Below, in pieces: positions 1 to 36,832 of a DNA stretch of 36,832 bases. The notes under the pieces are model-generated. The model made no database searches. It was not told the origin of the DNA and saw nothing but the letters and a program-made list of their open reading frames with translations. The stretch is from NCBI GenBank assembly GCA_016191335.1, contig JACPOW010000067.1:1-36832 (forward strand), in the 5' to 3' direction. The stretch is from Elusimicrobiota bacterium (lineage in GTDB: Bacteria; Elusimicrobiota; Elusimicrobia; UBA1565; UBA9628). Made by a program: the position numbers and the translations under genes. How positions within the stretch are numbered: the first letter of the stretch is position 1; each line of letters starts with the position of its first letter.

Positions 1-48
1 AACTCACACCTGAAGGCGCTGGGCGTAGTGCGCCTGGCCGCCTCATGA
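1..48 (+). CDS. C-terminal tail of a probable intron-encoded reverse transcriptase (partial)
   Basis: An open frame enters from the left edge and stops at TGA 46-48, coding for about 15 residues that end LGVVRLAAS. It stops roughly 15 bases before intron domain V, which is where a group II intron reverse transcriptase/maturase usually ends. Too little protein is visible to recognise the family, so the call rests only on its position inside the intron. Confidence 0.35.
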   Translation, partial: NSHLKALGVVRLAAS

Positions 49-140
49 AGGCCGCTATCCGAACCGCCGGATGCGTCACGCGCACGTCCGGTGGTGTGGG
101 AGGGGGCGGGTAGGACGATCCTACCTGCCTCCTACCCGAT
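1..140 (+). mobile_element. Group II intron, 3' end (domains V and VI)
   Basis: Bases 63-95 fold as a group II intron domain V. The lower stem pairs 63-71 with 87-95 (9 bp, one G-T pair). A two-base bulge sits at 85-86 on the 3' side. The upper stem pairs 72-75 with 81-84 around a short loop. Bases 105-115 pair with 119-129 as a domain VI-like hairpin, and the element ends in CCTACCCGAT at 140, a typical intron 3' end. The rest of the intron lies off the left edge, which fits an assembly break at a repeated element. It is antisense to the TPR gene and supplies that gene's last codons. The family call comes from recognising the fold; the class is not assigned. Confidence 0.72.
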
Positions 141-2115
141 TCTTGAGGAACGGGGCGATGGCGCCGAGGTTCGCGCGCGCCTCGATGGCGCGGGGGTCCG
201 TCCTCAGCGCGGCGCGGTACAGCGCGGCGGCCTCCCGGAAGGAGCCGCGCCGGGCCAGCGCGTTGCCCAGGTTGACCTGGGAGCGGGTGAACGCCGGGTC
301 GAGCCTCAGCGCCGCGCGGTAATGGCGCTCGGCCTCCCGCTCCCTTCCCGCGGCCGCGTGGGCGTTGCCCAGGTTGTGATGCGCCTCGACGCGCGACGCC
401 GGATCCCGGAGCGCCGCGCGGTAATGGACCACGGCGGAGTCCGTCTCGCCGCCGCGCGCGAGCAGGAGGCCGAGGTTGTTGTGGGCGCGGCCCAGGCCGG
501 GCTCGAGGGCGAGGGCCGCGTCGTACTGGCGGCGGGCGTCGGCGCCCCTCCCGGCGCGGGCGAGCGCGTCGCCGAGGTCCACGCGCCATGACGCGCGGCG
601 GGGCTCGGCGAGCAGGGCCGCCTCCAGGAGCCTGGTCGCGGTCCTGATGTCGCTGCCGGCCAAGGACGCGCCGAGGAGGGCTCCGAGCTCGGCCGACGGC
701 GCGACGGCCAGGCCCCGGCGCCAGACGCGGCGCGCCTCCGCCTCCCGTCCTTGATTCGCGAGCGCGGCCCCGAGGTTGACGTAGACGGTCGCCGGCGCGG
801 CGGGGTCCTCGATCGCGGCGCGCAGAAGGATGATCCCTTCCGCCGTCTCCCCGGCGTCGAGCAGGGCGGCTCCGAGCTCGCCTCGCGCGAGGAGCCCCGG
901 GGCCCGGTCGGAGGCCGCGGACCAGAGGGTCGCGGAGTCGCGCCAGACCCCGCATTGCCGCCAGGAGACGGATCCGAGGGCCGCGAGCCAGGCCGCCGCG
1001 AGGAGGACGCGCGCGCGGCCGCGGCCGAGCGCCGCGCCAAACAGGACCGCGAAGCCGAGGCAGGAGAGGTAGCTGTAGCGGTCGCAGGCCGCGTGGAACT
1101 GGCCTTGGTGCATGAAGCCAGCGGTCGGCAGGGCCATGACGGCGTACGCGGCGAAGGCGGCGGCGACGGCGGGGTAGGAGCGCCGGGTCCGCCACAGCGC
1201 GGCGGCGGCCGCGAGGAGGACGGCGAGGCAGGCGAACAGCTGCCAGGACCGGCCCGCGAACCACGCCGGCTCCGGGTAGAACGGCGACAGGTTCCCCGGC
1301 CACAGGGTCTTCGCCGGATAGAACAGCAGGCCGTAGAGGACGTGGCTCGCGCGCCGCGCGCCGCCGTAGTGCTCAGGTCCGACGATGGTCCCGGACGCCC
1401 GGCCCGCCAGGACCGCGAGCGCGAGCGCTCCCGCCGCGACGGCGAAGAACGGAGCGAGCGCGAGCAGCGTCTTCCGCGTCGGCCTACGGCGCGCGGTCCA
1501 GGCGTCGAGAACGACCAGCAGCGGCGGCAAGGAGAGGGCGCTCGCCTTGGCCGCGAGGGACGCCGCGAAGGCCGCCAGCGCCGTCCGGCCGCGTCCGCTC
1601 AGGTGCGCGAGGACGGCGGCCATGAACAGGAACCCGGACAGCAGCCCTTTGCGCTCGGAAGCCCAGGCGACCGACTCGACGCGCAGGGGATGGACGGCGA
1701 AGAACAGCGCGGCGAGCAGCGCCGCCGTCCGTCGCCCGTCGAGCAGGCGCAGGCAGACGAGGTAGAACAGGACCGAGGTCCCCGCGTGCAGGAGCAGGCT
1801 CGTCAGGTGGAACCCGGCGGCTTCGGTCCCCCACAGGGAGCGGTCGACGGCGAGGCTCAGCCAGCTCAGGGGCTGCCAGAGGCCGCCCCTCGTCGCCGTC
1901 AGCATCGCGCGCAGGGCGTCCGGGCCGAGGCCGCGGATCAGCGGGTTGTCCAGTATGTAGAAGCGGTCTTCGTACGAGACGAAGCCGTTGGAGAGGACCG
2001 GCGCGAACGCGGCCAGCGGGGCGGCGGCGACGAGCAGGACAGGCGTCCAGCGCGAGGCGCGCGTCAGCAGGTCGTCGGCTTCGGGGCGGCGCGCGTCGCC
2101 AGCGGAGATCGGCAT
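121..2115 (-). CDS. Polytopic membrane protein with C-terminal TPR repeats (TMTC-like)
   Basis: The protein has 664 residues. The first ~390 hold about ten hydrophobic segments with loop motifs of TMTC-like/GT-C membrane proteins: an acidic first loop (YEDRFYILDNPLI) and HPLRVESVAWASERKG. The rest is a run of tetratricopeptide repeats (NLGxALA, AxxHYRAAL patterns). Such proteins are thought to be membrane glycosyltransferases or assembly scaffolds; the substrate is unknown. Start is ATG 2115; a TAAAAT box lies 13 nt upstream. The stop codon and last five or six residues lie inside the group II intron end, so the native C-terminus has probably been replaced by intron sequence. Confidence 0.85.
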   Translation of the reverse strand: MPISAGDARRPEADDLLTRASRWTPVLLVAAAPLAAFAPVLSNGFVSYEDRFYILDNPLIRGLGPDALRAMLTATRGGLWQPLSWLSLAVDRSLWGTEAAGFHLTSLLLHAGTSVLFYLVCLRLLDGRRTAALLAALFFAVHPLRVESVAWASERKGLLSGFLFMAAVLAHLSGRGRTALAAFAASLAAKASALSLPPLLVVLDAWTARRRPTRKTLLALAPFFAVAAGALALAVLAGRASGTIVGPEHYGGARRASHVLYGLLFYPAKTLWPGNLSPFYPEPAWFAGRSWQLFACLAVLLAAAAALWRTRRSYPAVAAAFAAYAVMALPTAGFMHQGQFHAACDRYSYLSCLGFAVLFGAALGRGRARVLLAAAWLAALGSVSWRQCGVWRDSATLWSAASDRAPGLLARGELGAALLDAGETAEGIILLRAAIEDPAAPATVYVNLGAALANQGREAEARRVWRRGLAVAPSAELGALLGASLAGSDIRTATRLLEAALLAEPRRASWRVDLGDALARAGRGADARRQYDAALALEPGLGRAHNNLGLLLARGGETDSAVVHYRAALRDPASRVEAHHNLGNAHAAAGREREAERHYRAALRLDPAFTRSQVNLGNALARRGSFREAAALYRAALRTDPRAIEARANLGAIAPFLKNRVGGR

Positions 2116-2145
2116 GGTGGGCGCCGTGATTTTATGAAAATTAAG

Positions 2146-2187
2146 AGGCCCCGGTCCGTGCCGCGTGAGCGGATCGAACCGGGGCCT
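2146..2187 (-). terminator. Rho-independent terminator of the 2212-2928 gene
   Basis: A perfect 10-bp stem (AGGCCCCGGT with ACCGGGGCCT, 2146-2155 and 2178-2187) is followed on the minus strand by CTTAATTTTC. It sits 24 bases past the stop codon of the secreted-protein gene and before the next gene's promoter. The loop is 22 nt, longer than usual. Confidence 0.65.
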
Positions 2188-2211
2188 TGGTCCCTGGTGA
2201 GGGGAATCGGT

Positions 2212-2928
2212 TTACGGGAGGAAGATCTGCGAGCCGTACGCGACGACCATGACCTGGACCGGGCCCTTGCCGGCGTTGACGGTCACGAAGCCGTTGTAGG
2301 CCTCTACCTGCGAGCCGGCGGCGTCGGTCTTGACGGTGACCGTCAGGCCCTCGCCCGGCCGGATCTCGGTGATCTTGAGGTCGGGGTTGCGCGTCAGGCA
2401 CTTGCCGTAGATCTTCACGAAGTCCTCGCCGCTGCGGACGTCGCGGACGACGGTCAGGAGCATGCAGCCGTCGATCGCCTTCTGCAGGGTGCTGATGGAG
2501 GCCGGGAGGACCTCGTCCTTCGTCAGGACCTTGACGAGGTGGCCGAGCAGGCGGCCTTCGCGGCGGCCGATCGAGGCCATGAGGTCGCGGTGGGCCTTCG
2601 AGCCGGGGACCATGTCGGTCTTGATGAGCAGGCCGGACTTGCCGGGGCGGCCGCTCTGGGGGGCCGAGAGGAAGCCCGCCTCGGTGACGGCCTTGGCCGA
2701 GTACTTCCGGGCGACGCCGTCGATGCAGGGCTTCACGAGGTCGGTGGCCTCGTCGAGGTTGAAGGGGCGGATGGTCTTGATGTCGAGCACGCCGCAGGCG
2801 CCGACGTCGGCGAACGCGTCCTCGAGGATGAAGGGGCGAAGAGAGTCGACGACCTGGGTTTCGAACGACTGCGCGCGGAGCGAGACGGCGGCGGCGAGAG
2901 CGGCGAGGACCAGGAAGGTTTTCTTCAT
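2212..2928 (-). CDS. Secreted protein of unknown function
   Basis: The protein has 238 residues with a clear signal peptide (MKKTFLVLAALAAAVSLRAQS, cleavage near residue 20). The mature part is soluble, has three cysteines, and shows no motif I recognise. The C-terminal ~60 residues (LKITEIRPGEGLTVTVKTD and following) look like a small beta-rich domain. It is followed by its own terminator. The start ATG lies 6 nt after CAAAAT, a poor -10 box in the leaderless position seen elsewhere in the window. It is exported, probably periplasmic. Confidence 0.75.
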   Translation of the reverse strand: MKKTFLVLAALAAAVSLRAQSFETQVVDSLRPFILEDAFADVGACGVLDIKTIRPFNLDEATDLVKPCIDGVARKYSAKAVTEAGFLSAPQSGRPGKSGLLIKTDMVPGSKAHRDLMASIGRREGRLLGHLVKVLTKDEVLPASISTLQKAIDGCMLLTVVRDVRSGEDFVKIYGKCLTRNPDLKITEIRPGEGLTVTVKTDAAGSQVEAYNGFVTVNAGKGPVQVMVVAYGSQIFLP

Positions 2929-3025
2929 GGCCTTATTTTGCCCGAAAGGCCCATGTAAGCTATAGGACTTTCGTCAATCCGCGCGGTGGATTTAGATCAA
3001 ATGAGGAAAAGCGACGGCGGAATGA

Positions 3026-3619
3026 TCAGAATTTGACGGCGGGGGCCTTGGCGGCCTCGGGCGCGGCGGAGAAGTACGGGCGCTCCTTGAATCCGCCGAA
3101 GCCGGCGACGACCGAGCCGGGGAAGCGCTTGATCGACGTGTTGTAGTCCTGGGCGGCGTGGTTGAAGTCCATGCGCGCGACGGCCACGCGGTTCTCGGTG
3201 CCCTCGAGCTGGACCTGCAGGTCGCGGAAGCCCTGGGTGCTCTTGAGCTCGGGGTACTTCTCGACGACGACCATCAGGCGGGACAGCGCGGAGGACAGGC
3301 CGGCCTGCGCGTCCTCGAACTTCTTGAAGGCGGCGGGGTCCTGGAGGACCTCCTTGCCGACGGTCATCTGGCCGACCTTGGCGCGCGCCTCGACGACGGC
3401 GGTGAGCGTGTCCTTCTCGAACTTGGAGGAGCCCTTCACGACCTCGACGAGGTTCGGCACGAGGTCCGCGCGGCGCTGGTACTGGTTCTCGACCTGCGCC
3501 CAGGCGGTGCTGGCGCCTTCGTTGCGTCCGACGATCCCGTTGTAGGCGCCGACCGCCCACAGGGCGACGGCGAGGACGGCGACGAGGGCGGCTCCGAGCA
3601 CGGCTCCGATGATCTTCAT
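3026..3619 (-). CDS. lemA: LemA family protein
   Basis: The protein has 197 residues, the usual LemA length. One N-terminal membrane helix (residues ~3-25) is followed by the family signature YNGIVGRNEGASTAWAQVENQYQRR compressed around residues 27-50, then LVPNLVEVV. The rest is helical, as in the LemA four-helix bundle. The tail ends AAPEAAKAPAVKF. LemA proteins are membrane-anchored with the N-terminus outside; their role is poorly known. Start is ATG 3619: the longer frame upstream has no LemA character, and TATAAT lies exactly 6 nt before this ATG, implying a leaderless mRNA. Confidence 0.93.
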   Translation of the reverse strand: MKIIGAVLGAALVAVLAVALWAVGAYNGIVGRNEGASTAWAQVENQYQRRADLVPNLVEVVKGSSKFEKDTLTAVVEARAKVGQMTVGKEVLQDPAAFKKFEDAQAGLSSALSRLMVVVEKYPELKSTQGFRDLQVQLEGTENRVAVARMDFNHAAQDYNTSIKRFPGSVVAGFGGFKERPYFSAAPEAAKAPAVKF

Positions 3620-3633
3620 GGTCGGATTATATA

Positions 3634-4305
3634 TCACTTCCAGCCGGGGCAGCGCTTCGACACCCACTGGTACAGCTCGGGCCGGTCGAGGTCGGCCTGG
3701 GCGCTCCCGAGGTCCGCCTTGTACTTCTCGTACACGGGGGTCACGACCTTCCGGATCTTGGCGTTGAGCGCCGCCTCCGCCGATGCGCGGTCCTCCGTCT
3801 CGAGCGGGTTGCCCTTCGCCGGGAGCCACCGGGCCCCGGTCAGGGCGAGCTCGATCTCCTTCACGGCCGCCTCCAGGCGCTCCCGGTGGACCCGCTCGTG
3901 CTCGCGCTCGTGGGCCAGCACGGCCTCGTACTCGCAGGAGCCCTCGGGGTACTCCCGGGGCACGAAGATCTGGACGGAGGCGGGCGTCAGGTCCACGCGC
4001 ACCTCGTCGAACCAGACGCAGGCCCGGCCCCGCGCGGTCTCCATGTTCACCAAGGTGTGGAAGGCGAGCTGGTTGTCCACCTCGGTCAGGCCCTGCGCCC
4101 GGCCCGCGCCCGAGGAGCCCGCCGACTCCCGGGCGATCGCGGCGAGGTCCAGGTCGCGCCGCAGGACGGCCGGGCGGGCGTCCGCGCGCACGCGGATCAC
4201 GCGGGAGCGGTCGAAGCCGGGGTCGTGGGGGCAGACGGGCTCGCCCCGGGGGTCGCCCTGGCAGGCGGCGAGCAGGAGCAGCGCGGCGGCCGCGGCGGAG
4301 CGCAT
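3634..4305 (-). CDS. Lipoprotein with HExxH-like motif (DUF922-like putative metalloprotease)
   Basis: The protein has 223 residues. It begins with a lipoprotein signal (MRSAAAAALLLLAAC, lipid Cys15). A candidate zinc site is H132-E-R-E-H136 with a further H140, and two cysteine-containing segments precede it (ACVWFDE, EGSCEYE). Predicted DUF922-type proteases have a similar arrangement, but I cannot verify that family here. It starts 8 nt downstream of the cyclase stop on the same strand, so the two are probably co-transcribed. Predicted to sit in a membrane facing the periplasm. Confidence 0.75.
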   Translation of the reverse strand: MRSAAAAALLLLAACQGDPRGEPVCPHDPGFDRSRVIRVRADARPAVLRRDLDLAAIARESAGSSGAGRAQGLTEVDNQLAFHTLVNMETARGRACVWFDEVRVDLTPASVQIFVPREYPEGSCEYEAVLAHEREHERVHRERLEAAVKEIELALTGARWLPAKGNPLETEDRASAEAALNAKIRKVVTPVYEKYKADLGSAQADLDRPELYQWVSKRCPGWK

Positions 4306-4313
4306 CGGGCCGG

Positions 4314-4934
4314 TCAGTATTTGACGCGGTGCAGCTCGAAGGTCTTCCCGCCGAGGTCGACCGAGCGCGAATACGCCCGCTTGATGCGCTTGGGCAGGCG
4401 CTTGGCGACGTCCCCGGTCACGAGGATCTCGTCCGCGGCGGCGAGGTCCTCGCCGATCTTCGCGGCGATGTTGACCTTGTCGCCGAAGATGCCGTCCGCG
4501 ACGCGCAGGATCTTGCCGGAGTGGAATCCCATGCACAGCTGGAACTGGTCGCGGTCCTTCTTGCCCTCGTTGAACTTCTCGAGCAGGCGCTGCATCTTGA
4601 TCGCCGCGTCGACGCCCTTCACCGGGTCGTCGAAGGTGGCGAGGAGGTTGTCGGCCCCGCGGGAGATCACGTCCCCGCCGTGCTTCTCCACGATCGGCTC
4701 GACGAGGTCGTAGACCTCGGTCATGACGGCGAGGAAATGGAGGATGCCGTACTCGTGCGTGCGGCGCGTGAAGCCCGACGAGTCGCACATCATGACCGTC
4801 GTCTCCTGCACGCACTCGTCCTCGATCTCGCGGTCCATCGTGTCCGCGTTGGCCTGCGTGCGCCCGCGCAGCCGCTCGAACAGCTGCTCCGCGGTCGGGC
4901 GGGGGCGCTTCGCCTTCCCCGGCTTCTTTTTCAT
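4314..4934 (-). CDS. Class III adenylate/guanylate cyclase domain protein
   Basis: The 206 residues are a Lys-rich N-terminus followed by one CHD cyclase domain (~45-205). Metal-binding aspartates are visible at D51 (MMCDSSGFT) and D95 (RGADNLLATF). The transition-state motif reads FGDKVNIAAKI: N155 is present, but the usual arginine is K159. No sensor or membrane domain is present, so it is a minimal soluble cyclase, or one that has lost activity. The start ATG lies 6 nt after TAGAAT. It heads a two-gene unit with the lipoprotein downstream. Confidence 0.85.
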   Translation of the reverse strand: MKKKPGKAKRPRPTAEQLFERLRGRTQANADTMDREIEDECVQETTVMMCDSSGFTRRTHEYGILHFLAVMTEVYDLVEPIVEKHGGDVISRGADNLLATFDDPVKGVDAAIKMQRLLEKFNEGKKDRDQFQLCMGFHSGKILRVADGIFGDKVNIAAKIGEDLAAADEILVTGDVAKRLPKRIKRAYSRSVDLGGKTFELHRVKY

Positions 4935-4968
4935 TGCGCGATTCTAGCATGTCGCGCGAACGGCCGCG

Positions 4969-4985
4969 ACTATCCTTGAGGATAG
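4969..4985. repeat. 17-bp hairpin repeat, copy 1
   Basis: ACTATCCTTGAGGATAG, a 6-bp stem (CTATCC/GGATAG) with a TTGA loop. An identical 17-mer lies at 23446-23462. In copy 2 its TTGAGG overlaps a promoter -35 box. Here it lies 35 bp upstream of the cyclase start, beyond that gene's -10 box. Confidence 0.6.
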
Positions 4986-5012
4986 GTCGGACGCAAAGCG
5001 ACGCCTCGCGAC

Positions 5013-5140
5013 GGCCCGGCGGCGGGATCATGTCCTTCGGGGCCGCTCGGCATCGAGCCTCGCTCGGGGTCGACCGCGATCGACGGAGCGAACATCGCGG
5101 CGACCCCACGCCCCTCAGGACATCATCCCGCCGCCGGGCC
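5013..5140. repeat. Structured inverted-repeat element, copy E1 (reverse orientation)
   Basis: The outer stem pairs 5013-5035 with 5118-5140 (22 of 23 positions). In the reverse complement, two inner hairpins follow: one closed by GGGGTCG/CGACCCC with CCGCG/CGCGG, and one GCTCG-ATGC-CGAGC. The reverse complement aligns along its length with the element at 8290-8410, with paired changes in the stems. No ORF lies inside. Confidence 0.75.
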
Positions 5141-5236
5141 TTATGAAGCGATCGGCCATCCCGCTTCCGCGTCGTTGCGCGCGGACGAAGTGGCCGATCG
5201 CCGCAGGCGATAGTCCGTTCAAAACCCGGTTCGATT

Positions 5237-5359
5237 GGGGCGGAGGAATGGCGTCCGGAGGGGCTTGGGGTTGACGCGACCATGGCCGTCGTTGTCGCGT
5301 CTACCCCGGAGGGCGCGGCCAATCGCGCCCGTCCCCGACGGACGCCATTCCTCCGCCCC
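5237..5359. repeat. Structured inverted-repeat element, copy E3
   Basis: A perfect 21-bp outer stem pairs 5237-5257 with 5339-5359. Inside are a 14-bp hairpin with one mismatch (GGGGTTGACGCGAC with GTCGCGTCTACCCC) and a 7-bp hairpin (GGGCGCG-GCCAAT-CGCGCCC). The GTCC-GAGGGGC-TGGG core is shared with the 8290-8410 element, and both are followed by CCCATACCGCCGTT. The right flank runs into the M16 promoter. Confidence 0.72.
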
Positions 5360-5391
5360 GGCCCATACCGCCGTTTTGTACACTGTCCGCG

Positions 5392-8064
5392 GTGAAACAG
5401 GTCAAGAAGCGCAAGCTCCGGCGGGGGTTGCCGGTCAGCGTGTTCAAGCTGGACAACGGGCTGACGGTCGTGGTGCAGGAGGACCGCTCCGCGCCGCTGG
5501 CCGCCGTGTCGCTCACCTACAAGGTCGGCTCGCTCGACGAGGAGAAGGGGCGCGCCGGCTTCGCCCATCTGTTCGAGCACCTGATGTTCCAGGGCACGGC
5601 CAACCTGGCCCCCAACGAGGTCTCGCGCCTCGTCGAGTCGCACGGCGGCGTGGACAACGCCTACACGATGAAGACGAACACGACCTATCACGAGGTCGTG
5701 CCGTCGAACGCGCTCGAGTCCGTCCTCTGGGCCGAGGCCGACCGCATGCGCGGCCTGCTGATCTCGGAGCGCGAGCTCGCCGTCGAGAAGCAGGTCGTGC
5801 TCGAGGAGCTGCGCCAGACCTACCTGAACCAGCCCTACCGCCGCGCGACCGACGCGGTCATGAGCTCGCTGGCGTTCACGCGCTGGGAGACGGCGCACCC
5901 GACGATCGGCGACGCCGCCGACATCCGCGCCGCCTCGCTCGACGACGTGCGCACCTTCTACGACCGCCACTACGCGCCGAACAACGCCGTCCTCGCCATC
6001 GCCGGGGACGCCTCCGTCTCCGAGGTGCGCAAGCTCGTCAAGCGCCTGTTCGGCCCCATCCCGCGCCGCCCGCGGCCGAAGGCGGCCCCGCTCGACGAGC
6101 CGCGCCTGAAGGGCGAGCGCGTCGAGACGGTCAAGGACCATCTCGCGAAGACACCGCTGACCATCGTCGGCTGGCACACCCCCGAGCGCGGCTCGCGCGA
6201 CTGGTGGGCGCTGACCGTCGTCATGACCATACTCGGCGGCGGCGAGGACAGCCCGCTGCACGAGAAGCTCGTCAAGGACGACCGCCTCGCCGTCTCGGCC
6301 GGCGGCCACATCCCCTACTGGTCGAGCCATGTCGCCGCGCGCGGGCCGGACATGCTCGCGTTCTTCATCTCCGGCCGCCTGGGCGTGAGCCGGAAGGCGG
6401 TGACGGACAGCCTGGACAAGGTCCTCGAGCGCTTTTTCCTCAAGGGGCCGAATGAGGACGAGCTCGCGCGCGCCAAGACGCAGATCGAGCGCTCCTGGCT
6501 CGAGGGCCAGCAGTCGCTGGCCGACCGCGCGCAGACCTTGAGCTCCTACGTGGCTCTCGTCGGAGACCCGGACGGCTTCTGGAAGGACCTCGACTCCCTC
6601 CTTAAGATTACCCGGGCCGACTGCGTGGCGGCGGCGCGCCGCTGGCTGCGCTCCCGCGGCCGCATCGTGCTGCAGGTCGAGCCCGGCGAGCCCGTCGAGC
6701 TCGCGCCCGAGCCGGCCGCGCCCGAGACCCCCGCCGAGGAGCCGCGCAAGCCCGGCCATCATCCGCCGCCTCCGGGGCCGGCCCGCTTCGCCCGCCCGCC
6801 GGACATCGTGAAGACCCAGCTCAAGAACGGCCTGACGGTCTGGCTCGCGCGCGACAAGCGCCTGCCCCTCGTCGAGGCGCGCCTCGCGCTGCGGGCGGGA
6901 CGCATCCACGAGGTCTCCGGCCAGGACGCGCTGGCCCAGGCGTCCGAGGAACTGCTGCTCAAGGGCCGCGAGGGGGAGGACGCGGCGGCGGTCGCGCGCG
7001 CCTACACCTCGCTCGGCTGGTCGCTCGGCGCCTCGTGCGAATCGGAGTGGCTCAAGCTGTCCGCTTCGGGCCTGTCGCGCAACCTGGACCCGTTCCTCGA
7101 CCAGCTCGCCAAGACCCTGAACACCGCGAACTACCCCGAGGCCGAGGTGGAGCTCTGGCGCGAGAACGCGCTCGAGGACCTGATCTCCCGCCGCGCCCAG
7201 CCGCACTTCCTCTCCGAGGAGCGCCTGCGCGTGGAGCTGTTCCCCGGCCACCCCTACGGACGGGGCGCCGCCGACGAGAAGAAGATCGCCGCCGTGGATT
7301 CGGCCCGCATGCGCGCCTTCCACGCCGCGTGCCTGCGCCCCAACGGCGGCCACCTCGTCCTCGTCGGGGACCTGGACCCGGACAAGACGGCCCGGGCCCT
7401 CGAGCGCGCGCTGTCGACCTGGACCGCGGGGCCCGCCGCGCCGCCCGCGCCGCCGCTGCCCGACGCGGGAGGAGCGCGCACCATCATCGTGGACCGCCCC
7501 GGCTCGGCGCAGGCGAGCCTCATCATCGCGCAGACCGCCGTCGCGGGGCCGAAGGACCCCGATTACATGTCGCTCGTCCTGGCCAACCACGTACTCGGCG
7601 GCACCGCGAACTCGCGGCTGTTCGAGAACCTGCGCACGCGCCGCGGCTACACCTACGGCGCCTATTCCTCGATTGAGCTGTACGGCCGGGGCATCGTCTG
7701 GTCCGCGTCCGCCGACTGCCGAACCGAGGTCGCGCGCCCCGCCCTCGAGGAGATGCTCTCCGAGGTCCGAGAGCTCACCTCGAAGGAGATCTCCGCCGCG
7801 GCGCTCGACAACTCCCGCCGCCACCTGCGCGGCCTGTTCCTGATGCGCCTGTCGTCGCTCGACCGGATCACCGGCTATCTGTCGTCGGTCGCCGAGAGCG
7901 GCCGCGATCCGCGCGAGACCATCGCGCAGTACGAGCCGCGCCTGGCCGAGGCCACGCCCGCGTCGGCTCTGGCCGCCGTGAACTCCCGCCTGGACCTCAG
8001 GAAGCTCGTCACCGTCGTCGTCGGAGACGAATCCGCGCTGAAACCCGCCCTCAAAGGCCTGTAG
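5392..8064 (+). CDS. M16 family zinc peptidase, two-domain fusion
   Basis: The protein has 890 residues formed by two M16 halves. The N-terminal half carries the inverted zinc motif H59-L-F-E62-H63 and the downstream acidic helix VVLEEL (E138/E139). The C-terminal half (~465-890) has no HxxEH (the site reads QASEE) but keeps the substrate-side LRTRRGYTYGAY motif. This is the usual active/inactive pairing of a clam-shell peptidase that degrades peptides or processes small proteins. A Pro-rich linker (~440-465) joins the halves. No signal peptide is seen, so it is probably cytoplasmic. GTG start; TACACT ends 7 nt upstream. It is monocistronic and bracketed by structured repeats. Confidence 0.93.
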   Translation: MKQVKKRKLRRGLPVSVFKLDNGLTVVVQEDRSAPLAAVSLTYKVGSLDEEKGRAGFAHLFEHLMFQGTANLAPNEVSRLVESHGGVDNAYTMKTNTTYHEVVPSNALESVLWAEADRMRGLLISERELAVEKQVVLEELRQTYLNQPYRRATDAVMSSLAFTRWETAHPTIGDAADIRAASLDDVRTFYDRHYAPNNAVLAIAGDASVSEVRKLVKRLFGPIPRRPRPKAAPLDEPRLKGERVETVKDHLAKTPLTIVGWHTPERGSRDWWALTVVMTILGGGEDSPLHEKLVKDDRLAVSAGGHIPYWSSHVAARGPDMLAFFISGRLGVSRKAVTDSLDKVLERFFLKGPNEDELARAKTQIERSWLEGQQSLADRAQTLSSYVALVGDPDGFWKDLDSLLKITRADCVAAARRWLRSRGRIVLQVEPGEPVELAPEPAAPETPAEEPRKPGHHPPPPGPARFARPPDIVKTQLKNGLTVWLARDKRLPLVEARLALRAGRIHEVSGQDALAQASEELLLKGREGEDAAAVARAYTSLGWSLGASCESEWLKLSASGLSRNLDPFLDQLAKTLNTANYPEAEVELWRENALEDLISRRAQPHFLSEERLRVELFPGHPYGRGAADEKKIAAVDSARMRAFHAACLRPNGGHLVLVGDLDPDKTARALERALSTWTAGPAAPPAPPLPDAGGARTIIVDRPGSAQASLIIAQTAVAGPKDPDYMSLVLANHVLGGTANSRLFENLRTRRGYTYGAYSSIELYGRGIVWSASADCRTEVARPALEEMLSEVRELTSKEISAAALDNSRRHLRGLFLMRLSSLDRITGYLSSVAESGRDPRETIAQYEPRLAEATPASALAAVNSRLDLRKLVTVVVGDESALKPALKGL

Positions 8065-8069
8065 CGACG

Positions 8070-8207
8070 GAAATCATCCGCCTGTCATAAGGCGGGTCCT
8101 GTCGGCGGGGGCCCCATCGCCCCTCTGCTCGCCTGCGCCTATGGCGCGCTCGCACCCGGGGCGATCCTACCCCCGCCGCCACCCGCTTTCTTAGCGGATG
8201 ATTTCCT
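8070..8207. repeat. 138-bp long imperfect hairpin (E4)
   Basis: A perfect 13-bp end stem (GGAAATCATCCGC with GCGGATGATTTCC) continues through AAGCGGGT-type, GGCGGGGG/CCCCCGCC and ATCGCCCC/GGGGCGAT stems to an apical GCGCC-TAT-GGCGC hairpin. It starts 6 nt after the M16 stop codon. It is one rod, unlike the branched elements E1-E3, and may be a MITE-like sequence or a processing/termination structure. Confidence 0.6.
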
Positions 8208-8289
8208 TCGCCGACGCGCTGTGCGTCATATCAGCGCTGAGTTCGTCTAATAAGCGCCGCTAAGCGGCGTGACCAACGTTGATTTAGGG

Positions 8290-8410
8290 GGACCGGCGGG
8301 GTGATGTCCCGAGGGGCGTGGGATCGCCGCGCTGTTTGCGCGCGAAGCGCGGTCGATCCCGAGCGAGGCTCAATGCCGAGCGGCCCCGAGGGTCATCATC
8401 CCGCCGGTCC
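8290..8410. repeat. Structured inverted-repeat element, copy E2
   Basis: The outer stem pairs 8290-8306 with 8394-8410 (16 of 17). Inner parts are GGGGC/GCCCC, GGGATCG/CGATCCC with CCGCG/CGCGG, and GCTC-AATGCC-GAGC. Compared with E1, the GGGGTCG/CGACCCC pair has become GGGATCG/CGATCCC, a compensatory change. It is followed by CCCATACCGCCGTT, as is E3. Confidence 0.75.
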
Positions 8411-8420
8411 CGCCCATACC

Positions 8421-8455
8421 GCCGTTCGCCGTTGCCGTTACGCCGTTAAGCCGTT
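8421..8455. repeat. Short degenerate GCCGTT repeat run
   Basis: GCCGTT occurs five times (8421, 8428, 8434, 8442, 8450) at 6-8 nt spacing, ending at the stop codon of the minus-strand gene. It may be slippage-derived; no function is inferred. Confidence 0.5.
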
Positions 8456-10374
8456 CACGGCGCCTGGCACCAGAGCCCGTCCTCGAGCTTCCAGTTCTGC
8501 GTCGAGGTGCGGCCCTTGTCCTCCGCGCCGCTCTTCCAGCGCGCGGTGACCATCGCGACCCCGCCCTCGATCTTCGAGGAGAGGATCTTCGCGGAGGATT
8601 CCAGGTGCCCGCCGCCGGCCTCCTTCTTCTTGGCGGTCACGTAATAGCCGCGGCGGCCGCGGTACGGAGCGGCCTCCCGGGCGTCCTTGCACAGGCAGGT
8701 ATCGTAGTGGTCGCCGAAGGCGCCCTGCGACAGGAGCTGGGCGCAGAAATCGAACTGCTCGTGCACCTGGACGAGCGCGAGCTGGTCGCCCTCGCCTCCT
8801 TCGGCGGGGGCGGCCTTGGCCGGCTGATCCTCGATGCCCGGAGGGGGCGCGGGCTTCCCGGGCTCCGACATCGGAGCGGCGTCGAGCCCCGCGATCGCGG
8901 CGGGCGCGGCGTCCTCGACGGGCGGCGCCGGAGCGCGCGTCGGCGCGGAGGCGGCGCGGTCGCTGGCGCTGACCGGACGCTTGAGCCCCGGCAGGGAGAA
9001 CTGGCCGGGCTTCGCGGCCGGGCGCTGTCCGATCGCCGGAGGCGCCTTCTCGGCGGCGGCTTCCCCCGCGGGCGCGGCCAGGGGCTCCGCCGCGGGCTCC
9101 GTCGAAGGCTGGGTCGCGTCGCTCAGCAAAGCCTCGAGCAGAGGGTCCTTCTCCGCGGCCTTCGCGGGCCGCTTCGCGGAGGACTTCGATTCGGGCGCGC
9201 GGCTCTCGATGAAGGTATCGCCGCCTCCCTGGCCCTCGGACGGCGGGGCCTCCGGGGCCGGTTCGGGCTTGGGCGCGCGCGCGGGACGGGGCTTGCGCGC
9301 GCGGCGCGGCTTGGCCGCCGCGGCCGGAGCGGCCGACGCGGGCGGAGCGGAGCGCTTGCCGATCTTCTTCGGCTTGGACGCCGACGGAGCCGGCATCGCC
9401 GGCGAGGACGTCTGCGGCGGGGGGGAGTAGATGACCGGAGGCTCGGCCGGGACCGGCTCCGGCGCGGGAGCGGAGGGCGTCAGCTCGGCCACGGGCTCGG
9501 GGGGAGGGACGCTCCGGTTGAGCATCATGTACGCGAGGCCGGCGGAGAGGACGGCGGCGCCGGCGAAGGAGGCCAGCACCGGAGGACGCTTCCAGACGGG
9601 GACGGCCGCGGCGGCCGGAGCGGGCTCGGGCGCGAGCGCGGGGGCCGGCGACGGCGACTCGGAGGCGAAGGAGGCCGCGGGCGCGGAGGACTCGAGCTCG
9701 GCGAGCTGGCCCATCTTCCCGGGCTGGAGCGGCCGGCGCGGGGAGTCGGCCGCGGGCGGAGGCACCGGCTCCTCCGGATAGGAAAGCAAAGGGTCCAGGT
9801 GCGCGAACGGGTCCTTCGGAGCGGCGAAGGGCGACGGCGCGGGCTCGGGAGAAGGGGAGGCCGGGAGGACGGGAGCGGGCGGGGCGGGCGCGGGGAGTAC
9901 GGGGGCGGGCGCCGGCACCGAGGGCGGCGCGGAGATGTCCTCGGCGCGGCCGTCCATGCGCGCGCCGCAGGAGTTGCAGAAGCGGGCCTCCTCGAGGTTG
10001 TCGTGAGCGCAGCGCGGGCACGGCTTGGTCTTGACCGCCGGAACGGGATCGGGCGTCGCGGGAAGAGCGGGAAGAGGCAGCGGGAACGGCGCCGGCACCG
10101 GGATCTGTCCGACCTTCGGCAGGTCCAGCGACGCCGACTGCGGCGGAGCGGCCGGAGGCGGGACGGGCGCGGGAGCCGGGGCGGGAGCCGCGAGCGGAGC
10201 TTCGAGCAGGGCTTTCTTGAAGGGCGCGTAGGCCAGGGCCGGCTTCCAGTCCGACGAATCGTCCGAGCCCACCGGGCAAACGAGGGTGTCGCCGTCGAAG
10301 CCGGGAAGCTTCAACAGTTCCTCGATCCCCGCGGGTCCGTGCGTGGATTTGCCGTCATGAGCGAAGAATCGCAC
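8455..10374 (-). CDS. GYF-like / zinc-ribbon / single-TM protein with Pro-Ala-rich linkers
   Basis: The protein has 639 residues. Residues 1-55 resemble a GYF_2-type domain (FFAHDGKSTHGP, DDSSDWKPAL). A Pro/Ala linker leads to a zinc ribbon (CPRCAHDN, then CNSCGARM), more low-complexity sequence, one transmembrane helix (near PVLASFAGAAVLSAGLAYMM), a long Pro/Ala/Lys-rich stretch, and a C-terminal ~105-residue domain with three cysteines (FDFCAQLL, DTCLCKD) that probably forms an NTF2-like or similar beta fold. It would be anchored with the zinc ribbon inside and the C-terminal domain outside. Start is GTG 10374 (TATATT 7 nt upstream); TTG 10377 is an alternative. Function unknown. Confidence 0.8.
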   Translation of the reverse strand: MRFFAHDGKSTHGPAGIEELLKLPGFDGDTLVCPVGSDDSSDWKPALAYAPFKKALLEAPLAAPAPAPAPVPPPAAPPQSASLDLPKVGQIPVPAPFPLPLPALPATPDPVPAVKTKPCPRCAHDNLEEARFCNSCGARMDGRAEDISAPPSVPAPAPVLPAPAPPAPVLPASPSPEPAPSPFAAPKDPFAHLDPLLSYPEEPVPPPAADSPRRPLQPGKMGQLAELESSAPAASFASESPSPAPALAPEPAPAAAAVPVWKRPPVLASFAGAAVLSAGLAYMMLNRSVPPPEPVAELTPSAPAPEPVPAEPPVIYSPPPQTSSPAMPAPSASKPKKIGKRSAPPASAAPAAAAKPRRARKPRPARAPKPEPAPEAPPSEGQGGGDTFIESRAPESKSSAKRPAKAAEKDPLLEALLSDATQPSTEPAAEPLAAPAGEAAAEKAPPAIGQRPAAKPGQFSLPGLKRPVSASDRAASAPTRAPAPPVEDAAPAAIAGLDAAPMSEPGKPAPPPGIEDQPAKAAPAEGGEGDQLALVQVHEQFDFCAQLLSQGAFGDHYDTCLCKDAREAAPYRGRRGYYVTAKKKEAGGGHLESSAKILSSKIEGGVAMVTARWKSGAEDKGRTSTQNWKLEDGLWCQAP

Positions 10375-10432
10375 CAAGGGAAATATAAAATATTGGTGTT
10401 ACGGCCTCATTTCCTATTATAGGGTCCTGCCT

Positions 10433-11323
10433 ATGACCCCCCACCGCGTCGCTTTGGTCACCTGCGGCTCCCTCCGGGAGCTCAACGACGACGATCGGCC
10501 CCTCCTGACCGAGCTGTGGAGCCTGGGCGTCGAGGCGGAGCCCGCCGTCTGGGACGACCCCGCGGTGGACTGGAAACGCTACGACGCGGCCGTCATCCGC
10601 TCCGCCTGGGACTATCATCTCACCCCGGCCGCGTTCTTCGCCTGGCTGTCGCGCCTCGAGGCGCTGGGCGTCGCGGTCTGGAATCCCGCTCATGTGATCC
10701 GCGCGAACGCCGACAAATCGTACCTGAGGGAGCTCGAAGCCGCGGGGGTCCAGGTCGTGCCCACCGCGTGGGTCGAGCGGGGCGCCGGGACGAGGCTCGA
10801 CGACGTCCTCGAGGCGCGAGGCTGGGACGACGCCGTGGTCAAGCCGGCCGTCTCCGCCGGCGCCTTCCGCACCCGCCGCGTCCTCCGCGGAGTCCCGGAC
10901 GGGCAGGAGGCGCTCGACCACGCCCTCGCCCATTCCGCCGCGATGGTCCAGCCGTTCTTGCCGGAGATCGCCGAGGAGGGGGAGTGGTCGTTCGTCTTCA
11001 TCGGCGGCGAATACTCCCACGCGGTCCTCAAGACGCCGCGCGCCGGGGACTTCCGCGTGCAGGAGGAGCACGGCGGCCGGACCGCTCGCCGCGAGCCCCC
11101 GCCGGGGCTGCTCATCCAGGCGCGCGACGCGGCGATCGCCGGGCCGCGGCCCTGGCTCTACGCGCGCGTCGACGGCGTGCGGCGCGGGGGGGACCTCCTC
11201 GTCGTGGAGCTCGAGCTGATCGAGCCCTTCCTGTTCCTGTCCTACGAGCCCGGCGCCGCGCGGAAGCTCGCCGAGGCGGTCAAGGCGAGGGTTTCTTCTC
11301 CGAAACCTTCTCCCAAGCCGTGA
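10433..11323 (+). CDS. ATP-grasp family ligase (RimK/DcsG-like)
   Basis: The 296 residues match the family of DcsG, the D-cycloserine-pathway cyclo-ligase, and its many uncharacterised relatives. Visible motifs are AAVIRSAWDYHL, VWNPAHVIRANADKSYL, VVPTAWVERG, VKPAVSAGAF (ATP-binding Lys), and RVDGVRRGGDLLVVELELIEP (Mg-binding acidic residues). The last ends as in carbon-nitrogen ligases that activate a carboxylate as acyl-phosphate. The substrate cannot be read from sequence, and no other cycloserine genes are nearby. TATTAT lies 12 nt upstream with TTGGTG 16 bp before it. The 3' end overlaps the minus-strand lipoprotein gene by 44 nt. Confidence 0.85.
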   Translation: MTPHRVALVTCGSLRELNDDDRPLLTELWSLGVEAEPAVWDDPAVDWKRYDAAVIRSAWDYHLTPAAFFAWLSRLEALGVAVWNPAHVIRANADKSYLRELEAAGVQVVPTAWVERGAGTRLDDVLEARGWDDAVVKPAVSAGAFRTRRVLRGVPDGQEALDHALAHSAAMVQPFLPEIAEEGEWSFVFIGGEYSHAVLKTPRAGDFRVQEEHGGRTARREPPPGLLIQARDAAIAGPRPWLYARVDGVRRGGDLLVVELELIEPFLFLSYEPGAARKLAEAVKARVSSPKPSPKP

Positions 11324-11729
11324 CGACCCAGCGCTTGCCGCGCTTGGTCAGGTAGTCCCGCTCCGTTCCGGCGAAATCCCCCTTCCCGTCCGTCGTCTCG
11401 ACGCGGTAGGCGAGCAGGACGACCGCGTTCTCGTGGCCGAGGCGCTCGTACTCCACCTTCTCGACGCGGAAGCGAGCCGGACCGTGCTTGGCGAAGAAGT
11501 CCCGGCCCCAGGCCGCGATCTGCTCGCGCGTCATCGGCTTGGCGATCGCCGCGTCGAAGAGCAGCGCCAGCGCGTCCGGGTTGCCGGCCGCGAAGGCCCG
11601 GGCGACCTCGTCGTAGTAGCCGCGCACGTCGTCTCGCAGGCGCAGCTCGTCGTCGGCCACCGTGCGCCCGACGCTCACGTAGCCGCAGGACGCGGCGAGC
11701 GCCGCCGCCAGCAGCGGGAGGAGTCTCAT
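11280..11729 (-). CDS. Lipoprotein with SnoaL/NTF2-like domain
   Basis: The protein has 149 residues from ATG 11729. The signal MRLLPLLAAALAASC ends in a lipobox with Cys15. The mature part (~30-145) reads as an NTF2-like fold: RGYYDEVARAFAAGNPDALALLF at the start (split here by eye), a GRDFFAKHGPARF segment, and ending RWVVTAWEKV. Such domains often bind small ligands, or regulate or stabilise partner proteins. The start is fixed by a full promoter: TACGCT ends 6 nt upstream of ATG. An ATG 18 nt further upstream would lie inside that promoter. Tail-to-tail overlap with the ATP-grasp gene. Confidence 0.8.
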   Translation of the reverse strand: MRLLPLLAAALAASCGYVSVGRTVADDELRLRDDVRGYYDEVARAFAAGNPDALALLFDAAIAKPMTREQIAAWGRDFFAKHGPARFRVEKVEYERLGHENAVVLLAYRVETTDGKGDFAGTERDYLTKRGKRWVVTAWEKVSEKKPSP

Positions 11730-11735
11730 GGCGGT

Positions 11736-11764
11736 AGCGTAACCCATCCCATGGGACAGGTCAA
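11736..11764 (-). promoter_or_regulatory. Sigma70-type leaderless promoter of the lipoprotein gene
   Basis: On the minus strand TTGACC (11764-11759), a 17-bp spacer and TACGCT (11741-11736) are followed 6 nt later by ATG 11729. Transcription would start at or next to the start codon. It lies beside the TAGG element of the divergent gene. Confidence 0.7.
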
Positions 11765-11768
11765 GGCA

Positions 11769-11805
11769 TAGGTCTCTTGGCGAAGGGGGGCGGCCCCATA
11801 GGCCC
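11769..11805 (+). promoter_or_regulatory. TAGG upstream element, copy D
   Basis: It starts TAGGTCTCTTGGCG exactly 73 nt before ATG 11842 and 61 nt before the -10 box TACTCT (11830-11835). A second GGCCCCAT half lies about 22 nt on. There is no -35 box. Same spacing as the elements upstream of the genes starting at 20058, 27718 and 34894. Confidence 0.6.
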
Positions 11806-11841
11806 AGGCCGCCCCCCCGCGCGCACTGCTACTCTTCCTTT

Positions 11842-13494
11842 ATGAACCGAACCCCCCGGCGTCTCCTCGTCGCGCTGTTGACGGTCGCCTTCGCGTCCCT
11901 GCACGCGCCGGCCCAGCAGGTCTCGGTTCCGCGTGTGACGCTCACGCCCTCCCTCGGCGGAGCCTCCGGCGCCGCGGGCCTCGTCCCCGGCTCCCTCGGC
12001 GGCCCGGCGACCTTGTCGCCGTCGTCGATGCTGTCGCTGACCCCGACGCTCTCCGTCCTGTCCGCTCCGGCCCTCACGGCGCCGGCCCCCGTCGCCCAGG
12101 CGGTGCCCGTCGCGCTCTCGCCCGTGGCCTCCCCCGCGTCCGTCGCCGCGAAGCACGAGACGGGGGCGCCGGCGGTCCGCGTCGCTCCCGCGCTCGAGGC
12201 CATCGAGGCCTCCGCCGCCTCCCGCGACGGCGGCCGCGATTCCGGACGAAACGGCGGAACGATGTTCGACGGAGCCCGCGCGCGCGCCGCCGCTCCCGCC
12301 AGCCCTTACATCGTCAACGACGAGGGCGTGAAGATCAACGACCGCGCCGCGATCTACTACACCGAGGTCCGCCGCATGGTCGAGCTCTACAAGGGCAAGA
12401 TCGACCTCGCCGAGAGCCTCGACGTGATGGACGACGCCTACTCCGACGTCGTCGCCAAGGTCTCGGCCGTCGAGGCCGTCGCCAAGGGCCGCGGCCTCAC
12501 CCAGGTCAACACCCATCTCGAGGAGACCCTCACCTTCGTCGACGGCGTGCTCGATGACGGCAAGAAGAAGGTCGCGGTCCACACCCACCGCGTGTTCTTC
12601 CACAAGGCGAAAAACCCTCAATCCGAGATCGTCGAGGGCATCCGCCGCGTCGACGGCGTCATCAAGGACATGGAGTCGATGTTCTCCCGCGGCGGCAAGG
12701 CCGAGCAGCAGATGGGCAAGATCGACGAGGTCGAGCTCGTCTTCGACGCCCGCGGCTACCAGGAGATCAAGGACCACATCAAGCAGCGCGGCGCCGAGGT
12801 CACGGCCCGCAGCAAGGGCCGCATCACCTTCAAGTACCTCGACGAGCTCGCCCCGCTCCCCAAGACCCAGGCCGAGATCCGCGCCAAGCTCAACGAGATG
12901 GCCCAGAAGTACGACGGCGAGAACGCCGACGGCCTGTCCAAGATCTACGAGGGCGTGATCTACTCCCGCTACGTCGGCCTGCTGCTCGAGCTCAAGACCG
13001 TCGAGCACTACTACAAGAAGGGCTACAAGATCCTGCAGAGCGGCCGCGAGCTGTTCGACGAGAAGGGCATCTACGTCTCCGAGCTCGACGTGGTCGTCGA
13101 GAGCCCCGAGGGCAAGATCTCCGTCGTCGAGGCCAAGTCCTCCCGCGTCGGCCTGCCCCCCGAGGAGGTCCTCCAGGACAAGGTGATCTACAAGCTCAAC
13201 ACCTACAAGAAGTTCAAGGCCCAGCTCGACGCGATGATCGGCAAGCCGTTCGACGCCGTCGTGTTCTCGATGGACGTCGCCATCGACCCGGACATCGACC
13301 GCTCGCAGGTGCTGCCCAAGGACCTGCGCAAGCTCGAGCTGATGGACTTCCTGAAGTCGAAGGAGGCCTCGCTGTCCAAGGAGTACGGCTTCCCGGTCAG
13401 CTTCCTGTTCATGCAGAGCGGCCCCGAGGGCGGCAACGGCCGGATGATGATGCGCAAGGGCGGCTCGAACGGCCGCAAGCACGGTCGGCGCTGA
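11842..13494 (+). CDS. Exported protein with C-terminal PD-(D/E)XK nuclease-like domain
   Basis: The protein has 550 residues. A signal peptide (1-25, ending HAPAQQ) is followed by a Pro/Ala/Ser/Leu low-complexity stretch (~28-150), a helical region (~160-280), a small alpha/beta region (~295-335) and a C-terminal domain (~370-530). That domain has the layout of a PD-(D/E)XK nuclease: E383, D416 (SELDVVVE), then E430-A-K432 (ISVVEAKSS) and K447. The tail is basic (RKGGSNGRKHGRR). A nuclease fold on an exported protein is unusual. Possible roles are extracellular DNA use or a toxin; it may also be a non-catalytic relative. TACTCT lies 6 nt before ATG, and a TAGG element lies 73 nt upstream. 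Confidence 0.75.
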   Translation: MNRTPRRLLVALLTVAFASLHAPAQQVSVPRVTLTPSLGGASGAAGLVPGSLGGPATLSPSSMLSLTPTLSVLSAPALTAPAPVAQAVPVALSPVASPASVAAKHETGAPAVRVAPALEAIEASAASRDGGRDSGRNGGTMFDGARARAAAPASPYIVNDEGVKINDRAAIYYTEVRRMVELYKGKIDLAESLDVMDDAYSDVVAKVSAVEAVAKGRGLTQVNTHLEETLTFVDGVLDDGKKKVAVHTHRVFFHKAKNPQSEIVEGIRRVDGVIKDMESMFSRGGKAEQQMGKIDEVELVFDARGYQEIKDHIKQRGAEVTARSKGRITFKYLDELAPLPKTQAEIRAKLNEMAQKYDGENADGLSKIYEGVIYSRYVGLLLELKTVEHYYKKGYKILQSGRELFDEKGIYVSELDVVVESPEGKISVVEAKSSRVGLPPEEVLQDKVIYKLNTYKKFKAQLDAMIGKPFDAVVFSMDVAIDPDIDRSQVLPKDLRKLELMDFLKSKEASLSKEYGFPVSFLFMQSGPEGGNGRMMMRKGGSNGRKHGRR

Positions 13495-13528
13495 TGCGCC
13501 GGCGGCGCTGATTTCGTAGAATCCGCGC

Positions 13529-13729
13529 ATGCCCTTCATCAACGTCAAGATGACCCCCGGCCCCACGGCCGAGCAGAAGGCCGAGTTCATCAAGCGCGTC
13601 ACCGCGCTCGCCGCCGAGGTCCTCGGCAAGAACCCGGCGACCACCCACGTCGTCATGGAAGAGGTCCCCGCCGAGAGCTGGGGCATCGCCGGCGAGACGG
13701 TCGCCGCCCGCAAGAAGCGCGGCGCCTGA
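13529..13729 (+). CDS. 4-oxalocrotonate tautomerase family protein
   Basis: The 66 residues match the small tautomerase subunits. After Met removal the N-terminal Pro (PFINVKMTPGPT) is the expected catalytic base. The family motif ATTHVVMEEVPAESWGIAGE follows. These enzymes move double bonds in small keto-acids and usually form hexamers; the substrate here is unknown. TAGAAT ends 6 nt before ATG, so it has its own leaderless promoter 34 nt after the previous gene. Confidence 0.9.
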   Translation: MPFINVKMTPGPTAEQKAEFIKRVTALAAEVLGKNPATTHVVMEEVPAESWGIAGETVAARKKRGA

Positions 13730-13785
13730 GAGAATTGACCGTTATTTGACTGGCTCCGTCGGGAGCACGGGCTTATCCTATCCGC

Positions 13786-14196
13786 ATGAAGCCCTGCATC
13801 TACATGGTGGACGACGAGCCGGACTTCCAGACCATCGTGCACTCGTGGCTGGAACCGACGTACGAGGCCCTCGCGCTCAAGGACGCCGATGAGCTGGCCG
13901 GCGCGGTGCGCGCCCGGAGGCCCGACCTCGTCATCATGGACCTGCACCTGACCGGGTCCGACGGCTTCGAGGCCTGCCGGCGCCTTCGCGCCACGCCCGG
14001 CCTCGACGGGGTGCCCGTCCTCTTCCTGACCGCCTCGCACGAGGCCGCGGACTACCGCCGCAGCATGGGGGTGGGAGGCAGCGGCTACCTGACCAAGCCG
14101 GTCGGCCGGCGACAGCTGCTCACGGCCGTCGAGGAGCTCCTCGCCGAGGGGCGGGTCCTCGGCAAGTACACCGTGGACACGGGCGGCGGCGACTGA
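13786..14196 (+). CDS. Single-domain response regulator (CheY-like receiver)
   Basis: The 136 residues are one receiver domain with all key residues: D9/D10 (VDDEPD), phospho-acceptor D52 (VIMDLHL), T82 (FLTAS) and K104 (YLTKP). There is no output domain, so it acts by protein contact, like CheY or Spo0F. No histidine kinase gene is in the window. TATCCT lies 6 nt before ATG; TTGACT lies upstream, but at 22 bp it is badly spaced for a -35 box. Confidence 0.92.
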   Translation: MKPCIYMVDDEPDFQTIVHSWLEPTYEALALKDADELAGAVRARRPDLVIMDLHLTGSDGFEACRRLRATPGLDGVPVLFLTASHEAADYRRSMGVGGSGYLTKPVGRRQLLTAVEELLAEGRVLGKYTVDTGGGD

Positions 14197-14260
14197 GCCG
14201 TCGCTAAAAAGTCCCACGGCCGTCCTGTCCCCGGCGCTCGGCGAGCGGTAGACTGCGTCC

Positions 14261-14722
14261 ATGGAAAAAGACTGCTATGAGATCCTGGGCGTGCCTTCCG
14301 ACGCGAAGCCAGAAGAGATCAAAGCCGCCTACCGGGCGCTGGCGCTGCGGCGCCATCCCGACCTGAACGCCGGCGACCCGCGGGCCGGGGAGAGGTTCAT
14401 GCGCATCCAGGCCGCCTACGAGACGCTCGGCAACCCGTACCGGCGGGCGCGCTACGACCTGGGGAGGTCCTGGCGGCGGGCGGCCGTCCCCGAGCCCGCG
14501 AAGGCCGAGCGGCCCCCCGGCTCGCGCGCGCGGCTGCTGATGCTCGTCGGGGCGCTCGTCGCGCTGCGGGGCTTCGCCGGCTACTTCCTGTTCCCCGAGG
14601 ACGCCTTCTTCCCGCGATGGCTCCTGCCCGACGCCGGCCGGGACGCGAGCCTCCGGCTCTACGTCGTCGGCCTGGCGCTGGTGTTCATCGCCGCCGGGCT
14701 TCGGCGCACGCGGCCCGATTAG
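14261..14722 (+). CDS. J-domain membrane protein
   Basis: The protein has 153 residues. Residues 3-70 form a J domain with the Hsp70-stimulating HPD motif ([11 protein letters not shown]) and a typical helix IV (RARYD). Two hydrophobic segments follow (~88-110 and ~130-148), so it is a membrane-tethered Hsp70 co-chaperone rather than full DnaJ: there is no G/F or zinc region. TAGACT ends 6 nt before ATG. The stop overlaps the stop of the minus-strand FAD gene by 4 nt, tail to tail. Confidence 0.88.
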
Positions 14723-15813
14723 TCGGCGAGCAGGGCGGAGAACGCGGAGGGGAAGGCGCGCAGCGCCTTGATCGTCCAGCGGGCCAGCCCCGGCCGCCGG
14801 CTCATCGCGAGCGCGAAGCGGGCGAGCCGCTCCTTGGGACGCACGAGCCGCCGTCGCCGGCGCGTGTAGCCGCCGGGCCGTCCCGAACCCGCGAGGGCCG
14901 CGGCCGTCTCCTCGGCCGCCAGCCGCCCGCCGCGCAGCGCGAGGCCGATGCCGTCGCCGACGAGGGGGTCCACCGCCCCGGCGGCGTCGCCCGCGGCGAG
15001 CCACGGCCCGTCCTCCCAGCGAGCCGACGCGGAGGCCAGCGGGCCGAGGCCGACGACCGGGGCGTCGAGCGACGCGCGCTCGAGCCTCGTCCTCAGCGCG
15101 GGGTGGGCCCGCGCCAGCCGCCAGAACGCGGCCTCGCGGCCCGAGAAATCGCGCGCGAGCGTCTCGCGCTCGAGCAGCAGCGCCGCCGAGACCCGGCGGT
15201 CCCCGGGCAGGGGCGTCAGGTACACCTCGCCGCCGTCGATCAGGAACACCTCGACGAAGTCCCCGCTGCCGACCCCCGTCAGCCGGGCCGCGAGGCCGTA
15301 GCGCTTGAGCTCGGGCTCCCGCCGCGGCACGCCGAGGGCCCGGAGCGAGGGCGACGCGGCGCCGTCGGCCGCGATGAGGCGCTCGGCCCGGAGCGTCCCG
15401 TTCGGCAGCCGCACGCGCACCCCGTCGCCCGCGCGCTCGACGCCGAGAGGCGCGGTGTTCAGGAAGACGCGCACGCCGCGCTTCTCCGCGGCCCGCCGCA
15501 GCAGGAGGTGGTCGAGGTCCTCGCGCGGCACCGCCAGGCCCTGGCCGTGGGGGAAGCGGGAGCGGGCGTGCCGCCCATCGCGCGTCGTCCAGGCGACCCC
15601 GCTGAACCTGCGGCCGAGCGCCTCGGCTCCCTCATAGACTCCGAGCTCCCTCAGGACCGCGACGCCCGCGGGGAGGATGCCCTCGCCGCAGGCCTTACGG
15701 CGGGGGAACGCCGCCCGGTCGATCAGGGCGACGGAGCGGCCCGCGCGCGCCAGGTACATCGCCGCCGCGCAGCCCGCCGGGCCCGCCCCGATGATCGCGC
15801 AGTCGAAGGTCAT
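14719..15813 (-). CDS. FAD-dependent oxidoreductase (geranylgeranyl reductase-like)
   Basis: The protein has 364 residues from ATG 15813. The N-terminal dinucleotide motif is [19 protein letters not shown], followed by E/D-type binding (LIDRAAF) and [11 protein letters not shown], as in the geranylgeranyl reductase/halogenase-like flavoproteins. The second FAD motif is near [20 protein letters not shown]. It overlaps the polyketide-synthase stop by 4 nt (ATGA), so translation is coupled. In bacteria such flavoproteins often sit with type III synthases and methyltransferases and tailor the polyketide product. This is the third gene of that trio. Confidence 0.88.
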
Positions 15814-16604
15814 GACTCGCGCAGGAGCAGGGCTTCGAGGGCGAAGCCGGGCCCGAGCGCGGCGAGCAGGCCCCAGGACCCGGGCCGCGCGGGCCGGGCC
15901 AGCGCGTCCTTCAGGATGAACAGCACCGACGCCGACGACAGGTTGCCGTGCCTTTTCAGGAACGCGCGGGACAGCCCCGCCGCCCCGTCGGGCAGGCCCA
16001 TCGCGCGCTCCCCGCACAGGACGGCGCAGGCGGCCCCGTCGCCGAACAGCGCCGCGGCCACCAGCTGGGTCATCGTCCCGTCGCGCGGGAGGAAGGTCAG
16101 GCTGCAGAGCTCGACCGACAGCACGGCGACCGTCTCCTCGGGATGGCCGCGCAGGTATTCAAAGGCGCGGGACAGCGCCACCGCTCCGCCCGCGCAGCCG
16201 ACGCCGAACAGCGGCGTGCGCTTGAGCGTCCGCCGGAAGGGGAGCGACTGCGCCAGGTGGGCGTCGAGGCTCGGGGTCAGCAGCCCGGTGGTCGTGACGC
16301 TGAACAGATGGGTCAGCTCCGAGATCCCGACGCCGGCCTGCTCGAGCGCGGACAGCAGCGCCCGCCGCGCCAGGCGCTCGGCGTGAGGGAAATAATCGGC
16401 GTTCCGTTTCGCGAAGGGGACGCCGGCGAAATAGTAATCGGGCGCCTCGACCAAGGCGCGGGTCTCGACCCCCGCCCGGTCGAACAGGCCCTCGCGCCCG
16501 TCCGCCTCGGTGCCCGCGAACGCGGCGGCGCAGCGGGCGCGCAGCGCCTTCTGCTCGTAGCGGAACTCGGGCACGGCGGTCCCGACGGCCAGCACCCGCG
16601 CCAT
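15810..16604 (-). CDS. Type III polyketide synthase (chalcone synthase-like), internally deleted
   Basis: The protein has 264 residues; the family is usually 350-390. The N-terminal half is normal, with the catalytic Cys137 in FGVGCAGGAVAL and the VELCSLTF motif. After GDGAACAVLCGERA the sequence jumps within ~10 residues to LSRAFLKRHGNLSSASVLF, the family's Asn motif (N221). About 95 residues are absent, including the His-Pro-Gly-Gly segment with the catalytic His. The reading frame is intact. Normally the enzyme extends acyl-CoA with malonyl-CoA to alkylpyrones or resorcinols. This version should lack decarboxylation chemistry unless the gap is an assembly fault. It starts 1 nt into the stop of the methyltransferase gene. 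Confidence 0.88.
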   Translation of the reverse strand: MARVLAVGTAVPEFRYEQKALRARCAAAFAGTEADGREGLFDRAGVETRALVEAPDYYFAGVPFAKRNADYFPHAERLARRALLSALEQAGVGISELTHLFSVTTTGLLTPSLDAHLAQSLPFRRTLKRTPLFGVGCAGGAVALSRAFEYLRGHPEETVAVLSVELCSLTFLPRDGTMTQLVAAALFGDGAACAVLCGERAMGLPDGAAGLSRAFLKRHGNLSSASVLFILKDALARPARPGSWGLLAALGPGFALEALLLRES

Positions 16605-17317
16605 CAGACCTTCTCTCCGGCCAGGCTCAGGCGGAAGAACGGCCCGCGCCGCACGCGCAGGTACTTCAGGCCCGCGCGATGCGCCGCGGCCTCGAGCTCC
16701 TCGGGCAGGAAAGAGCGCCGCACCGACAGCGGCCCGTCGCAGCGCGACACGCGCCCGGCCAGGCAGGTCAGCGCCCGCACGCCGGCGTACGCCGCCGCGC
16801 AGCGCCTCAGGTCGCTGAAGAGCAGCCCTTTCTCCGCCAGGCCGTCGCACATCTTCAGCGACTCCTCGAGCTCGGCCGGCGGCAGATGATGCAGGAACAG
16901 CGAGCCCAGGACATAGTCGAAACGGCCGCCCTGCTCCGCGAACTCGCGCAGGCTCCCCTGCATCAGCCACAGGCTCTCCTCGCCCTCCGTCCGCGCGCGG
17001 GCGAGCTCGAGTATGCGCTCGTCGATGTCGATGCCGGTGATCTTGATGTTGAAGCGGCGCTGCCGTCCCCAGTTCAGGATGCGCAGGGGGATGTCGGCCG
17101 CGCCGGTCCCGACGTCGAGCATGGTGATGATCCGGCGCTTGTCCCAGGCCCGGCTCCAGACCTCGAGCCGTTCGCGCATGACGGCCCAGCCGCCGAGGAA
17201 GGCATTGGAGGTGGAGAGGAAATCCAGCGCGTCGCTGAGCTCGGTCGCGCTCGGCGTGCCCGAGTCCATGAGCTCGGGCTCGTCGCACCGGCGCTCCAGC
17301 GCGGGGATGAAATTCAT
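16604..17317 (-). CDS. Class I SAM-dependent methyltransferase
   Basis: The protein has 237 residues. Motif I is MLDVGTGAADIP (~70-80), the acidic ribose-binding motif is ITGIDIDERIL, and motif IV is FDYVLGSLFLHHL. This is the type of methyltransferase that goes with type III polyketide synthases and methylates their phenolic or pyrone product, so it is the first gene of a coupled trio (TGATG overlap with the next gene). The substrate is inferred from context only. TATAGT ends 6 nt before ATG 17317, suggesting a leaderless operon mRNA. Confidence 0.85.
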   Translation of the reverse strand: MNFIPALERRCDEPELMDSGTPSATELSDALDFLSTSNAFLGGWAVMRERLEVWSRAWDKRRIITMLDVGTGAADIPLRILNWGRQRRFNIKITGIDIDERILELARARTEGEESLWLMQGSLREFAEQGGRFDYVLGSLFLHHLPPAELEESLKMCDGLAEKGLLFSDLRRCAAAYAGVRALTCLAGRVSRCDGPLSVRRSFLPEELEAAAHRAGLKYLRVRRGPFFRLSLAGEKV

Positions 17318-17384
17318 GCCCCCACTATAACCCGCGGTCCTTGTCCGCGCCTTAGCGGGGAGGTAAAGCTTTCGTCCCGGTTTT

Positions 17385-18164
17385 TTAGGCCGTCGCGGGG
17401 CGCAGCTCGCTGACCTTGGATCGGTAGAACAGCAGCACCTTCCTGACGTAGTCCCGCGTTTGCGCGTACAGGCGGCGGCGCGCGAGGAAGCGCGGCCCGG
17501 CGTTGTACGCCGCGACGATGCGCTGGATCAGCCAGGAGGGGGCGTTCCGGTACGAGACGCCTTGGAGGTGATACTTCCTCCACGCGCGCTCGAACAGGTG
17601 CACCAGGTACAAGGTCCCCGCGCGGAGGTTGGCCTCCGGCTCGTAGAGGGCCCGCCCCGACACGCCCATGTCCTCCGACGTCGCGGGCATCACCTGCATC
17701 AGGCCCAGCGCGCCGGCGGGCGACTTCGCGCGCGCCGTGAACTCCGACTCGGCCGCGATCACGGACTTGACGAGCCTCGGGTCGAGGCCGAGCGCGTCCG
17801 CGTGCCTCTGGATCATCGCGTCATAGCCGTTCGTCTCCGGCCGGACCATCAGGCGGTCGAAGGTCCGCTCGAAGGGCGGCGGCGGCACCGACGGGATCTC
17901 GAGCACGAAGGGGACCGCGGCCGGCGTCCGCTTCGGCAACGGCTTCGGCCGCGCCGCGGGGAGCTCGGGCTTGCCGGACACCTCCGGCATGGCGAGGAAG
18001 GCGCGGTGCGCGCCCGCGTCGAAGAAACGGCCGAACTCGGCCCCGGCGAGGCCGAAGGCCTGGATGGAGTTCAGCGCGAGCAGGGTCTCGGGCGCGGGGT
18101 TGGTGAGGGCGGAGGTCGGGACGGCGAAGACGAGGACGGCGGCGAGATACGCGGAGGCTTGCAT
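17385..18164 (-). CDS. Exported lytic transglycosylase (SLT domain)
   Basis: The protein has 259 residues from ATG 18164. A signal peptide (MQASAYLAAVLVFAVPTSA) and a Pro-rich linker are followed by a Slt70-type catalytic domain (~115-250). The catalytic Glu is in SVIAAESEFTARAKSPAG, followed by ALGLMQVMPAT and, further on, VAAYNAGP. It cleaves peptidoglycan glycan strands to 1,6-anhydro ends in the periplasm. ATG 18164 is chosen over ATG 18206 because GGAG lies 8 nt upstream and the signal peptide starts there. It is one of the few genes here with a Shine-Dalgarno-type start. Confidence 0.9.
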   Translation of the reverse strand: MQASAYLAAVLVFAVPTSALTNPAPETLLALNSIQAFGLAGAEFGRFFDAGAHRAFLAMPEVSGKPELPAARPKPLPKRTPAAVPFVLEIPSVPPPPFERTFDRLMVRPETNGYDAMIQRHADALGLDPRLVKSVIAAESEFTARAKSPAGALGLMQVMPATSEDMGVSGRALYEPEANLRAGTLYLVHLFERAWRKYHLQGVSYRNAPSWLIQRIVAAYNAGPRFLARRRLYAQTRDYVRKVLLFYRSKVSELRPATA

Positions 18165-18262
18165 GTGTACAACTCCAGACCGGCCGCGCGATGCGCGGCC
18201 AAGCATTCCTCGGCGGACGGGGATGTTAGTACATCAACGGCCCAGGAGCCTAAAGGTCTTTG

Positions 18263-18283
18263 GGTCCATTTTGAAAATGGGCC
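18263..18283 (-). terminator. Hairpin directly after the MFS stop codon
   Basis: A 10-bp stem with one G-T pair (GGCCCATTTT with AAAATGGACC on the minus strand) begins at the base after the MFS stop codon. No T run follows, so termination is only possible. Confidence 0.35.
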
Positions 18284-19552
18284 TTATGGGGCAACGGCGG
18301 GCTTCGACGCCCGGGCGAGCGCCCAGGTCAGCAGGAGCAGCGCCGCGATGAGCGGCCCGACCGCGAGCGCCAGCAGGGGCAGGCTCGCGATCCCGGCGCC
18401 GGCGAGGAGCTTGCCGAACGCCCACAGGCCGAGGACGAGGGCGACCGACGACGCGCTCTCGAGCACCGCCGTCGCGTCGTCCACCTTGCCCTTCGGCGCG
18501 CGCGATTGGAAGAAGCTCTCGAGCTTCAGCTTGGCGACCACTTGGGGGATCCCGAAGAGGAACAGCGCCAGCGCCGGCAAGGTCAGGCTGCCCCAGAGGG
18601 GTCCGACCGGCACGGCCAGCGCCGCGAACAAGGTCATGCCGAGCGCGCAGGCGACCGTCCACCTCAGCATCGAGGTCCTCATCGCCGCGGCGTCGCGCTC
18701 GCGCCTCTGCTGGCGCATCGTCCACAGCCCCGCGACGATCCCGCCCAGGCTGTACAGGCCGATCATCATCCCGCCGTACGCCGCGGCCAAGGTCTCGTTC
18801 CCGGCCCCCGCCAGGTGCAGCGCGAACGCCGGGGCCATGAACCAGTACACGAGCGAGATCGGCACGTACACGAGCGAGTAGGTCAGCACGCTGTAGCGCA
18901 AGGCCGGCGTCCTCACGACCTGCGAAGCTCCCTCCTTCAAATGCTCGAAGTAGGTGCGCAGCGAGCCTTCGCCGGGGCCGGGCAGGCCGTTGCCGTCGAG
19001 GCCCGAGACCTTGCCGGGGAACTTCAAGGTGAGCGCGACCAGCCCGATCGAGAGCGACATCGCGACGGGGAACGCGATCAAGGCGGGGATGAACCCGGCC
19101 GACGCGACCAGGGCCCCCGTCGCGATCGGCACGATGGTCGCCACGACCTCGATCACCGTCTGGCGGGCCGCCTTGAAATGCTCGAGCTTCCTTTGATCCT
19201 GGTTCAGGAGCACGGCCGGTATGCTCTTCTCCGTGATCAGAGCGACGCCGAGCAGGACCGCGTCCACGGCGAACAGCGCCACGAGGCCGCCCAGGCTCAG
19301 CCAGCCCGCCGCGAGCAGGCCCGCGATCAGCCCGCCCGTCGCCACGCGCAGGCCGGCGCTCCACATGTACGCGCCTTTGAGACCGAGCTTCTTGGCGACG
19401 ATGGGCGCGGCGATGGTGCCCGCGAGCTCGGCGAGCGCGGCGGTCATGCCCACGTCGGCCACCACCGACGCGCTGCCGAACACCTTCGCGATCAGCGGCG
19501 GCAGGCCGGCGTTCTGCGCCTCGATGCCGACCTGGGCCAGGATCAGCGCCAC
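18284..19552 (-). CDS. MFS-type transporter (3' part of a frameshifted gene)
   Basis: The readable frame gives at least 422 residues with about 11 hydrophobic helices in two blocks and a basic cytoplasmic loop (MRQQRRERD), as in major facilitator proteins. The substrate is unknown. GTG 19552 is a formal start only: it lies inside the first helix, whose earlier part (WFGFSKPLAFFLVALIL) is coded upstream in this same frame back to about 19640. There the frame meets the end of the exported N-terminal ORF (19543-20058). A one-base deletion near 19630-19645 would explain the break, so both parts are best read as one gene of about 590 codons. Confidence 0.8.
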   Translation of the reverse strand: MALILAQVGIEAQNAGLPPLIAKVFGSASVVADVGMTAALAELAGTIAAPIVAKKLGLKGAYMWSAGLRVATGGLIAGLLAAGWLSLGGLVALFAVDAVLLGVALITEKSIPAVLLNQDQRKLEHFKAARQTVIEVVATIVPIATGALVASAGFIPALIAFPVAMSLSIGLVALTLKFPGKVSGLDGNGLPGPGEGSLRTYFEHLKEGASQVVRTPALRYSVLTYSLVYVPISLVYWFMAPAFALHLAGAGNETLAAAYGGMMIGLYSLGGIVAGLWTMRQQRRERDAAAMRTSMLRWTVACALGMTLFAALAVPVGPLWGSLTLPALALFLFGIPQVVAKLKLESFFQSRAPKGKVDDATAVLESASSVALVLGLWAFGKLLAGAGIASLPLLALAVGPLIAALLLLTWALARASKPAVAP

Positions 19553-20058
19553 CAGGAAGAAGGCCAGCGGCTTGGAGAAGCCGAACCAGGTCCTCGCGCG
19601 CGTCTCGCTCGGCGGCTTGGGCGGCTCGTTCGGCGCTCGGCGACCGCGACGGGCGCCTCGGCTTCCTTCTCGTCGAAGGCGGCCCTCAGCTCGTCGAAAC
19701 GTTCTTGGACCGCGAGCGCCTTCTCCGGCGTCGGCGCGGCGGGCAGCGGCGCGGCGGGAGCGGCTCTCACGGGGAGGAGGGCCCGGGCGGCGCGGACCGG
19801 CTGGACCGCCGCCAGGCGCGCGGCCATCACGGCCGAGGGGACCGGCGCCAAGGACGGGACCGCGAGCGTGGAGCCGAGGCCCGGCGCGCCCAACGCCGAA
19901 GGCGAGAGCGTCGGCGCCGTCAGGCTCGGCGTGGAGAGGGGGGCGAGGCCGAGCCCGCCGACGGGAAGGGCGGCCGCCCGTCCGGAGACGACCTGGGCCT
20001 GGGCGGCGGGGGACCGCCCCAGGACGAGCGCGAGGACGATGGAGACGGCGGCTCTCAC
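19543..20058 (-). CDS. Exported-type N-terminal extension of the MFS gene (5' part, frameshifted)
   Basis: From GTG 20058 there is a signal peptide (MRAAVSIVLALVLGRSPAAQA) and a Pro/Ala/Leu/Ser-rich stretch like those of the genes starting at 11842 and 27718, then a helical segment (KALAVQERFDELRAAFDEKEAE). From about 19640 the frame turns into Arg/Ser-rich nonsense and stops at 19543, while the neighbouring frame continues as the transporter. TATGAT ends 6 nt before the GTG and a TAGG element lies 73 nt upstream. The start is supported by both. Confidence 0.7.
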   Translation of the reverse strand: MRAAVSIVLALVLGRSPAAQAQVVSGRAAALPVGGLGLAPLSTPSLTAPTLSPSALGAPGLGSTLAVPSLAPVPSAVMAARLAAVQPVRAARALLPVRAAPAAPLPAAPTPEKALAVQERFDELRAAFDEKEAEAPVAVAERRTSRPSRRARRARGPGSASPSRWPSSWWR

Positions 20059-20094
20059 GCCCTCATCATAGGGAATGCGCGGGCGGGATGATTG

Positions 20095-20131
20095 AGCCGA
20101 AGGTCCCCTTTCCCGGACGCCAATGGTCCTA
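20095..20131 (-). promoter_or_regulatory. TAGG upstream element, copy B
   Basis: On the minus strand it starts TAGGACCATTGGCG at 20131, 73 nt before GTG 20058 and 61 nt before the -10 box TATGAT (20070-20065). A second GGACCTT half follows about 23 nt on. No -35 box is present. Confidence 0.6.
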
Positions 20132-20146
20132 CGCGGCGCGTTCCCA

Positions 20147-20175
20147 TTGACGGCCGGCGGCCGCGCCCTTACACT
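20147..20175 (+). promoter_or_regulatory. Sigma70-type leaderless promoter of the 20182 gene
   Basis: TTGACG (20147-20152), a 17-bp spacer, and TACACT (20170-20175) are followed 6 nt later by ATG 20182. This is the clearest complete promoter in the window and shows that the -10 box next to the start codon is real. Confidence 0.75.
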
Positions 20176-20181
20176 GACGGG

Positions 20182-20664
20182 ATGGACGCGCCGCGCGGCG
20201 AGCTGGCCTCCCGGACCCGCTTCATGGCCGCCGCCGCGGCCGGGACGGCGCTCGCGCTGCTGGGCGTCTACGCCGGCCTCGGCGTCCACGACGGGTTCGG
20301 CGACTGGGACCTCCACCGCGTCGGCCGCCGGTTCCTCCGCTTCCTGCCCTGGGTCCTCGCTCTGAGCGCCCTCGGCGGCGCTCTCCTGCGCGGGTTCTAC
20401 GCGCGCCTGCTGACCGGCAAGCCCTCCGGCCTCGGCGTCCTGGGCACCATCGTCCGCGCCTTCGCCCATTTCCCGCTGTACGGCGGGGTCGCCCTGTTCT
20501 CCATCATGTTCGGCTTCGCCGTTCTCGGCCTGCGCGCCGCGCCCCACCGGCTCCTCGGCGGCGAGCCGCCGGGGACCTCCGACGAGACCCTGACGAGGTG
20601 GCTCGGCACGCCGATCTGGTTCGTCATCATGCCCTTCAACGCTCGATTCTTGGCCGATGAATAA
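20182..20664 (+). CDS. Small membrane protein of unknown function
   Basis: The 160 residues have three hydrophobic segments (~14-32, ~54-72, ~95-118) and a fourth short one near the end (IWFVIMPFNARFLADE). No motif is recognised. ATG 20182 is chosen over an upstream ATG because the promoter's -10 box ends 6 nt before it. Its last ~270 nt are overlapped on the other strand by the end of the coiled-coil gene. This gene has the more protein-like sequence in the overlap. Confidence 0.65.
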   Translation: MDAPRGELASRTRFMAAAAAGTALALLGVYAGLGVHDGFGDWDLHRVGRRFLRFLPWVLALSALGGALLRGFYARLLTGKPSGLGVLGTIVRAFAHFPLYGGVALFSIMFGFAVLGLRAAPHRLLGGEPPGTSDETLTRWLGTPIWFVIMPFNARFLADE

Positions 20665-21005
20665 TCGAAGTCGGCGACGCGGCCCGCAAACCCGTCCATG
20701 CGAGAATGGAACTCGTCCCGGGTCACCATCTTTTCCTTGATGTGGCCGCGGATGTCGGCCAGCTCCGCGGTGTGATGGGCCAAGGTGATGGCGATGGGGC
20801 GGAACAGGTCGTGGATCTCCGCCCGGAATATCGCGAACTCGGCCTTCATGTCCGCTTTCGTCGCGAAGTTCATCTCGAGCTTCGTCGCGAGGTCGGCCAG
20901 ATCGGCCTTAGTCGCGAAGGCGCTCAGATCGGCCTTGGTGGCGAAGCCGCGAAGGTCTGATTTCGTCGCCGGCAGGTGACCGTCGTCTCTCATCTCGTCG
21001 GTCAT
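20397..21005 (-). CDS. Coiled-coil protein with ATK-DL repeats
   Basis: The frame has 202 residues. Residues ~10-60 repeat a seven-residue-like unit (ATKSDL, ATKADL, ATKADL, ATKLEM, ATKADM), followed by a helical part (FRPIAITLAHHTAELADIRGHI), as in DUF1640-like and phage-associated coiled-coil proteins. The last ~85 residues lie antisense to the membrane-protein gene and are Arg/Pro-rich, so the natural stop has probably been lost and the real protein is near 115 residues. ATG 21005 has GGAGG upstream and overlaps the previous stop by 1 nt (TAATG). Confidence 0.7.
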   Translation of the reverse strand: MTDEMRDDGHLPATKSDLRGFATKADLSAFATKADLADLATKLEMNFATKADMKAEFAIFRAEIHDLFRPIAITLAHHTAELADIRGHIKEKMVTRDEFHSRMDGFAGRVADFDYSSAKNRALKGMMTNQIGVPSHLVRVSSEVPGGSPPRSRWGAARRPRTAKPNMMENRATPPYSGKWAKARTMVPRTPRPEGLPVSRRA

Positions 21006-21190
21006 TATACCCTCGCCTCCATCGAGCGGCAAGGGCCGGAAGTCCCATGGCGATCCCGTTTCTTCGACCGCATCTTCTCCTGGATGGCGGCGAGCTTCCC
21101 CTCGATGCGGTCCAGCGCCGCCAGGATCATCAGGCCGTCCAGGCCGCCGCCGATCAAGGTCGCGGCGGACCAAGTCTTTTTATCGTTCAT
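21005..21190 (-). CDS. Small protein, probable partner of the ATK-repeat coiled-coil protein
   Basis: The 61 residues have a weakly hydrophobic N-terminus (TWSAATLIGGGLDGLMIL) and a helical middle (ALDRIEGKLAAIQEKMRSKK). A purine-rich ribosome-binding site (AGAAGGGGG) lies about 7 nt upstream of ATG 21190. Its stop overlaps the next start, so the two are translated together. Function unknown. Confidence 0.6.
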   Translation of the reverse strand: MNDKKTWSAATLIGGGLDGLMILAALDRIEGKLAAIQEKMRSKKRDRHGTSGPCRSMEARV

Positions 21191-21241
21191 CGGTGCACCC
21201 CCTTCTCTACAGACGATCGAGGGGCCCGAAAAGTTGCATCA

Positions 21242-21260
21242 ACCTGCCAAAATGGCAGGT
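21242..21260. repeat. 8-bp hairpin between operon start and terminator
   Basis: ACCTGCCA-AAA-TGGCAGGT, a perfect 8-bp stem. It lies upstream of the coiled-coil pair on the minus strand and beyond the ahcY terminator. No T run follows on either strand in the direction needed for termination, so an operator is possible. Confidence 0.4.
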
Positions 21261-21276
21261 AAAAAATTTGGGCAAT

Positions 21277-21310
21277 AAAAAGGCCCCTGGATTTCTCCAG
21301 GGGCCTTTTT
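21277..21310 (-). terminator. Bidirectional rho-independent terminator of ahcY
   Basis: A perfect 9-bp stem (GGCCCCTGG, 21282-21290, with CCAGGGGCC, 21297-21305) has a 6-nt loop, flanked by AAAAA and TTTTT. It lies 12 bases past the ahcY stop and would work in both directions. Confidence 0.92.
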
Positions 21311-21321
21311 AAGACCTATCT

Positions 21322-22647
21322 TCAGTAGCGGTAGTTGTCGGGCTTGAACGGGCCTTCCACGGGGATGCCGAGGTACTCGGCCTGGCCCTTGGTGAGCTTG
21401 GTCAGCTTCGCGCCGAGCTTGCCGAGGTGCAGCGCCGCGACCTTCTCGTCGAGGTGCTTCGGCAGCAGGTACACCTGCTTCTTGTACTTGCCCGTGGCCT
21501 TGTTGCTCCACAGCTCGATCTGCGCCATCACCTGGTTGGTGAACGAGCAGCTCATGACGAACGACGGATGCCCCGTCGCGCACCCGAGGTTGACGAGCCG
21601 TCCCTCGGCGAGCACGGTCACGACCTTGCCGGAAGGCCACACGAACTGGTCCACCTGCGGCTTGATCTCCGTCTTCTTGAGCTTCTTGTCGGAGGTCATG
21701 GAGGCGATGTCGATCTCGAGGTCGAAGTGGCCGATGTTGCAGACGATGGCCTGGTTCTTCATCGCGTCGAGGTGCTTGCGCAGGATGACGTCCTTGCAGC
21801 CCGTGGCGGTGACGAAGATGTCGCCGATCGAGGCGGCCTCGTCCATCGTGATGACCTCATAGCCTTCCATGCAGGCCTGGAGGGCGTTGATCGGGTCGAT
21901 CTCGGTGATGAGCACGCGCGCGCCCTGGCCGCGCAGCGACTGCGCGCAGCCCTTGCCCACGTCGCCGTAGCCGGCGACGACGGCGATCTTGCCCGCGACC
22001 ATGACGTCGGTGGCGCGCTTGATGCCGTCGAGGAGGGACTCGCGGCAGCCGTACAGGTTGTCGAACTTCGACTTGGTGCAGCTGTCGTTGATGTTGATCG
22101 CGGGCGTCAGGAGCGTGCCGTTCTTGAGGCGCTCGTAGAGGCGGTGCACGCCGGTGGTCGTCTCTTCCGAGAGGCCGACGATGTCCTTGGCCATCTTGGG
22201 GTACTTGTCGAAGACCATGTTCGTCAGGTCGCCGCCGTCGTCGAGGATCATGTTGAGGGGCTCGCCGGAGGGGAACTTGAGGGTCTGCTCGATGCACCAG
22301 TCGAACTCCTCGGCGTTCATGCCCTTCCACGCGAAGACCGCGGCCTTGCCGGCCTTGGCGATGGCGGCGGCGGCGTGGTCCTGGGTCGAGAAGATGTTGC
22401 AGGAGGACCAGCGGACCTCGGCGCCGAGCTCGAGAAGGGTCTCGATCAGGACGGCGGTCTGGATGGTCATGTGCAGGCAGCCCGCGATGCGCGCGCCCTT
22501 GAGGGGGAGCTTGCCCTTGTACTCGGCGCGCAGCGCCATGAGGCCCGGCATCTCGGACTCGGCGATGGTGATCTCTTTGCGGCCCCAGTCGGCGAGCGTG
22601 ATGTCTTTGACCTTGTAGTCGTTCTTCATGGCGGTGGCGGTGGGCAT
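21322..22647 (-). CDS. ahcY: Adenosylhomocysteinase
   Basis: The full-length 441-residue enzyme hydrolyses S-adenosylhomocysteine to adenosine and homocysteine, clearing the by-product of the methyltransferases in the cell. Visible are H59 ([11 protein letters not shown]), DDGGDLTN (~136-143), E162 ([11 protein letters not shown]), K192/D196 ([11 protein letters not shown]), the NAD motif GYGDVGKG (226-233) and the C-terminal KPDNYRY tail. Start ATG 22647 has AGGAG 5 nt upstream. Unlike most genes here it has a leader of about 30 nt after TATAAT, too short for a riboswitch. Own promoter and terminator. Confidence 0.97.
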
Positions 22648-22652
22648 CGTAT

Positions 22653-22686
22653 CTCCTGTTTGTTGCGGAATCGGATGGTAATTATA
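22653..22686 (-). promoter_or_regulatory. ahcY: ahcY -10 box and ribosome-binding site
   Basis: TATAAT (22686-22681) and AGGAG (22657-22653) precede ATG 22647. No convincing -35 box. This is a conventional leadered start, in contrast to the leaderless ones. Confidence 0.6.
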
Positions 22687-22705
22687 CCAGATTCACGACG
22701 AGGAA

Positions 22706-23086
22706 CTACCTCTCCAGCATCATCTTGTCGACGGCGCGCTTGGCGGTCTGCAGGTCCACACCGTAGAGGCGGCGGTACAGCTGGATGGCCTCGATGAACT
22801 GGTTGTTCTGGACCATTTTGATGATGGCCGCGCGGCCCTGATCGACCGGGAGCTTGGCCTGGCGTCCGGCGTTCTGGCGGGCGGCCTCCTCGGCGGCCTC
22901 TTTGAGGGCTCCGAGAAAGCCAGAAAAACTCGGCTGTTCGTCCGCTTCGGGCTCCTCCCCGGCTTCCTGGACGCCGGGCAAGGGGGCCTGAGGGCGGCCC
23001 GAGAGCGGGTTGACCGTGATAATCTCGGTCGAGCGCTTATAAAGGATGATGAAGGCGACGGCCACGAAGCCGATGAGGATCCACAT
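22706..23086 (-). CDS. Membrane-anchored protein with ribosomal L7/L12 C-terminal-like domain
   Basis: The protein has 126 residues. One N-terminal transmembrane helix (MWILIGFVAVAFIILYKRS) and a Pro/Glu-rich linker are followed by a C-terminal ~40-residue segment. That segment (NNQFIEAIQLYRRLYGVDLQTAKRAVDKM) resembles the helix pair of the bL12 C-terminal domain (IEAIKLYRE..G.GLKEAKDAV). Several small bacterial proteins carry this motif outside ribosomes; the function is unknown. TATAAT ends 7 nt before ATG, so the mRNA is probably leaderless. Confidence 0.78.
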   Translation of the reverse strand: MWILIGFVAVAFIILYKRSTEIITVNPLSGRPQAPLPGVQEAGEEPEADEQPSFSGFLGALKEAAEEAARQNAGRQAKLPVDQGRAAIIKMVQNNQFIEAIQLYRRLYGVDLQTAKRAVDKMMLER

Positions 23087-23107
23087 CGGCGCTATTATAG
23101 CGGAAGC

Positions 23108-23329
23108 TTAGTCGTGGGGGTGCAGGATCGCGTCGATCTTCTCGGCGGCGACGGGCATGTTCAGGCGGATCCAGAAGAGGACTTCCTCGGGCTGGGGGGC
23201 GGGGCGGCCGGGCTTTTCGGCGGCCATGAGCTGGTGGGCCATGGTCATCTGGGCGGGGGAGATCACCGAGGCGATCGCCTGAGCCACGATCTTGCGGCGC
23301 GAACCGTCGAGGGAGACGAGGGTCATCAT
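23108..23329 (-). CDS. Small hypothetical protein
   Basis: The 73 residues are soluble and have no recognised domain (…SPAQMTMAHQLMAAEKPG… EEVLFWIRLNM…). Two ATGs lie in tandem (23329, 23326); TACAAT ends 6 nt before the first, matching the leaderless pattern, which supports it as a real gene. It lies 21 nt before the L12-like gene on the same strand. Confidence 0.55.
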   Translation of the reverse strand: MMTLVSLDGSRRKIVAQAIASVISPAQMTMAHQLMAAEKPGRPAPQPEEVLFWIRLNMPVAAEKIDAILHPHD

Positions 23330-23445
23330 GCAGCTATTGTAGCGGGAAGGGGGAGGAGGCTCCTATGCGCATGGTCATCAGCGGTTGTTACCCGCGCTCA
23401 ATAGGTCGTTGTACCCAAGATGGCGGGGGGCCTTTTCGAGCGCGG

Positions 23446-23462
23446 ACTATCCTTGAGGATAG
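23446..23462. repeat. 17-bp hairpin repeat, copy 2
   Basis: Identical to 4969-4985. Here TTGAGG inside the hairpin doubles as the -35 box of the MscS gene, so a DNA-binding protein at the palindrome would block that promoter. Confidence 0.6.
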
Positions 23463-23481
23463 CCGGCGGTTCGGGCATAAT
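23453..23481 (+). promoter_or_regulatory. Promoter of the MscS gene
   Basis: TTGAGG (23453-23458), a 17-bp spacer and CATAAT (23476-23481) are followed 5 nt later by ATG 23487. The -35 box lies within a perfect 6-bp palindromic hairpin. Confidence 0.6.
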
Positions 23482-23486
23482 AGGCT

Positions 23487-24548
23487 ATGCCCCAATTCGA
23501 ATTCCTCCGTCAGGACTACCTCGGCAACTCGGTGACCGAGTACATGCTCGCCGCCGCGACCTTCGTCGCCGTGATCGCGGGGTTCCTGATCGGACGGCGG
23601 GTGCTCATCGACCGGCTGCGCGCGCTGGCGAAGATGACGGCGACGGACCTCGACGACATGGCCGTGGGCATGCTCGAGAAGGTCCGGGTGCCGGAGTGCT
23701 ACCTGATCGCCTTCTACTTCGCGCTGCGACCGCTCGAGGTGCACGCCAAGTTCGACCGGGCGCTGCACGTCGCGGTGGTCATCGTCGTGGCGTACCGGCT
23801 CGTGACGATGCTGCAGGCGGCCGTCGGCTACGGCGTGGAGAAGATGATCCTGGCCGACGCGGGGAGCGAGGCGAACCGCGGGACGGCGCAGACCGTGACC
23901 CTGGCGGCTCAGGCCGTCATCTGGCTCGGCGCGTTCCTGTTCGTGCTGAGCAACCTCGGCTTCAACGTGACCTCGATGATCGCCGGCCTCGGCATCTCGG
24001 GCATCGCGGTCGCGCTGGCCGCGCAGGCCGTGCTCGGCGACCTGTTCTCGGCGGTCGCGATCTACCTGGACAAGCCGTTCGTCGTCGGGGACGCGATCAA
24101 GGTCGGCGACGCCGTCGGCACGGTCGAGCTCATCGGCGTGAAGACGACCCGCGTGCGCTCCCTGAGCGGGGAGCTGCTCGTGTTCCCGAACTCGGCTTTG
24201 ACCAGCTCCCGCATCCAGAACTTCCAGCAGCTCACCGAGCGGCGCTCCCTGGTCGCCTTCCAGCTGCCCGCCGACACGGCGCCGTCCCTGCTGCGCAAGG
24301 TGTCGGGCCACGCGCGGTCGGCGGTGGCCAAGGCGAAGGGCGCTCGCTTCGAGCGAGCGCACCTCAGCGGCGTGCGCGAGGGCTCGCTCGAGTTCGAGCT
24401 GGTGTTCTACGTCGGCGGCCAGGACTACAGCGCCTTCATGGACGCGCAGGAGGCGGTGATCCTGGACCTGCTCGAGAGCCTGCGGCTCGAGGGCGCGGTG
24501 CTCACCGGCCCGTCGCGGCGCGTGACCTCCGGCCACGCGGCCTCGTGA
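23487..24548 (+). CDS. MscS family mechanosensitive channel
   Basis: The protein has 353 residues. Three hydrophobic helices (~20-40, ~93-113, ~138-158) lead into the Gly/Ala-rich pore helix (GLGISGIAVALAAQAVLGDL, ~167-186), then the beta domain with DKPFVVGDAIKVGDAVGTVE and LLVFPNSAL. It opens under membrane tension to release solutes. Size and helix number fit small-conductance MscS. The stop overlaps the next gene's GTG (GTGA), coupling it to a methyltransferase. Confidence 0.93.
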   Translation: MPQFEFLRQDYLGNSVTEYMLAAATFVAVIAGFLIGRRVLIDRLRALAKMTATDLDDMAVGMLEKVRVPECYLIAFYFALRPLEVHAKFDRALHVAVVIVVAYRLVTMLQAAVGYGVEKMILADAGSEANRGTAQTVTLAAQAVIWLGAFLFVLSNLGFNVTSMIAGLGISGIAVALAAQAVLGDLFSAVAIYLDKPFVVGDAIKVGDAVGTVELIGVKTTRVRSLSGELLVFPNSALTSSRIQNFQQLTERRSLVAFQLPADTAPSLLRKVSGHARSAVAKAKGARFERAHLSGVREGSLEFELVFYVGGQDYSAFMDAQEAVILDLLESLRLEGAVLTGPSRRVTSGHAAS

Positions 24549-25306
24549 GCCGCCTCCCCTCGATCTACGCCGATCCGGCGCTGTACGACCTGGTCCACGC
24601 CGAGGGCACCGACGACGAGGTCTGGCTGTTGACCCACCTGGCCGAGGTCCACGGCTGCGGCGTCAAGACCGCTTTGGAGCCCGCGTGCGGCACGGGGCGC
24701 TACCTCGCGGGCCTGCTGCGCCGCGGCTGGACGGTGGAGGGCTACGACCTGGCGCCCGGGATGCTCGCCTTCACGCGCAAGCGGCTGGCGGGCTGGGGGA
24801 AGCGCGCGAGGCTCGCGCGCGGAGAGATGACCTCCTACCGGCCCAAGGGACGCTTCGGGCTGATCCTCAACGTGCTCTCGACCTTCCGCCACCTGATGAC
24901 GGAGAAGGACGCGCTGGCGCACTTGAAGCTGATGGCGGGCGCGCTCGAGCCGGACGGCATCTTCATCCTCGGGCTGGACCTGTCGATCTACGGGCAGGAC
25001 GAGCCGGACGAGGAGGTGTGGGAGTGCCGGCAGGGCGGGCGCACGGCGAAGCACGTCGTGATGAGCATCCCCGCCGAGCCCGGGACGCGCCGGGAGCGCA
25101 TCATCAACTTCGTGACCACGCCGAAGGGCGGGAAGGAGACGGTTCTGGAGTCCTCCTACGACCTGCGCTCCTACAGCGCCGCCGAGCTCGCCTCGCTCAT
25201 CGAGAAGTCGCCGCTGCGCGTCGAGGCGGTGTACGGCTACGACGGCAAGCCCGCGGTCCTCGACGGGCCCGAGCGGGCGCTGTGGCTGGTCCTCAAGAAG
25301 AAGTAG
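24545..25306 (+). CDS. SAM-dependent methyltransferase
   Basis: The protein has 253 residues from GTG 24545 (GTGA overlap with mscS). Motif I is TALEPACGTGRYLAGLL, with the acidic residue in VEGYDLAPGML, and motif IV is FGLILNVLSTFRHL, as in class I small-molecule methyltransferases. The substrate is unknown. No Shine-Dalgarno precedes it, so it depends on coupling. A weak 16-nt palindrome just after its stop (25309-25324) may separate it from the convergent gene. Confidence 0.88.
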   Translation: MSRLPSIYADPALYDLVHAEGTDDEVWLLTHLAEVHGCGVKTALEPACGTGRYLAGLLRRGWTVEGYDLAPGMLAFTRKRLAGWGKRARLARGEMTSYRPKGRFGLILNVLSTFRHLMTEKDALAHLKLMAGALEPDGIFILGLDLSIYGQDEPDEEVWECRQGGRTAKHVVMSIPAEPGTRRERIINFVTTPKGGKETVLESSYDLRSYSAAELASLIEKSPLRVEAVYGYDGKPAVLDGPERALWLVLKKK

Positions 25307-25328
25307 GACTGTTTCCGGGAACAGCCGG

Positions 25329-26585
25329 CTATGCGGTGAAGTCGAGGAGGATCGGCGCGGGAGACCCGCCGAGGAGCCCCAGGCGGCGCGGCCCTTTCCA
25401 GAGCTCGAGGCCCGCGGGCGCGCTGACGACGCGATCGGCGCTTCGGAGCTTCGCCAGCAGGCGCGGCTCGATCAAGGAGAACGGGGGCTCGACGGCGGAA
25501 AAAGCGACGCCTTCGGCGCCGGACTTCTCCCGGGCGAGCACGGCGAAACGGCTCCAGTCCCAATACACGACGGGGCGGCCCAGGCAGGCGCGCAGGGCGT
25601 CCGCGAGCTCCGGGGCGGCCGTGCGGGCCGTCCTCCAGATCCTCGCGGCCTTGGCCAGGCTCGCGGCGCAGCGGTACGAGCACGGATGCCACGGGATCAG
25701 GTTGAGCAGGTCCAGGTCGAGGCCGGGGTTCCTGGCGAACAGCTTCTGGCGGCGCGCGCCGGACTGGACCGACGGGACGCGCGAGTAGAAGTAGAAGAGG
25801 TCGTTGAGCGCGAACGGCAGCGCCTTCTTTCCCCGCGTGTGGCGCAGGATGGAGCGCACCAGGTCGTCGTCCTTCTTGTCGACGACGTGGGAGTAGTACC
25901 AGCGCGTGCAGCACGCCGGGTAGCCGAGGCTCCGGCCCGGGTTGAGGTATTCGCCGCCCCACAGCCGCGCGGTCCTCTTCAGCGCCGCGGCGTCCCGTCC
26001 GATGAGCACGCCGAGGCGCTCGCCCGGGATGACGAGCTGCTTCAGCCGGAGGCGGCGGCACAGCTCGTCGAAGGCGGGCAGGTCGGCCTCGCTCGCCCAG
26101 CAGTGGATGACGGGCTTGACCCCGGCGAGCAGGGCGATGGCCTCGATCGGGAGGTTGCCCAGCCGCGGGACGCGCAGCGGCCCGCCGGGGACGGCGAGCT
26201 CGACGAAGGCCTTCGTCCCGGAGCCGCCGCCGGTCTCGATCTCGGCGAGGAGGAGGCGCGCGGCCTCGTGGCCGGGCTCGCGCTTGAGCGCCGCGCGCAA
26301 GGTCCTCGCGGCGTCGAGCAGGCGGCCCCCGCGGTGGAGGAGCCCGGCGAGGTCGAGGTAGGCGGGAAGGTGGCCGGGGTGGAGGCGGATCGAGGCCTCG
26401 AACGCGGCGATCGCCTCCGGGACCTCGCCCACCGCGAGATGGGCGTGGGCCGCGAAGCAGCGGGCGTCGGCGCGGTCGAAGCCGAGGCGGAAGGCGGCGC
26501 GGAACTCGGCGAGGGCCTCGCGCGGGCGGCCGGCGTTGAAATGCGCGGCGCCGCGCGCGACGAGCGCCTCGGCCTTCTTCTTCAC
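25329..26585 (-). CDS. TPR protein fused to a DUF483-like domain
   Basis: The protein has 418 residues. Residues 1-120 hold about three tetratricopeptide repeats (GAAHFNAGRPREALAEF and similar). From ~150 there is a domain with conserved cysteine motifs GYPACCTRWYYSH and IPWHPCSYRCAASL, as in the DUF483 family of unknown function. The paired cysteines and His suggest a metal or cluster site. GTG 26585 overlaps the stop of the metalloprotease-like gene (GTGA), so the two are co-translated. Confidence 0.78.
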   Translation of the reverse strand: MKKKAEALVARGAAHFNAGRPREALAEFRAAFRLGFDRADARCFAAHAHLAVGEVPEAIAAFEASIRLHPGHLPAYLDLAGLLHRGGRLLDAARTLRAALKREPGHEAARLLLAEIETGGGSGTKAFVELAVPGGPLRVPRLGNLPIEAIALLAGVKPVIHCWASEADLPAFDELCRRLRLKQLVIPGERLGVLIGRDAAALKRTARLWGGEYLNPGRSLGYPACCTRWYYSHVVDKKDDDLVRSILRHTRGKKALPFALNDLFYFYSRVPSVQSGARRQKLFARNPGLDLDLLNLIPWHPCSYRCAASLAKAARIWRTARTAAPELADALRACLGRPVVYWDWSRFAVLAREKSGAEGVAFSAVEPPFSLIEPRLLAKLRSADRVVSAPAGLELWKGPRRLGLLGGSPAPILLDFTA

Positions 26586-27718
26586 CGGGCTTCGGCGGCG
26601 CGGCGCTTGAGGAGCGCCAGCACGCGCTTGGAGAAGGCGGCGTAGGAGGCGGCGCCCTCGGCGGAGCGCAGGCGCGCGATGTCGCGCTCGATGACGGGGA
26701 TGAGCGCGGCGGCGGTCTTCGAGCGCTTGGAGCGCTTGACCTGCTCGGCCAGGTCGTCCTCGAGCTGGTCGATGGCGTCCTCGAGCGACGAGGCGCCGAG
26801 GAAGATCGAGCCCGGGACGGCGGCCTGGATCAGCGCGATGAACTTCTCCGGGCCCTGGGCCAGGAGCTCGAGCGCCTGGCGCGCGAAGGTGCCCTTCGGG
26901 GGCTTCAGGCCGAGCTCGGCCATCATGTCGAGGTCCTGCAGGTGGGCCTCGATCTCCATCTCGAGGGCGTTGGACGGCACGCCCTGGCCGTGCTGGGCGA
27001 CGTGGGTCAGCTCGTGGACGATGGTGCCGGCGAGCTCGGCCTCGCGGCCTTTCCGGAACAGGTCCTTGTGCAGGCGCATGTTCTTGGCGAGGTAGTCGTA
27101 CTCGCCGTAGTTGCGGCCCAGGTCGAGGACGAGGATGGGGAGGGTGCGCCCGTCGGCGGCGAGGGTCTTCTCCGCCCGGTCGAGCGCGCGGCGTCCGGCG
27201 CGCGTGGTGCGGGCCAGGGCCACGGCGCGGTCGAGGGCCGCGGCCACCGCCGCGTCGTCGGTCTCGAGCCAGGGGGCGAGGCGCTCGCTCGCCGGGGCGT
27301 CCGCGAGGCCCGCGAGAGGGACGGCGAAGGAGGGGGACGCGTCGAGGTCGAGATCGAGCTCGGGGATCCGCAGGCCGTCCCAGAAGGCGTTGAGGGAGCG
27401 GGCGGCGTGGAGGGGCTCGGGGAGGTCGGGGAAATCAGGGGAGGCGGCGGCGACGGCGAGGGCTCGAACGGGGACTAATGCGACCGGCAACGGCGACGGC
27501 AACGGATTGAGTGATGGTGATAAGGACAACGACGGCGACAACGGCAACGGAACGGATTGGAACGACAAAGATCGAGGATTCGCGGGAAGACCGGAATTCA
27601 GGACGGAGGGAACGGAAAGAGACGGGATCGGCGAGGAGGGCAGGGAGATGACCGTCGCCGAGCAGAACGGCGATAAGGACATGAAAACACACGCCAAAAC
27701 GGCTTTGGCACGGGTCAT
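26582..27718 (-). CDS. Exported zinc-metalloprotease-like protein with Ser/Pro/Leu-rich linker
   Basis: The protein has 378 residues from ATG 27718. The signal peptide (1-21) is followed by a low-complexity Ser/Pro/Leu stretch (~25-80), then a globular part with H235-E-L-T-H239 (GTIVHELTHVAQHG) and an acidic helix 15-20 residues later (ALEMEIEAHLQDL), consistent with a gluzincin-type zinc site. It probably acts outside the cytoplasm. The linker is coded by AT-richer, strand-biased sequence unlike its surroundings. TACACT lies 6 nt before ATG and a TAGG element at 73 nt. Coupled to the TPR-DUF483 gene. Confidence 0.78.
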   Translation of the reverse strand: MTRAKAVLACVFMSLSPFCSATVISLPSSPIPSLSVPSVLNSGLPANPRSLSFQSVPLPLSPSLSLSPSLNPLPSPLPVALVPVRALAVAAASPDFPDLPEPLHAARSLNAFWDGLRIPELDLDLDASPSFAVPLAGLADAPASERLAPWLETDDAAVAAALDRAVALARTTRAGRRALDRAEKTLAADGRTLPILVLDLGRNYGEYDYLAKNMRLHKDLFRKGREAELAGTIVHELTHVAQHGQGVPSNALEMEIEAHLQDLDMMAELGLKPPKGTFARQALELLAQGPEKFIALIQAAVPGSIFLGASSLEDAIDQLEDDLAEQVKRSKRSKTAAALIPVIERDIARLRSAEGAASYAAFSKRVLALLKRRAAEAR

Positions 27719-27754
27719 TGATTGAGTGTAACCGACCGGAAGTCCGCTGCCTCG

Positions 27755-27791
27755 GCCCAAATGGGTACCTGCCTCCTCGGCAATGGACCTA
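27755..27791 (-). promoter_or_regulatory. TAGG upstream element, copy A
   Basis: On the minus strand it starts TAGGTCCATTGCCG at 27791, 73 nt before ATG 27718 and 61 nt before the -10 box TACACT (27730-27725). A second copy of the half-site (AGGTACCCATTTG) follows about 21 nt on, making a direct repeat at two helical turns. No -35 box. Confidence 0.65.
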
Positions 27792-27796
27792 TCCGT

Positions 27797-28663
27797 TTAT
27801 GGGGAGACGCGGAACCAATCCGCGAGCGCGAGCTCGTCGGCCTGGGGGGCGGCGGGCTGGGGGAGGAGGGACTTCACCGGGCCCGCGCCGCGGCGCGCGG
27901 CGCTCTCGAGGACGCCCGCCTTGAAGATCACGTGGCCGGCGCCGGCGACGACGAGCACCGTGCGGCCTTCGGCGGCGATCGCGGCGGCCTTCTCGCCCAT
28001 CGTCTCGTTCCAGACCGCCATCGCCTCGAGGCGGTTCTTGAGCTGATCGGGCGTCAGCGGGCCGTGGCCGGAGACGCTCTCCTCCACGTAGGCGCGGTAG
28101 CGGGCGTCGGCGCTCTGCTCGATCCTGAACGGCAGGCGCGCGCGGTCGGCCGGAGACAAGGAGGACAGCCCTCCTCGTGAGACGGCCTTGACCAAAGAGA
28201 TCGGCGCGTTGAGGCCGTAGGCGGGGACGCCCGCGGCCTTCGCGGCGTCGAAGATCGGCTTGTACAGGGCGAAGTCGTAGCCCCAGTTCTTCTTCCACCA
28301 GACGGCGAAGCCGGCCTCGGACAGGGCGCCGGACATGAAGGAGTCGAGCACGGCCTGGTCCTCGAAGCCCACCATCTCGAAGGCGACCGCCACGCGCGGG
28401 TTCCTCGCGGCGAGCGCGGCGAGGACCTCGGCCTGGATCCGGTGATGGCCGGCGTCGTCGTGCGACTCGCCCACGGCGGCGACCCTCGCGGTGGCCAGGT
28501 CGGCGAGCGCGTCGTTCCAGGAGCGGGCCGCTCCCAGGGAGTCGTAGACGGCGGGCGCGGAGCGGACCGTGAACGCGGGGCCGACGGGGACGCCTTTGGG
28601 CGCGGTCACGGCGACGGGGGTCCAGGCGGTGCCGAAGGCCAGGGCGAGGGCGGGGAGGTCCAT
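27797..28663 (-). CDS. ChaN/DUF399 family protein
   Basis: The protein has 288 residues. The family signature is VAAVGESHDDAGHHRIQ (~61-77), with VAFEMVGFEDQ and, near the end, VVAGAGHVIF. Characterised ChaN binds heme and is a lipoprotein; this protein has only a short hydrophobic N-terminus and no lipobox, so its export is doubtful. TAGAAT ends 6 nt before ATG 28663, so it has its own leaderless promoter just after the yaeQ-like stop. Confidence 0.85.
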   Translation of the reverse strand: MDLPALALAFGTAWTPVAVTAPKGVPVGPAFTVRSAPAVYDSLGAARSWNDALADLATARVAAVGESHDDAGHHRIQAEVLAALAARNPRVAVAFEMVGFEDQAVLDSFMSGALSEAGFAVWWKKNWGYDFALYKPIFDAAKAAGVPAYGLNAPISLVKAVSRGGLSSLSPADRARLPFRIEQSADARYRAYVEESVSGHGPLTPDQLKNRLEAMAVWNETMGEKAAAIAAEGRTVLVVAGAGHVIFKAGVLESAARRGAGPVKSLLPQPAAPQADELALADWFRVSP

Positions 28664-28678
28664 GGGGAGATTCTACCT

Positions 28679-29203
28679 CTAGAAAGGCTTGAACTCGACG
28701 ACGACCATCTGCTCGTTGACCACGCCGTTGATCGAGCGCCCGTCGGCCTCGCCGAAGGCCTCGATGGAGTCGCCGACGGTCTTGGCCCACTCCTTGTAGG
28801 AGTTCCCCGGCCAGGCCAGGATCTCCACGCGCTCCGGCCGGTCGAACTGGTCGTTCAGGTCCCGGCGCAGGTCCGCGGCCGAGCGCTCGGTCTCCTTCAT
28901 GATGACGATGCGGGCCCGGGGCATGCGGCGCGTGACCTTGGTGAGCTTGTTCATCGTGACGGTGCCGCACTCGATCCAGACCGTGGCCTCGCCGGCGTCG
29001 TCGACGGCGAGCAGGTCGGGGAGGAACTCGAAGTTGGCGAGCGCGGGCGTGTTCGTCGTGGCGTCCACCATCGCGTTGTCCTTCCAGAACAGGATGAAGG
29101 CCGCGATGCGGTGGGCGAGGTGGTCGTCGGGCTCGCTCGGGCCGGAGACGAGGTAGGGCTTGCGGGTCTCGCCGTTGAAGGTGAGGTCGCAGCGGATCTT
29201 CAC
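28679..29203 (-). CDS. YaeQ family protein
   Basis: The protein has 174 residues from GTG 29203. It shows the YaeQ pattern: KIRCDLTFNGETRK at the start, SEPDDHLAHRIAAFILFW, then FLPDLLAVDDAGEATVWIECG, a PD-(D/E)XK-type core. The family role is unclear. GTGA overlap with the sterol-desaturase-family gene makes it the last gene of the molybdenum-cofactor operon. Confidence 0.75.
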   Translation of the reverse strand: MKIRCDLTFNGETRKPYLVSGPSEPDDHLAHRIAAFILFWKDNAMVDATTNTPALANFEFLPDLLAVDDAGEATVWIECGTVTMNKLTKVTRRMPRARIVIMKETERSAADLRRDLNDQFDRPERVEILAWPGNSYKEWAKTVGDSIEAFGEADGRSINGVVNEQMVVVEFKPF

Positions 29204-29988
29204 GCGGCCCTCTTGAACGGCCGGCCGAGGAGCGCGAACAGGTCGAGCGCGCCGGGGTCGCGCGCGCCGTCGAGCCCCAGGGCCATGGTCTCGTGCGGCT
29301 CGCGCGGCTGCGCGCGGTAGGTCCCGAACAGGCGGTCCCACCACGGGACGTTGAAGCCGAAGTTGGAGTCGGTCTCCTCCCGGCTCGGGCTGTGATGGAC
29401 GCGGTGCATGTCGGGCGTCACCACGACCAGGCGCAGGAGCGCGTCGAGCGGGCCGAGGTTGATGTTGGCGTGGTTGAACAGGGCGGTCGCGTTGAGGAGG
29501 ACCTCGAAGGCGACGACCGCGAGGAAGTGCGCGCCGAGCAAGGTCGCGCCGGCGATCTTGATCGCGGCGGAGATCAGGATCTCGCCGGGATGGAAGCGCA
29601 CGCCCGAGCTCGCGTCGAGGTCGAGGTCGGTGTGGTGCACCGCGTGGAGGCGCCACAGCGCGGGGGACCAGTGGAACAGGCGGTGCTGGAGGTAGATCAG
29701 CAGGTCGAGGAGGAGCAAGGACAGCGCGAACTTGAGGGGGAAGTAGATCGGCCACTGGTTCAGGAGCCCGAACCGGACCGCCTCGGCGTTGTAGGAGGCT
29801 TCGACGACGGTGATGGGCAGGAGCAGACGCACGACGGCCGTGCCGAGCACCGCCAGGCTCAGGTTCGCGGCCCAGCGCGGTCCCGAGGGGGCGGTCCGGA
29901 CGCGGCGCGGGAGCAGGCGCTCGGCCAGGGCGCAGACGAGCAGCGCGCCGAGGAAGACGCCGAGCCGTATGCGGGAGAAGTTGTTCAC
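29200..29988 (-). CDS. Sterol desaturase / fatty acid hydroxylase family membrane protein
   Basis: The protein has 262 residues from GTG 29988. Several transmembrane helices carry the di-iron histidine clusters: LQHRLFHW, RLHAVHHTD, NHANINLG and MHRVHHS. This is the non-heme di-iron integral-membrane hydroxylase layout. Likely an oxygen-dependent lipid hydroxylase or desaturase; the substrate is unknown. It is joined to moaE by a GTGA overlap and to yaeQ by another, so it is translated as part of the Moco operon, although no functional link is known. Confidence 0.9.
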   Translation of the reverse strand: MNNFSRIRLGVFLGALLVCALAERLLPRRVRTAPSGPRWAANLSLAVLGTAVVRLLLPITVVEASYNAEAVRFGLLNQWPIYFPLKFALSLLLLDLLIYLQHRLFHWSPALWRLHAVHHTDLDLDASSGVRFHPGEILISAAIKIAGATLLGAHFLAVVAFEVLLNATALFNHANINLGPLDALLRLVVVTPDMHRVHHSPSREETDSNFGFNVPWWDRLFGTYRAQPREPHETMALGLDGARDPGALDLFALLGRPFKRAA

Positions 29989-30422
29989 CGGCGGGTCCGG
30001 TGGAGCGCGCAGCCGGCGAGCCAGCGTCCGTCGCCCTTGAAGTAATGCTCCTTCTTCCAGACGGGCACGCGGCGCTTGATCTCCTCGATGACGAAGCGGC
30101 AGGCCTCGAAGGCCTCGGCGCGGTGGCCGGAGCCGGCGGCGATGGCCACGCTCGCCGTGCCGACCGAGAGGCGGCCGGTGCGGTGCGCGACGGCGACGCG
30201 GACGGGCCAGCGCTTCTCGGCGTCCGCGGCGATGCGGGCCAGCTCCTTCTCGGCCAGCGGAACGAAGCAGTCGTAGCTGACGGCCTTGACCCGGCGGCCG
30301 GCGTGCACGGCGCGGACCGTGCCCACGAAGGACGCGACGGCGCCGTGCTTGGGGGAGGACACCGCGCGGCACAGGGCCGCCGGGTCCAGGCGCGAGGCCG
30401 TCATGGAGGTCAGCCTCCGCAT
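29985..30422 (-). CDS. moaE: Molybdopterin synthase catalytic subunit MoaE
   Basis: The protein has 145 residues. Signatures are GAVASFVGTVRAVHAGR, VKAVSYDCFVPLAEKEL, VAHRTGRLSVG and the catalytic-Lys region PVWKKEHYFKGDGRWLAG. With MoaD it inserts sulfur into precursor Z to make molybdopterin. ATG 30422 overlaps the end of moaD; ATG 30404 is an alternative start. Part of the overlapping Moco operon. Confidence 0.93.
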   Translation of the reverse strand: MRRLTSMTASRLDPAALCRAVSSPKHGAVASFVGTVRAVHAGRRVKAVSYDCFVPLAEKELARIAADAEKRWPVRVAVAHRTGRLSVGTASVAIAAGSGHRAEAFEACRFVIEEIKRRVPVWKKEHYFKGDGRWLAGCALHRTRR

Positions 30423-30652
30423 ACGGGGGGGAGGACCGCGAGGCGGCCGTCCGGGAGCTCGTCGGAGGGGGAGAGGACCTCGTCGCCGGTGGCGAGGGCG
30501 CAGCCCGCGAGCAGCGGAGCCTTCGCGCCGAACGCCGACTTGAGGGCGGACATCGCCTGGCGCGCGGTCGCGGCCTTCGGGAGCTCGACGGCGACGGAGG
30601 AACCCAAGCCGGCGTCGCGCAGGCGGCCGTACAGCTCGATCTTACGCTTCAT
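30410..30652 (-). CDS. moaD: Molybdopterin synthase sulfur carrier MoaD
   Basis: The protein has 80 residues with a ubiquitin-like fold and the required C-terminal Gly-Gly (AVLPPVCGG), which is adenylated and thiocarboxylated. It overlaps the downstream moaE start and the upstream moeA end by about a dozen bases each, supporting coupled translation. Confidence 0.93.
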   Translation of the reverse strand: MKRKIELYGRLRDAGLGSSVAVELPKAATARQAMSALKSAFGAKAPLLAGCALATGDEVLSPSDELPDGRLAVLPPVCGG

Positions 30653-31025
30653 GCACCTCGACCTCGGCTCCGGCCTTCATGTGAGAGCCTTCCTCGGGGA
30701 GGACGGCCCATGAATCCGCCGACAACAACGAATGGATCTGGAAGGACGCCTGGCCGGGGAGGATCTCGACGGAGCAGTCCTCGAGACGCCTGGCTTTGTA
30801 GAAGCAACGGAGACCCTCAGGCTTATCGATCGGATTTTTCAAACGGCAACGGATCGGGGACTCTTCGGACTGGCCCAGCAATTCACGGAGGACCGGCGTC
30901 ACGAAAAACTTCATGCCGACCACCGAGGAAACGGGATTGCCGGGAAGACCGAAGACGAAGCTGCTCTTGGGGAACTCGGCGAAGAGGATGGGACGGCCCG
31001 GCTTGATCGCGACCTTATGGAACAC
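30642..31025 (-). CDS. moeA: MoeA C-terminal part (split or frameshifted gene)
   Basis: The 127 residues are the end of MoeA: VFHKVAIKPGRPILFAEF, VFGLPGNPVSS and a C-terminal beta-barrel domain. GTG 31025 can be read as a start, and it overlaps the N-terminal part's stop by 11 nt, but it sits inside the catalytic domain. The frame is +1 to the upstream part, and the join lacks about five residues found between the same motifs in E. coli MoeA. A ~14-nt deletion fits best. Confidence 0.85.
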   Translation of the reverse strand: MFHKVAIKPGRPILFAEFPKSSFVFGLPGNPVSSVVGMKFFVTPVLRELLGQSEESPIRCRLKNPIDKPEGLRCFYKARRLEDCSVEILPGQASFQIHSLLSADSWAVLPEEGSHMKAGAEVEVHEA

Positions 31026-31827
31026 TGAGCGAAGCGGGGATGAAGTCCTTCTCGCCCATGGAGACCGCGCCGGTGGTCAGGATGATGTCGTAGCCTTCGG
31101 CGAGGATGAAGTCCATGCGCGCGGAGAACACGGCGGGGTCGTCGGCGATGAGGCCGTGGAACTCGAAATCGCAGCCCAGGCGCGCGCACTCGGCGGCGAG
31201 GTAGGCCGACGAGGCGTCGCGGATCTTCCCGGGAGTGAGGGGCTTGCCGGCAGGCACGAGCTCCGCGCCCGTGGAGAGCAGCGCCACTCGCGGCCTGCGG
31301 CGGACCGGGACCTCGGCGAGGCCGACGGCGGCCAGCGCCATCAGGTGCCGCGGCGTGAGGCGCGTCCCGGCGGGGCATACCTGCGCGCCCGCGCCGAAAT
31401 CGTGCCCGGCGCGGCGGATGAAGTCGCCTTCGTTCGGGGTGCGGAGGATCTCCACCGCGCGGCCGCCGTCGAGCTCGCGGGTCTGCTCCACGGGAATGAC
31501 GGCGTCGCAACCCGCGGGGATGGGGGCGCCGGTCATGATGCGCCATACGCCGGGTTCGGCCTCGCGTCGGGGAGGGTCACCCGCGAGGATGGTTCCCATC
31601 ACCGGTAACGTCAAATGGGCGCCGGAGGCGCCAAAAGCCCTCTTGTGGGGCAAGGCGTAACCGTCCATGGACGAGTTGTCGAATGGAGGTATCGGCTCAT
31701 GGCCGAATAACTCGGACGCCGACACGCGTCCAAGAGCGTCCCCCAAGGGAACGGTCACCGTCGGAAGCGCGGGACGCGCCAAGGCCGCTTCGGACAAAAG
31801 TTTGCGGGCCTCGGCGTATGGAATCAT
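31015..31827 (-). CDS. moeA: MoeA molybdotransferase, N-terminal part (split or frameshifted gene)
   Basis: The 270 residues cover MoeA domains I-III up to TTGAVSMGEKDFIP. Recognisable parts are PPFDNSSMDGYA, the GTILAGDPP region, RIMTGAPIPAGCDAVIPVE and LLSTGAELV. MoeA inserts molybdate into adenylylated molybdopterin. The frame ends at 31015, where the rest of the protein continues one frame over. ATG 31827 shares one base with the moaCB stop (TAATG). Whether a functional protein is made (reinitiation, programmed shift, or sequence error) is open. Confidence 0.9.
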   Translation of the reverse strand: MIPYAEARKLLSEAALARPALPTVTVPLGDALGRVSASELFGHEPIPPFDNSSMDGYALPHKRAFGASGAHLTLPVMGTILAGDPPRREAEPGVWRIMTGAPIPAGCDAVIPVEQTRELDGGRAVEILRTPNEGDFIRRAGHDFGAGAQVCPAGTRLTPRHLMALAAVGLAEVPVRRRPRVALLSTGAELVPAGKPLTPGKIRDASSAYLAAECARLGCDFEFHGLIADDPAVFSARMDFILAEGYDIILTTGAVSMGEKDFIPASLSVP

Positions 31828-32774
31828 TAATGTTTTCCGTCTTTGGCGATATGGATCGCGTGGGGTAGTAAATCACCTAGGACGCATAAACCGTCGCGCA
31901 CTCCGCCCGTGCTTCCAGGTAAAGAAACGACGACGCACGAGCCCAGTTGGCCGGCGACCGAACGAGACAACGGGGCCGTCTTCGGTCCGCCCGACGCCCG
32001 TAAAGATTCCCCGATGCCGGGGATAAGGCGGTCGCAGACCGCCATCACCGCTTCAGGCGTCACATCCCGGGATGAAAGGCCGGTACCCCCAGTCAGAACG
32101 ACGACATCAACGCCGCGGGAAGCGCGGCGAATATGAGTCTCTATCGTCCGTTGGTCGTCGGGGCTTATAATGCGCTTTTTAACCGAGAACCCGATTCGTT
32201 CAAGGCCGGAGGCCAAAGCCGGTCCCGATTCGTCGCGGTAAATCTTCTTAAAGGCACGGTCGCTTACAGTGATCACGGCCGCCTTACCCAGCTTCAGGGC
32301 CTTCGCCGCCTTCGGCGGCGTTTTGACGGATTTGGGATGCGTCCAAAACCCCTTCTTACCGCCTGATTTATAATCCAATCGAACGGCAACGATCTCGAGG
32401 ACCGGATCGACGGGCTTCAACAGATCGTAAAGGCACAGAAGCGCGACCGACGCCCCGGTGAGCGCCTCCATTTCCACGCCCGTTTTCGCCGCTACCGCGG
32501 CGGTGCACCGGACGTGCGCCCCTGGTAACGATGCATCGAGGGATATTTCAACGTCAACGGAGTCGAGCGCTATCGGATGGCACAACGGCAAGATGGAGGG
32601 TGTCTGTTTCGCGGCCATGATCCCGGCGGCTTGCGCCAGGGCGATGGCGTCTCCCTTCGGGAGACGCCCGCCCTTCAGCATCATGAACGCCTTGCGGCCC
32701 ATCAAGATCGTGCCGACGGCCGCGGCACGGCGGTGGGTGACCTTCTTGGGACCAACGTCAGCCATGTTTATCAT
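31827..32774 (-). CDS. moaCB: Bifunctional MoaC-MoaB fusion
   Basis: The 315 residues are two Moco enzymes in one. Residues ~1-155 are MoaC (cyclic pyranopterin monophosphate synthase): KGDAIALAQAAGIMAAKQTP, LPLCHPIALD, EMEALTGAS. Residues ~165-315 are MoaB/MogA-like: AVITVSDRA, VVLTGGTGLSSRDVTPEAV and SLPGSTGGVRDGL. The first works right after MoaA; the second prepares molybdopterin for metal insertion. ATG 32774 is preferred (INMADVGPKKVTHR fits the MoaC start); GTG 32783 and ATG 32765 are alternatives. Overlaps the moaA stop. The coding sequence looks less GC-rich than its neighbours. Confidence 0.92.
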   Translation of the reverse strand: MINMADVGPKKVTHRRAAAVGTILMGRKAFMMLKGGRLPKGDAIALAQAAGIMAAKQTPSILPLCHPIALDSVDVEISLDASLPGAHVRCTAAVAAKTGVEMEALTGASVALLCLYDLLKPVDPVLEIVAVRLDYKSGGKKGFWTHPKSVKTPPKAAKALKLGKAAVITVSDRAFKKIYRDESGPALASGLERIGFSVKKRIISPDDQRTIETHIRRASRGVDVVVLTGGTGLSSRDVTPEAVMAVCDRLIPGIGESLRASGGPKTAPLSRSVAGQLGSCVVVSLPGSTGGVRDGLCVLGDLLPHAIHIAKDGKH

Positions 32775-32775
32775 C

Positions 32776-33750
32776 TTATCCACCCATCATCGCGAAGTGC
32801 TTCGTATTCCCTAATTTCCCTTCGGGTAGATAATGCGAAACTTCCTTCAGCCCAAGGAGCGACTTCACTCGTTCCTGGAGTTCCGAAGCCTGTGCGTCGT
32901 CCTGCAGGAGCGATCGCAACGAGTGATCCGCCTCGGAGAACAGGCACAGGCGAAGGTTCCCCCGGCTGGTGACTCGCAATCTGTTGCAGGTCCCGCAGAA
33001 GTCCTTCGCGTAGGGCGCGATGACTCCCACCGAGCCGCGATAGCCGTCCTTGTGGAACTCCCGCGCCGGCCCGTCTCCCTCTTTCCGCGCCCTCTCCGTC
33101 CAGGCGTTCTCCCCCAGCCATGCGATCAGCGCTTCCGCCTTCAGATGATGCTCGGCGAAGAAATCCATGTTGTCCGCCACCGGCATCAGCTCGATGAACC
33201 GCACCGAGAGGGGGCGTTCCCGGGTCCGCTCGACGAACTTCCCGAACTCGTCGTCGTTGAAGCCCTTCATCAGCACCGCGTTGATCTTGGTCTCGAGGCC
33301 GAGCGCGAGGCTCGCGTCGACGCCGCGAAGCACCTCCCCGAGGCTGTCCTTGCCGGTCAGCGCGGCGAAGCGCGCGGGGTCGAGGCTGTCCACGCTGACG
33401 TTGACCGCGCCGACGCCGGCCGCCTTGAGCTCCGGCGCGAGGGCGGCCAGCCGGTAGCCGTTCGTGGACAGGGCGACGCGGCGGATGCCGGGCGTGCCGG
33501 CCGCCGTCCGCGCGATCTCGACGATGTCCTGGCGCACCGTCGGCTCGCCGCCCGTGAGGCGGACCTTCCAGAAGCCCAGCCCGGCGAAGGCGCGCACGAG
33601 GCGGGCGATCTCGGCGACGCTCAGCGGCGGCTCGGCCTCGGTCTTGTGATGGCCGTGCGGGAGGCAGTAGACGCAGCGGAAATTGCAGGCGTCCTCGACG
33701 GAGAGGCGGAGGTAATGGAAGGAGCGGCCGAAGCCGTCGACGAGCGTCAC
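32776..33750 (-). CDS. moaA: GTP 3',8-cyclase MoaA (radical SAM)
   Basis: The protein has 324 residues. The radical-SAM cluster motif is C22-x3-C26-x2-C29 (DACNFRCVYC), the second cluster C252-x2-C255-x13-C269 (FCGTCNRLRV…LCLF), and the C-terminal Gly-Gly (MMGG) is present. It converts GTP to 3',8-cyclo-GTP, the first step to molybdopterin. The GTG start lies 6 nt after TATAAT, so the whole Moco operon mRNA is probably leaderless. First gene of the operon. Confidence 0.96.
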   Translation of the reverse strand: MTLVDGFGRSFHYLRLSVEDACNFRCVYCLPHGHHKTEAEPPLSVAEIARLVRAFAGLGFWKVRLTGGEPTVRQDIVEIARTAAGTPGIRRVALSTNGYRLAALAPELKAAGVGAVNVSVDSLDPARFAALTGKDSLGEVLRGVDASLALGLETKINAVLMKGFNDDEFGKFVERTRERPLSVRFIELMPVADNMDFFAEHHLKAEALIAWLGENAWTERARKEGDGPAREFHKDGYRGSVGVIAPYAKDFCGTCNRLRVTSRGNLRLCLFSEADHSLRSLLQDDAQASELQERVKSLLGLKEVSHYLPEGKLGNTKHFAMMGG

Positions 33751-33766
33751 GGGGAGATTATACCCC

Positions 33767-34894
33767 TTACTTGAAGAGCTTGCCGCCGATGACGTCGCCG
33801 GCGATGACGCCGATCCCGGCGCCGATCAGCGCGCCGATGGGGCCGCCGAGGAGGAAGCCGAGCAGGCCGCCGAGTACCGCGCCCGCCGCGCCCGGGAGGT
33901 ACTGGCGCGGCTGCAGCGGGCCGGAGCCCGTCTTCATCTTCTTGATGCTCGACATGAACTCCTCGTCGGGGTCCACGGGGGAGGGGACGTCGGCGATCAG
34001 GCTCGGGGTGCCGCCCTGGCGCGAGGACGGATCGAGCGCCGGGCGTCCGGCCCCTTCGCCGCCGGCGACCACGCCCCCCGTCTCGGGGGCGACGGCGCCG
34101 CCGCCGTCGAAGACGACGCCTCCGCGCTCCGCGGCCTCGGCGGCGTCGCGGGCCTGGTCGAGGGCGGAGTTCGAGGTGGACACGACGACCTCCTCGACGG
34201 GGACGACGGGCTTCTTCGGGGGCACCGGGGGCTTGCGGACCGGGGGCTTGGCCTGGGCCGGGGGATCCTTGACCACGACGGCCGGGGGAGCGGCGGGCTT
34301 CTCGGCTTCCTTCCGGCGCTCGGCCAGGGTCTGGGCGGCGGCGGGGGCCGCGGCCTTCCCGTTGCGGGCGAGCGGCTCGGGCAGGTAGGTCCCCAGGTCT
34401 TCGCGATATTTGTCGAAGATGCCGGCGACGACCTTCTTGGTGTACCAGGTCAGCTTGCCGTTGTTGTCGCGCAGGGCGTTGTCGACGGCGTCGAGGTACT
34501 CGATGAGGGTGTTCCGGTCGCCTTCCTTCATCGTCTTCAGGCGCCGCACCATGTAGGCGCGGGTCTGCGGGGTCATCAGCGCGCCGTAGTTCTTGTAGGT
34601 GCCCTCGAGGTCGGGGGTGGCGATCTTGACGTCGGTCTCGGCGAAGGCGACGATGCGGCCGCGCCACTTGTCGAGCACGAGCTTCATCAATTTCGGGTCG
34701 CCGGCGGCGAACTTCACGTCGCCGTTGAACTCGGCGGCGGCGGCGCCGTTGGCGAGCACCGCGGCGAGCATCGACTTCTCGTCGTCGCGGAGGAACGCCT
34801 CGACCGCGGCCACGGCGGCCGGGTCGCCGGCCGCGAGCGCCGGAGCGGCGGCGCCGAAGGCCAGAAGTCCCGCGAGGAAGACGCTTCGCATCAT
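33767..34894 (-). CDS. Secreted protein with C-terminal glycine-zipper segment
   Basis: The protein has 375 residues. A signal peptide (MMRSVFLAGLLAFGAAAPALAA) is followed by a helical domain (~25-175) with no recognised family, a Pro/Ala/Lys-rich middle (~180-320), and a C-terminal ~40-residue glycine-zipper hydrophobic segment (LLGFLLGGPIGALIGAGIG near the end). Glycine zippers of this kind insert in, or span, membranes. ATG 34894, the first of two tandem ATGs, is 6 nt after TATACT; a TAGG element lies 74 nt upstream. Function unknown. Confidence 0.8.
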   Translation of the reverse strand: MMRSVFLAGLLAFGAAAPALAAGDPAAVAAVEAFLRDDEKSMLAAVLANGAAAAEFNGDVKFAAGDPKLMKLVLDKWRGRIVAFAETDVKIATPDLEGTYKNYGALMTPQTRAYMVRRLKTMKEGDRNTLIEYLDAVDNALRDNNGKLTWYTKKVVAGIFDKYREDLGTYLPEPLARNGKAAAPAAAQTLAERRKEAEKPAAPPAVVVKDPPAQAKPPVRKPPVPPKKPVVPVEEVVVSTSNSALDQARDAAEAAERGGVVFDGGGAVAPETGGVVAGGEGAGRPALDPSSRQGGTPSLIADVPSPVDPDEEFMSSIKKMKTGSGPLQPRQYLPGAAGAVLGGLLGFLLGGPIGALIGAGIGVIAGDVIGGKLFK

Positions 34895-34930
34895 CGTCTG
34901 AGTATATACAGGGGGCGCGCCTCCGGACAG

Positions 34931-34968
34931 GTTCATTGGGCCCAAGCCCCCCGGGGCCGATGGGCCTA
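34931..34968 (-). promoter_or_regulatory. TAGG upstream element, copy C
   Basis: On the minus strand it starts TAGGCCCATCGGCC at 34968, 74 nt before ATG 34894 and 62 nt before the -10 box TATACT (34906-34901). A second half (GGGCCCAATG) follows about 24 nt on. The one extra base relative to the other copies lies within the element. Confidence 0.6.
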
Positions 34969-34989
34969 GGAATTAGTATTATTTCGGCC

Positions 34990-35454
34990 GTGAGGCTCGC
35001 GATTCCGCTTATCCTGGCGCTGCTTTTCGCCTCCGGCTGCGGAGGCGGGAAAGAGCGCCGCGCGGGTCCGCCGCCACCGACGCCGGAATGCAAGGCCGTC
35101 GTGCGCACGGCCAAGACCTGGCTTCCGGAGGAGGAGAAGGACCGGCCCCTGCCCAAGGACTGCTCGGATTTCGTCGGCAAGGTCTTCGCCGAGAACAAGG
35201 TCAAGCTGCCCCGCACCTCCGAGGCGATGTCCATCGAGGGGGAGGAGGTCGGCTCCACGCGCGAGCTGCGCATGGCCGACCTCGTGTTCTTCTCGGGCAA
35301 GAACGGCGGGCGCAGGATCGGCCACGTCGGCATCTACATCAACAACGGGATCTTCATCCACCAGGCGAACCCCGGCGAAGGCGTGCGCCAGGAGAGCCTG
35401 TACAGCGACTACTGGCGCAAGCGCTTCCTGCGCGCGCGCCGGATCCTCGACTAG
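34990..35454 (+). CDS. NlpC/P60 family lipoprotein (peptidoglycan endopeptidase)
   Basis: The protein has 154 residues from GTG 34990. The lipoprotein signal ends LLFASGC, lipid Cys at ~16. The NlpC/P60 catalytic Cys is in LPKDCSDFVGKVF, the His in RIGHVGIYINNGIFIHQ, and a second His follows. It cleaves peptide stems of peptidoglycan in the cell envelope. TATTAT lies 7 nt before GTG. The stop shares the palindrome CTAG with the stop of the convergent citrate synthase gene. Confidence 0.85.
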   Translation: MRLAIPLILALLFASGCGGGKERRAGPPPPTPECKAVVRTAKTWLPEEEKDRPLPKDCSDFVGKVFAENKVKLPRTSEAMSIEGEEVGSTRELRMADLVFFSGKNGGRRIGHVGIYINNGIFIHQANPGEGVRQESLYSDYWRKRFLRARRILD

Positions 35455-36604
35455 CGAGCGACCTTGAGGTCCTTCGGTCCCACGTACAGGGACTGGGGCC
35501 GGATCAGCCGGTCCTGGGCGTGCTGCTCCATCACGTGCGCGCACCAGCCGGCCGCGCGGCCGCAGGCGAACATGGAGACGAACTGGTCGGGCTGGAGCCC
35601 GATCGACTGCAGGACGAGCGCGGTGTAGAACTCGACGTTCGTCTTGAGGTTTCGGCCGGGCTTGAGCTCCTCGAGGACCTTGATCGCGGTCTTCTCCACG
35701 GAGCGGGCGAGGTCGTAGAGATCGTGTTCTGCATGTGGGCGCCGGCCATCTCGGAGGCGGTCTTGGCCAGCACCTCGGCGCGCGGGTCGCGCACCTTGTA
35801 CACGCGGTGGCCGAAGCCCATGATGCGGCGGCCCTCGCCGATCTCCTTGCGCAGCCAGGCCTCGGCCTTGGCCGCGGTCTTGATGTCGACGAGCATGTCG
35901 AGGACGGGGCCGGGGGCGCCGCCGTGCAGCGGGCCCTTGAGGGCGCCGACCGCGCCGGTCACCGCGCTCACCATGTCGGAGCGGGTGGAGGCGATCACGC
36001 GCGCCGTGAAGGTGGACGCGTTCATGCCGTGGTCGGAGACGGTGACCCAATAGGTCTCCAGCGCCTTGGCCGCCATCGGGTCCGGCTCGGTGCCGAAGGT
36101 CATGTACAGGAAGTTCGCGGCCAGGCTCAGGTCGGCGCGCGGCGCGATCGGCTCGAGGCCGGAGCGCAGGCGGGAGTGCGCGGCGATCACGGTCGGGAAG
36201 CGCGCCAGCAGGCGCTTGGCCAGCGCCAGGTCTCCGGCGGGGGAGATGTCGTTCGGGTTCGACACGTCGAGAGAGAGCGTGGCGCAGGCCATGCGCAAGG
36301 CGTCGATCGGCGGCGCGTTGCGGGCGGTCTTGATGATCTCGAGGGTCTCCGGGCGCAGCGCCCGGTAGGCGGCGAGGTCTTTCTGGATCCCCTCGGCCTC
36401 CTCCTTCGACGGGAGATGCCCGGTCCAGAGCATCATCGCGAGCTCCTCGATGGACACCTTTCCGGCGATCTCCTCCACGGGGTAGCCGCCGATGACGAGC
36501 ACGCCGTTCTGGCCGTCGACCATGGACAGCCTGGTCTCGGTCGCGACGACGCCTTCAAGCCCGGCTTTGACCTGCGAGGCGGCGGGAACGGTGGGCGGGG
36601 TCAT
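35451..36604 (-). CDS. gltA: Citrate synthase, with a single-base frameshift
   Basis: About 384 codons from ATG 36604 (GGAGG 9 nt upstream, which favours it over ATG 36613). Catalytic-site motifs are visible: SDHGMNASTFTARV, LKGPLHGGAPG, and MGFGHRVYKVRDPRAEVL. After EMAGAHMQN (near 35727) the frame turns to nonsense, while the next frame carries LYDLARSVEKTAIKVLEEL, NVEFYTALVLQSIGL and GRAAGWCAHVMEQ to the stop at 35451. One missing base explains it. The enzyme joins acetyl-CoA and oxaloacetate. It is essential in most lifestyles, so a sequencing error is more likely than decay. One of few genes here with a normal ribosome-binding site. Confidence 0.9.
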
Positions 36605-36676
36605 GTCGTGCATCCTCCGAGAACCTTTGAAAATCTCGACGACAATGATACTGCAAATAACGGTAAGCCTGACACC

Positions 36677-36796
36677 GTCCTTGGGTCCAAGGACTCCAAG
36701 TTCACGGGGTTTTGAACTCGGTCCTGGACCGAGTTGATACCGGCGCTTAAACGGCATGGCGCCTTGCGGCGCCAGGGTTTTCGCTTCGCGAAAACC
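36677..36796. repeat. Cluster of four perfect hairpins upstream of citrate synthase
   Basis: Hairpins lie at 36677-36694 (8 bp, loop GT), 36715-36735 (AACTCGGTCC-T-GGACCGAGTT, 10 bp), 36758-36773 (GGCGCC-TTGC-GGCGCC) and 36776-36796 (GGTTTTCGC-TTC-GCGAAAACC, 9 bp). None has a clear T run. They may end transcription arriving from the right on the minus strand, or act as operators. Confidence 0.5.
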
Positions 36797-36810
36797 TGAG
36801 GGTGAAGCGG

Positions 36811-36816
36811 TAGAAT
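36811..36816 (+). promoter_or_regulatory. Possible -10 box of a gene beyond the right edge
   Basis: TAGAAT at 36811-36816 points out of the window. No start codon follows within 16 nt, so the gene is either leadered or an RNA gene. Weak call. Confidence 0.25.
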
Positions 36817-36832
36817 AGGCGGCCGAGAACCG

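Follow-up and report, generated by a model that had tools for sequence, protein, structure and literature searches.

The four exported-protein genes that drew our attention in the window (the whole 36,832-nucleotide stretch of Elusimicrobiota DNA that we analysed) share an upstream element which is confirmed to be real and to extend far beyond the window, and the corresponding putative regulon comprises some tens of promoters, most of which precede signal-peptide genes. We consider it probable that a two-component activator with a NarL/FixJ-type response regulator uses the element as its operator and serves genes for mostly exported proteins. Literature searches retrieved nothing on such an element in Elusimicrobia.

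The first-pass annotation had described four copies of an element beginning TAGG[T/A/C]C, all of which were recovered in the window as TAGGnCY (Table 1). The first base of the element lies 73, 73, 73 and 74 nt from the start codon (GTG in the 20058 gene) and 61, 61, 61 and 62 nt from a TANNNT -10 box, as that annotation had it. It had further proposed direct repeats with a second half-site. A second unit does exist, but it is a second whole box, and the simple direct-repeat reading was dropped in favour of tandem pseudo-palindromes on evidence that includes 61 aligned promoters. The element is built from a tandem pair of 16-bp pseudo-palindromes (TRGGNCYWWRGNCCYA) spaced mostly by 22-24 bp, and it spans about 38-40 bp in all; its two dyads lie about two helical turns from each other, and the gap that separates them is flexible. 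In the 61 aligned promoters, box A reads T 1.00, R 1.00, G 1.00, G 0.98, N, C 1.00, Y 0.97, W 0.87, W 0.95 and the end of box B reads G 0.98, N, C 0.95, C 0.75, Y 1.00, A 0.66, the first letters and the spacing of this consensus being partly a matter of choice because the set was preselected for TRGG-type starts, a spacing of 22-24 and a -10 at the usual place. The boxes agree with a palindromic GGGNC-N4-GNCCC motif, with the difference that the second position is A in 97% of the distal boxes; in this alignment the distal box is weak in its inner half. An Rfam search of the window gave no match, and a GGNCC profile across all gene starts was too diluted to reveal the element.

Table 1. Element copies, boxes, -10 hexamers and genes of the four promoters. 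The bit scores of the sites at 11769, 20131 and 34968 are from model R1, whose training set included two of the three, 34968 and 20131.
Feature	Position	Strand	Sequence	Remarks
Element copy, 11842 gene	11769	(+)	TAGGTCTCTTGGCG	25.1 bits over 11769-11834
Distal box A, 11842 promoter	11769..11784	(+)	TAGGTCTCTTGGCGAA	R1 model; conserved in related loci
Proximal box B, 11842 promoter	11791..11806	(+)	CGGCCCCATAGGCCCA	
-10 hexamer, 11842 promoter	11830..11835	(+)	TACTCT	6 nt before ATG
Exported protein, 550 aa	11842..13494	(+)		Signal peptide, then Pro/Ser/Ala-rich stretch; no Pfam match
Element copy, 20058 gene	20131	(-)	TAGGACCATTGGCG	
Distal box A, 20058 promoter	20116..20131	(-)	TAGGACCATTGGCGTC	25.7 bits, training-set site
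Proximal box B, 20058 promoter	20093..20108	(-)	GGGGACCTTCGGCTCA	
-10 hexamer, 20058 promoter	20065..20070	(-)	TATGAT	
Exported protein, 171 aa	19543..20058	(-)		GTG start; signal peptide and Pro/Ser/Ala-rich stretch; no Pfam match
Element copy, 27718 gene	27791	(-)	TAGGTCCATTGCCG	
Distal box A, 27718 promoter	27776..27791	(-)	TAGGTCCATTGCCGAG	Good distal box only, 7.9 bits (distal half); proximal box poor, degenerate
-10 hexamer, 27718 promoter	27725..27730	(-)	TACACT	
Exported protein, 378 aa	26582..27718	(-)		Signal peptide; DUF6782 putative metallopeptidase
Element copy, 34894 gene	34968	(-)	TAGGCCCATCGGCC	
Distal box A, 34894 promoter	34953..34968	(-)	TAGGCCCATCGGCCCC	31.4 bits, training-set site
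Proximal box B, 34894 promoter	34929..34944	(-)	TGGGCCCAATGAACCT	
-10 hexamer, 34894 promoter	34901..34906	(-)	TATACT	
Exported protein, 375 aa	33767..34894	(-)		Signal peptide; weak C-terminal glycine-zipper match below Pfam cut-off

A fixed distance from the element to the ATG had also been claimed. A constant distance was found, but it runs from the proximal box to the -10: in 75 of 198 sites TANNNT stands at +37, counted from the proximal reference, and among 93 sites fetched without a -10 requirement 29 of the 68 TANNNT stand at exactly +37. Because this phasing is kept while the inter-box distance varies, the point of reference is the -10 and not the ATG. The marked -10 boxes are of the ordinary TANNNT type, and no -35 hexamer was visible by eye at the four sites, in agreement with the earlier description. 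If the transcripts are leaderless, the proximal box would be centred at about -42.5 and the distal box near -65; a leaderless start is what we infer at the 11842 gene, where the -10 ends 6 nt before the ATG. For divergent firing toward gene 11729 (-) from one element, the -10 stands about 5 bp away from the expected spacing.

In the own genome, the pattern TAGGNCCN{50,60}TANNNTN{3,10}ATG matched 20 times, at 18 distinct sites, and its reversal 4 times. When both strands of the own genome (430,817 bp) were scanned with a matrix built from relatives only, 17 positions scored above 17, 25 above 14 and 36 above 12, compared with 0, 5 and 16 in the reversed sequence. Sites beyond the window kept the spacing to the -10. 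Fourteen genomes of the same Elusimicrobia order contain 12-68 such promoters each, and all 103 genomes of other classes are free of motif matches. Note that at most 25 candidates per genome were scored in the first count over 198 genomes, which makes its counts lower bounds; up to 134 were scored in a later recount. Relatives of the 11842 gene were found in 31 of the 58 genomes searched (own included), and the element is kept upstream of them in 26 of 28 scorable loci (4 more are cut by contig ends, and the loci include two apparent same-genome pairs, L061/L088 and L063/L089), although the scores of these loci and those of model R1 are inflated because training overlaps the scored sites, the relatives' matrix having been trained partly on loci later scored for this conservation and model R1 partly on own-genome sites. 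Two tests are independent of this overlap: the scan of the own genome with the relatives-only matrix, and the lack of matches in the 103 genomes of other classes.

All four genes of Table 1 carry signal peptides by home-made criteria, in line with the export noted earlier. By a home-made rule, signal peptides were assigned to 12 of 13 driven genes in the own-genome sample, versus 107 of 354 genes, and to 25 of 32 driven genes in the loci of relatives. The own sample consisted of 14 of 19 model matches with E up to 0.1 (L103 twice, L097, L096 13303 and L091 13674 were left out, their matches ending before the -10), one of the 14 having no gene within 45 nt; the relatives' sample consisted of 39 of 42 loci (L240, L241 and L243 left out), in 7 of which the rule yielded no promoter or gene. 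Several of the seven signal-peptide misses among the relatives resemble signal peptides by eye. At the level of sequence, the spacing to the -10, the signal peptides and the conservation at the relatives of the 11842 gene support the earlier proposal of one activator's regulon for an extracytoplasmic protein set.

As judged from sequence, a conserved DosR-like two-component regulator is the likeliest reader of the boxes. The own genome encodes two NarL/FixJ-type paralogs, at G000:C99:36480-37154 (PF00072 receiver, 4.1e-30, then PF00196 GerE/LuxR helix-turn-helix, 3e-17) and G000:C66:48876-49541 (PF00072, 4.9e-31; PF00196, 1.7e-17); they share the same helix, and either could be the acting one. 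The phospho-acceptor Asp (the D in L(M/L)DI(K/R)) is conserved throughout the regulators aligned with scores of at least 235 bits, and the helix VKT[VI]KN is found in all those read that score at least 302 bits. In an alignment with DevR (3c3w), K, K and N of the regulator match DosR Lys179, Lys182 and Asn183, which contact bases (PMC4082495). The regulator of G173, a genome without sites, has N at the first contact position, and G051 (f8) has a related regulator (53% identity) with K, K and N kept, but one site. Of 12 loci viewed by eye, 11 have the regulator gene behind a gene for a histidine kinase, the exception being the second own paralog (L296). The kinase adjoining the own C99 regulator is of the REC-HisKA-HATPase type and has no GAF match, the kinases of relatives having been viewed by eye only.

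Among the same 198 genomes, 80 have both regulator and motif, 9 the regulator only, none the motif only and 109 neither (Fisher 1e-45, or 5.8e-6 within the class, values that ignore phylogeny). The families lacking the regulator may stem from few losses. The nine genomes with the regulator only (G069, G086, G097, G113, G168, G173, G193, G208 and G217) remained without a site despite more candidates being scored. Two motif-rich drafts gave no ortholog-level regulator match: G030, with 26 sites and a completeness of 86%, and G039, with 38 sites and a completeness of 79% (best match 1.6e-31).

Another reader of the boxes has to be considered. In favour of a transcription factor of another family, merely co-inherited with the NarL-type regulator through the class, are a co-occurrence that is mostly at family level and phylogenetically confounded, the nine genomes with the regulator but without detectable sites, and a profiling that covered only two transcription-factor families (CRP and GerE). 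KTVKN also occurs in a 41%-identical NarL protein of G062, a genome of another class without sites. Because of this case the contact residues are not unique to the candidate regulator, which lowers the odds for a NarL-type regulator and raises those for another factor. We regard such a factor as unlikely; it would not account for the presence, in the regulator, of the three residues with which DosR reads a very similar box.

An FNR-like CRP-family protein (own copy G000:C135:35905-36609, with an N-terminal C-x2-C-x5-C) looked promising early on, since box positions near -42.5 and -65 and the activation geometry suit tandem class I plus class II sites of CRP/FNR, and in G053 the FNR-like gene directly follows an element-driven gene. 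Within the own order, 42 of 47 genomes have ortholog-level matches (E 1.8e-85 or better). The box sequence, however, differs from that of CRP/FNR sites, and a match at E 2e-38 or better is missing from 47 of the 80 motif-positive genomes. Because an FNR-like match is entirely absent from genomes of family f12, among them G109, that carry up to 22 sites, this reader was dropped as largely refuted and is now very improbable. Still less credible is that the element is a promoter part recognised directly by RNA polymerase or by an alternative sigma factor: the fixed spacing to the -10 and the lack of a visible -35 hexamer would fit, but the -10 is an ordinary TANNNT, and a build of about 38-40 bp with two dyads and a flexible gap is what would be expected of paired bound dimers. 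A paper on sigma-54 and the bacterial exterior reportedly mentions Elusimicrobia (PMC3162934); the -10 boxes marked here are of the ordinary type.

The NarL/FixJ-type regulator may be compared with known systems. The DosR consensus has been given as TTSGGGACTWWAGTCCCSAA (PMC2275270) and the 16-nt OsdR palindrome as AGGGCCGATCGGCCCT (PMC5069765); the Elusimicrobia boxes resemble both, except that position 2 is R and position 5 is free. With DosR/DevR of Mycobacterium tuberculosis our candidate shares the NarL subfamily, a palindromic GGGACTWWAGTCCC-type box and three base-contacting residues, as well as closely packed sites of which the proximal one overlaps the -35 (PMC3029386) and divergent genes able to share sites (PMC2275270). 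It differs in its mostly exported targets (hypoxia and dormancy genes in DosR/DevR), in its kinase (a haem-containing GAF sensor in DosR/DevR), in the outer base (R instead of G), in the regular two-box layout and in the phylum. By sequence scores, DosR is not the closest relative: VraR of Staphylococcus scores higher both at full length and in the helix-turn-helix domain and is the best full-length match among solved structures (7ve6, 3.3e-38), but has T where the candidate has the third contact residue, N. The palindrome of OsdR from Streptomyces coelicolor is very near the Elusimicrobia boxes, whereas its targets are stress and developmental genes, with a site at its own gene. Autoregulation was rejected here, since the element precedes the regulator gene at only one, L285, of the 28 loci scanned, among which L299 and L319 represent one gene twice.

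If the candidate is correct, the NarL/FixJ-type regulator would bind as two dimers to the two 16-bp boxes. The proximal box near -42.5 would replace the missing -35 and place the regulator beside RNA polymerase, the distal box near -65 would stabilise it, and both together would activate promoters of the housekeeping sigma factor that possess a -10 alone. Its partner is probably the kinase whose gene immediately precedes the C99 paralog and, at most of the other loci viewed, the regulator gene.

The finding provides a promoter signature readable from sequence alone and a candidate regulator-kinase pair, and it allows exported proteins of unknown function with probable joint expression to be listed. 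A further use is as a test of how the targets turn over while a NarL-type reading head and its box remain unchanged. More tentatively, and with more doubt than confidence on our part, the element may represent a class-wide secretome master switch, in which one two-component system, with a DosR-type reading head that most of the class has retained, would serve specifically the lineage's own exported proteins, among them normally cytosolic enzyme domains (starch synthase, adenylate kinase) behind signal peptides; if so, a whole lineage would turn its outside on and off together.

The first-pass annotation proposed that four exported-protein genes of the window (contig C65 in a draft genome of 3.66 Mb) share an element starting with TAGGnCC at a fixed distance from the start codon. 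The reported distances to the start codon and to TANNNT were confirmed at all four genes, as summarized in the table together with the scores of R1, a promoter model built from aligned sites and reaching to the -10 box. The training set of R1 included the elements at 34968 and 20131 and was without 11769. At gene 27718 the R1 score is low and only the distal box is recognisable, which makes this site the weakest of the four, although a gapped matrix gave it 25.1.

Coordinates of the elements and of other features (positions in the window or in fetched loci, L)
Feature	Position	Strand	Details
Element of gene 11842	11769	+	73 nt to start, 61 to TANNNT; R1 25.1 bits
Element of gene 20058	20131	-	73 nt, 61 nt; 25.7 bits
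Element of gene 27718	27791	-	73 nt, 61 nt; 7.9 bits
Element of gene 34894	34968	-	74 nt, 62 nt; 31.4 bits
Opposite-strand reading of 11769 element	11729-11806	-	faces lipoprotein-like gene (MRLLPLLAAALAASCG)
Receiver-like gene	13786-14196		136 aa
Hydrophobic ORF	18284-19552	-	422 aa
Exported ORF	19543-20058	-	171 aa
Partial R1 match	21004-21051	-	proximal half, E 0.013
Element of TPR-protein gene, read backwards	L091:13570-13728	-	faces tRNA-His gene
tRNA-His gene	L091:13570-13646	-	
FNR-like CRP-family gene	L091:15905-16609; L170:1831-2532		N-terminal C-x2-C-x5-C
Box pair	L091:16628-16665		no -10
Double box	L103:3881-3938 (G000:C17)		near-palindromic
Signal peptide-linker protein	L107:17718-19568		starch synthase
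Signal peptide-linker protein	L093:13387-16242		uridine kinase + adenylate kinase
Signal peptide-linker protein	L109:7124-8824		mechanosensitive channel

Alignment of 61 promoters showed two boxes that follow TRGGNCYWWRGNCCYA. The second unit of the element, mostly 22-24 bp on, is a box of this form rather than the half-site first described. The outer half of the distal box is nearly invariant (T 1.00, R 1.00, G 1.00, G 0.98, C 1.00) and its inner half is weak, and the proximal box is strong in its promoter-side half (G 0.98, C 0.95, C 0.75, Y 1.00, A 0.66); this base conservation is in part selection, since the 61 promoters were picked by their TRGG-type start, their spacing and the place of their -10 box. 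Among 198 sites taken with less selection (hits of a matrix search that mildly penalised unusual spacing), the first bases of the boxes were 22 bp apart in 59, 23 in 56, 24 in 55 and at other distances in 28. In 75 of these sites the proximal reference and the -10 box were 37 nt apart, and the distance of the -10 box from the distal box spread over 60 (22 sites), 61 (46) and 62 (25). Many of the loci came from a pattern search that required a -10 box, and the count was therefore redone on the 93 sites obtained without that requirement, where TANNNT was exactly at +37 in 29 of the 68 found and at 36-38 in 40. Because the +37 peak persists while the distal distance spreads, the position of the proximal box relative to the -10 box is fixed, and the distal box can shift by about 2 bp. 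Several loci from families f12 and f13 have their start codon further downstream with the -10 box unmoved, so that the constancy claimed for the spacing holds for the promoter geometry and not for the distance to the ATG. The -10 position suggests that transcription starts at the ATG; the box centres would then be near -42.5 and -65. One double box (L103), readable on both strands, lacks a -10 where one is usually found.

The pattern TAGGNCCN{50,60}TANNNTN{3,10}ATG matched the own genome 20 times (18 distinct sites), against 4 matches of the reversed pattern. Among the 58 genomes searched it was above the reversed pattern in 44, tied in 2 and below in 12; it was above in 40 of 47 genomes of the own order (f1 to f3; 797 versus 290 matches) and in none of four genomes of f6 to f9. 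The position matrix scan recommended with the first-pass annotation was also positive: a matrix trained on 44 promoters from relatives only, when applied to both strands of 430,817 bp from the own genome, found more sites than in the reversed sequence at scores above 17 (17 versus 0), 14 (25 versus 5) and 12 (36 versus 16), with no difference at scores of 8 or 9.

The preference for exported-protein genes was upheld with a home-made signal-peptide rule. Of 19 R1 matches (E up to 0.1) in the own-genome sample, 14 reach the -10 end of the model, and 13 of these have a gene within 45 nt. Signal peptides were predicted in 12 of these 13 genes, compared with 107 of 354 sample genes (Fisher, 3.6e-6) and 38 of 95 genes with TANNNT just ahead of the start; the exception follows the partial match at 21004 and has ATKADL repeats. 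In relatives, 32 of 39 loci (42 returned) gave a gene and 25 of the 32 passed the rule; among the seven misses are several that by eye resemble signal peptides, and one stand-alone receiver protein. In an earlier and less strict selection of pattern hits, which contained chance hits, the count was 52 of 77, with a MutS-like protein of genome G053 as a clear non-exported case. The element is also kept upstream of relatives of the 11842 gene, in 26 of 28 scorable loci (32 loci, 4 cut by contig ends), starting with TAGG in 19 and TGGG in 7, with TANNNT at 59-63 in 24. Two relatives of the 11842 protein carried a name, in both cases that of an 'Elusimicrobia bacterium' assembly. The window targets include a DUF6782 putative metallopeptidase. 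Own-genome targets outside the window have TPR, mechanosensitive channel, starch synthase and adenylate kinase domains (5 of 9 proteins without match), and those in relatives clostripain, cellulase, phospholipase D and peptidyl-arginine deiminase domains.

Several further features were observed near the elements. In three element-driven proteins a signal peptide and linker precede normally cytosolic or membrane domains. Stand-alone receiver-like proteins with an upstream element occur at L117, L136 and L333 (f10 and f4), and a receiver-like gene adjoins the 11842 gene. The lipoprotein-like gene divergent from 11842 has TACGCT as its -10, displaced by about 5 bp from the usual spacing, and similar divergent pairs occur at L056 and L078. 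A TATAAT-like box is present between the L091 element and the tRNA-His gene. The exported and hydrophobic ORFs overlap by 10 nt in different frames and may be one broken gene or two genes.

Of 198 genomes from the phylum, 80 had R1 matches (E up to 0.1); all 80 belong to the own class (f1, f2, f5, f12 and f13), and there was no match in genomes of f6, f7, f9 and f14 or in 103 genomes of other classes. When more candidates were scored, 14 own-order genomes had 12 to 68 sites each, and other families had 42 (f10), 51 (f11), 3 and 18 (f4) and one (f8).

As the reader of the boxes, an FNR-like protein was tested first and rejected, being absent from 47 of the 80 motif-positive genomes; its gene comes after an element-driven gene in G053, and in the own genome a box pair is just past its 3' end. 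The box sequence suggested DosR as a model: the published boxes of DosR, TTSGGGACTWWAGTCCCSAA (excerpt of PMC2275270), and OsdR, AGGGCCGATCGGCCCT (excerpt of PMC5069765), resemble the Elusimicrobia boxes. A GerE-domain search, with at least one domain in 36 of 39 genomes, pointed to a NarL-type regulator that is strongly conserved and a well-supported candidate reader. At ortholog level (E below 1e-60) it is present in 89 of the same 198 genomes, 80 with the motif and 9 without detectable sites, and the motif is in none of the 109 genomes without it, by a co-occurrence test that ignores shared descent. All 19 further relatives have at least one site (one in G051, three in G047), and 17 have the regulator (partial matches in G041 and G043); it was not found in G030 and G039, both incomplete drafts. 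The recognition helix is VKT[VI]KN in all regulators at 302 bits or more, and its K, K and N align with Lys179, Lys182 and Asn183 of DosR, the same residues, reported to contact bases (excerpt of PMC4082495). The G173 regulator has N for the first K, and G173 has no site; against the residue-site match, KTVKN occurs with no site in G062, of another class, and with one site in G051. By eye, the regulator gene comes after a gene ending like a histidine kinase in 11 of 12 loci, except at L296, the second own paralog; the own neighbouring kinase is REC-HisKA-HATPase in Pfam, with no GAF match there.

Among the Elusimicrobia papers that searches of open-licence literature brought up, no title or abstract opening dealt with such an element. 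Computation established the element, its phasing, targets and conservation, its co-occurrence with the regulator and the match of residues and box. The regulator would bind the boxes and activate these promoters, probably with the adjoining histidine kinase as partner, and the transcripts may be leaderless. We regard this class-wide regulon, mostly of exported proteins and with a DosR-like operator, as real.
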